64,000 bases of DNA, taken from assembly GCF_003076455.1 (NCBI RefSeq), contig NZ_CP020918.1, positions 2,309,501 to 2,373,500 on the forward strand, given 5' to 3'. Shown piece after piece: positions 1 to 64,000 of the stretch. Source of the stretch: Flavobacterium faecale (GTDB lineage: Bacteria > Bacteroidota > Bacteroidia > Flavobacteriales > Flavobacteriaceae). Under the pieces are notes generated by a model that was not told the origin of the DNA, did not search any database, and saw only the letters and a program-made list of their open reading frames with translations. The translations under genes and the position numbers were made by a program. Each line of letters opens with the position of its first letter. The first letter of the stretch is position 1.

Positions 1-2107
1 TTTGATCGACAGTAAAATCTGCGGTAACAACCTTATTGTTTTTTAAAATATAAGCTCTTCCTCCATTTCTGGGTAATTCATCACCTATAGTACTGTTGTT
101 TGAAGTTTTGGAAAAAAGTGTCTGACCTTTACCAATCAAACGCATTGTCAAAATTTTGTTTTTCTCTTCAATAATTAGCTCTCCTTTTGATTGATAGTCA
201 GTTATTTCAATGCTCTCTTTTAAGAAATTAAAACTTATTCTGTTGAAATAATGCATCGCAAACACATCAAAATCAATAGATTGCAAAACACCGTTTTTCC
301 ATTTTTTCGAAATATAAGATTTGCTTTCTTTTTTATATTCCATTCCATCGAATACTTTTCCATCTTTGAAGGTAGATTTCAAATCATATTCTGGAAAAGA
401 GTATTTCTCCATGTTTTTTAAATAGTCATTCGAATATTGGTGTTTTAGAATTCCATTTTCATAATACTCGATTGTTTTAATCTCATTACCATCTTCTCTG
501 AAAAACCCATCAAAGGGTAATCCATTTTTGTATGTACCTGTGTAAATTTGTTGAGGTACATCGAGTAAAATAAACTGTTCTGAATAACTCACGCTTTGTA
601 TTTGATTATCCTTATACGATCGAACAATTTTTTTATTAGGCATACCATTACGCTCGTAACTAGTTTCTTCAATTATAAAACCGTTTTCATAAGTTACCAT
701 CATTTCATCATCATGATATGTACCATCAAAAAATTTCCCGTTTTTACATATAATTCTTGAAACCACCTCTCCATCCTTATAATATACGCTTTCACCGTTT
801 CGTAGACCGTTTATTAAAGTGTGCGTTTCTATTGGTTTTAAAAAATTATAATTGAAAATAATTTGTTTCCCCGTCTTAATAAAATTATTTATTTGTACAA
901 TTTCATTCCTGTCTTTCTCTGGGTCTTCAATAAGAAACGAACCTTGATAGGGTTTACCCTCCTTAATGGTTCCTTTTGTAATAATACTATCTTTATCTGT
1001 CTTGGTCGTTACTTCGCCAACTTGTGCACCATTGCTGTAGGTGGCGTGGATAAAAATTTGCGATGAAAATTTTTCTACAAAATTGCCTTGATAAGGCTTA
1101 CCATTTTTCCAAACTTGCTTATTTTCTATGTTTCCTGCTGTGTTGTACACTAGTGCCTCTCCATCTTGTTTCCCTTTCTTATAATTGACTATACTACTCA
1201 TTTTTCCGTTAGGATAAAAGGATACTATTTTCCCTTGAATAGCCCTTTCTACGTAGGGCGTTATAGATTTTACACCTACAACAAAATTATTTTGAGTGTA
1301 ATACTCATACGTATTTCCGTTTTTAATTTTGTAGCCATAGTCAATATCTTGCTGTAGAATACTTTGTAGACTATTTCCAGATTTATCATAATTTTTTTGA
1401 CCAATCAATTTAGGATTATCATAGTCATTGATTAGTTTAAAAGCTTTGGATTGCGCTAATTGCTGCCCTCCCGACCAAAATAATTTTTCATAAATGTTAG
1501 CTTGAGGCTGTACTGCTGTTTTTGATGGTAAACTCTCATCATAAACCATAACAGCTGTCGTCTGCTCTCCATCTGCTTTCTCCTGTAGTAACGATTTTCC
1601 ATAATAGTGTTCTATTCTATATAAATTATTAAAGTTACCACTGACTGGCTTTTTGTAATGAAATTTTCCTGACATTAGAACAGAACCATCTTTTTTGTAA
1701 ATGGTCGTTGCACCCTCTTTTACTTCATTTTTATAGTTCACCTTCTTCCATAATTTTCCGTCAGGATAGTAGTAGGTAAGCTCTGGAACCTGAGAAATAT
1801 TATAATACTGAGATGAATTTGAATCCATTCCATTTTCATCATACCAATAAATATCTCCAACCTTCTGTTCTTGTTCTTTTTTGAGAAAATATCCCTGCAT
1901 TTGTAGATTTCCGTTTTTGTAATAATCCCTAACGAAAACTAAATCTCCAATTTCTTTCAATGGCATGGGTCTGTAATAGGTGTAGTTTTCTTTGGTACAA
2001 ACCTTCCAATCACTATCATAATAAATCGCCGTTTTTTCTTGAGAATAGCATGCAGTTATTAAAAAAAAGAATAGGCAGCAAATGCTGTTTTTTAGTTGAA
2101 ATTTCAT
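1..2107 (-). CDS. MORN/YwqK-like repeat lipoprotein (3' end outside window)
   Basis: An open frame runs from an ATG at 2107 to the left edge of the window without a stop (702 codons visible), so the C-terminus is missing. The N-terminus is a lipoprotein signal: a hydrophobic stretch followed by LITAC with the lipidated cysteine at about residue 20. The rest is built of degenerate repeats of about 20-25 residues of the form YYpdGklw...nyknG...G, such as YPDGKLWKKVNYKNEVKEG and YPNGKMSSIVNYKKGKQDG. These are typical of MORN_2 / YwqK-type antitoxin-repeat proteins, which are common surface or periplasmic lipoproteins in Flavobacteria. No enzymatic motif is seen, and the function is unknown. A TAnnTTTG -7 element (TACATTTG, minus strand, 2141-2148) lies about 35 bp upstream of the start, but no good -33 box is visible. 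Confidence 0.8.
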   Translation of the reverse strand, partial: MKFQLKNSICCLFFFLITACYSQEKTAIYYDSDWKVCTKENYTYYRPMPLKEIGDLVFVRDYYKNGNLQMQGYFLKKEQEQKVGDIYWYDENGMDSNSSQYYNISQVPELTYYYPDGKLWKKVNYKNEVKEGATTIYKKDGSVLMSGKFHYKKPVSGNFNNLYRIEHYYGKSLLQEKADGEQTTAVMVYDESLPSKTAVQPQANIYEKLFWSGGQQLAQSKAFKLINDYDNPKLIGQKNYDKSGNSLQSILQQDIDYGYKIKNGNTYEYYTQNNFVVGVKSITPYVERAIQGKIVSFYPNGKMSSIVNYKKGKQDGEALVYNTAGNIENKQVWKNGKPYQGNFVEKFSSQIFIHATYSNGAQVGEVTTKTDKDSIITKGTIKEGKPYQGSFLIEDPEKDRNEIVQINNFIKTGKQIIFNYNFLKPIETHTLINGLRNGESVYYKDGEVVSRIICKNGKFFDGTYHDDEMMVTYENGFIIEETSYERNGMPNKKIVRSYKDNQIQSVSYSEQFILLDVPQQIYTGTYKNGLPFDGFFREDGNEIKTIEYYENGILKHQYSNDYLKNMEKYSFPEYDLKSTFKDGKVFDGMEYKKESKSYISKKWKNGVLQSIDFDVFAMHYFNRISFNFLKESIEITDYQSKGELIIEEKNKILTMRLIGKGQTLFSKTSNNSTIGDELPRNGGRAYILKNNKVVTADFTVDQ

Positions 2108-2465
2108 AATGTTTTTTAATTGAAGAGGAAGAGATACTGTCAAATGTACTGTTTTATTACTTTTTAATACATTACGAATCATATCATTGTACTTATATAA
2201 AAATATTCCCCTACAGGTTTTAGCTGTAAATTTATAGTGTTTTTTCTTATAATCCGAATCATTTTTGTTTTATAAACAAAGATTTTTGTAAGTATAAGTT
2301 AGTTCCTGATTTTAGAGCAGATGATATTTGTAGAACTTATATTTTATACTCGATTACTTTTTTTAACATATTGTTGTAGGCGAGTGTTATTTACTAACTT
2401 ATATAGCTGATTATTAGCTTAGGAATCGCTATATTCGTAATTGCCACGCTATTGAAAATTTCATT
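2108..2465. other. Divergent intergenic region
   Basis: This 358-bp AT-rich spacer separates two divergently transcribed genes. The only signal I can support is the minus-strand -7-like TACATTTG at 2141-2148. No RNA gene, terminator or repeat is evident. Confidence 0.5.
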
Positions 2466-4925
2466 ATGAAAAACGTTATCAAATATTTTTCCGCTCTAAG
2501 TTTGTACTTTTGTGTTTTGGGATTTTCTGTAGTGGTAAATGCTCAAAAAAAGCAGGTTACAGAACCAGATATTATAAAAGTTGGTATCTACAACAATCCG
2601 CCAAAGATCTTCATGAACGAAAAGGGCCAGCCTGACGGATTTTTTGTTGATATTTTGAGAGAAATAGGAAAAACCGAAAACTTAAAATACGAATACCAAT
2701 TTGATACTTGGGATCATTTATACAAAAAACTGCAAACGGGTCAGATTGATGTTTTGCCAGATGTCGCGTACTCAAGCAAAAGAGACTCCCTTTTTACCCT
2801 TAGTAAGTTACCCGTAATATCCTCTTGGTCTGAACTATTCTCTCGAAAAGACGTGCATTTGAATTCTATTATGGATGTTCGGAACTTAAAGGTAGGAGTA
2901 CTCAAAGGTGCTATTGAGGCCCAGTATATGAGTGAGTTTGTCACTAAAGAATTTGAAATTACATTTACATTAAAAACATATGATACGTTTGCTCAAACAG
3001 TAAAAGCATTAAAAAACAAAGAAATTGATGTGCTAGCTGCCGATCGTTTTTTTGCTTTTTCAAATTTACGTGACAAAAATATTGAACCAACGGGTGTGAT
3101 TATTCGTCCCATTGGACTACATTTTGGGTTTGTAAAAAACAAAAATAAAGCGCTGGTTGATTTGTTTGACAAAAACATTACTGATTTAAAAAATGACAAA
3201 AACTCTGTTTACTATACGTCATTGTTTCATTGGCTTGAAAAACAAAAATCGAATGCACTACCTGAATATATAAAATGGTTCATCTTAGGTACCATTGCTG
3301 CCCTAGTTTTTGCGCTATTAATTGTTTTTTTATTGCGAAAAAGAGTCAAAGAAAAAAGTGATCAACTATCAGCGGCTAATATAATAGTAGGAGAAAGCGA
3401 AGATCAACTAAAAACGATTGCAGGTAATTTGGTTAATGGTATGATTTATCAAATTGTAACAATCGACGATAACGTGCGTAAGTTTAACTACGTAAGTGAC
3501 GGTGTTTTCAATTTATACGGATGCTCTGCAGAGGAAGTGATGAACGATCCAGGCTTAATTTACAGGAAAATACATCCTGACGATATACCTATAATGCGGG
3601 CTGCAGAACTCAAAGCGATCCATACTATGACCAATTATGTGGTTGAAGTTCGCGTGATAAATCCCGATGGTAGTGTAAGGTGGTCATATTCCGTTGCTAA
3701 GCCTAGATATATCAATGGCTTACTATGTTGGGATGGGATAGAATATGACATAAGCGAGAGAAAGCAACTTGAAATAGATTTGAAAATTGCCAAAGATAAA
3801 GCAGAGGAGTCAGATCGCCTAAAGTCGGCTTTTTTGGCCAATATGAGCCACGAAATCCGTACGCCTATGAACGGAATTTTAGGTTTTGCTGAATTACTGA
3901 AAGAACCAACCTTGAAAGAGAAAAAGCAACAAAAGTACGTTGCAATTATTGAGAAAAGCGGTGTTCGAATGCTAAATATTATCAACGATATCATCAATAT
4001 TTCAAAAATAGAATCGGGGCAAATGGAAGTGTACTTACAAGATTCAAATGTAAATGAGCAACTGGAATACCTACTCACATTTTTCACCCCAGAAGCGGAG
4101 AAAAAAGATATTGCCTTGCTCTGTAAAAAAGGTTTGCCTTATGACGATGCTTACATCACTACCGATCGAGAAAAACTCTTCGCTGTCCTTACCAATCTTA
4201 TCAAAAACGCCATTAATCACACCAAATCTGGTACGATTGAATTTGGGTACAAACAGAAGGAAATGATGCTTGAGTTTTTTGTAAAAGATACTGGTGTGGG
4301 TGTGCCTCAAAATAGACAAGAAGCAATTTTTGAACGTTTTATTCAAGCAGATATCGCAAATAAAATGGCCTACCAAGGTGCCGGTTTAGGATTGTCAATC
4401 TCTAAAGCCTATGTTGAAATGCTTGGAGGTTCACTTTGGTTATTCTCTGAAGAAGGTAGAGGTAGTACCTTCTTTTTTACTTTGCCTTATGATAAAAAAG
4501 AGAGTAAAGAAGCCATGATAACACTTGACTTCGAGCCTCCAATCGCTATCGCTGCAGCTCCATCATTGAAAATATTAATAGCTGAGGATGATACTATTTC
4601 TCGAATGTTAATCATGCGAGTAGTAAAAGATTTTAGTCGCGAAATTATCATTGCCAAAACAGGTCTAGAAGCCGTTGAAGCTTGCCAAAAGTATGATGAT
4701 ATCGATTTAATTTTAATGGATGCTCAAATGCCTGAGATGGATGGCTACGAGGCGATGACTGAAATTAGAAAATTTAATACAACCGTAAAAATCATTGCAC
4801 AGTCTGCCTATGCATTACCTGGAGACAAAGAAAAAGCTATTGAAGCCGGCGCTAATGAATATGTGACAAAACCAATCAAAATCAGAGTACTGAAAGAGAT
4901 TATTGCGCAATTTTTTAGTAATTAG
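2466..4925 (+). CDS. Hybrid sensor histidine kinase with periplasmic solute-binding sensor and receiver domain
   Basis: A one-protein two-component system of 819 residues. Order: signal peptide (about 1-26); SBP_bac_3-type periplasmic ligand-binding domain (about 37-262, with IIKVGIYNNPP and PDGFFVDIL); one membrane helix (about 270-291) followed by RKR; PAS_3 domain (about 330-437, GCSAEEV...IHPDD...NPDGSVRW); HisKA with the phospho-accepting His462 in MSHEIRTPMNG; HATPase_c with N box (NLIKNAINHT), G1 (DTGVGVP) and G2 (GAGLGLSISK); and a C-terminal receiver (about 700-815) with acidic pair EDD, phospho-Asp752 in LILMDAQMPEMDG, and Lys in KPI. There is no DNA-binding output, so the signal must pass to another partner. 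The sensor probably detects a small polar solute such as an amino acid (inference from domain family). It is transcribed alone. Confidence 0.9.
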   Translation: MKNVIKYFSALSLYFCVLGFSVVVNAQKKQVTEPDIIKVGIYNNPPKIFMNEKGQPDGFFVDILREIGKTENLKYEYQFDTWDHLYKKLQTGQIDVLPDVAYSSKRDSLFTLSKLPVISSWSELFSRKDVHLNSIMDVRNLKVGVLKGAIEAQYMSEFVTKEFEITFTLKTYDTFAQTVKALKNKEIDVLAADRFFAFSNLRDKNIEPTGVIIRPIGLHFGFVKNKNKALVDLFDKNITDLKNDKNSVYYTSLFHWLEKQKSNALPEYIKWFILGTIAALVFALLIVFLLRKRVKEKSDQLSAANIIVGESEDQLKTIAGNLVNGMIYQIVTIDDNVRKFNYVSDGVFNLYGCSAEEVMNDPGLIYRKIHPDDIPIMRAAELKAIHTMTNYVVEVRVINPDGSVRWSYSVAKPRYINGLLCWDGIEYDISERKQLEIDLKIAKDKAEESDRLKSAFLANMSHEIRTPMNGILGFAELLKEPTLKEKKQQKYVAIIEKSGVRMLNIINDIINISKIESGQMEVYLQDSNVNEQLEYLLTFFTPEAEKKDIALLCKKGLPYDDAYITTDREKLFAVLTNLIKNAINHTKSGTIEFGYKQKEMMLEFFVKDTGVGVPQNRQEAIFERFIQADIANKMAYQGAGLGLSISKAYVEMLGGSLWLFSEEGRGSTFFFTLPYDKKESKEAMITLDFEPPIAIAAAPSLKILIAEDDTISRMLIMRVVKDFSREIIIAKTGLEAVEACQKYDDIDLILMDAQMPEMDGYEAMTEIRKFNTTVKIIAQSAYALPGDKEKAIEAGANEYVTKPIKIRVLKEIIAQFFSN

Positions 4926-4980
4926 GCAGTTTTAAAGTTTAAAGCAGATACTATTGTCTTTTTAAGAAACGGTTATTGAT

Positions 4981-5430
4981 TTATCCATCAATCATCATGT
5001 CTTTGGGTGTCATACCATCAAAATCTATAGTAACAAAATGGCGCATAGGTTTAGAATCATATGTAACAGACCATTCAGTTTTTTGATTCGAAATATAGCC
5101 AATTGAGATTCCGTCCAGTTCAAATTCGGTGTCAAAATTTGCTAGGCCGCTTTCTTCAATAGTATCTTCCAATTCAATTTGTAAAAAAGGAAGGATGATT
5201 TCGTCTTTGATGTTTTTGTAATCGGATGTTAGTTTTTTAAAAAAGTCTTTTTGCAGTTGACTAGGTCCTTTATCTTTAGCATCAATTGTAATTCCAATCA
5301 AGAATCCTTGAAAAAGAATGTCCCCAGAGTAAAAATTCTTAGTATTATCCTTGAATACATTATAGGTAAGTAGTCCAAATACTTCGTCCTGAAATTTTGG
5401 TTGTTTTTTGAAGAAGTCAAATAATCCCAT
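4981..5430 (-). CDS. Hypothetical cytoplasmic protein, 149 aa
   Basis: A small soluble protein beginning MGLFDFFKK, with no signal peptide or membrane segment. It alternates beta-rich and acidic stretches (EFELDGISIGYISN, TEWSVTYDSKP, FVTIDFDG). It is similar in style to the small DUF/immunity-like proteins common in Bacteroidota, but I do not recognise the family. It stands alone, convergent with the hybrid kinase gene, and is followed on its upstream side by the candidate RNA element at 5487-5634. Confidence 0.6.
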   Translation of the reverse strand: MGLFDFFKKQPKFQDEVFGLLTYNVFKDNTKNFYSGDILFQGFLIGITIDAKDKGPSQLQKDFFKKLTSDYKNIKDEIILPFLQIELEDTIEESGLANFDTEFELDGISIGYISNQKTEWSVTYDSKPMRHFVTIDFDGMTPKDMMIDG

Positions 5431-5486
5431 TAGTTTTCAAATTGATTAGTAAAATCAAATATAGGTAATTTTAGTGATTATAGCGA

Positions 5487-5634
5487 TCGCGTGAGGGATG
5501 GGAGCGGCATCCTTTTTGGGCAGGCTTTTTTGCCTGACCAAAAAGATATAGCGGACAGCCCGACAGCATTCCTGAAAAAGAGCCAATAAGCGCAAACTGC
5601 TTGGCTCTTTTTTGGGGATGGTGGCACGCCCAAA
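5487..5634 (+). ncRNA. Candidate structured RNA element, copy 1
   Basis: An intergenic, unusually GC-rich block with nested inverted repeats. It starts CGCGTGAGGG. A hairpin follows whose arms are ATCCTTTTTGG and CCAAAAAGAT with an inner GCAGGC/GCCTG stem. Then come AGCCCGACAG and a second hairpin (AAAGAGCCAA...TTGGCTCTTTTTT, about 5577-5611) that looks like an intrinsic terminator, and the block ends with GGCACGCCCAAAT. The element at 42628-42748 keeps CGCGTGAGGG, CCCGACAG, the GCAAACT loop and GGCACGCCCAAAT while its stems differ in sequence. Conserved loops with variable stems suggest RNA rather than protein. A 65-codon frame across the block is not credible. The Rfam Flavo-1 family is one possibility that I could not check. 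Strand follows the T-run. Confidence 0.45.
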
Positions 5635-5658
5635 TTTTAAATATGACATCAAAAAAAA

Positions 5659-5687
5659 AGCGGTAAACCTAAATTTACCGCTTTTGT
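5659..5687 (-). terminator. Intrinsic terminator (ancestral purL terminator)
   Basis: The arms AAGCGGTAAA and TTTACCGCTT flank a short loop, and on the minus strand the hairpin is followed by a run of nine T. It sits 18 bp beyond the stop of the orphaned purL 3' end at 5705, as expected for the original terminator of purL. Confidence 0.75.
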
Positions 5688-5704
5688 ATTCTTAAATCTT
5701 GAAA

Positions 5705-5764
5705 TTATTTATTTTCAATCCATTTTCTTGCATTAACAAACGCTTCATGCCAAGGTGAAACCTT
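5705..5764 (-). pseudogene. Orphan copy of the purL 3' end
   Basis: Reading the minus strand, these bases encode KVSPWHEAFVNARKWIENK followed by TAA, which is 18 of 19 residues identical to the last residues of the intact PurL ending at 6713. Inside the matched part, the four nucleotide differences are all synonymous third positions (TCA/TCG, GCG/GCA, GTT/GTC, GCA/GCT). It lies between the DUF3667 gene and the terminator at 5659-5687, so the DUF3667 segment separates purL from what was probably its native end. Confidence 0.8.
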
Positions 5765-5820
5765 GTAGACTAGGCCTAAAGAAAAATTAACAATATTCAA
5801 GATGCTCTAAGAAATAACGA

Positions 5821-6594
5821 TTATAAATTGACATTTAATATGAGGTCAGTTTGATTCGTTACCAGATACATAATAGAAGTTATTATAATGATAATCTCAA
5901 TGATAGTTAACGAATAAAACATGAGAATCCTCCATGAGAATCCCATGATAGAATACTCTTTTTTTGTAGCATTAAAGTAAGTCCAAGCTGGAAATAAAAA
6001 GATCAAGAATAGGCAAATAGATTTAAGAATCTGTGCAAAGTCTTTTATTCCTTGAAATATGGATAAGAGTGAAAACAAGTTTACGAATAGACATAAAACT
6101 AGAATTCCCAGTAAATTAATTCCTCCAATTATAAAATGTTCAGCTATATTGAGTTTCAATCTTCTGAAAATAAGAATTGCATTTATAGCAATTAACGGAA
6201 CGAACCCTAGTAAAACTACTTTTACATTAGCCGATAAAAAATTCATGAACTTTAAACCATTGCCTATATTTTCCTTTACTGTTGAGTGGTTAATTTCATG
6301 ATAATAATGCACCGTAAGAATATTTAATCCGATCAGCATTAAAATGAGATAAAAAACATTATAGTATTTGACTCTTTTACCATTAATGTAATCCAATGCT
6401 GCTTGTCCAGGTCTTGTGAAAGTTTCCTTTATTGTTAAGAGAATACCTTTTTCCAAATGCCATACACCGTGTATAATGTCGTGAAACAAAAAGTGTTTTA
6501 AAGTAATAGGGTGTGTGTCATTTTTTTGTCCGCAATTTTCACAATAATTCCCAGATACCTTTTGTTCACAGTTTAAACATTGCTTGTTATTCAT
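5821..6594 (-). CDS. DUF3667 zinc-ribbon membrane protein
   Basis: 257 residues. The N-terminus carries two CxxC pairs (CLNCEQKVSGNYCENCGQ) that form a zinc ribbon. Next comes the conserved DUF3667 block with HDIIHGVWHLEKG and TFTRPGQAALDYINGKRVKYYNVFYL. Four or five hydrophobic helices follow (about 80-100, 120-145, 150-175, 185-205, 220-245). The family is frequent in Bacteroidota and has no known function; the topology suggests an inner-membrane protein with a cytoplasmic metal-binding head. It lies between two copies of the purL 3' end, so it probably arrived by recombination at that point. Confidence 0.85.
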   Translation of the reverse strand: MNNKQCLNCEQKVSGNYCENCGQKNDTHPITLKHFLFHDIIHGVWHLEKGILLTIKETFTRPGQAALDYINGKRVKYYNVFYLILMLIGLNILTVHYYHEINHSTVKENIGNGLKFMNFLSANVKVVLLGFVPLIAINAILIFRRLKLNIAEHFIIGGINLLGILVLCLFVNLFSLLSIFQGIKDFAQILKSICLFLIFLFPAWTYFNATKKEYSIMGFSWRILMFYSLTIIEIIIIITSIMYLVTNQTDLILNVNL

Positions 6595-6652
6595 ACGGTA
6601 ATTTGTTAAGTGTTCTATTCAGTCGTTAAAAGACAGAGTCTACTGTTTTCAA

Positions 6653-6693
6653 TTGATAAAGCTTTCAATTATACTATTTGAAAGCTCTATCAA
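6653..6693 (-). terminator. Hairpin downstream of purL
   Basis: The arms TTGATAAAGCTTTCAA and TTTGAAAGCTCTATCAA pair with one mismatch around an 8-nt loop, 20 bp after the present purL stop. It lacks a strong T-run on the minus strand, so termination is plausible but not certain. Confidence 0.45.
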
Positions 6694-6712
6694 AGTTGAA
6701 ATTTAGTAAATT

Positions 6713-9700
6713 TTATTTATTTTCAATCCATTTTCTAGCATTGACAAATGCTTCATGCCAAGGCGAAACTTCGTCGTTTCTATCTTTTGGATAATTAGCC
6801 CAGTTCCATTGAAAAGTCGAACGCTCAATGTGTGGCATCATTACCAAGTGGCGACCTGTGGTGTCACAAAGCATGGCCGTATTGTAGTCTGATCCGTTTG
6901 GATTGGCTGGGTAGCTGTCGTAACCATACGTTCCTACGATATTGTAGTTATCTTTGGCTTCTGGTAAGTTGAATTTACCTTCTCCGTGCGATACCCAAAC
7001 ACCCAATGTGCTACCTGCAAGGCTAGACAACATTACCGATTTGTTCTCATTTACTGTAACAGAGGTAAAGATGCTTTCGTGTTTATGACTGTCGTTGTGC
7101 AACATTTTTCCGTGTACTTCGTGCTCAGGATTGATTAATTCCAATTCCATGAACAATTGGCAACCGTTGCAAATTCCGACAGATAAAGTGTCTTCTCTTT
7201 TGAAGAAGTTTTTCAACGCCGTGTTTGCTTTTTCGTTGTACAAGAAAGCACCCGCCCAACCTTTGGCAGAACCCAATACATCTGAGTTAGAGAAACCTCC
7301 AACAGCACCGATGAATTGTACGTCTTCTAAGTTTTCACGACCCGAAATCAAGTCGGTCATATGAATGTCTTTAACATCAAAACCTGCCAAGTACATAGCG
7401 TTTGCGAATTCACGCTCCGAATTACTTCCTTTTTCACGAATTACCGCTGCAATAGGACGTGGTTTTGAAGCATCGATTACTGGTTTTTTTCCTGTAAAAT
7501 GCGTTGGAAAAGTAAACTGTAACGCTTGGTTTTTATAATTATCGAAACGAGCTTGCGCTGTTCCGTTTTTAGCTTGTTTTTGGTCTAAAAGGAAAGAAGT
7601 TTTGAACCAAATGTCTCTGTATTTCGCAATATCATGTTTACAAGGACCAAAGTTTAAAGTTGCCTCGTTGGTAACAGTTCCTAATTTGAAGAATTCTACT
7701 CCGTTTTTATTTAATAATGCCTCTACAGCTACATCGTCTTTGGCTTGGAAAACCACCGCGATATTTTCTGCAAATAGGTATTTGATGATGTCTTTTTCTT
7801 CGAAAACAGAGAAATCAATCTTAGCTCCTAAGTTCACGTCTGCAAAACACATTTCGAGTAAAGTAGTAATCAAACCACCGCTTCCGATATCGTGACCTGC
7901 CAAAATTTGGTTGTCACCAATTAATTCTTGCAAGCTATTGAATGCTTTTTTGAAGAAAGCAGCATCTTTGATAGTTGGAACTTCGGTACCAATTTTGTTC
8001 AACGTTTGTGCGAAAGAAGAACCTCCCAATTTGAATTCGTCTTGCGACAAGTTGATGTAGTAAATAGAACCACCGTCTCTTTGCAAAACAGGTTCTACTA
8101 CTTTTTTGATATCTGTACAATTTCCTGCAGCCGAAATAATAACCGTTCCCGGTGCAATTACTTCGTCATTAGGATATTTTTGTTTCATAGAAAGCGAATC
8201 TTTTCCAGTTGGAATATTGATTCCCAATTCGATTGCAAAATCAGAACAACCTTTTACAGCAGCGTACAAACGAGCGTCTTCCCCTTCGTTTTTACAAGCC
8301 CACATCCAGTTGGCAGATAATGAAAGTCCGTCCAAACCACCTTTGATAGGTGCCCAAACAATATTCGAAAGCGATTCTGCAATCGCAGTTCTACTTCCAG
8401 CCACAGGATCGATCAAAGCAGCGATAGGAGAGTGTCCTATTGAAGTTGCAATTCCTTCTATACCTAAATAATCCAAGGCCATTACCCCACAGTTGTTCAA
8501 CGGCAATTGCAAAGGTCCAGCACATTGTTGTTTGGCTACTTTACCACCCACACAACGGTCTACTTTGTTTGTCAACCAGTCTTTACACGCTACTGCTTCT
8601 AGTTGCAATACTTGCTCTAGGTAAGTGGAAATGTTTTTTACTGAATAATCTAATTCCGTATATTTTCTATCGATAGTTTTGTCTGTGATAACCACTTTTG
8701 GCGAACTACCGAAGAAATCTTCCAAAGCATAATCCATTGGTTTTGCACCAGTAGTTTTTGATTCGAAAGTAAAACGGTGATCTCCCGTTACATCACCCAC
8801 TTGGTACATTGGCGAGCGCTCACGGTCAGCGATGCGCTGCAAAATGTCAATATCTTTTTGAGCGATAACCAATCCCATTCTTTCTTGCGATTCGTTTCCG
8901 ATGATTTCCTTAGCCGAAAGGGTAGGGTCACCAACAGGTAGTTTGTCCAAATCGATTAAACCTCCAGTGTCTTCAACTAGTTCAGAAAGACAGTTTAGAT
9001 GTCCACCTGCACCGTGATCGTGAATCGATACAATTGGGTTAATGTCGCTTTCTACCATTCCACGAATAGCATTGGCAGCACGTTTTTGCATTTCTGGATT
9101 CGAACGTTGGATCGCGTTCAACTCGATACCCGTACTAAAAGCACCTGTATCTGCAGAAGAAACTGCCGCTCCACCCATTCCAATTCTATAATTTTCTCCA
9201 CCAAGGATAACGATTTTGTCACCTACTTGTGGTTTGTGTTTGATTGCTTGTTCTAGTTTTCCGTAACCAATTCCACCTGCTTGCATGATGACTTTGTCGA
9301 AACCTAATTTTCTACTTGACGCACTGAGCTTGTCGTACTGTTCGTGTTCAAATGTTAAAACAGAACCTGTGATTAACGGTTGCCCAAATTTATTTCCAAA
9401 GTCAGACGCTCCGTTGGAAGCTTTAATTAAAATGTCCATTGGTGTTTGGTACAACCATTTTCTTTCGGTCATAGCCTCTTCCCAAGGGCGATTGGCTTCA
9501 AGGCGCGAGTACGAGGTCATGTAAACAGCTGTTCCTGCTAGAGGTAACGAACCTTGTCCACCTGCCAAACGGTCTCTGATTTCTCCACCAGCTCCAGTTG
9601 CAGCACCGTTGAAAGGCTCTACGGTAGTTGGGAAATTGTGTGTTTCTGCTTTTAATGAGATTACCGAATCAAATTCTTTGGTCTCATAAAAATCGGCTTT

Positions 9701-10387
9701 GTCGGCACTTTTTGGTGCAAATTGCTGCACTCTTGGTCCTTTTACAAAAGCCACGTTGTCTTTGTAAGCCGAAACGATAGCACCAGGAAATTCCTGTGAT
9801 GTTTTCTTGATTAATTTGAAAAGAGAGGTGTCTTTTTCTACGCCATCAATCACGAAAGTTCCGTTGAAGATCTTGTGACGACAGTGCTCAGAGTTCGCTT
9901 GTGAGAAAGCAAATATCTCAGAATCGGTTAATTTTCGATCTAATTTAGTCGCTAAATCATTCAAATATTGTTCCTCTTCTGGACTCAAGGCCAAACCTTC
10001 TTGTTTGTTATAAGCCGCTATATCATCAATTTCCAAAATAGCTTCTGGAGCGATGTTGATGGTGAAAATATCTTGATTTAGCTCGGGATATTTTTGCGAA
10101 AGCATTGGGTCAAAATCATTGAAATCTGCAGTCGCAGGATGGAATTCTTCAATTCTAATAATGCCTTCGATTCCCATATTCTGGGTAATTTCTACCGCAT
10201 TGGTGCTCCATGGCGTGATCATAGTGGCGCGTGGACCAACAAAAAAATCCGTCAAAGCGGATTTTTCTATTTTATTTGCGTCTGCAAAAAGCCAGTTTAA
10301 TTTTGATATGTTTTCAGCCGAAATTTTGTCTTGCGTCTGTACGGCAAAAACGGTTTTGCTTTGGTTTTCAAAGAAATGAATCATCAT
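6713..10387 (-). CDS. purL: Phosphoribosylformylglycinamidine synthase
   Basis: Large single-chain FGAM synthase of 1224 residues, the fourth step of purine synthesis (FGAR + Gln + ATP to FGAM). The N-terminal PurS-like domain is followed by the FGAR-AT linker with SEHCRHK, two AIRS-type domain pairs (KAETHNFPT; GIGYG; IHDHGAGGHLNCLSE; PTGKDSLSM; GHDIGSGGL), and a C-terminal class I glutamine amidotransferase with the nucleophile Cys1073 in GICNGCQ and the His/Glu pair in MMPHIERS. The length and domain order match the usual gammaproteobacterial/Bacteroidota type. A second ATG directly precedes the one used (MMIHFF). A TATTTTTG -7 element lies on the minus strand at 10412-10419. The 3' end has been duplicated or exchanged (see 5705-5764). 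Confidence 0.97.
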   Translation of the reverse strand: MMIHFFENQSKTVFAVQTQDKISAENISKLNWLFADANKIEKSALTDFFVGPRATMITPWSTNAVEITQNMGIEGIIRIEEFHPATADFNDFDPMLSQKYPELNQDIFTINIAPEAILEIDDIAAYNKQEGLALSPEEEQYLNDLATKLDRKLTDSEIFAFSQANSEHCRHKIFNGTFVIDGVEKDTSLFKLIKKTSQEFPGAIVSAYKDNVAFVKGPRVQQFAPKSADKADFYETKEFDSVISLKAETHNFPTTVEPFNGAATGAGGEIRDRLAGGQGSLPLAGTAVYMTSYSRLEANRPWEEAMTERKWLYQTPMDILIKASNGASDFGNKFGQPLITGSVLTFEHEQYDKLSASSRKLGFDKVIMQAGGIGYGKLEQAIKHKPQVGDKIVILGGENYRIGMGGAAVSSADTGAFSTGIELNAIQRSNPEMQKRAANAIRGMVESDINPIVSIHDHGAGGHLNCLSELVEDTGGLIDLDKLPVGDPTLSAKEIIGNESQERMGLVIAQKDIDILQRIADRERSPMYQVGDVTGDHRFTFESKTTGAKPMDYALEDFFGSSPKVVITDKTIDRKYTELDYSVKNISTYLEQVLQLEAVACKDWLTNKVDRCVGGKVAKQQCAGPLQLPLNNCGVMALDYLGIEGIATSIGHSPIAALIDPVAGSRTAIAESLSNIVWAPIKGGLDGLSLSANWMWACKNEGEDARLYAAVKGCSDFAIELGINIPTGKDSLSMKQKYPNDEVIAPGTVIISAAGNCTDIKKVVEPVLQRDGGSIYYINLSQDEFKLGGSSFAQTLNKIGTEVPTIKDAAFFKKAFNSLQELIGDNQILAGHDIGSGGLITTLLEMCFADVNLGAKIDFSVFEEKDIIKYLFAENIAVVFQAKDDVAVEALLNKNGVEFFKLGTVTNEATLNFGPCKHDIAKYRDIWFKTSFLLDQKQAKNGTAQARFDNYKNQALQFTFPTHFTGKKPVIDASKPRPIAAVIREKGSNSEREFANAMYLAGFDVKDIHMTDLISGRENLEDVQFIGAVGGFSNSDVLGSAKGWAGAFLYNEKANTALKNFFKREDTLSVGICNGCQLFMELELINPEHEVHGKMLHNDSHKHESIFTSVTVNENKSVMLSSLAGSTLGVWVSHGEGKFNLPEAKDNYNIVGTYGYDSYPANPNGSDYNTAMLCDTTGRHLVMMPHIERSTFQWNWANYPKDRNDEVSPWHEAFVNARKWIENK

Positions 10388-10443
10388 GGTAGTTTTGTTG
10401 TATTGCGGTGCAAAAATAGTTATTTAAGATTAAAATGCTAATA

Positions 10444-10472
10444 AAAAAAAGCGACAATGTTGTCGCTTTTTT
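10444..10472. terminator. Bidirectional intrinsic terminator
   Basis: The stem GCGACAA/TTGTCGC with a 2-nt loop is flanked by A and T runs on both sides. It ends the endonuclease gene 10496-12340 (minus strand). Confidence 0.8.
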
Positions 10473-10495
10473 AATTTTAGTTGTTTTGTGATTTA

Positions 10496-12340
10496 TTAGT
10501 TGATCAGAATCTTTTTGATTGTGGTATGAGTTTCATCTGAAACCTTAATTAGGTAGGTTCCTGTAGGTATATTTGTTAATTGTATCGTGCTGCTATTGCT
10601 ACTGTTTTCTTGTTGAATAAATTGTCCCAAAATATTATAAATGGTAACAGAAAATGGCATATTGGAGTTGTAAACTGTGAAATTACCTTGGGAAGGATTT
10701 GGGTAAATTAGCACTTCATCTGCGTCAGCTTCATCTTTGCTAATCGCACTTTTTGTAATTGCTTGTACTGTCTTACTACCTAAATTGTTGCAAGTGTCTG
10801 AAGAAAATGTATCCCATTCTCCAGTTTTATTAAATTGAGTATTTGGAGAGGTAATAGAAGCTTTCCTTCTTAAAGTTACGTCTGCTGCAAAATTAGAAGT
10901 ACCACCGTTAAAAGTTCCTATAATGTCAATTAGGATGCCATTTTTAAATAAACCAACAGCATCATTTCCGTTAAAAGTCATTTCTGCAGCAGTTGTACTT
11001 ATGTTTGCAGCAGCAGTAGAATAACAGTTTGTAGTTATTGAACTGTTTACAATTATGTATTTATTTCCTTTACTTAAATTTCCACTCAGCGGTATTCCTG
11101 TGCTCCAAGATCCTGAACCGTTTGTTTGTTTTTTAATACTGTAGATACTTAAATTGACTGTACTAGTTGTTGCATTCGAGATTTCAAGTGCCTTGTTGTT
11201 TGCAGAACCTTCAACATATTCTGAAAAGTATAAGTCTGTAGCTGTATTTGATGTATTAGATGATGTAGTAACGAGTAGGGTGTTGCTAGAGCTAGAAGTG
11301 TTCCCGGCAGCATCTTTTGCTTTAACAATAAAATTATATGTTGTAGCAGCGCTTAAGCCTGTTACTGCATAATTTGTGTTGGTAACGGTTGCTTTTAGTA
11401 TTGTACCTTGGTAGACTTCGTATGTAGTCACAGCAATATTATCAGTTGCGGCTGTCCATGATAGGTTTGTATTCGTTTGCGTTGTATTAGCTGCTGCTAA
11501 ATTAGTAGGAGCACTTGGTGCTGTTGTGTCAGTCGTCGGATTCCATACTTTTTGCACATATTCGGGATGGTCAATATACGGATTTCTGTTATTTTGAATT
11601 GCATAAATAGCATTGTTACGGGCTATTTCTCTCGGACTTACTGGGTCAAGTGCATTCCAAGCTAATAGCATGTTTAAAAAAGTAGTTGTGAAAACTTGGT
11701 TGCTAGTACCATTAAACATTGGATACGAATATCCAGAAACTGTGGTTTCATAACGGGTGGCAAAGTAAAAATACATTCGGGCTATATCACCTTTAAATTC
11801 ATCTATAGGTTCAAAAACAGTTCCCGTATAACCTGATTCTGCACTTGTTCCTAATTTACTACCATTTAATGAGGTCCAACTTGCGGTAGCAACGTTACCG
11901 TGTGGATAATTAGAGCGTTGACCATTTACCTTTCCGTCAGTAGGTGTTATAAAATGTGCATCTGACACCATAGGAGAACTTGAGTTAAAGGAGGATTGTG
12001 GTATAATATGTTCTCTATTGTAGCAATTTCCTTCCGAACTATAACTTCCACAACGCTGTGTGCTGCCTGAGCTATAATTATAGGGATCCTTTGCGCTTGG
12101 CTTTTCACTATACATGTCCAAAACCGTTCCGTCATTTTCGTAAAAATAATCCCTGTCAGAAGTTTGGTAGGTGGTATACAATTCGTCATATGATTTGACG
12201 GTATGATTTTTAATGATATTGTAAAGTTGGGTTTTCAAAGCATAACCTGTTCCGTTAGAGCTAATATAGTAATTTGCTGGAATTTGTGCATGGCCAAGAA
12301 CACCTAGTAACACTAGTAAAAGAAGTAATTTTAGTTTCAT
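10496..12340 (-). CDS. Secreted endonuclease I with FN3, lamin-tail and T9SS sorting domains
   Basis: 614 residues. A signal peptide of 19 residues ends in GHAQ. The endonuclease I domain (about 55-250) has the His-Me finger signature CYNREHIIPQSSF and the Flavobacterial EFKGDIARMYFYFATRYE block. One fibronectin type III repeat (about 275-360), a lamin-tail-like domain (about 370-500, LYFSEYVEGSANNKALEI) and a type IX secretion sorting domain (about 545-614, VLIYPNPSQGNFTV...YNILGQ, ending in KKILIN) follow. It should be exported through the T9SS and degrade extracellular DNA for nutrients. It is a paralogue of the next gene upstream (12660-14711), sharing the first 270 residues but with a different middle part. 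It has its own terminator. Confidence 0.9.
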   Translation of the reverse strand: MKLKLLLLLVLLGVLGHAQIPANYYISSNGTGYALKTQLYNIIKNHTVKSYDELYTTYQTSDRDYFYENDGTVLDMYSEKPSAKDPYNYSSGSTQRCGSYSSEGNCYNREHIIPQSSFNSSSPMVSDAHFITPTDGKVNGQRSNYPHGNVATASWTSLNGSKLGTSAESGYTGTVFEPIDEFKGDIARMYFYFATRYETTVSGYSYPMFNGTSNQVFTTTFLNMLLAWNALDPVSPREIARNNAIYAIQNNRNPYIDHPEYVQKVWNPTTDTTAPSAPTNLAAANTTQTNTNLSWTAATDNIAVTTYEVYQGTILKATVTNTNYAVTGLSAATTYNFIVKAKDAAGNTSSSSNTLLVTTSSNTSNTATDLYFSEYVEGSANNKALEISNATTSTVNLSIYSIKKQTNGSGSWSTGIPLSGNLSKGNKYIIVNSSITTNCYSTAAANISTTAAEMTFNGNDAVGLFKNGILIDIIGTFNGGTSNFAADVTLRRKASITSPNTQFNKTGEWDTFSSDTCNNLGSKTVQAITKSAISKDEADADEVLIYPNPSQGNFTVYNSNMPFSVTIYNILGQFIQQENSSNSSTIQLTNIPTGTYLIKVSDETHTTIKKILIN

Positions 12341-12570
12341 TTATTTTTCTATTTTTATTTTAAAATTTTTTACGAATGTAAATACAAAACTCATTTGTAA
12401 TTTAAAGTAATTGTTAAGATATGGTATTATCTGATTCTCTAAGATTAAATAACTTATTTAAAGTAAATGCTTTCTCTATTTAAGTTTGATTTTTTTTAAG
12501 TGTTTATGTACTTGAAAATTGTATGTAATTGATTTAATGTACTAGGTATAAAGTAAAGTGCATAAAAAAA

Positions 12571-12618
12571 AACTTCCCTTTTATTTACCTAGAATAATTT
12601 AGGTAAACAATAGGGAAG
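12571..12618 (-). terminator. Intrinsic terminator
   Basis: A long hairpin pairs CTTCCC...TTACCTA with TAGGTAAA...GGGAAG and is followed by nine T on the minus strand, about 40 bp after the stop of 12660-14711. The rest of the 319-bp spacer 12341-12659 shows nothing else recognisable. Confidence 0.8.
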
Positions 12619-12659
12619 CTATAGTTTTTAATAAACGTGAACTGTCTTTAAAACCGACC

Positions 12660-14711
12660 TTAATTCACAATTATTTTTTTTGTTACGGATTTTTTACCCG
12701 CTTTAACTTTAACAAAATAGATTCCTTTGTTCAAGTTTTTTACAGTAATTCTAGCTCCGTCAGTGCTAGTTTGTGTCTTAATTAGTTGACCTACGGTTGA
12801 GTAGATCTCCATTGAGAATGGTTGATTATCATTTTCAATAAACAACTGATCGTTTACTGGGTTTGGATATACACTAAACGTATTTCTGTCAAAATCAGTT
12901 ACAGCCAAATCTTCGGTATAACAAGACCAACTCAAATCGTCAAAAATTACTCTGTTTTTATTACTACTGCTGTTGTCTGTAAAACTGATCACCACATTTC
13001 CTGTCACGTCAATTCCAGGGATTGTGGTAGTTGTTGCAGTATCACTATATGGTACCGTTCCTACTGCATTTCCATTTACTCGAACTATAAATGTCCCAGA
13101 TGTACCCGAGTAAATAAGTTGAGTAGTGACTTTAAGGTCGTGGATTCCATTTTCTACCGTTGATGAGGTTAAAGATCCGTTACGAATAGTAATTGCTCTT
13201 GTTGCATTCAGGGGTTGGTCAGTACGAGCATCGGTAGCAGTCCAGGTTATCCCATTATTGGTCCAAGTTCTAGTCAAATAACTACCATTATTAGCAGGTA
13301 TAGTCTCAAAATTCTCAGTGGCGCAAAATTCTGCTACAGCTGATTTTTCTGGAGTAGTAACCATTATAGAATTGCTTGCAGTTGAATAGTTTGCAGCAGC
13401 ATCTTTTGCAATTACATAAAATGTATAGGCAGTCGATGCTGTTAAGTTTGTAATATGCGCCGTATTACCCGTTGTACTTAAACTTAATGTACCATTTACG
13501 TATACATCATATCCAGTAACACCTACATTATCTGTGCTTTCGCCCCAACTCAACGTAACTGATGTAGATGTACTTGAGGTACTAGCCAAAGCAGTTGGAG
13601 CCGTTGGACTTTCTGTATCAATAATAGGAGCGGTAGTTGTTCCGCTTACAGTATTGCTCGCCGGTGCCGCATTGTTTGCTGCATCTCTAGCTACAACATA
13701 AATAGAATAGGAGGTCGAAGGGGAAAGATTTTGTACTGTTGCTGTAGTGTTGTTTACTGAGGTTTTCAAAATGCCATCAACGTATATACCGTAACTTGTT
13801 ACAGCCACATCATCAGTTCCTGCAGTCCAACTAAGAGAAATTGTCGTTGCTGTACTATTGGTTACAAGTAAATTGCTAGCTGCTGTAGGTGCTTGTGTAT
13901 CAGGAGCTGCATTCCAAACTTGTTGTACATATTCAGGATGGTCAATATATGGATTTCTGTTACCTTGTTGTGCATAGATAGCGTTGTTTCGATCAATTTC
14001 TCTTTGATTTACGGGGTCCATTGCGCTCCATGCCAAAAGCATGTTCAAGAAATCGGTCGTGAACACTTGAGTTCTTGTTCCGTTAAACATAGCGTACGGA
14101 TAGGTTGAAACCGTAGTTTCGTAACGCGTAGCAAAATAAAAGTACATACGAGCAATATCTCCTTTGAATTCGTCAATTGGTTCAAAAACGGATCCAGTAT
14201 AATTTGGTACAGCACTTGTACCAAGTTTACTTCCGTTTAATGTTGTTGTGGTAGCGGTAGCAACTATTCCATGAGGATAGTTTGATCGAATTCCGTTTAC
14301 TTTTCCATCTGTAGGAGTAATAAAGTGAGCGTCAGAAACCATTGGAGAATTCGATCCAAAAGTGGATTGCGGAATAATATGTTCTCTATTATAACAATCT
14401 CCTTCTGCTGAATAGTTTCCACAACGCTGTGTGCTTGCTATTGAGTAATTGTAAGGATCAGTACCATTTGGTTTCTCAGAATACATATCCAATACTGAAC
14501 CATCATTCTCGTAATAATTATCTATATCCGAAGTTTGGTAGGTAGTGTACAAATCGCCATAGCTTTTTACAGTATGATCTTTAATGATATTGTACAATTG
14601 GGTTTTCAATGTATAGCCCGTTCCTGTAGAGTTGCTATAATAATTTGGTGGAATTTGCGCGTGTCCAACTACACCTAACAATGCTAGTAAAAAAAGTAAT
14701 TTTAGTTTCAT
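12660..14711 (-). CDS. Secreted endonuclease I with two FN3 repeats and T9SS sorting domain
   Basis: 683 residues, paralogue of 10496-12340. Signal peptide 1-19 (ends GHAQ); endonuclease I domain about 55-250 with CYNREHIIPQSTF and EFKGDIARMYFYFATRYE; two FN3 repeats (about 275-365 and 370-455), each ending in a Ser/Thr-rich linker; a beta-rich domain of unknown type (about 470-600, FCATENFETIPANNG...VIFDDLSWSC); and a C-terminal sorting domain (FSVYPNPVNDQLFI...KKIIVN). The catalytic part is close to its neighbour, so the pair arose by tandem duplication and then diverged in accessory domains, perhaps to bind different substrates or surfaces (inference). Confidence 0.9.
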   Translation of the reverse strand: MKLKLLFLLALLGVVGHAQIPPNYYSNSTGTGYTLKTQLYNIIKDHTVKSYGDLYTTYQTSDIDNYYENDGSVLDMYSEKPNGTDPYNYSIASTQRCGNYSAEGDCYNREHIIPQSTFGSNSPMVSDAHFITPTDGKVNGIRSNYPHGIVATATTTTLNGSKLGTSAVPNYTGSVFEPIDEFKGDIARMYFYFATRYETTVSTYPYAMFNGTRTQVFTTDFLNMLLAWSAMDPVNQREIDRNNAIYAQQGNRNPYIDHPEYVQQVWNAAPDTQAPTAASNLLVTNSTATTISLSWTAGTDDVAVTSYGIYVDGILKTSVNNTTATVQNLSPSTSYSIYVVARDAANNAAPASNTVSGTTTAPIIDTESPTAPTALASTSSTSTSVTLSWGESTDNVGVTGYDVYVNGTLSLSTTGNTAHITNLTASTAYTFYVIAKDAAANYSTASNSIMVTTPEKSAVAEFCATENFETIPANNGSYLTRTWTNNGITWTATDARTDQPLNATRAITIRNGSLTSSTVENGIHDLKVTTQLIYSGTSGTFIVRVNGNAVGTVPYSDTATTTTIPGIDVTGNVVISFTDNSSSNKNRVIFDDLSWSCYTEDLAVTDFDRNTFSVYPNPVNDQLFIENDNQPFSMEIYSTVGQLIKTQTSTDGARITVKNLNKGIYFVKVKAGKKSVTKKIIVN

Positions 14712-14802
14712 CTATATCTGCTTAAATAATTTAAATTAGCTTGCGAATATAGCAGTAAAAATTCTTATTTGCCTGAGATTCATTGTTAAGAAATCGTGTT
14801 TT

Positions 14803-16320
14803 TTATGTTTTCTTTGGGAATTCTTTAGTTTGGTAGGCTCCTAGGTCTGGAGGAAGACTTCTTGTCGCTCCTGTAATGTCGGTCGGAATTAAATACGAAG
14901 AATTACCTTTCGCGAAAGCGGCAGAAGTAGCATCGATATTAAAATTGTTTAGACTCGTTTTGTAGAATGCCGGATCTTGGTTTAAAATTATATTGGTATA
15001 ATGGGCGCTATCTGTTGTAAATTGATAAAGTGCATTCGTACTACTACCAAAATATTTAATCAAGCAATTATTGAAGGAATAGTTGAAAGTTGCAGCGTCT
15101 TTTTTGCTTAAACTTAAATGATTGGAGTAGGAGCCATAGATGATGCAGTTATTAAAAGTGGCTTGAGTAAGATTTTTTACCTCGGGTGTTGCGCCCAGTT
15201 CAAAGTTGTTTACTAGCACAGATGTGGGACTATTACCATTCCAATTGTTATTGAATGTACAATGTGTAAATTTGTAATCGCCTCCGTATGTGCATGCTAG
15301 ACTAGCTTGACCCGCTGAGTTGATTACGAGATTTTGGCCCGTGATTAATGCGCTTTTCGCCAATATGCCATAATTGGTACAATCGTAAATTTGACTGTTT
15401 TCTATGGTTAGTTGGTCAGTATTGTTTTCGATCAATAATCCAATAGTTGCATTTTTTAAAGTCAAATGATTGATGCTGTTGTTTTTGGTGCCATTCTGAA
15501 GCCAAATTGTACCCCATTGCCCAGGAATATTATCGTACAAAGGTTCTAGTCGGTCTCCTTCAAAAAGGACTTCTCCTTCAAGTTTATCGGTGGTTGAGGT
15601 TGTTCCGTTGATTTTTAAACTGGCATTTTTTGATACAATTAAACCCGAATCCGCATGGAAGTGCACACGAGCACCAGCCGCAAATGTAACGGTCTTGCCT
15701 TCGGGTACGGCTGCATATCCGTAGATGACGTAAGGCTTTTTATTCGAAAAATTCAATTCATTTCCGTTTATAGCATCGCTTTCGTCCAAGTAGAATCCGT
15801 ATGTTTTCTCATCATTAATAGTTACCGTTTCGGTCGATCCATCAATAAATTTTTGTGGATATAAAAAAACAGCATCTTGAATAAGAGTCACCAATTCTAC
15901 TTTTTGCAAATTGGTTCCAGCATCAAATTCAATATTATCAGTATATAAAAAATCAGTAGGGTTTGCATCCGTAGCGGCAGCGGTAGTTTCGATGAAAATA
16001 TACAAACTGTCTTTGGCCAACAAAGTCACATTGCTAAATTCTTTTCCGTTCACGCCAGTCATTCCATCAACAGTCATGCGGTATTTTGAGTTGGACCGCT
16101 TGCCCAAATTTATTGTTGGTATGTTAATATCGTTCTTAGAATGATTGTATACTTTTAACGTGTAAGTGCTTGATCCAATGTTTGAAAAAACAGTGTCCAA
16201 GTAAATAGTGTCTCTAGAAAAAGCCAATTCTCCTTTGCTAGCAACGGTTTCAAAATCGGTACGACATGAACCCAAAGCAAGGAGCAATCCAGCAAAAAGT
16301 AAAAAAGAAAAATAACGCAT
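14803..16320 (-). CDS. Right-handed beta-helix lipoprotein
   Basis: 505 residues from ATG 16320. A longer frame to 16515 exists, but the chosen start gives a proper lipoprotein signal (MRYFSFLLFAGLLLALGSC, Cys19) and leaves a normal divergent promoter region. After an N-terminal beta domain (about 25-180), the protein turns into a parallel beta-helix with repeated short strands such as LTLKNATIGLLIENNTDQL, IENSQIYDCTNYGI and FNNCIIYGSYSN. Such proteins are anchored in the outer membrane and often bind or cleave polysaccharides, but I see no clear catalytic triad. It ends IPTDITGATRSLPPDLGAYQ, typical of this Bacteroidota family. The function is unknown. Confidence 0.85.
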   Translation of the reverse strand: MRYFSFLLFAGLLLALGSCRTDFETVASKGELAFSRDTIYLDTVFSNIGSSTYTLKVYNHSKNDINIPTINLGKRSNSKYRMTVDGMTGVNGKEFSNVTLLAKDSLYIFIETTAAATDANPTDFLYTDNIEFDAGTNLQKVELVTLIQDAVFLYPQKFIDGSTETVTINDEKTYGFYLDESDAINGNELNFSNKKPYVIYGYAAVPEGKTVTFAAGARVHFHADSGLIVSKNASLKINGTTSTTDKLEGEVLFEGDRLEPLYDNIPGQWGTIWLQNGTKNNSINHLTLKNATIGLLIENNTDQLTIENSQIYDCTNYGILAKSALITGQNLVINSAGQASLACTYGGDYKFTHCTFNNNWNGNSPTSVLVNNFELGATPEVKNLTQATFNNCIIYGSYSNHLSLSKKDAATFNYSFNNCLIKYFGSSTNALYQFTTDSAHYTNIILNQDPAFYKTSLNNFNIDATSAAFAKGNSSYLIPTDITGATRSLPPDLGAYQTKEFPKKT

Positions 16321-16410
16321 GAAATTAGTTTTCTGTAAAAATAGGTAAAAACTATATTGCTTTGGCGCTCTTTTGCATTTTTGAATGTAGAATGCAACTG
16401 CAATTATTAT

Positions 16411-16439
16411 TTTGCTAGGTAACTTTTCCTTATTTTTAC
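16411..16439 (+). promoter_or_regulatory. Bacteroidota-type promoter for the menaquinone pair
   Basis: TTTG (16411-16414) lies 16 bp before TATTTTTAC (16431-16439), a near match to TTTG-N19-TAnnTTTG. The spacing is slightly short, and the start codon follows at 16460. Confidence 0.45.
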
Positions 16440-16459
16440 ATTCTATAAAATAAAAATCT

Positions 16460-16894
16460 ATGACATTAGACAAAGCGAAAATGCTGGAACAATGCAACGC
16501 TATTTCCAAAAACACTTTGATGGAAACTTTGAATATTGAGTATATAGATGCTGGTGAGGATTTTTTGGTAGCGCGTATGCCTGTAACACCTACTGTGCAT
16601 CAGCCCATGGGATTGCTTCACGGAGGCGCATCGGTAGCCTTGGCAGAAAGTGTAGGTAGTACAGCCTCTCATTTTTTTATAAATGCGAAAGAACAAGAAG
16701 TACGAGGTATCGAAATATCAGCCAATCACCTCAAGAGTATTCGTGAAGGATTTGTTTATGGCACCGCAAAATTAATACATAAAGGAAGAACGATTCATCT
16801 TTGGGAAATTAAAATCACCAATGAAGCAGGAGAACTTATTTCGCTATGTAAACTTTCCAATATCGTTCTGGATAAAAAGCCACAGGTTAAATAA
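16460..16894 (+). CDS. Hotdog-fold acyl-CoA thioesterase, probably DHNA-CoA hydrolase
   Basis: 144 residues of the PaaI/YbgC-like hotdog superfamily. The signature HQPMGLLHGGASVALAESVGS contains the conserved HGG loop and the acidic catalytic residue (Glu in ALAES), as in 1,4-dihydroxy-2-naphthoyl-CoA thioesterases such as MenI. The gene lies 33 bp upstream of an isochorismate synthase (menF-like) in the same direction, which supports a role in menaquinone synthesis, releasing DHNA from DHNA-CoA. The alternative is a general medium-chain acyl-CoA thioesterase; sequence alone cannot separate them. Cytoplasmic. Confidence 0.8.
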   Translation: MTLDKAKMLEQCNAISKNTLMETLNIEYIDAGEDFLVARMPVTPTVHQPMGLLHGGASVALAESVGSTASHFFINAKEQEVRGIEISANHLKSIREGFVYGTAKLIHKGRTIHLWEIKITNEAGELISLCKLSNIVLDKKPQVK

Positions 16895-16927
16895 GTAGAA
16901 TTTACAAAACCATTAGTTCATAAAAAT

Positions 16928-17995
16928 ATGATTGATTTTTTTATAAAAGTAAAGCAGCAGGAAGCGCAAGATTTGCCTTTTGTTCTTTTTAAAAAACCAA
17001 ATAAAAAGAAATTGGTTGGTTTTTTTCAAAATAATGATCATCTGTATTTTGCAGAAAACTTCAAGGAACGAGGATTTGTTTTTGCGCCTTTTGACGGAAA
17101 TCAAATGTTGCTTATTCCAAAGGAAGAGTCGGTACGTTGGGAAACGAAAATTTCGTTATCCAAAGATTTTTCAGTTAATGATATCGAAGTAGCAAGCGAG
17201 GACGATGTAGACTCTAAGCAGTATTTTGAAAATTTAGTTCGAAAGGGAATTCAAGGAATAGCTAATGGTGATTTTCACAAAGTAGTGGCTTCGAGAGAAG
17301 AAGTTGTTGCTGTGCCTGATTTTGATCTGGTAACCGTTTTTAAAAAATTGATTCAGTATTATCCTAGTGCGTTTTGTTACTGTTGGTACCATCCCAAAAT
17401 TGGTTTATGGATGGGTGCTACACCCGAACGTTTATTAAAAGCCAACAAAAAACGATTCTATACCATGGCATTGGCTGGAACCAAAATTGGCGATGATATT
17501 GATAATGTGGAGTGGAAACCAAAAGAAAAGGAAGAACAGCAGATTGTGACTGATTTTATTTTAGAAAATCTGAAAGATAAAACCTCAGAAGTAGCTGTTT
17601 CGAGTCCGTATACATTGAAGGCGGGGAAGCTTTTGCATATTATCACCGATATTGAAGGTGTAATTAATAAAAATTCTAATTTAAGCGACGTGGTCAAGGT
17701 ATTGCATCCCACACCAGCAGTATGTGGCTTGCCCAAAGAAAAAGCCAAAGCATTTATTTTAGCTAACGAAAATTATGACCGAAGTTATTATACGGGGTTT
17801 TTGGGCGAATTGAATATTAAAGAATTTGATAAGCACCAAAGCAAGTCAGATTTGTATGTTAATTTGCGATGCATGAATATCAAGAATAAAGAAGCGCATT
17901 TGTACATAGGTTGCGGTATCACCAAAGATAGTGTGCCCGAAAAAGAGTGGAAGGAAAGCGTAAACAAGGCTACGACAATGAAACGTGTTTTATAA
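16928..17995 (+). CDS. menF: Isochorismate synthase
   Basis: 355 residues of the chorismate-binding family (MenF/EntC/DhbC). C-terminal signatures are visible: KVVASREEVV, GATPERLL, ALAGTK, LHPTPAVCGLPKEKA and FDRSYYTGF-like NYDRSYYTGFLGE, then YIGCGITKDSVPEKEW. It converts chorismate to isochorismate, the first committed step of menaquinone synthesis. The N-terminal half is short and divergent, as usual in Flavobacteria. It forms a short operon with the preceding thioesterase. A siderophore role (EntC-like) is unlikely since no other siderophore genes are present. Confidence 0.88.
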   Translation: MIDFFIKVKQQEAQDLPFVLFKKPNKKKLVGFFQNNDHLYFAENFKERGFVFAPFDGNQMLLIPKEESVRWETKISLSKDFSVNDIEVASEDDVDSKQYFENLVRKGIQGIANGDFHKVVASREEVVAVPDFDLVTVFKKLIQYYPSAFCYCWYHPKIGLWMGATPERLLKANKKRFYTMALAGTKIGDDIDNVEWKPKEKEEQQIVTDFILENLKDKTSEVAVSSPYTLKAGKLLHIITDIEGVINKNSNLSDVVKVLHPTPAVCGLPKEKAKAFILANENYDRSYYTGFLGELNIKEFDKHQSKSDLYVNLRCMNIKNKEAHLYIGCGITKDSVPEKEWKESVNKATTMKRVL

Positions 17996-18086
17996 ATATA
18001 ATAGAGGAATATTTTTGGCGAAACAATTTTACCAAGTTGCGAGGTCGAAAAACAAAATAAGCATTACAATTAAATAGAAGAAGAAA

Positions 18087-18803
18087 ATGAAATTAGATAT
18101 TTTAGCTTTTGGAGCTCACCCTGATGATATCGAGTTAGGTTGTTCTGGAACCATCGTAAAAGAAATTGCATTAGGAAAAAAAGTCGGTATTGTAGATTTA
18201 ACCCGAGGAGAACTAGGGACTCGTGGTACGGCCGAAATTAGAGATCAAGAAGCAACCGATGCAGCAAAGATCATGGGCGTGTCTGTTCGTGAAAATTTGG
18301 AGATGCGTGATGGTTTCTTTATCAATGATGAAAAACACCAAATGCAGGTGATAGAAATGATTCGAAAGTACAAACCAGAGATCGTTTTGTGCAATGCGGT
18401 CGACGACCGTCATATCGATCACGGAAAAGGGAGTAAGTTAGTTTCTGATGCTTGTTTTTTGTCGGGCTTACGAATGATCGAAACCACACTAGAGGGAGTG
18501 CAACAAGAAGCATGGCGACCAAAGCTAGTTTATCATTATATTCAATGGAAAAATATAGTACCAGACTTTGTCGTTGATATAACGGGGTATGAAAAAGTGA
18601 AAGAAGCTGCTATCTTAGCGTACCGTTCGCAATTTTATGACCCAAATTCGAAAGAACCAGAGTCTCCAATTTCGTCAAAAACCTTTCTTGAAAGTATCAA
18701 TTATCGCTCAAGAGACCTAGGAAGACTATCAGGAGTAGAATATGCAGAAGGTTTTACAGTAGAAAGATATTTGGCAGTCAATAGCTTAGGTGATTTGAAG
18801 TGA
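18087..18803 (+). CDS. bshB1: Bacillithiol biosynthesis deacetylase BshB1
   Basis: 238 residues of the PIG-L/LmbE deacetylase family. The zinc-binding AHPDDIE motif is at about residues 10-16, and the second metal and catalytic block is DDRHIDHGKGS. The segment LTRGELGTRGTAEIRDQEA is characteristic of BshB1 rather than MshB or LmbE. It removes the acetyl group from GlcNAc-malate in the synthesis of bacillithiol, the low-molecular-weight thiol used by many Bacteroidota. It lies 91 bp downstream of menF, on the same strand, and may be transcribed separately. Confidence 0.9.
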   Translation: MKLDILAFGAHPDDIELGCSGTIVKEIALGKKVGIVDLTRGELGTRGTAEIRDQEATDAAKIMGVSVRENLEMRDGFFINDEKHQMQVIEMIRKYKPEIVLCNAVDDRHIDHGKGSKLVSDACFLSGLRMIETTLEGVQQEAWRPKLVYHYIQWKNIVPDFVVDITGYEKVKEAAILAYRSQFYDPNSKEPESPISSKTFLESINYRSRDLGRLSGVEYAEGFTVERYLAVNSLGDLK

Positions 18804-18830
18804 TTTTATTGAATTATTTTTGTAAAAACG

Positions 18831-18861
18831 TTTGCAGATATCAAGTTTAGTTGTATCTTTG
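18831..18861 (+). promoter_or_regulatory. Promoter of tRNA-His
   Basis: TTTG (18831-18834), exactly 19 bp, then TATCTTTG (18854-18861). This is a perfect match to the Bacteroidota housekeeping consensus TTTG-N19-TAnnTTTG. It ends 17 bp before the mature tRNA. Confidence 0.85.
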
Positions 18862-18878
18862 CAACCGCAATACAAATG

Positions 18879-18952
18879 GTGGTTGTAGCTCAGTTGGTTA
18901 GAGCATCGGTTTGTGGTACCGAGGGTCGCGGGTTCGAGCCCCGTCTTCCACC
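18879..18952 (+). tRNA. tRNA-His (GTG anticodon)
   Basis: Cloverleaf with D arm GCTC...GAGC, anticodon loop TTTGTGGT (anticodon GTG), T arm GCGGG-TTCGAGC-CCCGT and acceptor GTGGTTG/CTTCCAC. A G at 18878 supplies the extra G-1 typical of tRNA-His. Acceptor pairs 5-68 and 6-67 are T-T mismatches. The full CCA is not encoded. Confidence 0.95.
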
Positions 18953-18960
18953 CAGAAAGT

Positions 18961-18991
18961 AAAAGCCTTGAAGAAATTCAAGGCTTTTTTT
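18961..18991 (+). terminator. Terminator of tRNA-His
   Basis: AAGCCTTGAA and TTCAAGGCTT pair around GAAA and are followed by seven T, 9 bp after the tRNA. Confidence 0.9.
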
Positions 18992-19052
18992 GTGGATTAA
19001 ACTGAAATTTCCCTATCGGGTTATTGATGAATGTTATACTTTTTAATGTAGC

Positions 19053-19097
19053 AAAAAAAACTCCCAAGACTAAAAATTTTAGTTTTGGGAGTTTTTT
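19053..19097. terminator. Bidirectional intrinsic terminator
   Basis: AAAACTCCCAAGACTAAAA pairs with TTTTAGTTTTGGGAGTTTT (one mismatch), with A/T runs on both sides. It ends the immunophilin cluster on the minus strand. Confidence 0.85.
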
Positions 19098-19114
19098 ATT
19101 TTTTTGATAAATTT

Positions 19115-20335
19115 CTATTTAGTCGGTTCCGGTTTATTCTGGAAAACCTCTATTTCGAAAACTAATGTTGCGTTTGGCGGAATAACACCTCCAGCACCAC
19201 TTTCACCATAAGCTAATTTTGAAGGGAGGATAGCGATGATTTTCTCACCATACGTCATCAATTCAATAGCTTCTGTAAAACCTGGAATCATGCTGTCTTT
19301 CTTTCCTAATTCATAAGGAAAAGGCTGGTATCCGTTTTGAGCAGCACGGTTCGGATTGTGTTGACCGTAAGTTTTACTTAATTCTTCGTAGCTTGTATCA
19401 AATAAGGCACCGTCTTCTAGGTAACCTGCATAATGAAAATACAAAGTTGACCCTACGGCTGGTTTAACACCAGATCCTTTGTTTATGATTTTGTATGCCA
19501 ATCCAGATGGAGTAGTCGTTGCAGTCGCTTTTACATCGGCTATATAAGCCTTTTTAGCTGCGATTACAGGTGCATATTTCTCAATATAAGCTTTCTTCTC
19601 ATCTTCGATTTTTTGAAGTGCCATCTTTCTGTTCTCTTCATCAACTAGCGCTTGTTTTTTCTCGTCTTCAGCTTTATTATTGAAGTAGGCAGCAAATACT
19701 TTGGCTGCATCAAATTTTTTGGCTTCGGATCCCACTTTGTTGATGGTGATTTTGGTGATTACATCATTTTGTGTGATCTTATTCACAACATCCATTCCTT
19801 GTGTCACATGACCAAATACGGTATGTTTTTGATTCAACCATGGTGTGTCTTTGTGGGTGATAAAGAATTGGCTACCGTTGGTTTTTGGTCCAGAATTTGC
19901 CATGGCTAATATTCCGCCTTTGTCAAAGGATAGGTCAGGAATAAATTCATCTTTAAAAGAGTATCCTGGATCTCCAGCGCCTGTACCTTGTGGGTCACCA
20001 CCTTGAATCATGAAATCATTAATAACTCTATGAAATTTTAATCCGTTGTAAAATGGTTTTCCTTTCAATTTTTCGTCCTTAATAAAAGGATTTGTTCCTT
20101 CGGCCAAGGAAATAAAGTTGGCTACTGTTACAGGTGTTTTTTTATATTCTAATGCCAAAACAATAGCACCTTTTGGGGTTTCAATGGTAGCAAAAATGCC
20201 GTCTGTTATTACCGGTTTCTTTGCAATAGGTTTAGCAGTTGTAGTTGTTTTTTTTGCAACAACTTTTTTCTTTACTGTTTGTGCTTGTAGGCTCACTACT
20301 CCTAAAAAAAGGAGGCATAAAAGTTTTAATTTCAT
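19115..20335 (-). CDS. Cyclophilin-FKBP fusion peptidyl-prolyl isomerase (periplasmic)
   Basis: 406 residues with two unrelated prolyl isomerase folds in one chain. Signal peptide 1-18 (ends LQAQ), a Lys/Thr-rich linker, a cyclophilin domain (about 42-205, FYNGLKFHRVINDFMIQGGD, GSQFFITHKDTPWLNQKHTVFG), a charged helical linker (about 215-275, rich in Lys/Glu), and an FKBP domain (about 285-402, YFHYAGYLEDGALFDTSYE, IPGFTEAIELM, LAYGESGAGGVIPPNATLVFEIEV). Such dual immunophilins (cyclophilin first) were reported from Flavobacterium johnsoniae. It probably folds envelope proteins. It lies at the end of a four-gene minus-strand cluster with 20361-21470, gldI and nrnA. Confidence 0.9.
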   Translation of the reverse strand: MKLKLLCLLFLGVVSLQAQTVKKKVVAKKTTTTAKPIAKKPVITDGIFATIETPKGAIVLALEYKKTPVTVANFISLAEGTNPFIKDEKLKGKPFYNGLKFHRVINDFMIQGGDPQGTGAGDPGYSFKDEFIPDLSFDKGGILAMANSGPKTNGSQFFITHKDTPWLNQKHTVFGHVTQGMDVVNKITQNDVITKITINKVGSEAKKFDAAKVFAAYFNNKAEDEKKQALVDEENRKMALQKIEDEKKAYIEKYAPVIAAKKAYIADVKATATTTPSGLAYKIINKGSGVKPAVGSTLYFHYAGYLEDGALFDTSYEELSKTYGQHNPNRAAQNGYQPFPYELGKKDSMIPGFTEAIELMTYGEKIIAILPSKLAYGESGAGGVIPPNATLVFEIEVFQNKPEPTK

Positions 20336-20360
20336 TTTGTAGATTTAAAAGGTCTTTTTT

Positions 20361-21470
20361 TTATTGTTGGTTATCCATTAATTCAATTTCAAAAATAATA
20401 TTGGCATTGGGCGGAATTACATCTCCAGCGCCACCAGCTCCATAAGCTAAGTGTGAAGGGATAAATAATACGGCTTTGTCACCATAAGATAATTTTTCTA
20501 ATCCTTCGATAAAACCAGGAATCATTCCATCTTTTTTACCCGCTACAAAAGGAATTGGGATGTATTGTTGGGCTTCAGCTCTAGCTGGATTAAATTTCCC
20601 AAAGGTTTGCGCTACGTTTTCTATACTTGTGTCAAACAAATGACCATCTTCCAGAAAACCAGCATAATGAATGTTTAATGCTGCTCCTTTTGCAGGTTTC
20701 TTTCCTCCAGATTTTTTGGTAATCACATATTTTAAACCTGTAGATGTTTTTGATGCCTTTGATTTTAAAGCATTAAAATAATCGGTTTTATCTTGACGTA
20801 CTTCTTTATATTTAGAATCCGCTACAGTCAAAGCTGCTAGTTTTTGTTTTTGCTTGTCTGCTTCCACAGAGAAATAATCGTAAAAAGTTTTTTCAGCATT
20901 GAATTTTTTTGCTGCTTCTCCTTTTCGAATAATAGTAATTTTTTTGATAAAATCGCCTTGCTGAATTTTATTCACCGTTTCCATTCCTTTTTCTACTACA
21001 TGACCAAATATGGTATGTTTTCCATCAAGCCAAGGAGTAGGTAGATGTGTGATAAAGAACTGACTGCTGTTGGTTGAAGGTCCGTTGTTTGCCATCGCAA
21101 GAACACCAGCATCTTCAAAGCGCAAATCTGTAATTTCGTCTTTAAATTTGTAACCCGCATCACCAGAACCTGTTCCAAGTGGATCTCCTGTTTGCACCAT
21201 GAAATCACTAATCACACGGTGAAAACGAAGTCCGTCATAAAAAGGTCTTTCTTTTAGGTGGTCATTGGTCACAAACTTGTTTTTTCCTTCGGCCAAAGTC
21301 ACGAAGTTAGCAACTGTAATAGGAGCTTTGGTATAATTTAGTTCTACTATTATTTCGCCTCTGTCTGTTTCTATTTTGGCATACAAACCATCAGGTAAGT
21401 TGCTGTTCTCTTCTTTACAAGAAACAAAGGTTATGGCAAGTAATAACAAGTATAAAATATTTTTTTTCAT
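20361..21470 (-). CDS. Cyclophilin-FKBP fusion peptidyl-prolyl isomerase (lipoprotein)
   Basis: 369 residues. The lipoprotein signal ends FVSC with Cys18. The cyclophilin domain (about 27-190) has FYDGLRFHRVISDFMVQTGD and SSQFFITHLPTPWLDGKHTIFG. A helical linker follows, then an FKBP domain (about 255-366) with LNIHYAGFLEDGHLFDTS, KKDGMIPGFIEGLEKLSYG and LAYGAGGAGDVIPPNANIIFEIEL. It is a tandem paralogue of 19115-20335; one copy is predicted to be soluble in the periplasm and the other lipid-anchored. It is separated from gldI by only 7 bp, so the two are co-transcribed. Confidence 0.9.
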   Translation of the reverse strand: MKKNILYLLLLAITFVSCKEENSNLPDGLYAKIETDRGEIIVELNYTKAPITVANFVTLAEGKNKFVTNDHLKERPFYDGLRFHRVISDFMVQTGDPLGTGSGDAGYKFKDEITDLRFEDAGVLAMANNGPSTNSSQFFITHLPTPWLDGKHTIFGHVVEKGMETVNKIQQGDFIKKITIIRKGEAAKKFNAEKTFYDYFSVEADKQKQKLAALTVADSKYKEVRQDKTDYFNALKSKASKTSTGLKYVITKKSGGKKPAKGAALNIHYAGFLEDGHLFDTSIENVAQTFGKFNPARAEAQQYIPIPFVAGKKDGMIPGFIEGLEKLSYGDKAVLFIPSHLAYGAGGAGDVIPPNANIIFEIELMDNQQ

Positions 21471-21477
21471 CGGTTTG

Positions 21478-22149
21478 TTAGTTTATAGTATCGTTAGGTT
21501 TTGGAGTTGATTTAGGTGTTTTTGGTACTGCATTTGATTCCGTTTCTGCATTTTTTTGTGCTTCTAGGTCTCTTTTTACTTTATCGGATTGTTCTTTTTT
21601 ATACGCAACTTCAGATTTAAAATCTCGTAGTTTTACAGTAATTAACAAAGGTGTATTAGAACCAATTTTTTTGGTGTCGCCTCTATATCCGTAGGCTTTG
21701 TGCGAAGGAAATAGAAAGTTTACCTCTTCACCACGGTGCATCAATTTTATTCCGTCACGCAGTCCAATTAATATATCTTGTTTGTCAACATAATACGTTT
21801 GCGGACGCAATTCTAATTCTGAATAAATAATTTTATTCGATAAATCCTTAATTTCATAAGAGAAGAAAGCAACATCACCTTTCTTTGGTGTGATGGTATC
21901 CGTTACATTTTTTGTGGTGTAACTGTACCAATATCCTTTACTTGATGCTGTATAAGGAGTTTTGCCATCATTCTTGATGATATTTTTAATTTGCTGTTCT
22001 TCGCTAGCAATCAATTTTTTGTTTTTATCGATAGACTTTTTCATAAAAGTCCCAGATGAATGTGATATCGGTCGTCTTGCCTCTTGATTGTTTTTGCAAC
22101 CAATGGTTAGTATCGAAAGCAGTAATCCTATTGCGATTTTGATTTTCAT
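21478..22149 (-). CDS. gldI: Gliding motility lipoprotein and FKBP-type isomerase GldI
   Basis: 223 residues. The lipoprotein signal ends LTIGC (Cys18). The body is an FKBP-like domain (about 75-180) with YWYSYTT, VAFFSYEIKDL, LIGLRDGIKLMHRGEEVNFLFPSHKAYGYRG. A Lys/Glu/Pro-rich tail follows. GldI is one of the Flavobacterium gliding and T9SS-associated proteins and probably assists folding of other Gld proteins. It sits between nrnA (7 bp upstream) and the lipid-anchored isomerase (7 bp downstream). The presence of gldI agrees with the T9SS sorting domains elsewhere in the window. Confidence 0.9.
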   Translation of the reverse strand: MKIKIAIGLLLSILTIGCKNNQEARRPISHSSGTFMKKSIDKNKKLIASEEQQIKNIIKNDGKTPYTASSKGYWYSYTTKNVTDTITPKKGDVAFFSYEIKDLSNKIIYSELELRPQTYYVDKQDILIGLRDGIKLMHRGEEVNFLFPSHKAYGYRGDTKKIGSNTPLLITVKLRDFKSEVAYKKEQSDKVKRDLEAQKNAETESNAVPKTPKSTPKPNDTIN

Positions 22150-22156
22150 AAGTACT

Positions 22157-23161
22157 CTAGTTTAATTGACTTACTATTGATTCGAATTTAGCAACCGTTT
22201 CTTCCATTGAAACATCAGATTTTCCACCAGCAGCGTTGCGATGCCCACCACCATTAAAGTGATCTCTTGCGAATTGATTTACATCGAAATCTCCTTGTGA
22301 ACGAAACGAAATCTTGATGATTTCCTCGTCTTTATTTTCGATAAAAATAGCGGTCAAATGAATTCCTTTGATGCTCAAACCATAATTCACAATTCCTTCT
22401 GTATCGCCTTTGATATAATTGAAACTGTCCAGTTCATCTTGTGTTAGCGTTGTGTAGGATGCATGATGCTTATCAAGAATTTTCATGTTTTGTAAAGCAC
22501 GGCCTAACAGTTGCAAACGGCTGTACGAACTATTATCGAAAAGTAGATTTGGAATCTGAGTATTTTCTACTCCCAAGTCAATCAGTTGAGCAACAATACG
22601 ATGGGTGTTTCCTGTTGTTCCCGGAAATTTAAAAGAGCCCGAATCGGTAAGGATTCCGGTATAGATGCAAGTTCCAATTGTTTTGTCGATCGAGGCAACT
22701 TCTCCTAATAAAGAGATAAAGTTGAAGATCATCTCGCAGGTTGAGCCAATAGAAGTGTCTGAATAGACAAATTTGGCATAATCATCTGGTTTTTGGTGGT
22801 GGTCAATCATGATGAAGGTCGTGGTCAAACTTGCCAAAACTTTCTCCATTTCTTCGCCAACACGGTGGAAAGCATTAAAATCTAAAGTAAAAACTAGATC
22901 TGCTTCATTTAGTATCTGAGTACATTTATCTTTCTCTTTTTCGAAAATTTGAACGGTTTCTGAACCAGGCAACCACGCCAAGAAATCTGGAAATTCGTTT
23001 GGAGCAATTACTACCGCTTGGTGATTGAATTGTAATAAAAAATGGTATAAGGCTAGGGTAGAGCCCATAGCATCACCGTCTGGCCCGCGATGCGGAATAA
23101 TTGCAATTTTTTTTGGAGTCGCTAATAATAGCTGTATAGCTTGTATGTCTTGTATTTTCAT
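22157..23161 (-). CDS. nrnA: DHH-family oligoribonuclease / pAp phosphatase
   Basis: 334 residues. The DHH motifs are a first Asp cluster in IIPHRGPDGDAMGS (about 22-35), a second Asp in FTLDFNAFHRVG, the DHH triad in MIDHHQKPDD, and a DHHA1 RNA-binding C-terminus with GGGHRNAAGG. The family (NrnA, bifunctional nanoRNase and 3'-phosphoadenosine 5'-phosphate phosphatase) degrades 2-5 nt RNA and pAp in bacteria lacking Orn. Cytoplasmic. It is the first gene of the cluster with gldI, with 7 bp to the next start. Confidence 0.88.
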   Translation of the reverse strand: MKIQDIQAIQLLLATPKKIAIIPHRGPDGDAMGSTLALYHFLLQFNHQAVVIAPNEFPDFLAWLPGSETVQIFEKEKDKCTQILNEADLVFTLDFNAFHRVGEEMEKVLASLTTTFIMIDHHQKPDDYAKFVYSDTSIGSTCEMIFNFISLLGEVASIDKTIGTCIYTGILTDSGSFKFPGTTGNTHRIVAQLIDLGVENTQIPNLLFDNSSYSRLQLLGRALQNMKILDKHHASYTTLTQDELDSFNYIKGDTEGIVNYGLSIKGIHLTAIFIENKDEEIIKISFRSQGDFDVNQFARDHFNGGGHRNAAGGKSDVSMEETVAKFESIVSQLN

Positions 23162-23230
23162 AGTGTGCGAATTTACATTTTTTTAATGTAAAACTGAGTT
23201 GGTTTTTAAAATTAACACGATTTTTAAATA

Positions 23231-24484
23231 TTACAAATTCTTCAAATTTCTCTTTCTAAAACGCTCATACAAATGGTATTTTACTCCTTTTGAATTTTGT
23301 GAACTGTAGATACCAATAGATCCCGAAGCCAAATAAGCAATACCACAGGCTAGCGCAATATACCAACCACTTTCCATGCCAAAAAGTTCGAGCCCCATCG
23401 CAGTACATGCTATAGGTGTATGTGTAGCACCCGAAAATACGGCTACAAATCCCATACCTGCTAGTAAGGCGATTGGTAGCGGAACCACCATAGAGAGTGC
23501 GCTGCCAAGTGTTGCACCAACAAAAAATAGTGGTGTAACTTCGCCTCCTTTAAAACCGCAACCCAGTGTAAATCCGGTGAAAAGAATTTTTAATAGAAAG
23601 TCAAAATTAGCGCTAGGATTATTAAACGCTTCTACAATGACCGGAACGCCGAGTCCTACAAATTTTTGAACATTAAAAAAATGAATAGCTAGTACCAAAA
23701 CAAGTCCACCAACCACAGGACGTAAGGGTGGGTAAGAAATGTATTTACTAAATGTTCTCCCCCAAAAATGTGTTGTTCTAGAAAAAGCCATTGCGGCAAA
23801 TCCGAAATAGATGCTGGCTACCACTGCCCACATAAGTAATGTAGGTGTCCAACTAGGCACTTCGGGAATGCTGTAGTGGGTATGTTTGACGGCCCAAACT
23901 TCTACTGTGAAATAGGCAACAAAGGCCACAATAAAGGAAAGTAGGATGGTTTTAAAATCAATTTTACTGCAATAGAGTACTTCGATGGCAAATAGAGCAC
24001 CTGCCCAAGGTGTTCCAAAGATTGAGGCAAATCCAGCGCTAATCCCCATGACAATAAGGGTGCGTCGCTCAATGTTTTCTAGTTTAAAAAGTGCTTGAAA
24101 TTGATCTGCAATAGCGCCACCCATTTGTACGGCCGTACCTTCACGTCCAGCCGATCCTCCAAAAAGATGTGTAATCAATGTACCTACAAGTACAAATGGC
24201 GCCATTTTGAGCGGAATTACAGTTTTGGGATTGTCATATTCTTCGAGCAGTAAATTATTACCTCGTACAACTGTACCTCCATAATAATGATAACCAAGAC
24301 CAATAATTAAACCTCCAAACGGTAATAGCCAAATGATCCATGAATTTTGAATCCTAACCTGGGTTACCCATTCTAAGGTAACCAAGAAAAAAGCAGAGGC
24401 AGAACCCGAAAAAATGCCTATCAAAACACAAATGAATAACCATTTGAGCATGATAGGCAGTGTAGTAGTGACTTTTTCTAACAT
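23231..24484 (-). CDS. CLC-family transporter of the CLC-F (fluoride) type
   Basis: 417 residues with about ten membrane helices. CLC signatures are GSAGREGTAVQMGGAIADQF (the gating glutamate in GREGT) and FKGGEVTPLFFVGATLGSAL. The usual anion-binding GSGIP loop is replaced by GNNLL (about residues 75-80), the hallmark reported for CLC-F fluoride/proton antiporters. The product is therefore more likely a fluoride exporter than a chloride channel. It is preceded by a RidA gene on the same strand with a 40-bp gap. I saw no fluoride riboswitch upstream. Inner membrane. Confidence 0.82.
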   Translation of the reverse strand: MLEKVTTTLPIMLKWLFICVLIGIFSGSASAFFLVTLEWVTQVRIQNSWIIWLLPFGGLIIGLGYHYYGGTVVRGNNLLLEEYDNPKTVIPLKMAPFVLVGTLITHLFGGSAGREGTAVQMGGAIADQFQALFKLENIERRTLIVMGISAGFASIFGTPWAGALFAIEVLYCSKIDFKTILLSFIVAFVAYFTVEVWAVKHTHYSIPEVPSWTPTLLMWAVVASIYFGFAAMAFSRTTHFWGRTFSKYISYPPLRPVVGGLVLVLAIHFFNVQKFVGLGVPVIVEAFNNPSANFDFLLKILFTGFTLGCGFKGGEVTPLFFVGATLGSALSMVVPLPIALLAGMGFVAVFSGATHTPIACTAMGLELFGMESGWYIALACGIAYLASGSIGIYSSQNSKGVKYHLYERFRKRNLKNL

Positions 24485-24524
24485 TAATTTGTTTTAAAGT
24501 AGGAATGCAGTCCAAATGTTTAAT

Positions 24525-24911
24525 TTATTCAGAAAGAACAGCAGTTAATTCAATTTCAACCAAATATTCTGGAGCAACCAATTGATTGATTCCGTAAAAA
24601 CCAGTTGTAGGTTTGATGTCCTTGAAAAAAGTGGCATGAGCAGTAGCAACGGCCTCAAAAGTACTTACATCAGTAGTAAAAATACGAGTACGAATCACAT
24701 CGCTCATACTAGCATTCAGGTCCTGTAATACTTTTTCAACTCGCTCCAAGATGTTTAATGTTTGTGCATGTGCATCATCAGCTTTTACATTTTCGCCATC
24801 AATAATCGCTACCGTACCCGATACTTCAATGATGTTTCCTATGCGTACTGCACGACAATATCCCATTTTATCTTCCCAAGGTGAACCTGTAAGGATGTTT
24901 TCTCTTTTCAT
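24525..24911 (-). CDS. RidA/YjgF family protein
   Basis: 128 residues covering a full RidA fold: N-terminal GSPWEDKMGYCRAVRIGNIIEVSGTVA, then DVIRTRIFTTDVSTFEAVATAHATFF and the C-terminal PTTGFYGINQLVAPEYLVEIELTAVL. RidA proteins hydrolyse reactive enamine/imine intermediates. The usual catalytic Arg near position 105 of archetypal RidA is not obvious (Tyr/Gly-rich region instead), so this may be a Rid subgroup lacking deaminase activity. It precedes the CLC-F gene and is probably co-transcribed with it. Confidence 0.85.
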   Translation of the reverse strand: MKRENILTGSPWEDKMGYCRAVRIGNIIEVSGTVAIIDGENVKADDAHAQTLNILERVEKVLQDLNASMSDVIRTRIFTTDVSTFEAVATAHATFFKDIKPTTGFYGINQLVAPEYLVEIELTAVLSE

Positions 24912-25355
24912 TTTAATTTTTTTTAGTCTGATTATTAGTGTGTTGTGTTATGAACTGTATTTTGGTATATTTTTTGCAATTTATAAAAAAATGTCAATAA
25001 TCAAACGGTACATTTCGTTTAAAAAATGATATTTGTGAAAGCTTTTCAGGTTAATAGCAAATTCGTATCGGAAGGAAATAATATAGGCTTATTTGTTTTT
25101 TATCGAAATTAACTCTTTGGATGAAAGAATTACTTTGCAGGTAGCTGAAAAGAATACAGTTTTTGTTGGCAGATCAGGAATTAAGGTTTACTTGTTCTTT
25201 TGTACCATTCACTGAAAATCAGCCGAATTGCAAGTGTAATTGGAATAAAATTGAGGTAATAAATTAAAGTTAAAATAGACAACAAACAGCAATTATACTG
25301 TGGGAGTTTATATTTTTGAAAAAATTAAAACAGATTGAGTCATCAATTAAAGGAT
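24912..25355. other. Divergent intergenic region
   Basis: 444 bp without a gene. A TATTTTTG -7-like element at 25311-25318 precedes the rightward gene at 25356, but the -33 box is not convincing. No fluoride riboswitch-like pseudoknot was recognised upstream of the RidA/CLC-F pair. Nothing else seen. Confidence 0.5.
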
Positions 25356-26066
25356 ATGAAGCAGCTTCTTTTTTTTATTTTTATTTTGGGTATATCCACT
25401 TCGGGTTATGCACAGTTTGAGGGTAGCAAAACTTTCAAGGTGATTCCGCCGCAGGCTATTCCGCCAAAAGCGAAGGCCAAAGAAGCACCAAAGAAAATAG
25501 ATGACAAAGATCCTTTTGCGGTGGTTCCTACAATTGACCCCAAGAAAGCAAAGCCCATTACAGAGGATCCGACTTATTCGAACGGAATCGAACCAGAGCC
25601 TTTTTCGATGATTGTAAAAAAACCTGACTTTGATGATCCAGGGCAGGTGCTAAAAGATCGATTGAGCCAAAGTTTAGAGAAATCGTTAGTCAATCGCGGA
25701 ATGAAATTTGATCCTCGCAATCTTGTGAAAATTGATGTTAACTTTGGAGACATACGTACCAAATCAAAGTTTTTTGTAATTAAATGTCGTGATTTTGGAG
25801 AAATTGATGGTGATTTAATCAAGGCAACACTCAATAATCAAACAGTTGAACAACGTTTGTTGCTTCAGAACTCATACAAAACCTTCACTATTTATTTTAA
25901 AGAGGGTATAAATACTTTTGAACTCGAAGCTTTGAACCGTGGTACGCTCGGTGGGAACACGGCAGAATTCCAGATTTATGACGACACAGGCAAACTTGTT
26001 CGATCCGACTATTGGGAAAACTGGGATACAGGTGTCAAAGGATCCTTTATTATCGTCAAGGAATAA
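25356..26066 (+). CDS. Hypothetical periplasmic protein
   Basis: 236 residues from ATG 25356, chosen over an upstream TTG at 25335 because it begins directly with a signal peptide (MKQLLFFIFILGISTSGYAQ) and follows an AAAGGA ribosome site. After a Lys/Pro/Ala-rich segment (about 28-80), the C-terminal half is a predicted beta-sandwich (VKIDVNFGDIRTKSKFFVI, IKATLNNQTVEQRLLLQNS, FTIYFKEGINTFELEALNRG). The ending NTAEFQIYDDTGKLVRSDYWENWDTGVKGSFIIVKE is conserved-looking. I cannot assign a family with certainty. Confidence 0.75.
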   Translation: MKQLLFFIFILGISTSGYAQFEGSKTFKVIPPQAIPPKAKAKEAPKKIDDKDPFAVVPTIDPKKAKPITEDPTYSNGIEPEPFSMIVKKPDFDDPGQVLKDRLSQSLEKSLVNRGMKFDPRNLVKIDVNFGDIRTKSKFFVIKCRDFGEIDGDLIKATLNNQTVEQRLLLQNSYKTFTIYFKEGINTFELEALNRGTLGGNTAEFQIYDDTGKLVRSDYWENWDTGVKGSFIIVKE

Positions 26067-26144
26067 GGTTTGTAGTTTACTAAATTGTTTCGAATATAGA
26101 TAAAGAGTACTTATAGATAATGAAAACTACTCCTACCTAATAAT

Positions 26145-26181
26145 AAAAATGGCACTTGCTTGAAGCGAGTGCCATTTTTTT
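26145..26181. terminator. Bidirectional intrinsic terminator
   Basis: AAATGGCACT...AGTGCCATTT with flanking A and T runs; it lies 78 bp after the stop of 25356-26066. Confidence 0.85.
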
Positions 26182-26283
26182 ATAAAGTGATTTACTATTG
26201 TACAATCACTCTACAGATCGCCAAAATTGAAATACTTTTTTTAATTTGTACTGCAATTTTTGGACTAAAATATTTTACAACGA

Positions 26284-26772
26284 TTATTCGTTAGGTTTAA
26301 TCTCCATACATTCTATTGGAGAAAATTTATATTTTACATTATCATAATCAATTTTGGTTCCTTTTACAAAATAAGATGCCCCCATTGAAGTGGCAATTTG
26401 CCCATTACCAAGGATTAATTCTGTACCGCGTTTCAAGAAAGCCATTGGATTTTTGAAAGTAACTTTTTTATTAGCGCCTTGTGTGAAGGTATAACTCGCA
26501 TACAAAGTATCGCCGCTAAATTCACCCACTAGTTCCCCTGATTTCTTAGGCATATTAGCAATATTCATGTCCATTGTACCGCTAATTTTTCCGCCTTCAA
26601 GTGTATTTATTTGTAGATCAAGCGTATCAGCTTCGTAAACTGCTTTAAAGCATTCCTTACTCAACGTCTTTGCCATTACAGTTGTGTCTTCCGTTTTATC
26701 AGCGTCTTTATTTTTACAGCTTTGAAATCCTAAGGCAATTGACAGTAAACCCAACATAGCTAGCTTTTTCAT
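26284..26772 (-). CDS. Hypothetical lipoprotein, 162 aa
   Basis: The lipoprotein signal ends GFQSC with Cys19, followed by a charged linker (NKDADKTEDTT). The remainder is a small beta domain with CFKAVYEADTLDLQINTLEGGKI, SGELVGEFSGDTLYASYTF and FLKRGTELILGNGQI, and a second Cys near the C-terminus (SPIECMEI). It resembles small periplasmic lipoproteins of Flavobacteria; function unknown. This is the last core-looking gene before the accessory island. Confidence 0.75.
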   Translation of the reverse strand: MKKLAMLGLLSIALGFQSCKNKDADKTEDTTVMAKTLSKECFKAVYEADTLDLQINTLEGGKISGTMDMNIANMPKKSGELVGEFSGDTLYASYTFTQGANKKVTFKNPMAFLKRGTELILGNGQIATSMGASYFVKGTKIDYDNVKYKFSPIECMEIKPNE

Positions 26773-27139
26773 AGTAATTTGATTTGATTAATAATTTATA
26801 TCTTTTTCTAGCTAATTTACGTATAAAAACTAAAAACGCTAGAATATTAATTGTAATTTTTTGTTATCGAAATCGAAGTTGCTGTATGTATTTGATTAAC
26901 AAACCCAATTGATGAGATCACTGCTACGAAGCGCCTGTCAGGATTTGCGTAAAGCGATCACGGTTTGCTATATCTCGCTTGGTTTAATATAATTTGTTTC
27001 TGAGTTGAATTTATCTGTGGGTACAGGTATCTCGAAGTGGTGGGGACTGCGCAACCTATTATCTATATTGCTGCGCGATCGGGATTTCATTGTTGGCTTT
27101 TCAAGCCCAACGAAATCTTTCCTGTTTTATGCTGTTTCT
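26773..27139. repeat. Island edge with a mobile-element terminus (copy R1, about 27080-27130)
   Basis: The spacer has mixed composition. Its right end contains GATTTCATTGTTGGCTTTTC and CAAGCCCAACGAAATC, which match the terminus of the IS91-like element at 32324-32358. A weak GCTGTT-like sequence (CCTGTTTTATGCTG) follows at the 3' end of the next gene. The part at 26890-27080 is not otherwise recognised. Confidence 0.6.
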
Positions 27140-28036
27140 TTATTTTCTCAGAATAAAATTTAAAATTCTTGCAAATATATTTTTTTTCTCTTCTATTTGA
27201 GTTGCATTAAAATTTTCTTCTTGTGATTGGACTTTAGCAGTTTCAACTTTTCTAACGATAATTACTGGCTCATTTTTAATTTCAATTTTTGATTGTTTGG
27301 AACTTTCATTTTTTAATTGAAGTAACCTTTTTTCTTCTACTTTTCTTTCTCTCTCTATTTTTTGTTTTATATAATTCGGGTTGTGTAAAGTTCTTGCGTA
27401 TCTTTCTTTGTCAAAATATCCTGAAAGTTGTCTATATAGTTTATTTAAATCATTATCAAACTTTATTTCTTTATAAAGGTCGATTTCAATAGCGGCATAA
27501 TTATTATCTCTAAAAAATTGTTGTTTTGTTTTAGTTACTTTGTTTGTTTTATGAATTTCTATTATTAGAAATGAATCAACAGGTAATTCAAATTTGTTGT
27601 TTTCCTTTATCTTAGCATATAAGTCAGTTCTAAAAAGTCCATTTTCAAAAGGTTTTTCAATAAATATTTCAGAAAACATCAGAGTATCTTGTATTTCGCC
27701 AATCTTTAATTTTAATGACTTTTTATCGTAAATTATTTCTTTAGAAAGCTGATGTTCAATACTTTCTCCCGTTCCTGAATTTTCATTTCCACCACCGCCA
27801 TTTTTAAAAGCAAAATGAGGTGTTTTTGATTTTGTGTTGACAACGGCTTTCATTGGTGTGAAATGAGATAATGAATAATACTCACGATTTTCCCAAATTT
27901 TTGGAAATTTTGAATTTAACCCATTTTTCACATCAAAAATCGATACTATTTCACTATTTAAATTGTTTTCGAGGTGGGCATGGTATTTCATTAATTGATG
28001 TTTTTTTGTTTCAGTAGCGTTTTTTTGAAATAGCAT
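27140..28036 (-). CDS. Accessory protein with nuclease-like core (CoiA-like), 298 aa
   Basis: Residues about 90-205 look like a PD-(D/E)XK nuclease core: ESIEHQLSKEIIYDKKSLKLKI, then FRTDLYAKI, LIIEIHKTNKVTKTKQQFFRDNN, and AIEIDLYKEI. The order resembles competence CoiA-type or restriction-like nucleases: an H/E-containing first helix, an Asp before a strand, an E-x-K-like strand, and Gln/Lys. The C-terminal third is a charged Lys/Glu-rich helix ending in IFARILNFILRK, possibly an amphipathic membrane-contacting tail. I infer the nuclease fold only from this pattern. As a cargo unit of the island it could be a defence gene. Its stop lies 10 bp from a shared element terminus. Confidence 0.6.
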   Translation of the reverse strand: MLFQKNATETKKHQLMKYHAHLENNLNSEIVSIFDVKNGLNSKFPKIWENREYYSLSHFTPMKAVVNTKSKTPHFAFKNGGGGNENSGTGESIEHQLSKEIIYDKKSLKLKIGEIQDTLMFSEIFIEKPFENGLFRTDLYAKIKENNKFELPVDSFLIIEIHKTNKVTKTKQQFFRDNNYAAIEIDLYKEIKFDNDLNKLYRQLSGYFDKERYARTLHNPNYIKQKIERERKVEEKRLLQLKNESSKQSKIEIKNEPVIIVRKVETAKVQSQEENFNATQIEEKKNIFARILNFILRK

Positions 28037-28185
28037 ACAACGTCAGTCTGTGAAAAAACTTCCGTTTACTTCTCCCAAATATACTTAAATAATTAAAGTA
28101 CTCGACAGAAAAGTTATACACTTAACTATGCGGCATATCACATGAATATTGCGCAATCAGCTGTTTTATTCTAGTTTGGAGGCAA

Positions 28186-28695
28186 CTATTTTGCCTAAAG
28201 GATTTTGTAGAAATAAGGCATTACGGTTTTTTGAGTAGTAATTGGAAGCGAGAGAAATTAAAGGTTTTACAAGAAAAACTAAAAGTTAAACCCCAAATAA
28301 AGGTAGCTAAGGAATCGAAAATTAGAAAGTGTCAATGCTGTAAAACAGGCAATTTGCACACAATTCTAATGTTCGACCAGCGAGGTCCGCCTGTTTGGTA
28401 TCTTGGCAGTAGCCAAAAATCACCTGCCTGCAAAAGCTAGTTTTGTGGGTAAGGCATTTGTGTTAAACGGTGAAGGAAAACACTATAAAACCATCTTAAC
28501 GTACCCCTCAAAAAAAAGAGGACGTTTTGTCCTCCAAAATTACCTAAACTTGTTTATCGATATCCCCATAGTGGCGGAAGTAGAGGGGTGAGCCTGTCCT
28601 GAGCGATAGCCGAAGGGTTCAACTGCGGTTTCATTACTTCGTCCGTTCGCTATCGCTCGGGTGTTGGCTTTTCAAGTCCAACGAAACCTTTGCTG
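28186..28695 (+). mobile_element. Truncated copy of the IS91-like element (right end only)
   Basis: From about 28186 this segment matches the 3' part of the IS91-like element at 31880-32360: the end of the transposase gene, the GAGGAC/GTCCTC hairpin (28518-28534), then GTTTATCGATATCCCCATAG..., a GCCTGTCCTGAGCGATAGCC block, and the terminal GTTGGCTTTTCAAGTCCAAC hairpin (28661-28680). The left part is missing. The copy is oriented as the intact element and ends directly behind the Fic gene. Confidence 0.85.
28231..28440 (+). pseudogene. C-terminal relic of the IS91-like transposase
   Basis: It encodes SSNWKREKLKVLQEKLKV...ESKIRKC, as in the transposase at 30998-32032, but then continues with QCCKTGNLHTILMFDQRGPP and a short tail to a stop at 28440. 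The relic therefore preserves the longer C-terminus, including a CxxC pair (RKCQCCKTG), that the larger copy lost through a CAA-to-TAA change. Confidence 0.85.
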
Positions 28696-28705
28696 ATATG
28701 TGAGG

Positions 28706-29506
28706 TTATAATTTCTCCATCACTCTTTTTAATAAATATTTAGCCATTCCTTTTGCAAAATATTCTACTAATAACTCATCATTTTTATTTTGTTCGCATT
28801 TTACAATTGTACTTATATACTCTATCTGTTCTTCTTGTGTTACAATTTCGGGAAAAATAGGTGCACAATTATTTTTCATTAATATTGCTCCTACAATTAT
28901 TCTACAAACTCTCCCATTACCATCAGCAAATGGATGAATATCATTTAAAAATTTATTATGGAAATATGCAATTCTTGTAAGTAAATGTTTTTCAGCATCA
29001 TTATTGTCAATTTGGTTTATTCTGTCATTGAACATATCTATATATGATGCCATTATAAATTCTAAATTATAATGTGGTGCATATTCTTTATTTTCAAAAA
29101 AAGGTTCTCTTGATCCAACTGTCGGAATATTTCTATAATTCCCAACAAGTTCAGGTTTAAACTCAGTTTCCCAAGCTAATGGATTATTCATTAAACTTCG
29201 ATGAATATTTTTAATAGCATCTTCTGTTAATTGAAAATTTTGAAAATTATCTAAAACATTTTTTAAAACACTTTGATGTTCAGAAACATTCATTAGGGAA
29301 TTAAAATTAATACCTCTTATTGTTTCGTTATTTAGAAAACGAATTGTGTCTCCGTACTCTAATTTTGAATCTTCAACTCTTGCGGAATAAAATGTATAAT
29401 CATTTATAAGTGAAGACTTAAAATCTTCACCCCATTCTAATCTAGGAAATTTATTCTGAAATAATAAAAGAGCCTCATTAAATTTCAATAAGTAATTTGG
29501 AAGCAT
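28706..29506 (-). CDS. Fic domain protein
   Basis: 266 residues. The Fic core has the catalytic loop HPFADGNGRVCR (about 187-198, consensus HxFx[DA]GNGRxxR), complete for AMP transfer. An N-terminal inhibitory-helix-like motif reads SARVEDSKLEYG (about 38-49). In class II Fic proteins the consensus is [ST]xxxE[GN]; here Glu is kept but the next residue is Asp. A helix typical of Fic_N (LPNYLLKFNEALLLFQNKFP) starts the protein. The substrate is unknown. A 70-aa open frame (29512-29724) ends 5 bp before its start. The gene stop is next to the element terminus at 28661-28695. Confidence 0.88.
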   Translation of the reverse strand: MLPNYLLKFNEALLLFQNKFPRLEWGEDFKSSLINDYTFYSARVEDSKLEYGDTIRFLNNETIRGINFNSLMNVSEHQSVLKNVLDNFQNFQLTEDAIKNIHRSLMNNPLAWETEFKPELVGNYRNIPTVGSREPFFENKEYAPHYNLEFIMASYIDMFNDRINQIDNNDAEKHLLTRIAYFHNKFLNDIHPFADGNGRVCRIIVGAILMKNNCAPIFPEIVTQEEQIEYISTIVKCEQNKNDELLVEYFAKGMAKYLLKRVMEKL

Positions 29507-29511
29507 TAAAA

Positions 29512-29724
29512 TTATCCATTATATTTATTAAACATAAAACGTATCCAAACTTTAACATCGTGTGGGTAGGCGAAAAGAAGTTCGTCTTTTTTCATAAGCG
29601 TTTTACCAAAAAAGTATAATTTAAAATCACTTATAAAGGCACTAGGAATTGAATCAACTGCAACTAATTCTTTAGTCGTTGATAAATTACTCAAAAATAA
29701 TATGTCTTGCCTTGTAACTAACAT
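29512..29724 (-). CDS. Small protein upstream of fic, 70 aa
   Basis: A basic/aromatic small protein (DILFLSNLSTTKELVAVDSI, FISDFKLYFFGKTLMKKDE, DVKVWIRFMFNKYNG) with no signal or membrane segment. Its stop is 5 bp from the fic start, so the two are translationally close. It could be an antitoxin or accessory to the Fic protein, but it lacks the canonical SxxxEG antitoxin motif, and I do not recognise a family. Confidence 0.6.
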   Translation of the reverse strand: MLVTRQDILFLSNLSTTKELVAVDSIPSAFISDFKLYFFGKTLMKKDELLFAYPHDVKVWIRFMFNKYNG

Positions 29725-29813
29725 AATACAAATGTAATATATTTTTTATCTCAATTTCATTTAATTGTGATTTATTTCTATTTTCCGAGATGTTGTGAAA
29801 TAATCTTATATAT

Positions 29814-29941
29814 CGTCTTGGCGCTTGTAGTAGTTGGGGAATAAAGATGCGAGTTTTTTCCATTAAACACAATTTATCAAGTACAAAACCATTTTTAAAT
29901 TCAGCCAAATGCCCAAATCTTTTGCAAAACGGCTGTTGAAC
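29814..29941. repeat. attC-like palindromic site D (weaker copy)
   Basis: Left arm CGTCTTGGCGCTTGTAGTAG then TTGGGGA; right arm GCCCAAATCTTTTGCAAAAC then GGCTGTTGAAC, imperfectly complementary over about 25 bp. The left arm begins like site C (CGTCTTGGCGCTTG). The right boundary GTTGAAC fits the integron core GTTRRRY. The centre does not share the conserved block of sites A-C, so confidence is lower. Confidence 0.5.
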
Positions 29942-30257
29942 TAAACCTTCGGTAGTGTATTGAGTTAAATAGCAGTCCTTTGTAAAAGTAAATAAAAACT
30001 TTATAAGATGAATAAAAAAAACCACTAGAAGAATTAAAGTACAACAAAATCATCAATCAGGCCATACGAAACGTACCTGATTTTGAAGCCTTGTTGAATC
30101 GATTTGAGAGAACAATTTCGGTATTAGGACGCAGTCAAAGTACATTTTCCAACTACTCCCGCCATGTTGCTTCGATGGCGTTGCATTTTGGAAAGATTCC
30201 AACAGAATTGGATGTAGAGCAAGTACAGGAGTACTTGTTTATGCTGCAAAAACGATC

Positions 30258-30278
30258 CCTGCCTGGCCGGCAGGCAGG
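30258..30278. repeat. In-frame 21-bp palindromic repeat in the recombinase gene
   Basis: Arms CCTGCCTG and CAGGCAGG with the 5-nt loop GCCGG. It adds LPGRQAG between KRS and KTPSQ, where related recombinases have no such residues. The length of 21 keeps the frame. Confidence 0.75.
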
Positions 30279-30529
30279 CAAAACACCTTCTCAGACTTAC
30301 TTTAAACATTGTGTTTATGGACTGAGATTTCTACTCAAGTCCGAAGGATTGCCTTATGAGTATTTGCATTTACCTTCGATTAAGCACGAGAAAAAACTCC
30401 CTACCGTACTCAGTAAAGAAGAAGTTTGGCGGATGCTCAAGAGTTGTCATTTGCTAAAACACAAAGTCCTAATCGGACTTTTGTACGGCTGTGGACTTCG
30501 TTGCATGGAAGCGCGATCGGTGCGCTTGC

Positions 30530-30551
30530 AACCCCGATAGCTATCGGGGTT
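30530..30551. repeat. 22-bp perfect palindrome that breaks the recombinase gene
   Basis: AACCCCGATAG followed by its exact reverse complement CTATCGGGGTT. The net insertion is 20 bp and introduces the TAG stop that ends the first reading frame. Confidence 0.85.
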
Positions 30552-30692
30552 GATTTTGACCGTCAGCAACTCAAAGTAGTTCAGGGAAAAGGCAAAAAAG
30601 ACCGCTATGTGCCGCTATCAGAGCATCTTATTAGGGTACTAAAAGTATATATCGAAGCCGAAAAACCAAAAACCTACCTCTTCAACGGGCAA

Positions 30693-30739
30693 CCTGTAGC
30701 TCGTGCTGGAGGCGATACTTCGTCTACGCTCAGCACAGG
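30693..30739. repeat. Inserted repeat in the recombinase gene
   Basis: The block starts CCTGT and ends ACAGG, with an inner GTGCTG/CAGCAC pair and a TACTTCGTCTACGCTCAG core. It encodes PVARAGGDTSSTLSTG, which is absent at the same place in the intact recombinase at 41461-42513. Confidence 0.65.
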
Positions 30740-30997
30740 TTTTGACTCTCGTTATTCGCAACGTGGCGTGCAATGGGCAGTAAAACAAGCCAGTAAAGCT
30801 GCTGGCATCACCAAAGAGGTTTGCGTACACACGCTCCGACACACTTTTGCAACGCACTTACTCGAGGATGGACTCGATATTGTGAGCTTAAAAAACCTTT
30901 TGGGACACGAACAAATTGAGACCACAATGGAGTACTTGCACATCGCCCAACTCGACACTCAAAAAGCTTTTAGTCCACTCGATACTTTGTTTGCCAA

Positions 30998-32032
30998 GTG
31001 TCGCAAGAAGTAGCCTGCACTGAGCCAAGCCGAAGTGAAGTAGCCCATGTTTTAGAAAAACTCGGGACAAAGATTGAGAATTTAGGACTTAATACTTGGC
31101 AATTGCGCACCTTATCGGCAGTTCGTAGGTGTCGTACGGCGGCTTTGGGCGGGCATATTGATGCTTGTGATAGTTGCGGAAACATCAGTATTAGTTACAA
31201 CTCCTGCCGCAATCGGCATTGTCCTAAATGTCAAGGTAAAAACCGAGAAGATTGGATACAAGCACGGCAAAGAGAACTCTTACCCGTGCCGTATTTTCAT
31301 GTAGTTTTCACTTTGCCCGAAGGCATTAATCCGCTGGTGATAAAGGATCCAAGATTGGTGTATAATTTATTGTTCGAATCGGCTTGGGCGACGCTAAAGA
31401 CTTTTGGAGTAAGAAAAGAAATCCAATCTGGCATGATTGCTGTTTTGCACAGTTGGGGACAAAACCTGTCCTTGCATCCACACCTGCATTGCATTGTGCC
31501 TGGTGGTGGTGTGGACAAAGATGGTAACTGGAAAAACATTCGAGGAGATGGAAAATACCTCTACAATGTAAAAGCATTGTCAAAGATGTATCGAGGCAAA
31601 TTCTGTGATGCTTTGAAGCAGTGTGATCCCGATCAATACACCCGAGTGAAGAAACAACTTTGGGAGAAACCTTGGGTGGTATTTGCCAAGAAGCCTTTTG
31701 GAAATCCAAACTCTGTTGTTGAATATCTGGGGCGTTACACCCATAAAATCGCTATTAGTAACAACCGACTAAAAAGCATCGATGATCAAAATGTAAGTTT
31801 TCATTACAAGGACTACCGTCAAAATGGGCAAAGAAAGAGCATGACCCTCACACACGAGGAATTTATCCGCCGTTTTGCGATGCATATTTTGCCTAAGGGA
31901 TTTGTGAAAATACGGCATTACGGTTTTTTGAGTAGCAATTGGAAACGAGAGAAACTAAAGGTTTTACAAGAAAAACTAAAAGTCAAACCCCAAATAAAGG
32001 TAGCTAAGGAATCGAAAATCAGAAAGTGTTAA
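30998..32032 (+). CDS. IS91 family transposase (shortened by a stop)
   Basis: 344 residues from GTG 30998, overlapping the recombinase. The N-terminal zinc finger is CDSCGNISISYNSCRNRHCPKC (about 52-75, written here as seen). The HUH motif is in HPHLHCIVPGGG and the catalytic tyrosine region in EYLGRYTHKIAISNN. The relay FSFHYKDYRQNGQRKSMTLT-type block is also present. Rolling-circle transposases of this type move DNA next to their terminus. The gene contains an in-frame 30-bp insertion near its start (CTEPSRSEVA, see 31007-31045). Its TAA stop at 32030 replaces the CAA codon present in the relic at 28333, removing about 35 C-terminal residues with a CxxC pair. It is probably inactive. Confidence 0.88.
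   Translation: MSQEVACTEPSRSEVAHVLEKLGTKIENLGLNTWQLRTLSAVRRCRTAALGGHIDACDSCGNISISYNSCRNRHCPKCQGKNREDWIQARQRELLPVPYFHVVFTLPEGINPLVIKDPRLVYNLLFESAWATLKTFGVRKEIQSGMIAVLHSWGQNLSLHPHLHCIVPGGGVDKDGNWKNIRGDGKYLYNVKALSKMYRGKFCDALKQCDPDQYTRVKKQLWEKPWVVFAKKPFGNPNSVVEYLGRYTHKIAISNNRLKSIDDQNVSFHYKDYRQNGQRKSMTLTHEEFIRRFAMHILPKGFVKIRHYGFLSSNWKREKLKVLQEKLKVKPQIKVAKESKIRKC
31007..31045. repeat. 30-bp insertion with direct repeats at the transposase start
   Basis: GAAGTAGCC occurs at 31007-31015 and again at 31037-31045, 30 bp apart. Deleting one period turns MSQEVACTEPSRSEVAHVLEK into MSQEVAHVLEK, the expected start of this family. Confidence 0.75.
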
Positions 32033-32212
32033 TGCTGTAAAACGGGCAATTTGCACACAATTCTAATGTTCGACCAGCGAGGTCCGCCTGTTTGGTATCT
32101 TGGCAGTAGCCAAAAATCACCTGCCTGCAAAAACTAGTTTTGTGGGTAGGGCACGTATGCAATGATGTGAAGGAAAATACAATAAAACCAGCCTATTTAA
32201 GGCTCAAAAAAA

Positions 32213-32395
32213 AAGAGGACGCTTTGTCCTCTTAAATTACCTAAACTTGTTTATCGATATCCCCATAGTGGCGGAAGTAGAGCGGTGAGCCTGTCCTGAG
32301 CGATAGCCGAAGGGTTCAACCGCGGTTTCATTGTTGGCTTTTCAAGCCCAACGAAACCTTAGCTGTTCAAGCCCAACGAAACCTTTGCTGTTAGC
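32213..32395. repeat. Right terminus of the IS91-like element (copy R3)
   Basis: The terminator-like GAGGAC-GTCCTC hairpin, then GTTTATCGATATCCCCATAG, a GCCTGTCCTGAGCGATAGCC block, GGTTCAACCGCGGTTTCATT and the hairpin GTTGGC...GCCCAAC. The shared parts recur at 28518-28695 and 63315-63473, and the last 40 bp also at 27083-27125. In every case a minus-strand accessory gene ends within 5-15 bp of the terminus. Confidence 0.8.
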
Positions 32396-32404
32396 AGTAG
32401 TTGT

Positions 32405-32995
32405 TTATTCCATCAACACATTTTCTATTTTGAAATATCTTTCTGCAACTCTTTTAGGATTTAAAATTTCTTCATCACATTCTGTTGGTTTTTGCTTTCT
32501 AACCTTTATTGCATTAAAATAATCATTTTCTAATTGCTTTAAATTTTTAGCAGGACTTGATGCGCCAATGCTTATTTTGTCAATATCAATTTTTACATTT
32601 TCAAAAACACGTACGTTTTTAGAGACAGAATTTTCGTTTAGATAACTTAGGTCATAGCAACTTACGCAATCTCCGCTAAAACCACTTGGTATATTTCTAG
32701 CAAAGAAATTTAATTCATTAATTTTTTTTTGATTAGGTATTATGCTTCTATAATCACTAAGACATATTCCATACCATATTCCGGCTTTATCTTGGTTAAT
32801 ATCCATTATTATTCCAATATAATATTGCTTATCAATAAAAATTGATACAGCGTCTCCAAATTTATATTTAATATTTTCAGGTGTTATTCCATCCCAATTT
32901 GGTTTCATAATATCTGGATGAAAATCTTCCGATTTTTTAGTTTCACAGCTAAATATTAATAATGACAAAGTTAATAATAATAAAATATTTCTCAT
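32405..32995 (-). CDS. Hypothetical lipoprotein, 196 aa (island cargo)
   Basis: The lipoprotein signal ends LIFSC with Cys17. The mature part has a small beta-barrel-like segment (YKFGDAVSIFIDKQYYIGIIM) and a conserved-looking CVSCYDLSYLNE with a CxxC pair. The remainder is acidic and helical (LEDLKQLENDYFNAIKV-like), ending KRVAERYFKIENVLME. The function is unknown. It lies between attC-like site A (upstream) and the element terminus R3 (10 bp downstream of its stop). Confidence 0.7.
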   Translation of the reverse strand: MRNILLLLTLSLLIFSCETKKSEDFHPDIMKPNWDGITPENIKYKFGDAVSIFIDKQYYIGIIMDINQDKAGIWYGICLSDYRSIIPNQKKINELNFFARNIPSGFSGDCVSCYDLSYLNENSVSKNVRVFENVKIDIDKISIGASSPAKNLKQLENDYFNAIKVRKQKPTECDEEILNPKRVAERYFKIENVLME

Positions 32996-33021
32996 TAAAA
33001 TCTGATTTTTTGGTACAATTA

Positions 33022-33148
33022 CTGCTAACGTGTCGCGGCTTGCAGAAGTGGCGAACTTCGTGACCGATTATTTTCGGCTAAGATAAAATATCTTGCGAAA
33101 GATAAACGTGAATTTACCACATATTTCGCCATTTATGCAAACCGCTGT
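33022..33148. repeat. attC-like palindromic site A (interrupted by intron 1)
   Basis: Left arm CTGCTAACGTGTCGCGGCTT then GCAGAAGTGGCGAA (33022-33055). Right arm TTCGCCATTTATGCAAACCG then CTGT (33125-33148), continued after the intron by TAGCC at 35057-35061. Joined, the ends read GCTAAC...GTTAGC, and the arms pair over about 26 bp with bulges. The spacer keeps TATTTTCGGC and a GAATTTACCAC version of the shared AATTCCACTAAA block. With the intron removed the site is about 132 bp, within the size range of attC sites. Confidence 0.65.
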
Positions 33149-35056
33149 GTGTGCCCTGCATGAGCAGGAAGCAGATTGTAAATCGTTTGTTCACGATTCG
33201 AAATTAAACATTTTGAATTAGAAAACAAATCCTACAGTCTGATATTTTTCCAGAGGGTGCAAGTCCCTTATGAGCGGATTGAAAACCCGAATCATTAGTA
33301 CGTCGCAAGGTGGTTTATCGTGAGGTATGCACTGAAGGCAGCGAAACGACAAAATCCGGTACTGACGTACAGGAACGTCATATGAGGCAAGTTAACGAGG
33401 ATAAGCGTCCACAGCAACGTAACGTCCGAAGATTATCAAAATCGTTGATTTGTAGATGACGCAGGAATCGGAGGAAGGAAGAAGCTCTTACCGGGGGAGG
33501 TCTTGACAACTACGAGTTGGTTAGGTCAAGAAGTCAGCAGAAGTCATAGTACTTGTGGCAACGAGTTGCAAATAGAAACTGCATAGGTCTCACAATCAAG
33601 GAAGGACAGAACGCATTGAGGTTCTTAATTTTCAACGGAATGACGCAAGTTATAGCCCTGAAAAACAAGAACAGGTTAACCGATTAAAACAACAAAATGA
33701 TTGCACGAGTAGTACATCCTTACAATCTTCAAAAAGCATTGGAACATGTTATTTCCAATCGAGGCAGTGCAGGCGTTGATGGCGTAAAAGTCAGCCAACT
33801 CAAAGAAGGTTTTCCGAAACGAAAACCACAACTGCTAGAAGATATTGCAAACGGAAACTACTGCTCACAACCCATTTTGGGAGTAGAAATTCCTAAGGGG
33901 AACGGCAAAGTCCGTCTTTTGGGAGTTCCTACCACTACCGACCGAGTGTTGCAACAAGCCGTATCGCAGGTTATAGCACCATTATTCGAAACCGAGTTTA
34001 GTAGCAATAGTTTTGGATTTCGCCCCAACAAGAATGCCCGACAAGCCGTTGGACAATCACGGGACTACATCCATCAAGGGTTGAACCACATTGTGGACAT
34101 TGACCTCAAGAACTTCTTTGATGAAGTAGACCATTGTTTATTACTGAATTTAGTCTATCGAAAAGTGAAATGTAAAACTACGATGCGACTCATCCGAAAA
34201 TGGTTGCGTGCGCCAATACAAATCAAAGGAAAACTACAGAAAAGACGCAAGGGCGTTCCGCAAGGAAGTCCACTCAGTCCGTTATTGTCGAATATTCTAC
34301 TCCATGAATTGGACAAAGAAATGACAAGACGCAAATACAAATTTGTACGTTATGCCGATGATTTTAGTATTTATTGTACGAGCCACAACGGGGCAAAAGC
34401 GACAGCACAAGCACTTGTTAAATTCTTGAAAACAAAGCTCAAACTGACCATCAACGAGGAGAAAAGCGGGATAAAACGTCCTGTTCACTTCACGATTTTG
34501 GGATTCGGATTTGTGCCAACTTACAAGAAAGGAAGCAAGAACGATTATCAATTGGTAGTGGCAGAAAAAGCATGGAAGAAACTAAAAGAAAAGCTCAAAA
34601 GCATTAGCCGTAAAACCGCACCAGTCAAACTAGAAGACCGTATTGCCAAGATAAACGAAATTCAGCGAGGATGGTTAAACTATTTTCGGGGAACAAGTAT
34701 CATGGGAAAATTACGTGACATAGATGGCTGGTTAAGAAACCGACTTCGGTACTGCATTTGGCACGACTGGAAAAAACCCGAACGGAAAAGGAAAAACCTC
34801 ATACGACTAGGAATTGACCAAGACCACGCCTATGCATGGAGTCGGACTCGAAAAGGTGGTTGGGCGATTGCTCAGAGTCCAATTTTGGGGTCTACCATCA
34901 CTTTGAAGCGCTTAAAACAAAAAGGGTATCAATCATTAACCGATGTTTATATCGAACTTAACCCATCTCTTTGCGAACCGCCGAATACGTGACCCGTACG
35001 TTCGGTGGTGTGAGAGGCGCAGTCCGTCCTATTCGGGGCGGACCCGTCTACTCGAT
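33149..35056 (+). mobile_element. Group IIC intron, copy 1 (1908 bp)
   Basis: The boundaries follow from comparing two copies with different flanks: 5' GTGTGCCCTGC and 3' CTACTCGAT, fitting the group II GTGYG...AY ends. About 550 bp of structured RNA (domains I-III, including TACGTCGCAAGG and GGAGGTCTTGACAACTACG) precede the reverse transcriptase gene. Domain V and VI follow it: GCGAACCGCCGAATACGTGA and CCGTACGTTCGGTGGTGTGA, then GGCGCAGTCCGTCC...GGGCGGACCCGTCTACTCGAT. The insertion point is CTGT/T inside the right arm of site A. Class C introns that target attC sites are known to insert near TTGTT/T. The copy is identical in length and, as far as I compared, in sequence to 37921-39828. Confidence 0.9.
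33697..34992 (+). CDS. ltrA: Group II intron reverse transcriptase/maturase (class C)
   Basis: 431 residues encoded within intron 1. Reverse transcriptase blocks: GSAGVDGV, EIPKGNGKVRLLGVPTTTDR, NSFGFRPNKNARQAV, VDIDLKNFFDEVDH, GVPQGSPLSPLLSNILL, and the catalytic FVRYADDFSIYC (YADD). A maturase (X) domain follows, with WLNYFRGTSIMGKLRDIDGW and IWHDWKKPERKRKNLIRLG. There is no HNH endonuclease domain, as usual for group IIC. The protein splices the intron and drives its mobility. The amino-acid sequence is identical to the copy at 38469-39764, which implies recent transposition or gene conversion. Confidence 0.95.
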   Translation: MIARVVHPYNLQKALEHVISNRGSAGVDGVKVSQLKEGFPKRKPQLLEDIANGNYCSQPILGVEIPKGNGKVRLLGVPTTTDRVLQQAVSQVIAPLFETEFSSNSFGFRPNKNARQAVGQSRDYIHQGLNHIVDIDLKNFFDEVDHCLLLNLVYRKVKCKTTMRLIRKWLRAPIQIKGKLQKRRKGVPQGSPLSPLLSNILLHELDKEMTRRKYKFVRYADDFSIYCTSHNGAKATAQALVKFLKTKLKLTINEEKSGIKRPVHFTILGFGFVPTYKKGSKNDYQLVVAEKAWKKLKEKLKSISRKTAPVKLEDRIAKINEIQRGWLNYFRGTSIMGKLRDIDGWLRNRLRYCIWHDWKKPERKRKNLIRLGIDQDHAYAWSRTRKGGWAIAQSPILGSTITLKRLKQKGYQSLTDVYIELNPSLCEPPNT

Positions 35057-35185
35057 TAGCCGTTCGTCCTTTTTTCGCAGTGGTATTTCAAATGACAAAT
35101 CCTTGTCCAATTTTTATTTGAACAAGGATTTTTAGTTTACAAGTAAATAGTCAGGTAATACTTTATTTGTCTAATAATTTTTTAA

Positions 35186-35746
35186 TTACGCTTTTATTTC
35201 AACCCCTTCTTCAACCAATTCAGCCACCTGAATGTTTGCAATTAGTTTAATATTTTCACCCAAACCTAAACCACCTGTGTCTGTCAATTTATTCCAAGTC
35301 ATTCCAAATTCCATACGGTTTACCGTTCCTGTTATTTCAAAGCCGTGTTTTAGAATACCGTGACCATTATCTTCCGAGCCACCATATTCTACATTCAGCT
35401 CGACAGTTTTGGTTACTCCTTTCATTGTTAAATTACCAATCATTTTGTAATCGTTTCCGCCTTGGTTTACAAACGATGTGGACTCAAAAGTAATTTCAGG
35501 AAATTCGTCTGCGGCAAAAAAATCGCCACTTTGTAAATGTTCATCACGCTGTGATTGGTTGGTGTCGATACTTTTTACATCAATCTTAAAATTTACTTTG
35601 GCATTGTTAAAATCGTCTCCTTCTTTAACAATTCTGCCGTCAAATTTTCTGAAAGTGCCTGTTACGGTAGATATTACTAAATGTCTAATTTTAAATTGCA
35701 CATCTGAATGTAGTGGGTCAATTGCCCAAATTGTTCTATTTGTCAT
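35186..35746 (-). CDS. YceI family protein
   Basis: 186 residues with the YceI lipocalin-like fold: IWAIDPLHSDVQFKIRHLVI, VTGTFRKFDGRI, FKIDVKSIDTNQSQRDEHLQ, SGDFFAADEFPEITFEST and YKMIGNLTMKGVTKTVELNVE. There is no signal peptide, so this member is cytoplasmic. YceI proteins bind polyprenyl or similar amphiphiles; a role in stress is suggested for some. It is divergent from an HxlR regulator gene (35872-36213), with operator-like dyads between them. The pair makes up one cargo unit bounded by attC-like sites A and B. Confidence 0.92.
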   Translation of the reverse strand: MTNRTIWAIDPLHSDVQFKIRHLVISTVTGTFRKFDGRIVKEGDDFNNAKVNFKIDVKSIDTNQSQRDEHLQSGDFFAADEFPEITFESTSFVNQGGNDYKMIGNLTMKGVTKTVELNVEYGGSEDNGHGILKHGFEITGTVNRMEFGMTWNKLTDTGGLGLGENIKLIANIQVAELVEEGVEIKA

Positions 35747-35825
35747 AATTTTTTTATTTTTTTTAATGTTTAATTATGGTGTAAATTTATATAACTTTGC
35801 TTTATAAAAGATAGTAGTTACTTTT

Positions 35826-35847
35826 AGGTAAGTAGTTACCTGTAGGT
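35826..35847. promoter_or_regulatory. Operator-like dyads between yceI and hxlR
   Basis: AGGTAA-GTAG-TTACCT (35826-35841) is a perfect dyad, overlapped by ACCT-GT-AGGT (35838-35847). A further TTAC...GTAA pair reaches leftward to about 35819. It is a likely binding site of the HxlR protein for control of both genes (inference). Confidence 0.6.
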
Positions 35848-35871
35848 AAGTATTTTAAAAATCAACCTAAT

Positions 35872-36213
35872 ATGAATCAAAAAGAAGATATTTGCCAACA
35901 TAAATTAATGGTAACAAGAGATACATTAGAAGTAATACAAGGAAAATGGCGAATACCTATAATTATTGCTTTAACTTTTGGCGAAAAACGCTTTGGTGAA
36001 TTGCAAAGAGATATTGCCGACATATCTCCAAAAATGCTGTCGCAAGAATTGAAGGCTTTGGAAACGAACAAAATTATTACACGAACGCTTTATGATAGTA
36101 TGCCAGTAACTGTCGAGTATTCGCTAACACCATTAGGCAAATCAATGAAAAATTTGCTTAATGAAATTTTAAATTGGGGTGTTCATTTTCGGAAAGAAAT
36201 TATTGGAAAATAA
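35872..36213 (+). CDS. HxlR family winged-helix regulator
   Basis: 113 residues with the complete HxlR domain: CQHKLMVTRDTLEVIQGKWR, IPIIIALTFGEKRFGELQR, ISPKMLSQELKALETNKIIT, and VEYSLTPLGKSMKNLLNEI. The N-terminal Cys (EDICQHK) is the position used for redox or aldehyde sensing in several HxlR proteins. Its usual partner is the divergent neighbour, here yceI. It is the only cargo gene of the island on the plus strand. Confidence 0.92.
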   Translation: MNQKEDICQHKLMVTRDTLEVIQGKWRIPIIIALTFGEKRFGELQRDIADISPKMLSQELKALETNKIITRTLYDSMPVTVEYSLTPLGKSMKNLLNEILNWGVHFRKEIIGK

Positions 36214-36300
36214 ACTACTGAAATTTCAACGGGTTTTATTATAAAAAATTGACGGATTTGTGTGTCCGTTCAATGTCCGCTAGGTCGCTCACAGGATGAC

Positions 36301-36424
36301 GGCTAACGTTTTGCTGCTTTGAGATGGCTGGAAAATCGTAACCGCTCAATTTTCGGCTTAACGAAAACTTGATGCGGAACGATAATTCCACTAAATTCCA
36401 GCTATATCAAAACAGCGGTTGGCA
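36301..36424. repeat. attC-like palindromic site B (uninterrupted)
   Basis: Left arm GGCTAACGTTTTGCTGCTTT then GAGATGGCTGGAA (36301-36333); right arm TTCCAGCTATATCAAAACAG then CGGTTGGCA (36396-36424). The ends GCTAAC/GTTGGC face each other, and the arms pair over about 25 bp with a few bulged bases. The centre has ATTTTCGGCTTAACG and AATTCCACTAAA, shared with site C. The right boundary lies 10 bp from the stop of 36435-37769. Total 124 bp. Confidence 0.65.
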
Positions 36425-36434
36425 GATGTTTTTT

Positions 36435-37769
36435 TTACTCTACTTTTATAAGTTTTGTAATTTTTTCAACTAATTCCCCTATTTCAGATAAGTTAGAAGG
36501 TACACTTTTGGATTCTTTTGATGTTTTAGTTCTGTTTCTTAAAGGGTCTTTATGTATTTCTTCTAATGCAGTTTTGATATAATGTATGTATTCTTCATTA
36601 TTTTCTGTACCATTCTTTTTCAATTGCTCCGAAAAGCCAACTATTGATTTTGCTAAAACCATTTTATAAGCATAATCCTCAATAATATTTTTTTGCTTTG
36701 TATATTGGTTTGCACAAAATATTGCGCCAATAATAGGTAATGGTAATAAAGAAATTCGAGCAATTAATATTCCAATATCATTTGGTATTGTGTGTAAAAT
36801 CCAAATACCTAAACCAACTGTACCTAATAAACAAATTATTGCTCCAAAAATCCAACTTCCAAAGACCCATCTATTATCTGCATTTTCGTATTGAACTTGA
36901 AACGATGCGCTTATACCTTCAGCGGTTTTATAATTCAATGCTTTTTTGGCAGATTCAACAAGATTATTAGCTTCTGATAAAATTTTTTTTCTTTCAGTTT
37001 CGTAACTGATTAGTTTTTGGTTATTGTCGTTTGTTAAAACTTCCAATTCGCTTAATCGTTTTTCTCGTTCTTGAACTTTATTAGCAAAAGAAGTTATTAG
37101 CTTCTCATTGGATTTGCTTTCAGTCATTGAATTGACAATTTCTTCTAAATTATCGTCTGCTTTTTCTTTTGCTATTACTAAATCTTCATTGTATGATTTT
37201 AAAGATTCGGTTTGCTTTGTCAGTTCAAGTTTTTTCGCAATTATTGTTTCTAATTCAGTTTCAATTTCCTCCAATTTTTCGTTACTGGATTCTATATTTT
37301 CATTTATACTTTCATTATCTTTTTCAATTTCAGCTTTAATTTTTTTAACTTCATTTAATTCATCTTGGAGTTCAAGTTTAATTTTGGTAACGTTACTTAT
37401 TTCATTTTCAAACTCAATTTGCCTTTCAGAAATTCCTCTGACATTAAAATTCCGTGTAAGAATTTTTAATTCTTCAAAATGAGGAATGTAATTATTTGGA
37501 GATTCAAAATATGTATTTATAGAGTTTAAATAATTGTATATATTATTTCTTTCTGTATAAGTTGAAATAGCAACAAATCTATTTGGAGCTTTTGTCAGTG
37601 TTGAGATATCAATTAATAAAGTATCAAGACCTCCAACAATACCTTTGAAAGTATATTCATTTTCACTTCCGTAGGTGTTTGTTTTGAATTGGCTGTAATT
37701 TACAGATTTGATTTTCTCACGAATTTCATCTCGTTTTTCTCGAATATTTTTTATTGAAGTTAATTCCAT
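36435..37769 (-). CDS. Coiled-coil membrane protein of unknown function, 444 aa
   Basis: After about 115 residues of mixed structure (TNTYGSENEYTFKGIVGGLD, RFVAISTYTERNNIYNYLNS), residues about 118-280 form a long Glu/Lys-rich coiled coil. Two membrane helices follow (about 308-328, WIFGAIICLLGTVGLGIWIL; about 337-358, IARISLLPLPIIGAIFCAN), then a cytoplasmic helical tail (EDYAYKMVLAKSIVGFSEQL, HYIKTALEEIHKDPLRNRT). I do not recognise the family. It is a single-gene cargo unit between attC-like sites B and C. Its size and layout would fit a membrane-associated effector or scaffold, possibly in phage defence (inference from context only). Confidence 0.7.
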   Translation of the reverse strand: MELTSIKNIREKRDEIREKIKSVNYSQFKTNTYGSENEYTFKGIVGGLDTLLIDISTLTKAPNRFVAISTYTERNNIYNYLNSINTYFESPNNYIPHFEELKILTRNFNVRGISERQIEFENEISNVTKIKLELQDELNEVKKIKAEIEKDNESINENIESSNEKLEEIETELETIIAKKLELTKQTESLKSYNEDLVIAKEKADDNLEEIVNSMTESKSNEKLITSFANKVQEREKRLSELEVLTNDNNQKLISYETERKKILSEANNLVESAKKALNYKTAEGISASFQVQYENADNRWVFGSWIFGAIICLLGTVGLGIWILHTIPNDIGILIARISLLPLPIIGAIFCANQYTKQKNIIEDYAYKMVLAKSIVGFSEQLKKNGTENNEEYIHYIKTALEEIHKDPLRNRTKTSKESKSVPSNLSEIGELVEKITKLIKVE

Positions 37770-37800
37770 ATGTTAATTTCTGGTTTCTGCGGTAAAATAT

Positions 37801-37920
37801 CTGCCAACGTCTTGGCGCTTGGCGAGGTTGGGGACTTTATAGCAGAGTATTTTCTGCCGAAACGAAGATATGATAAAAAACGTTAATTCCACTAAAACCC
37901 CAATCTCGCCAAACGGCTGT
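37801..37920. repeat. attC-like palindromic site C (interrupted by intron 2)
   Basis: Left arm CTGCCAACGTCTTGGCGCTT then GGCGAGGTTGGGG (37801-37833); right arm CCCCAATCTCGCCAAACGGC then TGT (37898-37920), continued after the intron by TGTGC at 39829. Arms pair over about 24 bp, with the longest uninterrupted part TTGGCGAG/CTCGCCAA. The centre has TATTTTCTGCCGAAACG and AATTCCACTAAA, shared with site B. Confidence 0.7.
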
Positions 37921-39828
37921 GTGTGCCCTGCATGAGCAGGAAGCAGATTGTAAATCGTTTGTTCACGATTCGAAATTAAACATTTTGAATTAGAAAACAA
38001 ATCCTACAGTCTGATATTTTTCCAGAGGGTGCAAGTCCCTTATGAGCGGATTGAAAACCCGAATCATTAGTACGTCGCAAGGTGGTTTATCGTGAGGTAT
38101 GCACTGAAGGCAGCGAAACGACAAAATCCGGTACTGACGTACAGGAACGTCATATGAGGCAAGTTAACGAGGATAAGCGTCCACAGCAACGTAACGTCCG
38201 AAGATTATCAAAATCGTTGATTTGTAGATGACGCAGGAATCGGAGGAAGGAAGAAGCTCTTACCGGGGGAGGTCTTGACAACTACGAGTTGGTTAGGTCA
38301 AGAAGTCAGCAGAAGTCATAGTACTTGTGGCAACGAGTTGCAAATAGAAACTGCATAGGTCTCACAATCAAGGAAGGACAGAACGCATTGAGGTTCTTAA
38401 TTTTCAACGGAATGACGCAAGTTATAGCCCTGAAAAACAAGAACAGGTTAACCGATTAAAACAACAAAATGATTGCACGAGTAGTACATCCTTACAATCT
38501 TCAAAAAGCATTGGAACATGTTATTTCCAATCGAGGCAGTGCAGGCGTTGATGGCGTAAAAGTCAGCCAACTCAAAGAAGGTTTTCCGAAACGAAAACCA
38601 CAACTGCTAGAAGATATTGCAAACGGAAACTACTGCTCACAACCCATTTTGGGAGTAGAAATTCCTAAGGGGAACGGCAAAGTCCGTCTTTTGGGAGTTC
38701 CTACCACTACCGACCGAGTGTTGCAACAAGCCGTATCGCAGGTTATAGCACCATTATTCGAAACCGAGTTTAGTAGCAATAGTTTTGGATTTCGCCCCAA
38801 CAAGAATGCCCGACAAGCCGTTGGACAATCACGGGACTACATCCATCAAGGGTTGAACCACATTGTGGACATTGACCTCAAGAACTTCTTTGATGAAGTA
38901 GACCATTGTTTATTACTGAATTTAGTCTATCGAAAAGTGAAATGTAAAACTACGATGCGACTCATCCGAAAATGGTTGCGTGCGCCAATACAAATCAAAG
39001 GAAAACTACAGAAAAGACGCAAGGGCGTTCCGCAAGGAAGTCCACTCAGTCCGTTATTGTCGAATATTCTACTCCATGAATTGGACAAAGAAATGACAAG
39101 ACGCAAATACAAATTTGTACGTTATGCCGATGATTTTAGTATTTATTGTACGAGCCACAACGGGGCAAAAGCGACAGCACAAGCACTTGTTAAATTCTTG
39201 AAAACAAAGCTCAAACTGACCATCAACGAGGAGAAAAGCGGGATAAAACGTCCTGTTCACTTCACGATTTTGGGATTCGGATTTGTGCCAACTTACAAGA
39301 AAGGAAGCAAGAACGATTATCAATTGGTAGTGGCAGAAAAAGCATGGAAGAAACTAAAAGAAAAGCTCAAAAGCATTAGCCGTAAAACCGCACCAGTCAA
39401 ACTAGAAGACCGTATTGCCAAGATAAACGAAATTCAGCGAGGATGGTTAAACTATTTTCGGGGAACAAGTATCATGGGAAAATTACGTGACATAGATGGC
39501 TGGTTAAGAAACCGACTTCGGTACTGCATTTGGCACGACTGGAAAAAACCCGAACGGAAAAGGAAAAACCTCATACGACTAGGAATTGACCAAGACCACG
39601 CCTATGCATGGAGTCGGACTCGAAAAGGTGGTTGGGCGATTGCTCAGAGTCCAATTTTGGGGTCTACCATCACTTTGAAGCGCTTAAAACAAAAAGGGTA
39701 TCAATCATTAACCGATGTTTATATCGAACTTAACCCATCTCTTTGCGAACCGCCGAATACGTGACCCGTACGTTCGGTGGTGTGAGAGGCGCAGTCCGTC
39801 CTATTCGGGGCGGACCCGTCTACTCGAT
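37921..39828 (+). mobile_element. Group IIC intron, copy 2 (1908 bp)
   Basis: Same ends, same length and same internal layout as copy 1 (reverse transcriptase starts 548 bp from the 5' end in both). Insertion is again at CTGT/T in the right arm of an attC-like site (site C). The flanks differ from those of copy 1 except for a short GTTCG[TG]CCTTTT block after the 3' end, which therefore probably belongs to the target site family. Confidence 0.9.
38469..39764 (+). CDS. ltrA: Group II intron reverse transcriptase/maturase (class C), second copy
   Basis: 431 residues, identical to the protein at 33697-34992 over its full length. The YADD catalytic box, the maturase domain and the absence of an endonuclease domain are the same. 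Both copies are intact, so either could support mobility of both introns. Identity including non-coding parts indicates very recent copying within this island, and makes the 4.8 kb between the copies prone to deletion by homologous recombination. Confidence 0.95.
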   Translation: MIARVVHPYNLQKALEHVISNRGSAGVDGVKVSQLKEGFPKRKPQLLEDIANGNYCSQPILGVEIPKGNGKVRLLGVPTTTDRVLQQAVSQVIAPLFETEFSSNSFGFRPNKNARQAVGQSRDYIHQGLNHIVDIDLKNFFDEVDHCLLLNLVYRKVKCKTTMRLIRKWLRAPIQIKGKLQKRRKGVPQGSPLSPLLSNILLHELDKEMTRRKYKFVRYADDFSIYCTSHNGAKATAQALVKFLKTKLKLTINEEKSGIKRPVHFTILGFGFVPTYKKGSKNDYQLVVAEKAWKKLKEKLKSISRKTAPVKLEDRIAKINEIQRGWLNYFRGTSIMGKLRDIDGWLRNRLRYCIWHDWKKPERKRKNLIRLGIDQDHAYAWSRTRKGGWAIAQSPILGSTITLKRLKQKGYQSLTDVYIELNPSLCEPPNT

Positions 39829-39865
39829 TGTGCGTTCGGCCTTTTAAGTTTGAAATGTCTTTAAT

Positions 39866-40687
39866 TTAAATAGTTGTAACTGAATTAGCTAATCTTCTTT
39901 CGTTTCCTTGCCTTGTTGTATAGTAACGTTGCTCAATTCCAAAAAGTAATTTTTTTAGTTCATCTTCAGTTGAAATTGTAAAATTTTCGTCATTTTCGTC
40001 AAAGTTCAAATCTTCACAATACTCTCTGATATATATAAAAATCTCGCTTTTTTCTATAGGAGTAAATCTTTGTAAAGTTTCCATTGCCATTGCAATTCTT
40101 TTTCTGTTTGCTTTTTTTACGCTTTCTGCTGAATAATTAATATCAAGAGATATAAAGTCACTTAACAAAAACGCCTCTGTTTCTTCTTGAGTTGCTTCTT
40201 TATATAATTCATCAATTCCATTAAATATTGTTGTTAACGAAGTTAATCTTTTAAAATATAAAATATCTTCAGTTTTTATATAAATGGCGTCAGGATAATT
40301 ATTTATTACTATGATTGGTTCATTCACAACCAAAGTTGGTGCAATAGAACATGAAAAGTATTTTTTTTGTATTACTTGACTTGAAGTTAATTTCTGAAAA
40401 TAATAAATTCCTGTTTGATAGGCACATAAATAATTAATATTATTATAGGCTGTTACAGGAAGTTGATTATAATCTGTAGAAATAAATCGGTGCGTCAAAA
40501 AATCAATACAATATTCTTTTTCTGAAAATGCTTCAATTGCAAACCATTCATCATCTTCAAGTTTATAATCTGAATTGTATTCGATTGGATTATCTAAATC
40601 ATCAGGAAGAGCGAAAATTTCTTCGTTTGATATTACTTTAAAAAAATCTCCTGTTCTACCTTTTGTTTTTGCTAATAAGTGGTTCAT
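39866..40687 (-). CDS. Probable Kiwa component KwaB-like (DUF4868-like)
   Basis: 273 residues, soluble, with no signal peptide. The C-terminal half has the pattern I associate with DUF4868/KwaB: YIKTEDILYFKRLTSLTTIF, FNGIDELYKEATQEETEAFL, KANRKRIAMAMETLQ, ISTEDELKKLLFGIEQRYYT, and the terminal G-x-R-x-x-A-x-S motif in GNERRLANSVTTI. It is encoded 4 bp downstream of a multi-helix membrane protein resembling KwaA, in the kwaA-kwaB order of Kiwa anti-phage systems. The assignment is from memory of family patterns, not a search. It is the cargo unit closest to the intact recombinase, and its stop lies 37 bp from the right part of site C. Confidence 0.6.
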   Translation of the reverse strand: MNHLLAKTKGRTGDFFKVISNEEIFALPDDLDNPIEYNSDYKLEDDEWFAIEAFSEKEYCIDFLTHRFISTDYNQLPVTAYNNINYLCAYQTGIYYFQKLTSSQVIQKKYFSCSIAPTLVVNEPIIVINNYPDAIYIKTEDILYFKRLTSLTTIFNGIDELYKEATQEETEAFLLSDFISLDINYSAESVKKANRKRIAMAMETLQRFTPIEKSEIFIYIREYCEDLNFDENDENFTISTEDELKKLLFGIEQRYYTTRQGNERRLANSVTTI

Positions 40688-40691
40688 ATTT

Positions 40692-41255
40692 TTAATTTTC
40701 TTGGTCTATAAAAGTGAAGTCATTAATTCGTTTAAGTTTTGGAAGGTTTATTTTCCTTGGGTCTTTAAGTTCTTTTCTTGAGATAAGGAAAATTTTTATG
40801 TTTGTAGCTGTAGTTAAATAATAAAAATGATATCCAAAAATCAGAAACAATGGATTGAAATATAGAGTTTGTGATAGAAATGTGAACAAAAATAAAATCA
40901 CAAAAACAAAAATTAAAGTGTCACAATACGGTACACTTAATGCTACGAAAAAATAGCCTAAATAACTTGGTAAATAAGCGTTATTAGCTTGTTCTATTTC
41001 CTTAATTGCTGAAATGCCATTTTCAATTTCTATGCTTTCGTCAATTAGTTTTGTTGATAAAAATAAACTTAAATAAGTAAAAAGAACTGGTATAGCAAAA
41101 TATATTGCGTAAGAAACAAAATGCGGTAAATTAAAAATATATACACAAAAATGATTTATTAGTATTTGACTTTTGACTAAATAAACTACTATAATTAATG
41201 AAGTCGCATTGAATGTTAAAAATAGACGAAATAGTAAGTTTATAATTCTATACAT
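40692..41255 (-). CDS. Probable Kiwa component KwaA-like membrane protein
   Basis: 187 residues from ATG 41255; a TTG at 41309 would add 18 non-conserved residues. There are about four membrane helices (RIINLLFRLFLTFNATSLII, VSYAIYFAIPVLFTYLSLFL, YLGYFFVALSVPYCDTLIFV, IFVFVILFLFTFLSQTLYF). After the last comes the well-ordered FNPLFLIFGYHFYYLTTATN, then KIFLISRKELKDP and RINDFTFID. The size, four-helix topology and C-terminal block match my recollection of KwaA, the membrane subunit of Kiwa. The partner follows 4 bp downstream. An unrelated small membrane protein remains possible. Confidence 0.6.
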   Translation of the reverse strand: MYRIINLLFRLFLTFNATSLIIVVYLVKSQILINHFCVYIFNLPHFVSYAIYFAIPVLFTYLSLFLSTKLIDESIEIENGISAIKEIEQANNAYLPSYLGYFFVALSVPYCDTLIFVFVILFLFTFLSQTLYFNPLFLIFGYHFYYLTTATNIKIFLISRKELKDPRKINLPKLKRINDFTFIDQEN

Positions 41256-41376
41256 GATTTTGTTTAATTTAATATTATATTCTATCTGTTTCAACAGGCT
41301 GACGCACAACTCTTTAATATACGCAACTCTATTAATTGAAATATATTTAAAGTATTGATTTTTAGCTTTTTAATTC

Positions 41377-41417
41377 TGACAACATGAAAAAACGCATTGC
41401 GTTTTTTCATGTTGTCA
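41377..41417. repeat. 41-bp perfect palindrome between recombinase and first cargo unit
   Basis: TGACAACATGAAAAAACGCA, one T, then the exact reverse complement, 20 bp per arm. It lies 44 bp beyond the recombinase stop (minus strand) and 122 bp before the first cargo start. On the minus strand no T-run follows, so it is not a standard terminator. Its position corresponds to where a primary recombination site would sit in an integron. Confidence 0.7.
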
Positions 41418-41460
41418 AATTCAAGTTTGCGTTCATTTTCCAAAAATAGGAAAAATTGTA

Positions 41461-42513
41461 TTAGAGATTGTCCAAAGGGCTAGTTATTTTTCTTAAATTT
41501 TTGTCAGTCACTTCGGTATAGAGTAAAGTTGTTTTAATATCCTTGTGTCCCAAAAGTTCTTGTATGAATCGGATGTCGGTGCCTTGCTCCAATAAATGTG
41601 TGGCGTAGCTATGTCGCAAACTATGTATTCCTACAGTTTTGTTTATTTTTGCTTTTAGCATGGCATTTTTAAAGACCTGTTGTGCACTGCGTACACTATA
41701 TTGACCACCATATTGCCCTTCAAATAAATATATTTGTGGTTTGTATTCGATAAAATAGGAGCGGAGTTGCCCCAAAATACTCTCGGGTAAATTCACATAT
41801 CGGTCTTTTTTGCCTTTGGCTCTTTCTATAAATACCTGCATCGATTTACTGTCTATATCGGTTATTTTTAGTTTTACAATTTCAGATACTCTTAATCCAA
41901 GACCGTAACAAAGTTTTAGCATGGTGTTGTGTTTGATATTTGGGGTAGCGTTGAATAATTTTTTGATATCGGCTGGAGCTATAACTTTGGGGAGTTTTAT
42001 GGGCATTTTTGGACGTGGCAATTCAATCAAAAAACGTTCTTGTCTAAGAACTTTTTCATAATAAAATTTAATAGCATTTATGCGACTGTGTATGGTTGAC
42101 TCGGATAGTTTCACCTCATTGATGCAATACAAAATATAGTTGCGTATGTCTTCTATTGTACAAGTTTGTGCCTGCGTTTGGTTCAAGTAACATAGGTAAA
42201 TACCAAATTCATTGCGATAGGTTTTTAAGGTTGCACTGCTGTAACCCATTAGTTGTATCTGTTCAATAAAACGTTTTAAGGCAATTTGATTTTCTGTTTG
42301 AATTTGGGATAATGCCGATTTTCCTTTATTACCTTCAATTTTAAATCGAATTCTGTTTTCTGCGGTATCGGGAAGATGCCAAGCTACTAATGAGGAACTC
42401 CATCTAGCGCCCTGAATTTGCTTGATACGTGTGATGAGTTCTGTGTTTTTTTGGAAATAAACGGCGATTCTGCTTTCGCTTTTGTGTTTTATTACATTTG
42501 CTGACCACTTCAT
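41461..42513 (-). CDS. Tyrosine recombinase/integrase (intact)
   Basis: 350 residues from ATG 42513 (MKWSANVIKHKSESRIAVYF), the usual start of this Bacteroidota family. A frame extending to 42567 adds 18 unlikely residues. The N-terminal domain contains ARWSSSLVAWHLPDTAENRI and is followed by a SAM-like core-binding domain (about 75-165). The catalytic domain has Arg in GLGLRVSEIVKL, GKKDRYVNLPES, HSLRHSYATHLLEQ (HxxR), LLGHKDIKTTLLYTEV (His and nucleophile Tyr). It lacks the extra helical insertion that defines IntI integrases, so by sequence it is XerC/D-like. It lies at the upstream end of the cargo array on the same strand as nearly all cargo genes, which makes it the best candidate to move them. 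Confidence 0.9.
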   Translation of the reverse strand: MKWSANVIKHKSESRIAVYFQKNTELITRIKQIQGARWSSSLVAWHLPDTAENRIRFKIEGNKGKSALSQIQTENQIALKRFIEQIQLMGYSSATLKTYRNEFGIYLCYLNQTQAQTCTIEDIRNYILYCINEVKLSESTIHSRINAIKFYYEKVLRQERFLIELPRPKMPIKLPKVIAPADIKKLFNATPNIKHNTMLKLCYGLGLRVSEIVKLKITDIDSKSMQVFIERAKGKKDRYVNLPESILGQLRSYFIEYKPQIYLFEGQYGGQYSVRSAQQVFKNAMLKAKINKTVGIHSLRHSYATHLLEQGTDIRFIQELLGHKDIKTTLLYTEVTDKNLRKITSPLDNL

Positions 42514-42627
42514 GCTAACTTGTTTTGATGTTTTAAAGATATTATTTTTTTTCTTACAAATCATCAAAGTAACTTTTTGTTTGCTGCAAATTTCTCGTGA
42601 AAAAATGAAATTCTGTTTTCCTCAATC

Positions 42628-42748
42628 TCGCGTGAGGGGGAGAAGCTAGCTACCGAAGTAGCGCGTATCACCCGACAGTACTATAGAAAGGGGCTTTGTG
42701 ACTGCAAACTACTTTCAGCCCCTTTTTATAGTGCTGGCACGCCCAAAT
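42628..42748 (+). ncRNA. Candidate structured RNA element, copy 2
   Basis: It begins CGCGTGAGGG, then a short hairpin (GCTAC/GTAGC), then CACCCGACAG, then a terminator-like hairpin AAAGGGGCT...AGCCCCTTTTT with loop GACTGCAAACTAC, and ends GGCACGCCCAAAT. These conserved blocks and their order match the element at 5487-5634, while the stems themselves have different sequences. It lies between the recombinase and guaA. The bounds are set by the shared end sequences. Confidence 0.45.
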
Positions 42749-42845
42749 CACTCTTTTTGTAGGTGCAATAATTCCGTTTTTGAGAGAATGAAAAAAAATT
42801 AAATTCCGTTTTTACAATCCAAATTTTAAAAGTAATTTTGCGGTC

Positions 42846-44375
42846 ATGCAACACAACGTACTTATTTTAGATTTCGGATCGCAATACACTCAGCTGATTG
42901 CGCGTAGAGTTCGCGAATTAAATATATTCTGCGAAATTTTTCCTTACAATCATTTTCCAGATGATTTGTCCAGTTATAAAGCTGTAATTTTGGGAGGTAG
43001 CCCTTTCTCTGTACGCGGAGAAGATGCGCCACACCCAGATTTGTCGCAAATACGAGGCAAATTGCCTATGCTTGCCGTGTGTTACGGGGCGCAATATTTG
43101 GCTCACTTTTCGGGTGGCGAAGTTGCGGCATCGAACACAAGAGAGTATGGTAGAGCGAATTTGTCTTATATTAAGGAGGACGAAGTTTTCTTTGAAGGGA
43201 TTACGCCAAACAGTCAAGTTTGGATGAGTCATAGCGATAGTATCAAGGCGTTACCAACCAATGGAGTTAAACTTGCAAGTACGCACGATGTGGAGTTTGC
43301 GGCTTACAAAATTGAAGGGGAAACGACTTATGCGATTCAGTACCATCCAGAGGTTTTTCACTCTACTGAAGGTGGAAAAATGTTGGAGAACTTCTTGGTG
43401 AAAATTGCCGAAGTACCTCAAAACTTTACACCAACTGCTTTTGTTGAAGAGATGGTGGCTGAGTTGAAAGAAAAAGTGGGGAATGACAAAGTAGTTTTGG
43501 GACTTTCGGGTGGAGTAGATTCTACTGTTGCGGCAGTATTATTGCACCAAGCGATTGGAAAAAACTTGTACTGTATTTTTGTAAATAACGGTTTGCTTCG
43601 TAAAAACGAATTTCAAAGTGTACTGGATCAATACGAAGGAATGGGCTTAAACGTAAAAGGAGTAGATGCTTCTCAACGTTTTTATACTGCTTTGGCTGGA
43701 GTTACAGATCCTGAATTGAAAAGAAAAGCAATCGGAAATGCTTTTATCGAAGTTTTTGATGCAGAGTCTCACCTTATCGAAGATGTAACTTGGTTGGCCC
43801 AAGGAACGATTTATCCTGATGTAATTGAGTCGGTGTCTGTAAAAGGACCTTCGGCTACGATTAAATCACACCACAACGTAGGAGGTTTACCTGATTATAT
43901 GAAACTGAAAATTGTGGAGCCTTTGCGTATGCTTTTTAAAGATGAAGTGCGTAGAGTAGGAGCAAGTTTAGGAATTGATCCTGAATTGTTAGGAAGACAT
44001 CCTTTTCCTGGTCCTGGGTTATCGATTCGTATTTTGGGTGATATCACACTAGAGAAAGTACAAATCTTGCAAGATGTAGATAAAGTTTTTATCGACGGAT
44101 TAAAATCTTGGGGATTGTATGACAAAGTTTGGCAAGCTGGAGCGATTTTGCTTCCAGTGAATAGCGTTGGGGTTATGGGTGATGAGCGTACGTATGAAAA
44201 AGTGGTTGCCTTGCGCGCAGTAGAGTCTACTGACGGAATGACGGCGGACTGGGTACACTTGCCTTATGATTTCTTGATGAAGGTGTCAAACGACATTATC
44301 AACAAAGTAAAAGGTGTGAATAGAGTGGTGTATGACATCTCGTCTAAACCACCAGCAACGATTGAATGGGAATAG
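42846..44375 (+). CDS. guaA: GMP synthase (glutamine-hydrolysing)
   Basis: 509 residues converting XMP to GMP. The N-terminal class I amidotransferase has the nucleophile Cys in [11 protein letters not shown] and the His/Glu pair in QYHPEVFHS. The ATP pyrophosphatase domain has the P-loop [16 protein letters not shown]. The C-terminal dimerisation domain ends KPPATIEWE. The length is normal. A -7-like TAATTTTG at 42833-42840 lies only 5 bp before the ATG, so a very short or absent leader is possible. It is the first core gene right of the island. It has its own terminator. Confidence 0.97.
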
Positions 44376-44404
44376 TAAACAGTAGTTTATTGGAATAAAT
44401 ATAT

Positions 44405-44445
44405 AAACGGTATCAAATTTTTGGAATAAAATTTGGTACCGTTTT
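44405..44445 (+). terminator. Terminator of guaA
   Basis: AAACGGTA-CAAATTTT pairs with AAAATTTGGTACCGTTTT around GGAATA (one bulge), ending in a T-rich tract, 30 bp after guaA. Confidence 0.8.
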
Positions 44446-44482
44446 GTTATCTTTGAAAATATAATTTCTATAAAAATAAATA

Positions 44483-46495
44483 ATGAAGTACATTTTTACC
44501 TTAACTCTAAGTTTGTTTTTGGCGGTAAGTACTGGTTTTGCTCAAGGGAAAGCCATTATGCATAAAGTGGTAGCGAGCGAAACGGTGATACAAATTGCCA
44601 AAAAGTACCAAGTTACGCCTTATGATATCTACCAGCTTAATCCAGATGCACAACACGGTATTCAGCCCAATATGGTTTTGTTGATTCCGAATAAAACGGG
44701 TAACAAACCAACTGTGAAAGCGGCTACTGAAAAGCCTGTTGCAAAAACGGCTGTAACTGCCACAGCTGCACCTAGTAAAATGGTATTGAAAACGACCTCA
44801 CACGAGGTGTTGCCGAAAGAAACAATGTACGGAATTTGTAAAATGTACAACCTAAGTGCAGAAGAATTGATTGCTGCCAATCCGTTTTTGGCTACTGATG
44901 GTGTGCAGATTGGTCAAGTTTTGCTTGTTCCTGCTAAAAACAGTGGTAAAGCACCTGTGAAAACGACGGCTGCAATTGCACCGGTAAAACCAGTTTTTCA
45001 CGAAGTGTTACCGAAGGAAACTAAATATTCTATTGCAAAACAATACGGCATCTCGATCGCTGAATTGGAAACTAAAAATCCAGAAATTATTCCGAATCTA
45101 ACCATTGGGTATAATTTGTTGATCAAAGGTTCACGCCCGAAAGAGGTAGTAGCGGCTCCAACTTATGGTGTAAAAACAGAGAATACTGCACTGTCCTCTT
45201 GGAATACGCCAAAGCCAATGGCGGAATTCACGACTTATGAGGTGAAGCCGCAAGAAACGATGTACAGCTTATCTAAAAAGTTTAATATAACTCAGGAAGA
45301 ATTAATTGTACTGAATCCTGATTTGCAAAACGGAGTGAATATTGGGATGAGTTTAAAGGTTCCTGCAAACTCGATTGCTACTTTTCAAAGTAAAAAAGAA
45401 TTTGGTTCTTTGACCAAAATAATTGCAGAAGGACGTCGCAAACGTTTGGTGCTTTTGTTGCCGTTTAATATTCCGCATGTAGAAAATGATTTTAACAACT
45501 CTACTACCGCACGATTGAAGAAGGATAAATTCTTGAACATGACGATGGACTTCTATGCTGGTGCGTTGGTCGCTATTGATTCGGCCAAAGTATTAGGATT
45601 GCCAATTGATATCGAAATTTATGATTCTGAAGAGAATAAAAATGGCTCAGATGTGCCAAAAATTATAGCAGAACACAATTTGCAAACTGCCAATGCCATC
45701 ATTGGACCCTTCTACCAAAGTAATGCAGAGATTGCTGCTCAATTGTTGGCAACGACCAATACACCTGTAATTTCGCCACTTTCCAAAGATGTAGGGAACC
45801 CAATGCGTAATTTGTACCAAACGATTCCGTCGCCTGATACGGTGAAAAACACCATGTTTGATTACATGCGTGCACAAGGAGGAAACATTATGGCTGTTGT
45901 AGACAAAAAGAAAACATCTATTATTGAGTATCTAAAATCAAATCAAAAAAGTGTACCCTTTGTAGCTTTTACCGATCGAGGTAGTGTATCTGTAGAAAGC
46001 TTTAAAAGTCTTTTGGTCAAAGGTCGAATGAATTATGTCGTGATGGAGACAGGAAATACTTGGATGATCAAAACCACGATTTCGATGATGTTGAATGTGA
46101 TGAAAGACTACCAAGTTCAGTTGGTTATTTTAGAACCAAACGATACCTTGAATTTTGAAGAAATTAAAATAGATAATTTGGTAAAATTGAAATTAATGTA
46201 TCCTTCTGTAACGCGTGAGAACATAAGCCCTGAGGGAATGGTTTTTGATCGAAATTTCAAAAATACCAATAATATTTTCCCAGGTGTGTATGCAACACGT
46301 GGGTTTGATGTGACCTTTGACACGATGATGCGTTTGGTGCAAGATGTGAAGTTTGAACAAACCGTAAACGCAGTAGCAACAAAGCAAGTGGATAATAAAT
46401 TTGAATATTACCGTAAAGCAGATGGCGGATACACCAACAAAGGTGTTTTTATCTTGTATTACGATACTGACTTGATGATCAAAGAAGCAAATTAA
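44483..46495 (+). CDS. Periplasmic protein with four LysM repeats and a type-1 binding-protein fold
   Basis: 670 residues. The signal peptide of 21 residues ends GFAQ. LysM repeats lie at about 26-70 (HKVVASETVIQIAKKYQVTP), 110-154 (HEVLPKETMYGICKMYNLSA), 172-214 (HEVLPKETKYSIAKQYGISI) and 253-297 (YEVKPQETMYSLSKKFNITQ), joined by Thr/Ala/Lys/Pro-rich linkers. From about residue 325 a periplasmic binding-protein type I fold follows (LVLLLPFNIPHVEN, IDIEIYDSEENKNGSDVPKI, NAIIGPFYQSNAEIAAQLLA). It should bind peptidoglycan and an unknown ligand, or act structurally at the cell wall as LpoA-like regulators do (inference). The next gene is 73 bp downstream. Confidence 0.85.
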   Translation: MKYIFTLTLSLFLAVSTGFAQGKAIMHKVVASETVIQIAKKYQVTPYDIYQLNPDAQHGIQPNMVLLIPNKTGNKPTVKAATEKPVAKTAVTATAAPSKMVLKTTSHEVLPKETMYGICKMYNLSAEELIAANPFLATDGVQIGQVLLVPAKNSGKAPVKTTAAIAPVKPVFHEVLPKETKYSIAKQYGISIAELETKNPEIIPNLTIGYNLLIKGSRPKEVVAAPTYGVKTENTALSSWNTPKPMAEFTTYEVKPQETMYSLSKKFNITQEELIVLNPDLQNGVNIGMSLKVPANSIATFQSKKEFGSLTKIIAEGRRKRLVLLLPFNIPHVENDFNNSTTARLKKDKFLNMTMDFYAGALVAIDSAKVLGLPIDIEIYDSEENKNGSDVPKIIAEHNLQTANAIIGPFYQSNAEIAAQLLATTNTPVISPLSKDVGNPMRNLYQTIPSPDTVKNTMFDYMRAQGGNIMAVVDKKKTSIIEYLKSNQKSVPFVAFTDRGSVSVESFKSLLVKGRMNYVVMETGNTWMIKTTISMMLNVMKDYQVQLVILEPNDTLNFEEIKIDNLVKLKLMYPSVTRENISPEGMVFDRNFKNTNNIFPGVYATRGFDVTFDTMMRLVQDVKFEQTVNAVATKQVDNKFEYYRKADGGYTNKGVFILYYDTDLMIKEAN

Positions 46496-46568
46496 ACCTA
46501 AGTAGAAAGCAAAGTAATAGCTTACGCTATATTTTAAAAAGATTGAACTAGAAATTATATAAAGTAAA

Positions 46569-47009
46569 ATGAAAATAAACCTAAAGAACGGGATTGATAA
46601 ATTGCTTTTTGGAATGAAACAAAAAGATGTAGTGGCCTTATACGGTAAGCCTACAAAAGAATATAAAGACGAAGACGAGAATTTAATTTTGGTTTATAAT
46701 GACTTAAAAATGCGTCTTACGTTTTATAAAGACGAGGAGTTTAAGTTAGGGTACATCGTTGGGTCTAGCCTTGATTTGGATTTGTCAGGTAGTAAAATCA
46801 TCGGAAAAAAAATTGCTGATGTAAAAAAGGATTTAGCTAAAAAAAGCATCACTAAGTTTACACAAGAAGAGTTTGATACTTTTGAAAATTACTTCAACGA
46901 AGAAAACTGGATTATTTTTCAGACTGAATTTGATGAGGTGGTGAAATTTGAAATCGGAGCGATTATCAATCAAAAAGATGAATTTGATTGGAAGTTTGGA
47001 AAAAAATAA
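46569..47009 (+). CDS. Hypothetical conserved protein, 146 aa
   Basis: A soluble cytoplasmic protein without signal peptide. The N-terminus LKNGIDKLLFGMKQKDVVAL and YGKPTKEYKDEDENLILVYN resemble the opening of outer-membrane-assembly or SMI1-like folds (a helix, G-x-P turn, then beta strands LKMRLTFYKDEEFKLGYIV). I do not recognise the family. It is co-directional with the LysM protein gene and may be co-transcribed. A terminator follows. Confidence 0.7.
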   Translation: MKINLKNGIDKLLFGMKQKDVVALYGKPTKEYKDEDENLILVYNDLKMRLTFYKDEEFKLGYIVGSSLDLDLSGSKIIGKKIADVKKDLAKKSITKFTQEEFDTFENYFNEENWIIFQTEFDEVVKFEIGAIINQKDEFDWKFGKK

Positions 47010-47027
47010 CCAAGGAAAAATAAATAG

Positions 47028-47063
47028 AAAAAGCCACTAATTGTAATCATTAGTGGCTTTTTT
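47028..47063. terminator. Bidirectional intrinsic terminator
   Basis: AAAAGCCACTAAT pairs with ATTAGTGGCTTTT around a short loop, with A and T runs on both sides, between the convergent genes 46569-47009 and 47098-48114. Confidence 0.9.
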
Positions 47064-47097
47064 AGGTTTTGTGATTATCGTATCTCGAATTCGATAT

Positions 47098-48114
47098 CTA
47101 TTTTTTATCTATAGTAATTCTGTTTTCACGATTGGCAAGTTCCCACGCAACAGCAAAGGCAAGTTTTGTTCTTTTGGTTAAGGCATCAAACTCTATTTTT
47201 TCTACAGTGTCAGTGCTTCGGTGGTAGTCTGCATGTACACCATTGAAAAAGAAAACAGATGGAATTCCAAATTTTGCAAAATTGTAATGGTCTGAACGTT
47301 CGTAAAAATGGTTGGGGTCATTTGTTGCTGTATATCTAAAGTCTAAATCTAGTTTGGTTGTTTTTTCGTTAGCAGCGACTACTATGTTAAGTAAATCAGT
47401 TGAGAGTCTTTCGGCACCAATTACATACACGTAGTTATTGCTTGCAACATGCTCAACATCACGACGGCCAATCATATCAATGTTAATGTCACTAACGGTA
47501 TTTTTTAGTGGATACAAAGGATGTTCAGAATAATATTTCGAACCCAAAAGTCCGTGTTCTTCACCCGTTACATGCAAGAATAGAATAGATCTTTTTGGAC
47601 CATGCCCTTCTTTTTGAGCGATCTTAAAAGCTTGTGCAATTTCTAGCAAAGCCACCGTTCCTGAACCATCATCATCGGCACCGTTAAATATTTTTCCGTC
47701 TTTGATTCCGATATGGTCGTAATGCGCTGAGATAACAATGACTTCCTCTGGTTTTTCAGATCCTTTGATAAAAGCTGCAATGTTTTCAGAGGGTGCTAAT
47801 AGATCTCCTTTTCGCGTTTTTAATGCAGAGGATGGAACTGCCTGTAAATAATTGGTAGTGTTGTCAGCGGCTACGATATTATTCTTTTTGTAGTGACCAA
47901 TCAAATATTGCCCAGCTGCTTTTTGTCCTTCCGAACCTGTTTCGCGCCCTTGCATTGCGTCTGAGGCAACAGTGTATAAGTGGTCTTTTAATTCAGATTC
48001 TGTTATGGTCTTGCTGTATTTTGTTACTAAATCGGCAGGATTTGCATCTATGGACTTGGTATTGGCACAAGAAACAGCCAAGGCAGCGGTGATAAAAAGA
48101 ATAGTTTTTTTCAT
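47098..48114 (-). CDS. M28 family zinc peptidase (lipoprotein)
   Basis: 338 residues. The lipoprotein signal ends LAVSC with Cys16. The M28 catalytic domain has the metal ligands in order: ISAHYDHIG (His), NGADDDGSGTVALLEIA (Asp bridging), HVTGEEHGLLGSKYY (Glu-Glu, catalytic base and ligand), NIDMIGR (Asp) and ADYHRSTDTVEKI (His). YERSDHYNFAKFGIPSVFFF is the usual substrate-side segment. It is probably an aminopeptidase acting in the periplasm or at the surface on peptides from extracellular proteolysis. Convergent with the preceding gene. Confidence 0.92.
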   Translation of the reverse strand: MKKTILFITAALAVSCANTKSIDANPADLVTKYSKTITESELKDHLYTVASDAMQGRETGSEGQKAAGQYLIGHYKKNNIVAADNTTNYLQAVPSSALKTRKGDLLAPSENIAAFIKGSEKPEEVIVISAHYDHIGIKDGKIFNGADDDGSGTVALLEIAQAFKIAQKEGHGPKRSILFLHVTGEEHGLLGSKYYSEHPLYPLKNTVSDINIDMIGRRDVEHVASNNYVYVIGAERLSTDLLNIVVAANEKTTKLDLDFRYTATNDPNHFYERSDHYNFAKFGIPSVFFFNGVHADYHRSTDTVEKIEFDALTKRTKLAFAVAWELANRENRITIDKK

Positions 48115-48396
48115 TTCTAAAAAGAATAGGGGAGATGAATAATAGTGTTTTATTGTGGTGGTATTTTATTGAAAACGAGTCCGCTACCATTGACGTAACG
48201 ATCAGTATTGTTTGTTTTTGAACTGCGAATGTACATTATATTTCTATTTTTTGAACATATTGGTAGTGAATTGTTACTTAAAAAGGCAGATTTGAATAGA
48301 TTGTTATCGAATTTATATTCGCTTTTGGCTATTTTTTACGATCAAAACTCAAACTAAAGCGTTATTTTTGTGTCTTAACTAACAATACAATAAAAT

Positions 48397-49680
48397 ATGC
48401 AACAATTTCAAGGCGAACTATCTTCGAAATCAGAATCTTTAATTGCTAAAGAAAATAAATACGGTGCTCACAATTACCATCCGTTACCCGTAGTATTGGA
48501 TAGAGGAGAAGGAGTATACGTTTGGGATGTTGATGGAAAACAGTATTTTGATTTTTTATCTGCTTATTCAGCAGTGAATCAAGGGCACTGTCATCCTAAA
48601 ATTGTTGGTGCTATGGTGAAACAAGCGCAAACGTTGACCTTGACTTCAAGAGCTTTTCACAACGACCAATTGGGTGTTTATGAAGAATACATTACCAAAT
48701 ATTTTGGATTTGACAAAGTATTACCAATGAATACAGGTGCAGAAGCGGTAGAAACTGCTTTGAAATTGTGTAGAAAATGGGCTTATGAGGTAAAAGGAAT
48801 AGCTGAGAATCAAGCACAAATTGTAGTTTGTGAAAATAATTTTCACGGTAGAACGACAACAATTATTTCGTTTTCGAATGATGAAGGTGCTCGCAAGAGT
48901 TTTGGTCCGTTTACCGAAGGATTTATAAAAATCCCTTACGATGACATTGCAGCATTAGAGGAAGTTTTGTCTTCATCATCAAATATTGCAGGATTTTTGG
49001 TAGAACCTATTCAAGGTGAAGCAGGCGTATACGTACCAACGGAAGGTTATTTAGCGAAAGCAAAAGCACTTTGCGAAAAGCACAATGTATTGTTTATTGC
49101 AGATGAGGTACAAACAGGGATAGCACGTACAGGACGATTATTGGCAACTTGTGGGAACTGCAGTTGTACAGACGGTTGTGAAAACAAACCAGAAGTAAAA
49201 GCAGATATATTGATTTTGGGAAAAGCAATTTCGGGTGGTGTATATCCAGTTTCGGCAGTTTTGGCCAATGATGCGATTATGAATGTGATCAAACCAGGAC
49301 AACACGGATCTACTTTTGGAGGTAATCCTGTTGCAGCCGCTGTAGCCATTGCGGCACTAGAGGTTGTAAAAGAAGAAAAACTAGCCGAAAACGCAGAACG
49401 TTTGGGAGTGATATTGAGAGACGGACTGAATAAAATTGCAGCCAGCAACTCATTGATCACACTTGTACGCGGAAAAGGTTTGTTGAATGCGATTGTAATT
49501 GATTGTGATGAAGAGTCAGATTTGGCCTGGAATATCTGCCTAAAATTTAGAGACAATGGTTTGTTGGCGAAACCGACACACGGAAACAAAATTCGTTTGG
49601 CGCCACCATTGGTAATTACTGAGGCGCAGATTGTAGAATGTTTGGCTATTATCGAAAAATCGTTAAACGAATTTAAATAA
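48397..49680 (+). CDS. rocD: Ornithine-oxo-acid aminotransferase
   Basis: 427 residues of the class III PLP aminotransferases. Signatures: [90 protein letters not shown], and the PLP lysine in [16 protein letters not shown]. It converts ornithine and 2-oxoglutarate to glutamate semialdehyde and glutamate. A cysteine cluster ([10 protein letters not shown], about residues 252-261) is inserted after GRLLAT where many homologues go straight to the KPDI-type segment; it might bind a metal. A TATTTTTG -7 element is at 48363-48370. Confidence 0.95.
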
Positions 49681-49867
49681 AAATAGTGGCCGCAAAAAAA
49701 TAGCAGTTAACTCGCTCCACTTAGTAAAGCAGGTTCGAAAGGGAATTATTGCTAAAGTAATTGGATGTAATTAGCGGTTTACCTATCAGAATGAAGTTAA
49801 AATAAAAATGTGTAGCCAGCGAAAGCTACTCAAATACTTAAATTAAATTATTTTTGTTACTTATGAT

Positions 49868-49903
49868 TACGTATTAATACTTATATTTGTATAAGTATTT
49901 TTG
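49868..49903 (+). promoter_or_regulatory. cobA control region: NarL-like dyad and -7 elements
   Basis: TACGTAT-TA-ATACTTA (49868-49883) is a 7-2-7 dyad. It overlaps the perfect dyad AATACTTATA-TTTG-TATAAGTATT (49876-49899). Two -7 matches follow: TATATTTG (49882-49889) and TATTTTTG (49896-49903), the latter without a -33 box, as expected for an activator-dependent promoter. Related dyads occur at 56799-56824 and 62705-62722. The remaining part of the spacer 49681-50009 shows nothing else. Confidence 0.6.
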
Positions 49904-50009
49904 CGTAACTAAGTAGTGATAATTTAATTTAGAAGATAACATGTTCAAATTTTTAAACCATTGGGTGAGGGAATCCAAAGTTATTTTCGAATTATTAAAG
50001 GAAGAAAAA

Positions 50010-50801
50010 ATGAATAAATCAAATACACCAAAATTAACGATAGTAGGTGCAGGACCTGGAGATGTAGAGTTAATTACTGTAAAAGCAATAAAAGCACTTG
50101 AAGCTGCAGATGTAGTTTTATATGATGCTTTGGTTAATGAAGATTTATTGCAATACGCAAGCAATGCAGAAATTGTTTTTGTAGGCAAGCGCTTAGGGTG
50201 CCATGCTTATAGCCAAGACCAAATCAATGAACTAATTGTTGCCTTGGCGCAGCAACATGGGCATGTAGTACGTTTGAAAGGTGGTGATCCTTTTATCTTT
50301 GGTCGTGGAAGTGAGGAAATTGAATTTGCTCATGAAAACGGACTAGAAACAGCGATTGTTCCTGGTATTTCATCTTCTATGGGGGTACCGGCATTAAACG
50401 GGATAAGTTTGACGCAACGCAAAGTAGCTGAAAGCTTTTGGGTGATTACAGGTACAACCTCAGATCATAAATTGTCTAAAGATGTGATACTTGCTTCACA
50501 ATCTGCGGCGACAGTAGTGATCTTGATGGGGATGCATAAGTTAAACGAAATAGTAGCCGTTTATAACGAAAATAGAACGGATGATTTGCCGATAGGAATT
50601 ATTCAAAATGGTACGCGTGCTGATCAAAAGAAAGTAATTGGTACCATGAGCACGATTTTGAATTTGGTTAAAGACCAGCAAATATCCTCCCCAGCGATTA
50701 TCGTAATTGGCGAAGTAGTAGGAAATATTTCGAAACTGACAGATTACTTAGAAATTGAAAACCTAGAAGACGAATTTGTTTACCAAAACTTAAGTTTCTA
50801 A
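50010..50801 (+). CDS. cobA: Uroporphyrinogen-III C-methyltransferase
   Basis: 263 residues from ATG 50010, which follows GGAAG and gives the usual N-terminus (NTPKLTIVGAGPGDVELITV). An in-frame ATG at 49941 would add 23 residues. The SUMT signatures are GAGPGDVELIT, VVLYDALVNEDLL, VFVGKRLGCHAYSQDQIN, VRLKGGDPFIFGRGSEE and VVPGISS-like IVPGISSSMGVPALNGISLTQR. It makes precorrin-2 for siroheme, the cofactor of assimilatory nitrite and sulfite reductases. No CysG oxidase or ferrochelatase part is fused. It is close to the nitrate reductase locus and shares an operator motif with it. Confidence 0.92.
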   Translation: MNKSNTPKLTIVGAGPGDVELITVKAIKALEAADVVLYDALVNEDLLQYASNAEIVFVGKRLGCHAYSQDQINELIVALAQQHGHVVRLKGGDPFIFGRGSEEIEFAHENGLETAIVPGISSSMGVPALNGISLTQRKVAESFWVITGTTSDHKLSKDVILASQSAATVVILMGMHKLNEIVAVYNENRTDDLPIGIIQNGTRADQKKVIGTMSTILNLVKDQQISSPAIIVIGEVVGNISKLTDYLEIENLEDEFVYQNLSF

Positions 50802-50822
50802 ATTGAACTTTAAAATAGATTA

Positions 50823-50855
50823 TAAAAAAAAAACAGCTTTTAGCTGTTTTTTTTT
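50823..50855 (+). terminator. Terminator of cobA
   Basis: AAAACAGCT-TTT-AGCTGTTTT followed by nine T in total. Confidence 0.9.
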
Positions 50856-50867
50856 GCTTTCAACCAT

Positions 50868-50906
50868 AAAAAAATCCCATTCGTATTGAATGGGATTGGT
50901 TTTTTA
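50868..50906 (-). terminator. Terminator of the acyl-CoA thioesterase gene
   Basis: AATCCCATTC and GAATGGGATT pair around GTATT, with seven T following on the minus strand, 13 bp after the stop at 50919. Confidence 0.9.
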
Positions 50907-50918
50907 TGTTTTTGAATT

Positions 50919-51467
50919 TTACTGTAACTCTACTTTAATATTGTATTTGTTTGAGTTTAAGATAGAATCAATAGAGCCAAAAGTGGCTACATTTTTTTGC
51001 TCTTCTTTCAATTTTTTCATTTCGATTTGTCTCAAACAGTTTTGAAAACGACTTACCTCTTTCAAAGTGGTCAAAATCAAACCAGGAACGAGTGATGTCT
51101 TTCCTTCGCTATCTTTGGAAACCATTGTAAAGTAAGACGAATTACAGTGTTTTATGACTCCTGTTTGAATATTTTCGGCCTCGACACGTATACCTACGAT
51201 CATGGAGGTTCTCCCTACATAATTCACGCTGGCTTTCATGCTTACTAATTCGCCAACTTCTATTGGCATCAAAAAGTTTACGGTATCTACAGAAGCCGTT
51301 ACGCAATAGTTACCACAAAACTTAGACGCACAAGCAAAAGCAATCTGGTCCATAAGGGAAAGAATATAACCTCCGTGAATTTTACCACTAAAATTGGTAT
51401 GTGATGGCAGCATTAATTCGGATATCGTAATGTGAGATGAGGTAACTGTTTTGAAAGTAGTATTCAT
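50919..51467 (-). CDS. Acyl-CoA thioesterase, hotdog fold
   Basis: 182 residues with one hotdog domain: LPSHTNFSGKIHGGYILSLM, DQIAFACASKFCGNYCVTAS, VDTVNFLMPIEVGELVSMKA and VNYVGRTSMIVGIRVEAEN. The arrangement matches the BACH/YciA-type acyl-CoA hydrolases (N-terminal Asn and the DQ catalytic Asp). The C-terminal helix (RFQNCLRQIEMKKLKEEQK) extends beyond the domain. It is 15 bp downstream of the rubredoxin protein gene on the same strand, so the two are probably co-transcribed, though a link to nitrate metabolism is not obvious. Confidence 0.85.
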   Translation of the reverse strand: MNTTFKTVTSSHITISELMLPSHTNFSGKIHGGYILSLMDQIAFACASKFCGNYCVTASVDTVNFLMPIEVGELVSMKASVNYVGRTSMIVGIRVEAENIQTGVIKHCNSSYFTMVSKDSEGKTSLVPGLILTTLKEVSRFQNCLRQIEMKKLKEEQKNVATFGSIDSILNSNKYNIKVELQ

Positions 51468-51482
51468 GTATTCGTTCTTAGA

Positions 51483-52928
51483 TTATTGTATTTCTTGTGT
51501 TTCTGTGCTCAAAGCTATGAAATTATTTTTTGGCGCTTCGCAAAGTGAGCAACAATAGTCAGCAGGCAAGTCCTCAAACAGTGTTCCAACAGGAATATCT
51601 TGGTGTAAATCACCATATTTTGAGTTGTAAACCGTCAAGCAGTCTTGACATTGGTACACATCTTGAACCATTACTTCTTTTTTAGGAATCTTGCTTTCGG
51701 TAGTGCTGTCAAGAATAGTATTCCCCAATTGATCAAAATATTTTTTACTAAGTTCGATCAAAATGTTAGGCAGTTCTAGTTTATCAACATCTTGTGCGTG
51801 TACAATGTACTCGCGACTATTGGCATCGAAATTTTTGGCATACAAAACATTGAAGGTATCACGTATTTTGATAGATTCCAGTTCTTTGGGCAATTGGTTT
51901 TTTTCGACAACTATCGAAGTGAAGTAATGCCCATCACGATTGTAATCTGCAATTCCAAAGGTAAGTCCGTAGGTACTGATATCAAATTGATCAAGGGTAC
52001 GCACAAGGAACGTTTTTAGATTCAAAGCCCATTCTGTAGCCACCGGTAAATGCCAGTTCAACTCCAACAAAGAGTGGCGGACATTGATTCCGTTTTTACC
52101 AAGAAATTTTTCCCATTCTAACTTTTTATCTTTCGGAATCCCTTTTACAATAAATGATTTCCAGGGTGTGATGCATATTTTACCGATTTTACATTCGAAA
52201 CACAAATCGCATAATTCCTGTAAAAATTTAAGGTCATATTGATTGTTTCTCCAGTACAATCCTAGCCAATATTGGTCGATTCCGAGTCGGTTCATCCCTT
52301 CGTAATAAGGGAAAGGATAAAACGGAACATGCAACGGCGCATCTATTGTTCTATTATTGGAGTCTAAAGCTTCGCTAACTAAGCTAAAAATCATGTCGAT
52401 ACCACATGACTCTTGGCGTACAACTTTTTCTATTTCGTAATAAATAGTGGCAATATCCCAAGTGTAAATCAATACAGGATAGACCTCCATGCGTTCCCAC
52501 TTGGGTAGGCGTACGTATAGGAACCAGTAATCTTCATGCTCAGAAGCAATAAAATTGATGTGGCCAGTAAACAAAGGGACCAATTGCTGCTTTGGATCGG
52601 TTATATTGACCTTTAGATCAGGTTGCTCTTTGAATTGTTCTAATATATAAAGTAATTTGTTTCCAGTGAGCCATGGCGTATCACGCAATAAGTCAGAAGA
52701 AACGTAGGAGGATACAATATTGTTTCCGCTAGTTTCATTTGGCAGAACAAAATGATGTTTGCCCGCTTTTTCTGGTGGTAAAGATTGGAAACCTTTAGGA
52801 AAAATAATGTCTTGTCTGGACCCAAAAGAGATGGTATCAAGTCCTTGTTCTAAGGCCATATTTGCGATTTCTTTTAATTCACTAGGTGATAAAACGCCTC
52901 CTTTTACTATCAATCGTGTTAATTCCAT
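51483..52928 (-). CDS. Rubredoxin fused to a sulfite/nitrite reductase-like domain
   Basis: 481 residues. The first about 400 look like one half of a siroheme reductase: N-terminal ferredoxin-like repeat (GGVLSPSELKEIANMALEQG, LDTISFGSRQDIIFPKG) and a second repeat (KICITPWKSFIVKGIPKDK). The CX5C...CX3C cluster that holds siroheme/4Fe-4S in true reductases is not present; only LCDLCFECKIGKIC is seen. The C-terminus (about 425-472) is a rubredoxin domain with CQDC and CSLC ligand pairs (YQCQDCLTVYNSKYGDLHQD, FEDLPADYCCSLCEAP). It probably carries electrons to the nitrate reductase encoded upstream on the same strand (inference). Confidence 0.8.
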   Translation of the reverse strand: MELTRLIVKGGVLSPSELKEIANMALEQGLDTISFGSRQDIIFPKGFQSLPPEKAGKHHFVLPNETSGNNIVSSYVSSDLLRDTPWLTGNKLLYILEQFKEQPDLKVNITDPKQQLVPLFTGHINFIASEHEDYWFLYVRLPKWERMEVYPVLIYTWDIATIYYEIEKVVRQESCGIDMIFSLVSEALDSNNRTIDAPLHVPFYPFPYYEGMNRLGIDQYWLGLYWRNNQYDLKFLQELCDLCFECKIGKICITPWKSFIVKGIPKDKKLEWEKFLGKNGINVRHSLLELNWHLPVATEWALNLKTFLVRTLDQFDISTYGLTFGIADYNRDGHYFTSIVVEKNQLPKELESIKIRDTFNVLYAKNFDANSREYIVHAQDVDKLELPNILIELSKKYFDQLGNTILDSTTESKIPKKEVMVQDVYQCQDCLTVYNSKYGDLHQDIPVGTLFEDLPADYCCSLCEAPKNNFIALSTETQEIQ

Positions 52929-53224
52929 TTTTTTCTACTTTAGAGTGTGCTAGTTTTTGTTTGAATCGAATGCCATGCTACCAATTTTTTTCTTTCGAAT
53001 AAAAAAACTAAGGATGGCGAACAAAACCTGCAACACTAATTGTTATTGGTCTCAAATAGTATGTTAAACGAGGCACTTTGAGTACGACTCGTTTTTTTTA
53101 TTTTTTGATTACTGATTTTTTTCGAATAAGAAAGCGATACACTTTACAAATCAATAGTATCAGTGGTTATTTTTGCATCCATTATTGCTGCTAATCCATT
53201 GCTTAAAAGCAGTTATAACGGAAA

Positions 53225-56200
53225 TTATTTAATTTTAGATAAAATCTCTTTCACTTCGGTTTTGCAACTCCCGCATCCAAGACCTGCGCCAGTGGTTTTG
53301 CACAATTCGGTAAAATTGGTGCAACCGCTTTTTATAGCTTCTTCAATATTTCCGCTTCCTACTTGGCTGCAAGAGCACACGAGCTTACCAATTACGGGCT
53401 TTGCTTGTGAGCCGCTCCCTCGCAGTAGCATTTCTCGTTTGTCAGACAATTCGATTTTGCTTTCGATCATGGTTTTGAATTCGGCAAATTCATTTTTGTC
53501 TCCCATCAAAATGGCGCCTACGAGCAGATCATTTCGAACCACACATTTTTTATAATACCTTTTCTTCAAGTCGGTAAAGACTATTTCTTCATAGGAATCA
53601 TCATTTTCTGGGAAATCAATTTGACCAATGCTGCAAAGGTTGATGTCTTCGAGTTTTAAAATATTCATTAAAACAGAACCTTTGTAGTAACTGCTAATAT
53701 CGCCTCCGATAAAGTTAGCCAAAATATCCGCTTGTTCCTCTGCGGCAGATGTGATTCCGAACAGCTGATTGTTGAACTCTGCAATTTCGCCAATGGCAAA
53801 AATATTTGGTTGAGAGGATTGCAAGTATTGGTTTACCTTAACGCCACGACCACAAGCTACACCGGTTTCCTTGGCAATTTCTATATTCGGAATCGTTCCA
53901 ATGGTATACACGATAGCATTGGCAGTAAGGATACGTCCACTTTTAAGGCCAATTTCTAGTTCATTATCATTATCAGTATCGAAAACAGTGCTGACTTCAT
54001 TGTCAAAATAAATTTGAATGTCTCTCAGTTGTACTTCTTCGGCCAATAATTTGCAAGAAACGCGATCCAGTTGTCTCTCCATCAATCGAGAGGCACGCTG
54101 AATAATGGTGATTTTTACTTTTTTGTGTTTAAGTGCAGCGGCCAATTCTAGTCCTAATAAACCACCACCAACAATAACCACATGTTGCTCTTCAGATTTT
54201 AATTTGGTTCCATCCAAATAATTTTTGAGACGGTCGGCATCTTCTTTTCGACGCATAGTAAAACGGCCTGGGAGGTGCAATTGTGCATTTTCAGGAACAA
54301 AAGGTCGACTACCCGTGGCTAGAATAAGCGAGTCATACGTATGTACAATGCCTTTGCTGTCGGTAATAAGGTTGTCCGTTTTATTGATACTTTCGATAGA
54401 AACACCCGACTTCATTGTAATATTTAGTTTACTCAATGAGTCAGCCTTTATTTTTTGTAGGCTCTCCCACGAGAGTTCGTCTGTAACATACTCGGGTAAA
54501 AGAACACGGTTGTAAAAAGGATTTTCTTCGTTCGAAAACACAATTATTTCATCCGTGGTATTGATCTCACGGTAGTTTTGAATAAATCTAAAAGCGGCTG
54601 CTCCTGCACCTACAACGGCAATTTTTTCAAAAGGTTTTTCGTATTTAACTACTGCAACTGTTGTGAATTTAAAATCGGGCTCTTTTGAGATCGGATCCAC
54701 CACTGTATTGGTCAGATTATTGGCTCTATTAAGATCATTGTCCAATTGTTTACCCCAATGCATCGGCAAGAAAACTACACCTTCTTTGATAGTGTCAGTG
54801 ACTTTGGCTTTGACACGAACTTCTCCGTTCTCACTTGAAACAACCACAATATTACCATCTTCTATTCCGGTTTTGAAAGCATCAATGGGGTTTATTTCGA
54901 GTGTTGGACTCGGAATATGAGATAGCAATCGAGATACTTTTCCTGTTTTGGTCATCGTGTGCCATTGGTCTCGAATACGACCCGTGGTCAAGATAAATGG
55001 ATGTTTGTCTGTGGGTTGCTCAGAGGTATTATCTATGGAAGTTGGTAAGTTAAAAATCGCTTTTTGAGATGGAGTATAAAACTTTTTGTCTGTAAATAAT
55101 CGTGCTGTTCCGGGGTGTCCATAATCTGGAACGGGCCATTGGAAAGTACCTTCATTTTTAAGACGCGTATAATTTAGGAACGAAATATCAATCTTGGTAT
55201 TTTTGGTTAAAGCACAATATTCCTTGTAAATATCTTCGGCAGAATTATAATTGAAACCATTGAAATTCATTTTTTTTGCAAAGCGAATTAGGATTTCGAT
55301 ATCCGAAAGTGCTTCACCAGGAGGATTGATTCCTTTAGGTAAATAAGATATTCTCCTTTCAGAGTTGGTCATTGTACCTTCTTTTTCCAACCATCCAGCA
55401 GCAGGCAGCAGTAGATCGGCGTACTTTGCCGTATCAGACTTGTGTGAGATATCTTGAACCACAACAAATTTGGCATTCGCTAAGGCTTTTTCTACCCTGC
55501 GTACATCAGGCATGCTCACGAGAGGATTGGTACAAATGATCCAAACCGCTTTCATCTTGCCCGATTCTAATGCATCAAACATTTCGGTAGCCGTCAAGCC
55601 TGGTTTTTCAGATATGGAATCTACGCCCCAAAAATCGGCTACTTCTTGGCGGTGTTCAGGGTTTGCCAGTTCTTTGTGTACTGCCAGTAAATTGGCCATA
55701 CCACCAACTTCACGACCGCCCATTGCATTGGGTTGGCCCGTGAGTGAAAAAGGTCCAGAGCCTGGTTTACCTACATGTCCCGTAATTAATGAAAGATTTA
55801 GCAAAGCAGTATTTTTATCTACACCAATGGCACTTTGGTTAAGTCCCATGGCCCACATGGAGATGAAACCTTTGGCTTTCGCAATAATTTCAGCCGCTTG
55901 TTTGATTTCGCTAATAGGAATTCCGCACAATTGAGAAGCTTTTTCTAATGAGGTTCCGACAACCATATTTTTGTAGGCTGCGTAGTTTTCGGTATGATTT
56001 ATTATAAAGTCATTATCAATATATCCTTTGTCGATCAGGCATTTTGCAATGGCATGGTACAAGTAAATATCAGATCCAGGTAAAATTTGCAAATGCAAAT
56101 CGGCTGTTAGGGCTGAATCTGTTTTGCGAGGATCTACGACTATAATTTTTGTTTTGGGATTTTTCTCTTTGTGTTGCTCAATTCTCCTAAAAAGAATCGG

Positions 56201-56740
56201 GTGGCACCAAGCAGGATTTGCACCAGTGATTAAAAACGTATCGGCTAGCTCAATATCATCATAAGAGATAGGCACAGAATCTTCGCCAAACGTTTTTTTG
56301 TATCCCACCACTGCAGAACTCATGCACAGTCGGGAGTTGGTGTCAATATTATTTGTTTTCAAAAAACCTTTGACTAGTTTGTTGACCAGATAGTATTCCT
56401 CTGTCAAACATTGACCAGAGACATAAAATCCAACACTATCGGGACCGTGTTTTTTAATGATCGAAGCAAATACAGCGGCAGCACGATCAAGTGCTTCGTC
56501 CCAATTTACTCTCTCGAGCGGGTGTGATTTGCTCCAACGCATTTCGGGATACAAAATTCGATCAGAAACATCATTAGCAACATAGTGCAAATTCATTCCT
56601 TTAGAACAAAGCATTCCTCTGTTTACTGGGTGATCTTTGTCTCCTTTTACGCTTATTCCATTATTAGAATCCTTGGTGACAATTATTCCACATCCTACAC
56701 CACAATAGGAACAGGTTGTTTTTATTTCTGAATTTTGCAT
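53225..56740 (-). CDS. Assimilatory nitrate reductase fused to NAD(P)H-FAD module and BFD domain
   Basis: 1171 residues that combine the catalytic and reductase subunits of NAD(P)H-dependent nitrate reductase. Residues 1-60 bind a 4Fe-4S cluster (CSYCGVGCGIIV...GMLCSKG). The molybdopterin domain follows to about 550 (GQCLTEEYYLVNKLVKGFLK, NTNSRLCMSSAVVGYKKTFG, ITGANPAWCHPILFRR, TGHVGKPGSGPFSLTGQPNA) and the dinucleotide-binding domain is at about 565-690 (TGRIRDQWHTMTKTGKVSRL). From about 705 a NirB-like FAD/NAD oxidoreductase begins (IAVVGAGAAAF, ILATGSRPFVP, VVIVGGGLLGLELAAAL). The C-terminal BFD [2Fe-2S] domain has CSCSQVGSG and GLGCGSCKTEV. Equivalent functions are separate proteins (NasA and NasC/NasB) elsewhere. 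Three TACGTA repeats lie upstream. Confidence 0.9.
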   Translation of the reverse strand: MQNSEIKTTCSYCGVGCGIIVTKDSNNGISVKGDKDHPVNRGMLCSKGMNLHYVANDVSDRILYPEMRWSKSHPLERVNWDEALDRAAAVFASIIKKHGPDSVGFYVSGQCLTEEYYLVNKLVKGFLKTNNIDTNSRLCMSSAVVGYKKTFGEDSVPISYDDIELADTFLITGANPAWCHPILFRRIEQHKEKNPKTKIIVVDPRKTDSALTADLHLQILPGSDIYLYHAIAKCLIDKGYIDNDFIINHTENYAAYKNMVVGTSLEKASQLCGIPISEIKQAAEIIAKAKGFISMWAMGLNQSAIGVDKNTALLNLSLITGHVGKPGSGPFSLTGQPNAMGGREVGGMANLLAVHKELANPEHRQEVADFWGVDSISEKPGLTATEMFDALESGKMKAVWIICTNPLVSMPDVRRVEKALANAKFVVVQDISHKSDTAKYADLLLPAAGWLEKEGTMTNSERRISYLPKGINPPGEALSDIEILIRFAKKMNFNGFNYNSAEDIYKEYCALTKNTKIDISFLNYTRLKNEGTFQWPVPDYGHPGTARLFTDKKFYTPSQKAIFNLPTSIDNTSEQPTDKHPFILTTGRIRDQWHTMTKTGKVSRLLSHIPSPTLEINPIDAFKTGIEDGNIVVVSSENGEVRVKAKVTDTIKEGVVFLPMHWGKQLDNDLNRANNLTNTVVDPISKEPDFKFTTVAVVKYEKPFEKIAVVGAGAAAFRFIQNYREINTTDEIIVFSNEENPFYNRVLLPEYVTDELSWESLQKIKADSLSKLNITMKSGVSIESINKTDNLITDSKGIVHTYDSLILATGSRPFVPENAQLHLPGRFTMRRKEDADRLKNYLDGTKLKSEEQHVVIVGGGLLGLELAAALKHKKVKITIIQRASRLMERQLDRVSCKLLAEEVQLRDIQIYFDNEVSTVFDTDNDNELEIGLKSGRILTANAIVYTIGTIPNIEIAKETGVACGRGVKVNQYLQSSQPNIFAIGEIAEFNNQLFGITSAAEEQADILANFIGGDISSYYKGSVLMNILKLEDINLCSIGQIDFPENDDSYEEIVFTDLKKRYYKKCVVRNDLLVGAILMGDKNEFAEFKTMIESKIELSDKREMLLRGSGSQAKPVIGKLVCSCSQVGSGNIEEAIKSGCTNFTELCKTTGAGLGCGSCKTEVKEILSKIK

Positions 56741-56798
56741 TGCTGATTTACTTTGTTGTTACTAAAACGTAGTCTTATCTATTTTGATGTTGTAAAAA

Positions 56799-56824
56799 TA
56801 CGTATTTTTACGTATAAATACGTA
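56799..56824 (-). promoter_or_regulatory. Phased TACGTA operator array upstream of the nitrate reductase
   Basis: TACGTA occurs at 56799, 56809 and 56819, exactly 10 bp apart. This makes two overlapping 7-2-7 dyads: TACGTAT-TT-TTACGTA and TACGTAT-AA-ATACGTA. A fourth TACGTA is at 56873. On the minus strand, a -7-like TACGTTTT (56764-56771) lies about 40 bp downstream of the array. Escherichia coli NarL binds TACYNMT heptamers in the same 7-2-7 arrangement. The rest of the 384-bp spacer 56741-57124 has no other feature that I can support. Confidence 0.65.
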
Positions 56825-57124
56825 GTTCTATGTCTTTTTTTTCTATTTTTACTAAAAATTATGAATTCCTAGTACGTAGCATGATTTATTGAGGTAATGA
56901 CAAATACTATGGCTAAACTGAAGAAATGTATTGATTTTTGAACCATGAGCAACTGCTGCAATGATATAGAAACCTATTTTTTACTATTCGAATATTCTAA
57001 AACCTGCCAAAAAGCAAGGTTTTTAATGTAATAAATAGGGTACGGTTTAACAATAGAAAAGTATATTTAGGTAACAAACGAGATAACACTAATTGAGTAG
57101 AAGGCTATTCAAAAAAACAACAAC

Positions 57125-57673
57125 ATGAACAATATTATTTTTGACTTTATAGGCGGAAAAACAGGAGATTGGAAGGTGCTAAAGACAACCACATTGGCAG
57201 GAGATTCCTTGCCGAAAGTGACACATATCGATAAGATTCAGAGTTCGTTACTGAATCGATTTGAAGGGTTGTGGTCATTAAAAGGTACCATTAGTAATTT
57301 GCGTTATACCCAAAAAGAAGAGAAAGTACAACTCGAAGCCAAGCAGCCTGATCTTGGTCGAAAAAAAGCAACTTATGCCGCTTTGATTCCGATTAAAAAA
57401 AGTGAAGCATGGTGGAGTCTAGCCCAAGACGAGCGAAGAGACGTCATGGAAAAACAATCTAAGCACATGCATCATGGTATGAAATACTTACCAGCCATTG
57501 CCCGTCAGCTCTTTCATTCGAGAGATATAAATGAGCCTTTTGATTTTTTGACTTGGTTCGAATTTGCTCCCGAGGACGAACCTGCATTCAATGAATTGCT
57601 AGGAATTATGCGTAAATCTGAAGAATGGAAATACGTAGAAAGAGAGATTGATATTCGAATGGTAAGAGTATAA
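57125..57673 (+). CDS. Chlorite dismutase family haem protein (short type)
   Basis: 182 residues. It matches the short (clade 2) chlorite dismutase-like family: an N-terminal FDFIGGKTGDWKVLKTTTLA, KKSEAWWSLAQDERRDVMEK, HMHHGMKYLPAIARQLFHSR, DINEPFDFLTWFEFAPEDEP and EEWKYVEREIDIRMVRV. The HSR...FDFLTWFEF region carries the proximal His of the family. No distal Arg in the usual place was found, so catalytic chlorite dismutation is uncertain. Small members occur near nitrate or nitrite genes in several bacteria. It is divergent from the nitrate reductase. Confidence 0.8.
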   Translation: MNNIIFDFIGGKTGDWKVLKTTTLAGDSLPKVTHIDKIQSSLLNRFEGLWSLKGTISNLRYTQKEEKVQLEAKQPDLGRKKATYAALIPIKKSEAWWSLAQDERRDVMEKQSKHMHHGMKYLPAIARQLFHSRDINEPFDFLTWFEFAPEDEPAFNELLGIMRKSEEWKYVEREIDIRMVRV

Positions 57674-57719
57674 TGTCTAGTCACGACTTTCCTTATTTTC
57701 GAACAGCATAACTTTCGAA

Positions 57720-58541
57720 CTAAGTAGTCTTTTTTAAATTTCGAATAACAAAAAATAGCCCAATAATAATAAACGGAATACTTAGTAATTGCCCCATATT
57801 TAATGACATACCTTCTTCAAAATCGGATTGATTGATTTTTAAGAATTCGATTAAAATACGCATGATAAAGATCAAAGTGACCGATAGTCCAAAATAAAAG
57901 CCATTCCCCATTTGAAATTTGTCGCTTTTATAGATCGAAAACACTACTATAAAAATGATGAAGTAGGTGACAGCCTCGTACAATTGAGTTGGATGTCTAG
58001 GTATTGAATCTATTTGTTTAAAAACGAAAGCCCACGGCATCGTTGTTGGATTTCCAATCATTTCTGAGTTCATTAAATTGGCCAATCGAATAAAAGTAGC
58101 GCCCAATGGAGCGACGATAGCAATAAGATCCAGAATAGTCAGGTATTTAATTTTGAATTTTTTGGAGTACAAATAAAGGGAGAAAATCAATCCTACGGTA
58201 CCGCCATGACTGGCTAAACCTGCATATCCTATGAAGTGGTAAGTTCCGCTACTGTTCTTCTGAATCGGTAAAACGATTTCTATAAGGTGTTGCGAAAAGT
58301 AATCAAAGTCATAAAAAAGGCAATGCCCTAATCGTGCTCCCACAAAAATCCCAACAATTCCGTATAAGAATAATGATTCGTGAGCGTCTTTGTCTAGATT
58401 TTCATCTTTAAAAATGCCTTTCAGGATAAACATGCACAAAACCAGTCCGGTTGCAAATAAGAGTCCGTAGTATTTTAATGGGAAGCCATAAATATTTACA
58501 ATCTCCGAATTTATATCCCAGTTTACGTATAATGATGTCAT
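57720..58541 (-). CDS. lgt: Prolipoprotein diacylglyceryl transferase
   Basis: 273 residues from ATG 58541 (MTSLYVNWDINSEIVNIYGF), the normal start of the family; a longer frame reaches 58592. There are seven membrane helices. Signatures include the Lgt motif GARLGHCLFYDFDYF, a GHxxxHGG-type loop in FIGYAGLASHGGTVGLIFSL, LIAIVAPLGATFIRLANLMNSE and IPRHPTQLYEAVTYF. It transfers diacylglycerol to the lipobox cysteine of lipoproteins, many of which are encoded in this window. Inner membrane. Convergent with the chlorite-dismutase-family gene. Confidence 0.93.
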   Translation of the reverse strand: MTSLYVNWDINSEIVNIYGFPLKYYGLLFATGLVLCMFILKGIFKDENLDKDAHESLFLYGIVGIFVGARLGHCLFYDFDYFSQHLIEIVLPIQKNSSGTYHFIGYAGLASHGGTVGLIFSLYLYSKKFKIKYLTILDLIAIVAPLGATFIRLANLMNSEMIGNPTTMPWAFVFKQIDSIPRHPTQLYEAVTYFIIFIVVFSIYKSDKFQMGNGFYFGLSVTLIFIMRILIEFLKINQSDFEEGMSLNMGQLLSIPFIIIGLFFVIRNLKKTT

Positions 58542-58808
58542 TTCTGTTTTCTTTTTTAGCGCATCCAAAAGTAGCCAAAATCTTTGAGCCAATGAAAAAT
58601 TTTAGACGGTAAGAATGTAAAGGCTCCGTTAAGGTTCTCTTTCTAATGACTAAGGGAATTAGAATAGCAATTTTTCTTGAGAGAACTATCGATTTAAATG
58701 TTCTCTATTGAATGAAACAAGTTCAAAGGAGCATCGTTTATTCGAAAATTTAAAAATAGATTTTAAAGGTTTGATCCGTTTTTTAAAATAGATGCCATTA
58801 TACTCTAT

Positions 58809-60065
58809 CTATTCGTTAAATAAGCAATGCTGTTTCAAAGTTTCAATATCTTTTTCAAAATCCAATGCAATTTGGGCTCTTTGGAGTGCTTCGGCTGAGT
58901 TTCGCATCGCTGCTTCCTTGATATCTGTTTGATTAATGGTGTGTAGTGCGGTGAATGTTTTTTGCAATCGCAACATCAATTCGATCGTACCGGCACCATC
59001 TCGTGCGATAGGTCTAAAAGCATCTTCAAAAAAGTCATCCATTGCAATTTTTGGTACTTCAATACGGTCGTAAACTGTTTTTTCAATATGACTATTTTTG
59101 TTTGACTTATTCCATAAAAAGAACAATCGTTCATGGCAACCCACAATTTGAATAGCCGTGCCGGGATCGTTAATTCCGGGTGACAAGGCTCTACTAGCAA
59201 TTTCAGATAGGGCTATCAAACCAAATCTTGGATCATGATTATAAAGTCTTGTGCTACCTATCTGCAGGGTTTCAGCAATTTTTTGAGTAATAGGAGCGCT
59301 AAGTGGATTCTGCGATGATTGGATCCATGCAATCGTAGAATGTTTATTCACAAAAGCACCTGGAAGGCAGTTTATTCTAATTTTTAATTCGTGTTCTACT
59401 GCGATTTTTTGAAGCGCATCCAAATCAATTTTCTGAACATATCCAATATCCTGCGCAAGAATACTTTGACCATTTGGGAACTCGCCAATAATAGGCATCG
59501 CCTTTAGAGTAGGATGTTGTATGTACGCTTCTAGTGATTGGGTGGCAACGTTTTCAACTTGAGAGATAGTGTTCTCCAATCGACCTAAGCGAGAAATCTT
59601 GTCCACCCAATGCAAGAACGTCAGGATCACCACGGTAAAAAATAAGATGGTAACAACAAACAATACAAAGCGTCCTGTTTTGCCATAATACCCGTTGTTT
59701 AGTGCAATTGTAGCCACAATACTAAAGATGAAGGCACCAATAAATACAGCTAAAGCATTCAGGGAAACATCATCTGTAACGATAATCTTAAAGGATCTGG
59801 GAGTAGCATTATTACTTGCGGAGGTAAAAGCAGAAACCATGGAACCAACTGCGAATATTGAAATCACCAACATGGTATTGGCGATGGTGTCTAAAAGTCC
59901 TTCAATCGAATCTGCTTTGATATCAGGAACAAGTTCACTGAATCCAAAACCATCTGCCAAACGTGCAAATAGCGCTGCTGCAACAGAGAATAAGCAAAAT
60001 AACAAGGGCTTAAACCATAATTTATGACTAAAAACCCTATAGTATTTAAGGATTATCTGATTCAT
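58809..60065 (-). CDS. DUF2254 membrane protein
   Basis: 418 residues. Four membrane helices in the first 150 residues (FKPLLFCLFSVAAALFARLA, TIANTMLVISIFAVGSMVSA, LAVFIGAFIFSIVATIALNN, GRFVLFVVTILFFTVVILTF), then a cytoplasmic part with the DUF2254 motifs GYVQKIDLDALQKIAVEHEL, SRALSPGINDPGTAIQIVGC, and FRPIARDGAGTIELMLRLQK. The ALSPGINDP segment is the most conserved piece of the family. The function is unknown; a role in ion transport or membrane stress has been suggested. Transcribed alone. Confidence 0.88.
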   Translation of the reverse strand: MNQIILKYYRVFSHKLWFKPLLFCLFSVAAALFARLADGFGFSELVPDIKADSIEGLLDTIANTMLVISIFAVGSMVSAFTSASNNATPRSFKIIVTDDVSLNALAVFIGAFIFSIVATIALNNGYYGKTGRFVLFVVTILFFTVVILTFLHWVDKISRLGRLENTISQVENVATQSLEAYIQHPTLKAMPIIGEFPNGQSILAQDIGYVQKIDLDALQKIAVEHELKIRINCLPGAFVNKHSTIAWIQSSQNPLSAPITQKIAETLQIGSTRLYNHDPRFGLIALSEIASRALSPGINDPGTAIQIVGCHERLFFLWNKSNKNSHIEKTVYDRIEVPKIAMDDFFEDAFRPIARDGAGTIELMLRLQKTFTALHTINQTDIKEAAMRNSAEALQRAQIALDFEKDIETLKQHCLFNE

Positions 60066-60402
60066 ATTTTTTGTTTTATTTTTATAAATGATGCTCGATC
60101 ATTTCATGTGATTTGTAAAAATAGGTTTTTAAAAATAGTGACAAACTATTATAAGGAATGAAATTGCAGAAAAATGACATGAAATTGTAATGATAGTGGT
60201 GATTATTGAATCGAAAGGTAAGCACGTTCAAAATCGAATGTGTGCAGCTAAATATTCGAAAGAGTTCTAGTAAATTGATTATCGAAGGATTTAAAAACGG
60301 ATTTAAAAGTGTTATAATTTAATGTTGATTTGTAATAAAATGCAGTTGGTTTCTATTTATAATTTAAATCAGCTATTTTTATAAAAAAAAATACAAATTG
60401 TA
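60066..60402. other. Divergent intergenic region
   Basis: 337 bp, AT-rich, between the DUF2254 gene and the histidine kinase gene. I found no clear promoter match, operator dyad or RNA. Confidence 0.5.
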
Positions 60403-62058
60403 ATGAACATCAAAACATTAATCCTCATTATCATTAATAGTTTGATCGCGTTGGTGATTGCGCTTTTGGCTATTTCGTCGTACAATGAGTTTTCGACTGT
60501 TTTGAATGATCGTGTTTTGTTGCAGCTCAATTCAATCAAGACACTCAAGAAAAATCAAATTGAGCACCTTTTGCAATCAGAATGGGAGCGGTTTGAAAGT
60601 ACTAAATCAAGTTATAAAACAGATGAAGCTAAGCTACTGAAACTGCCGGACAGTATTAAAAACAGGAACGGAATCCATGATTTTACAGCTTACAATCCAA
60701 CTAAAACTACAACCTTAGGGTTTGTCTCATCATCCGAAAATGGGACGGTTGTCAAAATTTTAGATTATAATAAAATAAAAACTATTTTGCTCGAGCGCAC
60801 CGGAATGGGGAATAGTGGTGAGTCCTACCTCGTGGGCCAAGATTTTCGACTGCGCTCTCAATCTCGTTTTTATCCAAACAAAACTCCTTATGGCATAAGG
60901 GCAAAAACAAAAGGAGTTGTAAAAGCTTTTAGGGATGTAAACGGTCGTGGCATTTTTGAAGATTACAGAGGCGTTGAGGTGTATAGTGTGTACAGTCTTA
61001 TCAAAATTTCAGATTTAAAATTGGTTATTCTATCTGAAATTGATGTCGATGAGGTCACAATGCCTTTGGATAAATTGAAAGAAAGACTCGTAGGACTAAC
61101 TCTTGTCATCTTTTTATTGGCTGTAATGTTGTCTCTTTTTCTAACAAGATTTATAACCAATCCCATTAAGAACATGCAAAAAAGCCTGAAAATTATGGCT
61201 GAAGGAGATTATAATCAAACCAATGAGTTTATAAAAAATTCGAAAGAAATAAAGGAAATGTTTGATGCTTTGGCCAATTTAAAGGCGTCTTTGCAAGGTG
61301 CCGTGCAATTTTCAGATGCTATTGGAAAGATGAATTTAAATACCAATTATACTCCTAAAAGTTCTAATGATCTTTTGGGGAAAAGCTTGGTAGCGATGAG
61401 AGACAAGCTAATTGAATTCCGAAATAACGAAGAAAATACTAGAATACTATCTAAACGAATGTTGGTTAATGGCATGGAGAATGAAAGGCGTCGTTTATCG
61501 CGAGAGCTTCACGATGGCGTAGGACCGTATTTGACCTCGCTGAAACATTATATCGAAAATAGGGTAGTGGACGAATCGAAAAAAACAGAGATGAAAAAGA
61601 TAGTTGATGACACCATTTCAGAAATACGGTTGATGTCAAACGCCCTAATGCCAGCTTCAATAGATGATTTTGGAGTGGGTGTAGCGTTGACAAATTTTAT
61701 TGAAAGCCTGCAAAAGTCGACGCCGGTGACCATTGAATTTGAAGATTTGACTTTGCAAGAAGGTTCCAATATTACCAACCATCAAGCGATTAATCTTTTT
61801 CGAATGAGTCAAGAGCTCATCAATAATACTTTAAAGCACGGGAAGGCGCAAAATATTCGAATTACACTGTCAGAATTTGAAGAATTTATTTCGCTATTTT
61901 ATTATGATGACGGAATTGGTTTTGATGCAGCGACAGTAAAATTAGGATTAGGAATTAGTAACATTAAAGAACGAGTTGAAATTTGCAATGGTAGCATTAT
62001 AATTGATGCTAAGCCAGGAAATACAACTTTTGAAATTGAATTACCCATAGAATTATGA
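60403..62058 (+). CDS. NarX-type sensor histidine kinase
   Basis: 551 residues. A membrane helix (about 8-28), an extracytoplasmic domain of Cache type (about 35-225, with GNSGESYLVGQDFRLRSQSR, a typical Cache signature), a second helix (about 229-250) and a HAMP segment (RFITNPIKNMQKSLKIMAEG). A signalling helix leads to HisKA_3 with the phospho-accepting His370 in RRRLSRELHDGVG, and to HATPase_c with NNTLKHGKAQNIRITLSE and DDGIGFDAATVKLGLGISNI. HisKA_3 kinases pair with LuxR/NarL-type regulators, and the next gene overlaps it by 4 bp (ATGA). The ligand is unknown; location and operator pattern suggest a nitrate- or nitrogen-related signal. Confidence 0.9.
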   Translation: MNIKTLILIIINSLIALVIALLAISSYNEFSTVLNDRVLLQLNSIKTLKKNQIEHLLQSEWERFESTKSSYKTDEAKLLKLPDSIKNRNGIHDFTAYNPTKTTTLGFVSSSENGTVVKILDYNKIKTILLERTGMGNSGESYLVGQDFRLRSQSRFYPNKTPYGIRAKTKGVVKAFRDVNGRGIFEDYRGVEVYSVYSLIKISDLKLVILSEIDVDEVTMPLDKLKERLVGLTLVIFLLAVMLSLFLTRFITNPIKNMQKSLKIMAEGDYNQTNEFIKNSKEIKEMFDALANLKASLQGAVQFSDAIGKMNLNTNYTPKSSNDLLGKSLVAMRDKLIEFRNNEENTRILSKRMLVNGMENERRRLSRELHDGVGPYLTSLKHYIENRVVDESKKTEMKKIVDDTISEIRLMSNALMPASIDDFGVGVALTNFIESLQKSTPVTIEFEDLTLQEGSNITNHQAINLFRMSQELINNTLKHGKAQNIRITLSEFEEFISLFYYDDGIGFDAATVKLGLGISNIKERVEICNGSIIIDAKPGNTTFEIELPIEL

Positions 62059-62687
62059 ATGAAATAAAAGTGATAATAGCTGATGATCATGAGCTTTTTC
62101 GAAAAGGACTTGAAGAGTTGCTTAAAAAACATGATGATATAAAAATAGTCAGTACTGTTGCAGATGGAGCAGAGTTTTTGACATTAGTAAAAAGTAGTTT
62201 TGACGCAGATATTGTTTTGCTAGACATTACTATGCCAAATACGGATGGTTTTCAGGTTTTAAAAGAATTACAAGCGTTGGGATCAGACATCAAACCTATT
62301 GTAATTTCGATGCATAACGATGGAAATTACATAGCCAAATGTGCAAAGATGGGTGCTTTTGGTTACCTACTAAAAAACACTGACGAATCAGAATTAATTT
62401 TGGCGATACGCATGGTGTATAAAGGTAAAAAATATTTTAGCGCCGAGATTTCCGAGAAAATGATCAATTTTATGGCAACGCAAAGCATCAGTGAAAATGT
62501 ATTGTCCAACAAAGAAACAGAAGTTTTAGGGTTGATTTCTACAGGATTAACAACCAAAGAAATTGCCGCCAAACTGTTTGTGAGTTCGCGTACGATAGAG
62601 ACCCATCGTGCTAGTATTTTAAAAAAATTAGAAGTAAAAAACACCGCCGAACTTATCAAAAAGGCTACTGAAATGAATTTGCTTTAA
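62055..62687 (+). CDS. NarL/LuxR-type response regulator
   Basis: 210 residues. The receiver domain has the acidic pair DDHE, phospho-Asp57 in IVLLDITMPNTDG, Ser in VISMHND, and Lys in YLLKNTD. A LuxR-type helix-turn-helix (about 150-207) has LSNKETEVLGLISTGLTTKE, IAAKLFVSSRTIETHRASIL and KKLEVKNTAELIKKA. The start codon overlaps the kinase stop, so translation is coupled. A perfect 7-2-7-like dyad lies 18 bp beyond its stop, and related dyads lie upstream of cobA and the nitrate reductase; I infer it controls these genes. Confidence 0.92.
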   Translation: MNEIKVIIADDHELFRKGLEELLKKHDDIKIVSTVADGAEFLTLVKSSFDADIVLLDITMPNTDGFQVLKELQALGSDIKPIVISMHNDGNYIAKCAKMGAFGYLLKNTDESELILAIRMVYKGKKYFSAEISEKMINFMATQSISENVLSNKETEVLGLISTGLTTKEIAAKLFVSSRTIETHRASILKKLEVKNTAELIKKATEMNLL

Positions 62688-62704
62688 AGCTGTTAAAATA
62701 GTCT

Positions 62705-62722
62705 ATCCGTATAAATACGGAT
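62705..62722 (+). promoter_or_regulatory. Dyad upstream of the small secreted-protein gene
   Basis: ATCCGTAT-AA-ATACGGAT, 8 bp per arm and perfect. The core CGTATAAATACG is identical to the core of the dyad at 56809-56824. It is centred about 68 bp upstream of the start expected from the -7 element TAAATTTG at 62769-62776, which lacks a good -33 box. Confidence 0.6.
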
Positions 62723-62800
62723 ACAGATTGGGTAGATTCACATACTTCCAAAAGCCTACTTCTCGTCCTAAATTTGTATGGAACGATAAAAGTAATGGTT

Positions 62801-63124
62801 ATGAAAAAAGTACTACTGATTTTAGGATTTTTATTTTTTTCTCTAGGTGCCTTTGCACAAGAAAAAAGTAATGTAAGACAGAACGAGCTAAAAGGTCCAG
62901 CGTATAAAAACTATAAACCTTGGATGCACGAAACGGTCCCTGTGAAGATATATACAGATAACAATAAACAAGATCTCAAAGGACCTGCTTACAAAAATTA
63001 TCAAGTGGCGAGAGATACTTCAGAGAAAGATTTGGTTCTTGTTACCACAAACGGTGATGCAAGACAAAAGTTGAAAGGGCCAGCATACAAAAATTTTGGA
63101 CCTTGGACCAAAAAAGAACAATAA
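62801..63124 (+). CDS. Small secreted protein with three LKGPAYKN repeats
   Basis: 107 residues from ATG 62801; an upstream in-frame ATG at 62774 overlaps the -7 element and adds nine residues. The signal peptide (MKKVLLILGFLFFSLGAFAQ) is followed by a mature part of about 87 residues with three repeats: ELKGPAYKNYKPW, DLKGPAYKNYQVA and KLKGPAYKNFGPW. They are spaced by about 30 residues of polar sequence. It is positively charged and likely periplasmic or exported. I know no function. It follows the NarX/NarL pair and is probably one of its targets. Confidence 0.75.
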   Translation: MKKVLLILGFLFFSLGAFAQEKSNVRQNELKGPAYKNYKPWMHETVPVKIYTDNNKQDLKGPAYKNYQVARDTSEKDLVLVTTNGDARQKLKGPAYKNFGPWTKKEQ

Positions 63125-63136
63125 ATTGCTTGTAAG

Positions 63137-63159
63137 GGTCTGCAAAATGGCTGCAGACC
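63137..63159 (+). terminator. Possible terminator hairpin
   Basis: GGTCTGCA and TGCAGACC pair around a 7-nt loop, 12 bp after the stop at 63124, with a short T-run further on. Confidence 0.6.
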
Positions 63160-63198
63160 GCAGCATTTTTATCATTTTAAGTAAGTAGTTTGTGGTAA

Positions 63199-63232
63199 GT
63201 GAGCTCGATATTATGTCGGGCTCATTTTTTTT
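63199..63232 (+). terminator. Second terminator
   Basis: TGAGC-CGA...TCG-GCTCA followed by nine T. Confidence 0.75.
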
Positions 63233-63305
63233 TATGATGTATAGAATAGCAATTTTGAAATCACAGTTTTTTGCTGTAATTGGGTAAAAGTTGGAGTTTT
63301 TTTCC

Positions 63306-63473
63306 TAAACATCTAAACTTGTTTATCGATATCCCCATAGTGGCGGAAGTAGGGCTTTTAGCGTGTTATGAGCAATAACCGAAGGGTTCAACCGCGGTTT
63401 CATTAGTTCGTCAGTTCGCTATCGATTGGGTGTTGGTTTCTCGAGCCTGACGAAATCTTTGCTGTTTTGGGTA
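63306..63473. repeat. Solo terminus of the IS91-like element (copy R4)
   Basis: It contains GTTTATCGATATCCCCATAG, AACCGAAGGGTTCAACCGCG and the degenerate terminal hairpin GTTGGTTTCTCGAGCCTGAC, followed by GAAATC and TTTGCTGTT. It lies 5 bp from the stop of the partial gene at 63478, as R1-R3 lie by their genes. The spacer 63233-63305 is not otherwise recognised. Confidence 0.75.
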
Positions 63474-63477
63474 GTAC

Positions 63478-64000
63478 TTATTTTTCGAGTTCAATTACAA
63501 GTTTGTCAATTTCGCTATTTATTTCAGATACTGAAATATAATTTCCATTTCCAATTGAAAATAAATTGTTTGATATTTTTATTAAATTTCCCATTAAAGA
63601 ATTATTGGTTGGTGTCCAAATTTTTCCCGTTTTAGTTTTTCCATTATTGTCAGCCGTAATAAAATAATATGTTTCACCATCTGTGCTATAAATTTCATTA
63701 TCATAACTTTTTGTTTGTTTAGCTAATAGTTGGAATAAATGACTGATTTTTGAGTAAAATTTTTTATCGATTTTAAGTTTTTTACTTTCAAATTTCACGT
63801 TTTTTTTGTTTTTAGCACGCCAGTAACTTTCTGATGGAGTAATAGAAACCACAAAATATTCTTCGTTTTTCTTTTCGATTGAAAAGGCATATTCTTTTGA
63901 AAACGACGGAATAACAATGAATCTTGCAAATGGAATTTCAGACAATCCATCATAAAAATATGTATTTAAGTTTCTGTAATAATTTTCTAAACTACCACCA
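63478..64000 (-). CDS. Hypothetical protein (5' end outside window)
   Basis: The frame is open from 64000 to the stop at 63478, so the N-terminus is outside. A TTG at 63945 is not a convincing start since coding continues upstream (LENYYRNLNTYFYDG). The visible part has RFIVIPSFSKEYAFSIEKKN, FVVSITPSESYWRAKNK, YSKISHLFQLLAKQTKSYDN and YSTDGETYYFITADNNGKTK. It looks like a small soluble accessory protein of unknown function, and it has the element terminus R4 behind its stop as in the island. Confidence 0.6.
   Translation of the reverse strand, partial: GGSLENYYRNLNTYFYDGLSEIPFARFIVIPSFSKEYAFSIEKKNEEYFVVSITPSESYWRAKNKKNVKFESKKLKIDKKFYSKISHLFQLLAKQTKSYDNEIYSTDGETYYFITADNNGKTKTGKIWTPTNNSLMGNLIKISNNLFSIGNGNYISVSEINSEIDKLVIELEK

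Follow-up and report, generated by a model that had tools for sequence, protein, structure and literature searches.

Introduction

The XerC/XerD-dif system and pdif modules combine short paired sites with related tyrosine recombinases. GInts also carry tyrosine recombinases, and the sections of the GInt paper considered here describe them as genomic islands and mention no cassette array (PMC5385486). In integrons (IntI, attI and attC; including chromosomal ones, e.g. in Vibrio), crossover has been reported between G and TT (PMC3518468), and cassette capture has been described as requiring the I2 helix, which is stated to occur in no other protein (PMC7790495). Clusters of attC sites without an integrase are termed CALINs.

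The window analysed here is a 64,000-nucleotide stretch of Flavobacterium faecale DNA. Judged from sequence, its 27-42 kb stretch is very probably an integron-like array of four G^TT-bounded cassettes, which the neighbouring I2-less recombinase likely inserted at the attI-like site at 41310. With integrons it shares short, mostly co-oriented cassettes with a site after the stop codon, AAC...GTT ends, pairing across the cassette, G^TT edges, attI beside the recombinase, long arrays and group II introns in sites. It differs from integrons in its recombinase, in which the IntI insertion is missing and an additional N-terminal domain is present; in its sites, whose distinct stem often shows T.G and A.C positions, one sub-type of site also having a conserved terminal block; and in its own attI core. 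The recombinase family falls outside integrons sensu stricto as delimited by I2/TIGR02249. Unlike the XerC/XerD-dif and pdif sites, those described here are long, folded and cassette-ending. No description of such a system was found in the literature searched, which included few subscription papers and had preprints outside its scope.

Organisation of the array

The recombinase gene (minus strand) is followed by the attI-like site, four cassettes and then decayed units. The features of the array proper are:

41461..42513, minus strand: tyrosine recombinase of 350 aa, putative integrase of the cassettes, lacking the IntI-specific insertion and having an extra N-terminal domain
41308..41326, minus strand: attI-like core TTGCGTATATTAAAGA^GTT, placed by the start of cassette 1, which has 9-nt complementarity (including GTT) to the R'' end of site A
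37808..41309, minus strand: cassette 1, with kwaA-like and kwaB-like genes, site A and intron 2
40692-41255, minus strand: kwaA-like gene of cassette 1, KwaA match at 2.2e-12 (scanned stretch 40692-41246)
39866-40687, minus strand: kwaB-like gene of cassette 1, KwaB match at 4.2e-14
36307..37807, minus strand: cassette 2, with the gene of a 444-aa protein (36435-37769) and site B
33029..36306, minus strand: cassette 3, with yceI, hxlR, site C and intron 1
35186-35746, minus strand: yceI of cassette 3 (Pfam YceI)
35872-36213, plus strand: hxlR of cassette 3 (Pfam HxlR)
32387..33028, minus strand: cassette 4, with the gene of a 196-aa protein (32405-32995) and with R'' and the opening bases of its site (CTGCTAACAGC)

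Three cassettes end in an attC-like hairpin of about 125 nt; the fourth keeps only the start of its site, being interrupted by an IS91-like element just after CTGCTAACAGC. The first-pass annotation had recognised an integron-like array beside a tyrosine recombinase, and its genes, sites and orientation were borne out when the window was re-examined. Where it placed all genes but hxlR on the minus strand, the intron and IS91 genes are on the plus strand as well. Its units, drawn from stop codon to stop codon, were redrawn to run from G^TT to G, and the two ORFs at 39866-41255 belong to one cassette, with matches to the Kiwa defence proteins KwaA and KwaB. The 444-aa protein of cassette 2 gave a weak PADLOC match to DruC (7.6e-7). 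Cassette cargo includes defence-like genes, together with many unknown ones.

Hairpin sites and pairing of cassette ends

A short-pattern search alone returned six loci that were judged chance matches, site context being absent (L008, L011, L012, L013, L016 and L019), and covariance models were therefore adopted. Model R1 was built from 21 sites, B among them; the broader model R2 had A, B and C all in its training set. The three annotated sites and the weaker fourth scored as follows:

37803-37930, minus strand: site A (37803..37920 up to the intron; R'' completed at 39829-39834 past the intron); R1 85.9 bits, R2 100.6 bits
36302-36428, minus strand: site B, intact hairpin; R1 140.8 bits (B itself in the model), R2 128.6 bits
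33024-33158, minus strand: site C, intron-split hairpin; R1 47.0 bits, R2 80.4 bits
29809-29945, minus strand: site D, attC-like and classed as decayed because the 3' GTT is absent; R2 31.8 bits (E 1.5e-4), R1 16.3 bits (E 0.29)

The sites have AAC (R'') and GTT (R') ends and fold as hairpins. The observation that their arms differ in sequence and still pair was upheld by covariation across the 21 sites, in which 90.7% of cells are paired and 73 cells are changed on both sides, compared with a shuffle mean of 22.5 and a maximum of 15 when the register was slid. In integrons, extrahelical bases and L boxes determine the choice of the bottom strand. The stem here carries T.G (59%) and A.C (75%) positions, with no unpaired bases of the attC type demonstrated. 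The bottom strand gave the more stable fold in 124 of 189 sites, a small bias.

In all four window cassettes the first nucleotides, after G^TT, complement the last nucleotides, before AAC, over 9, 10, 9 and 10 nt in cassettes 1 to 4 respectively (GTT counted). Elsewhere, 170 of 227 units showed such complementarity over at least 6 nt beyond GTT/AAC (53/76, 84/106 and 33/45 in three unit sets) and 57 failed this test, whereas the same comparison within single sites found only 6 of 182 complementary (3/97 and 3/85) and shuffled units of the first two sets averaged 2.1-2.6 of 6. The 76-unit set derives from 97 of 105 R1 hits (omitting three truncated at contig ends and five that were weak or on the opposite strand, site D included) and its counts include nine copies of three cassettes from one genome; the 106-unit set derives from 128 of 132 R2 hits in loci L131-L150, without one truncated hit and three echoes on the opposite strand.

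Recombinase and attI-like site

The window recombinase has an intact frame with catalytic residues present, Y332 being the active-site tyrosine. As annotated, it is without the IntI-specific insertion: all 38 family members compared, which include members with no site in the stretch read, lack the approximately 41 extra residues of IntI, with a K-to-HxxR spacing of 64-65 residues in 38/38 against 106 in 14/14 IntI. A Pfam search of the N-terminal domain gave no match; a first AlphaFold model from 21 close sequences was too poor (pLDDT 68) and modelling was redone with 59 sequences. In the tree, housekeeping Xer (16 proteins) form a clade separate from the array recombinases (support 99), and a branch that groups IntI with Xer has support 62, a value that does not decide the order of IntI and the two array clades. 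The sequence makes it likely that the adjacent recombinase performs the cassette reaction.

The predicted crossover in the attI-like core separates 41310 (G) from 41309 (T). By complementarity, the start of the first cassette was located in 23 of 25 loci, 44-222 nt beyond the recombinase stop, and in a second set in 28 of 40 loci, 91-561 nt from the recombinase edge. The approach failed in 2/25 and 6/40 loci, and a further 6/40 pointed 1.3-4.0 kb away, which was read as a start behind an unseen earlier site. A common core was shown by 46 of those 51 flanks and by the window. Of the 47 rows in the core alignment, 27 come from the 28 near hits of the second set (a duplicate flank being left out), 19 from the 23 of the first set, and one is the window; leaving out the other four of the 23 (L037, L043, L055 and L059), where the core is absent, sharpened its consensus. 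A putative attI thus lies beside the integrase gene. Of 85 sites examined for polarity, 84 are directed away from the recombinase, and the longest ORFs follow the cassette orientation in 131 of 143, a set made up of the sites of the first two unit sets plus nine more and including nine copies of three cassettes.

Group II introns and IS91-like elements

Two of the sites had been annotated as carrying group II introns, and these were confirmed at the R'' ends of A and C:

37921..39828, plus strand: intron 2, group II, encoding a 431-aa maturase and inserted at GCTGT^T within R'' of site A (Rfam RF02001/RF01998)
33149..35056, plus strand: intron 1, group II, inserted at GCTGT^T within R'' of site C

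Both copies are 1908 nt long, 100% identical and opposite to the cassettes, with maturase domains RVT_1 and GIIM (searched on one of the two identical copies); all five genomic copies of this resident intron lie in R'' of such sites and run opposite to the cassettes. R'' insertion, use of the bottom strand and orientation opposite to cassettes are as in group IIC-attC introns, for which the published target is given as TTGT/T (PMC7923331). The target here is CTGT/T, membership of class IIC is putative, and the host sites differ in not being classical attC.

The recurrent "shared element terminus" of the first-pass annotation does exist; its identity is now that of an IS91-like hairpin end (Y2_Tnp and Zn_Tnp_IS91). 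One whole copy and two remnants of this element are present in the window, among the decayed units:

30091..32390 (left bound provisional), plus strand: IS91-like element with hairpin terminus; Pfam Y2_Tnp 4.7e-61, Zn_Tnp_IS91 2.2e-32 and Phage_integrase
30091-30540 and 30426-31013, plus strand: Xer-like recombinase within the element, in two ORFs (Pfam Phage_integrase)
30998-32032, plus strand: IS91-type transposase (Y2_Tnp and Zn_Tnp_IS91)
28706..29506, minus strand: Fic-domain gene of a decayed unit, abutting an IS91-like terminus (Pfam Fic 2.1e-12; PADLOC PDC-S04/SoFic)
28198..28695, plus strand: second IS91-like copy, truncated (91-96% repeats D2/D3 of 31895-32332)
27080..28036, minus strand: last unit, with a 298-aa orphan gene (27140-28036; no hit for the protein in a Pfam search) and a third IS91-like terminus (27080-27126, repeat family D4)

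Distribution, cassette variety and alternative explanations

Sites were found in 137 of 392 genomes sampled across the phylum Bacteroidota, with at most eight candidates scored per genome. The suggestion that recombinase and sites co-occur was confirmed: 78 of 113 recombinase-bearing genomes have sites too (odds ratio 8.3 over 392 genomes, kinship uncorrected) and 35 have none. Within 1.5 kb (E<=0.01), sites accompany 16 of 30 recombinase-family loci.

The genes at the sites are unlike one another (95 cassette proteins yielded 83 Pfam families), and not the invariable neighbours that the first-pass annotation had named as the contrary case. One genome holds cassettes of 715, 732 and 754 bp, each at three places as 99.7-100% identical copies, with other neighbours at each place and identity stopping at the G^TT edges. 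No near-full-length cassette was common to different genomes among the units compared, all nine similar pairs (9/9) lying within one genome, and of seven loci examined with relatives of cassette 2-3 genes, one had a site.

The integron-like reading is supported because unlike genes occur at the sites, the recombinase co-occurs with them, polarity is fixed and the IntI insertion is absent; to this the present analysis adds end complementarity, copies edged at G^TT and an attI deduced from complementarity.

Another host recombinase, such as XerC/XerD, might instead act on the sites, the adjacent one only regulating or hitch-hiking. Arrays do occur without the family recombinase (59 of 137 site-bearing genomes have none at E<=1e-50, nor do 9 of 22 in the genus, one of which, G496, has a large array), as in CALINs, and the attI core, AT-rich like dif, may resemble a dif half-site. 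However, polarity is fixed, attI adjoins the recombinase in two distinct geometries and none of 20 housekeeping Xer loci has sites within 1.5 kb (E<=0.01), which makes this explanation improbable. The arrays also differ from CALINs in that a dedicated recombinase is present in 13 of 14 genus genomes with at least eight sites.

It is rather less probable still that these are ordinary attC sites (CALIN) moved in trans by a true IntI, with the neighbouring recombinase as a passenger. Features of attC type are the AAC/GTT ends, the anatomy of the cassettes and their G^TT edges, and IntI exceeds the TIGR02249 cut-off in 107 of 392 phylum genomes, but it does so in none of the 13 site-bearing genus genomes tested; sites were found in 25 of 109 IntI-bearing genomes versus 112 of 283 others (odds ratio 0.45, kinship uncorrected) and within 1.5 kb (E<=0.01) of none of 20 IntI genes, and the attI core adjoins the I2-less recombinase.

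A relic, in which movement was once real but the recombinase has since lost recognition of the sites, would fit the state of the window sites (one decayed, one element-cut, two intron-cut) and another array of this genome, whose recombinase is broken, but is very hard to reconcile with the intact frame and catalytic residues of the window recombinase and with the near-identical cassette copies elsewhere, which imply recent movement. Fixed terminators or REP-like elements, copied by ordinary homologous recombination, would suit hairpins found just past stop codons (median 18 nt from stop to AAC end), but are ruled out for practical purposes by end pairing that spans the unit and is rare inside a site, as well as by copied blocks that stop at G^TT between unlike sites and an attI core common to loci.

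Proposed mechanism and significance

In the integron-like reading, two sites would recombine at G^TT to give a cassette circle, the site of which would fold as a single-strand hairpin, probably of the bottom strand, since this is slightly more stable and is the strand used by the introns. The I2-less recombinase would join the folded site to a double-stranded attI, and new cassettes would thus enter beside the recombinase. The extra N-terminal domain and strand-polar stem mismatches are candidate means of avoiding the second strand exchange without I2.

The integrase call of IntegronFinder needs an IntI-specific profile (PMC9668308), and the 2022 survey made with that program names, in the part considered here, one complete integron in Bacteroidetes proper, that of Salinibacter ruber (PMC9024848); set against sites in 137 of 392 genomes, this suggests that a widespread gene-exchange platform may be overlooked. 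A natural I2-less cassette system, if true, would overturn the necessity of I2 or reveal a second solution, and would open the origin of single-strand recombination to direct testing. More speculatively, and with the balance against it, the phylum as a whole might harbour a second integron lineage, with an I2-less integrase acting on folded cassette sites, that predates IntI integrons or gave rise to them, so that capture came first and I2 later.

Array layout

The array is headed by a tyrosine recombinase and is read in descending window coordinates.

Features of the array in the window
41461-42513, minus: tyrosine recombinase, heading the array 150 bp before cassette 1
minus: cassette 1, a pair of genes with matches to KwaA and KwaB from Kiwa defence systems, then site A
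minus: cassette 2, 444-aa protein, then site B
minus: cassette 3, YceI and a divergent HxlR regulator, then site C
minus: cassette 4, 196-aa protein and only the first bases of its site
below cassette 4, descending: IS91-like element, decayed site D, Fic gene, IS91-like element remnant, orphan gene
plus: two identical group II introns, 1908 nt each, in sites A and C

The ends of cassettes 1-4 are complementary over 9, 10, 9 and 10 nt, respectively (GTT counted; introns excluded). A 27-bp inverted repeat (89% complementary; 41370-41424) lies between the recombinase and attI and is perhaps a terminator. The attC-like sites may be targets of the IS91-like element, because its three hairpin termini (28694, 32389 and 27121) fall at or near AACAGC-like bases, the site opening.

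Hairpin sites

A loop pattern from sites A and B matched 19 of 150 genomes (F. faecale counted); six of the 30 loci read after this search were judged chance matches. The first site model, built from 21 sites, opens with YAAC and a single free base; a 10-bp stem follows, then, past an internal loop, a second stem that leads to the terminal block. Its 3' half runs through the return arms and five free bases to GTT. The earlier claim that the arms vary yet pair, as in attC, was borne out by 73 doubly changed cells among these sites, versus a mean of 22.5 when shuffled and no more than 15 in slid registers. A second model from 101 matches takes in two sub-types, one with a conserved terminal block of 46-47 nt. 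Across 189 distinct sites, strand-polar pairs were found on the gene strand at stem positions 5 (T.G, 59%), 11 (A.C, 31%) and 14 (A.C, 75%; Watson-Crick, 7%), and the complement of the gene strand folds more stably in 124, with a median difference of 0.8 kcal/mol. Four sites at one locus (L145) were read with one unusual end, GTTCAGCAAGAT, which may be an error of the end-finding rule.

F. faecale carries 13 sites at E ≤ 1. The introns, correctly placed in two sites by the first-pass annotation, belong to a resident group II intron with five copies in this genome, all 100% identical and all lying in R'' (the AAC-end part) of a site, at CCGCTGT^T or CGGCTGT^T and opposite to the cassettes; they serve as an independent probe of the sites. 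Group IIC-attC introns are described as inserting likewise in attC, at TTGT/T (PMC7923331). A second array (L316, C1:3776000-3787000) comprises three sites and a single intron copy; at its upstream end lies a broken recombinase from the window family. A third group (L317, C1:614000-624000) has two clear sites, a weak one and one intron copy, and tblastn of this stretch found no recombinase.

Cassette ends, movement and content

Integron crossover is reported to fall between G and TT of GTTRRRY (PMC3518468), so that a cassette carries its own TTRRRY at the start and RYYYAAC at the end; these should match, while the two ends of one array site stem from different cassettes. When 6 or more nt had to match beyond GTT/AAC, 53/76 units passed in the first set, 84/106 in the second (genus 57/68, class 19/25, phylum 8/13) and 33/45 in the named genomes, 57 of all 227 failing. 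Ends compared within sites matched at the same cut in 3/97 (first set) and 3/85 (named genomes), and in 8/128 of the second set at a laxer 5-nt cut. Pairing across cassettes and only rarely inside sites fits the integron expectation.

One contig of another genome (G045) holds an array of ~46 kb with every site detected there on one strand. Cassettes of 715, 732 and 754 bp each occur in three copies that are 99.7-100% identical and stand between different neighbours, and identity ends at the G|TT edges apart from bases common to sites or cassette starts anyway (CG before, TT after; 11 nt past the edge for the 732-bp cassette, whose three next cassettes start alike). Across all units compared, the longest ORF lies in cassette orientation in 131/143, its stop codon a median of 18 nt ahead of the AAC end. 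Scanning 95 of 125 eligible cassette ORFs gave 83 Pfam families, the commonest in two proteins; several hit models for defence against phages (AIPR, GmrSD, AbiU, 4TM effector).

Recombinase and attI

Among proteins of solved structure, the recombinase is nearest in sequence to Vibrio cholerae IntI4 (2A3V); the alignment breaks into two pieces, one on each side of the IntI insertion. This insertion (I2) falls within the K-to-HxxR stretch, which spans 64-65 residues in 38/38 family members versus 106 in 14/14 IntI, upholding the earlier claim that the recombinase lacks it; the spacing is 70-72 in 16/16 Xer. Among 59 aligned sequences, R208, K233, K235, H297, R300 and Y332 never vary and H323 hardly does; these residues have catalytic roles. 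Ahead of the SAM domain lie 65-118 residues in most family members, 2-61 in IntI and 0-37 in Xer; in the window recombinase this stretch is predicted to form strand-strand-helix-strand-strand-helix. Trees set housekeeping Xer apart (support 99) and place IntI (99-100) with the two clades of array recombinases. Three family recombinases (L055, L056, L058) have N-terminal extensions that bring them to 552-584 aa, and the reading of that of Flavobacterium columnare (L303) contains a stop codon.

For attI, the complement of the first site's end was sought between recombinase and site. This located the cassette 1 start in 23/25 loci, with a distance of 92-104 nt from the stop codon in 15, and in 28/40 named loci, where it lay 91-561 nt away from the edge of the recombinase. 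The aligned flanks share a core, TTGCGTATATTWRNGA^GTT, the consensus omitting five rows (one duplicate flank; L037, L043, L055 and L059, core not evident). In one recombinase group the flank arms covary, with double change kept in 8/9 pairs (15 sequences).

Linkage and distribution

Sites within 1.5 kb at E ≤ 0.01 were found at 16/30 family loci, 0/20 housekeeping Xer loci (best E 0.042) and 0/20 IntI loci. Fifteen of the 16 have them on the 3' side, same strand; one (L038) has them on the 5' side, divergent. Among the named loci (L236-L315), 40/80 had sites, 17 arranged as in the window and 23 divergently on the 5' side, and 84/85 sites face away from the recombinase. Of 14 divergent-geometry recombinases put in the tree, 13 form one clade (support 98). 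Site-bearing hosts are, among others, Flavobacterium, Pedobacter, Runella, Arcicella, Chryseobacterium, Winogradskyella, Maribacter, Sphingobacterium, Parapedobacter and Odoribacter. The recombinase and two sites also occur in a bin from a metagenome that bears the label Phycisphaerales (L273), possibly on a misbinned contig.

Co-occurrence of recombinase and sites, raised in the first-pass annotation, was supported in 392 phylum genomes, where 78 had both, 59 sites only, 35 recombinase only and 220 neither (odds ratio 8.3, kinship ignored), sites being counted among no more than 8 candidates scored per genome and recombinases at a cut of 1e-50 that lets in shorter relatives. Sites occurred in 25/109 IntI genomes (odds ratio 0.45, kinship ignored), and IntI (E ≤ 1e-60) together with a relative of the window recombinase (E ≤ 1e-50) in 27/392. 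Within the genus sample, sites were present in each of the 13 genomes that carry the recombinase, and 9/22 site-bearing genomes were without recombinase.

Relation to known integrons

IntI exceeded the cut-off in 107/392 phylum genomes; among the listed carriers, all but one (G183) lie outside the window's class. Published work mentions integrons in Bacteroidota or the Bacteroidetes/Chlorobi group (PMC8618304; PMC2426708), and IntegronFinder 2.0 gives Salinibacter ruber as the complete integron in Bacteroidetes proper (PMC9024848). The literature search found no paper on such an integron-like system. I2 is described as necessary for cassette capture (PMC7790495). This protein feature defines integron integrases, and the recombinase of the window system is without it. 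By the sequence tests made, extrahelical bases apart, the window system is built like an integron. We infer catalysis by the recombinase, the strand used and circle formation. An integron-like build combined with failure of the defining integrase feature makes the window system, as judged from its sequence, an integron-like variant with a distinct integrase.
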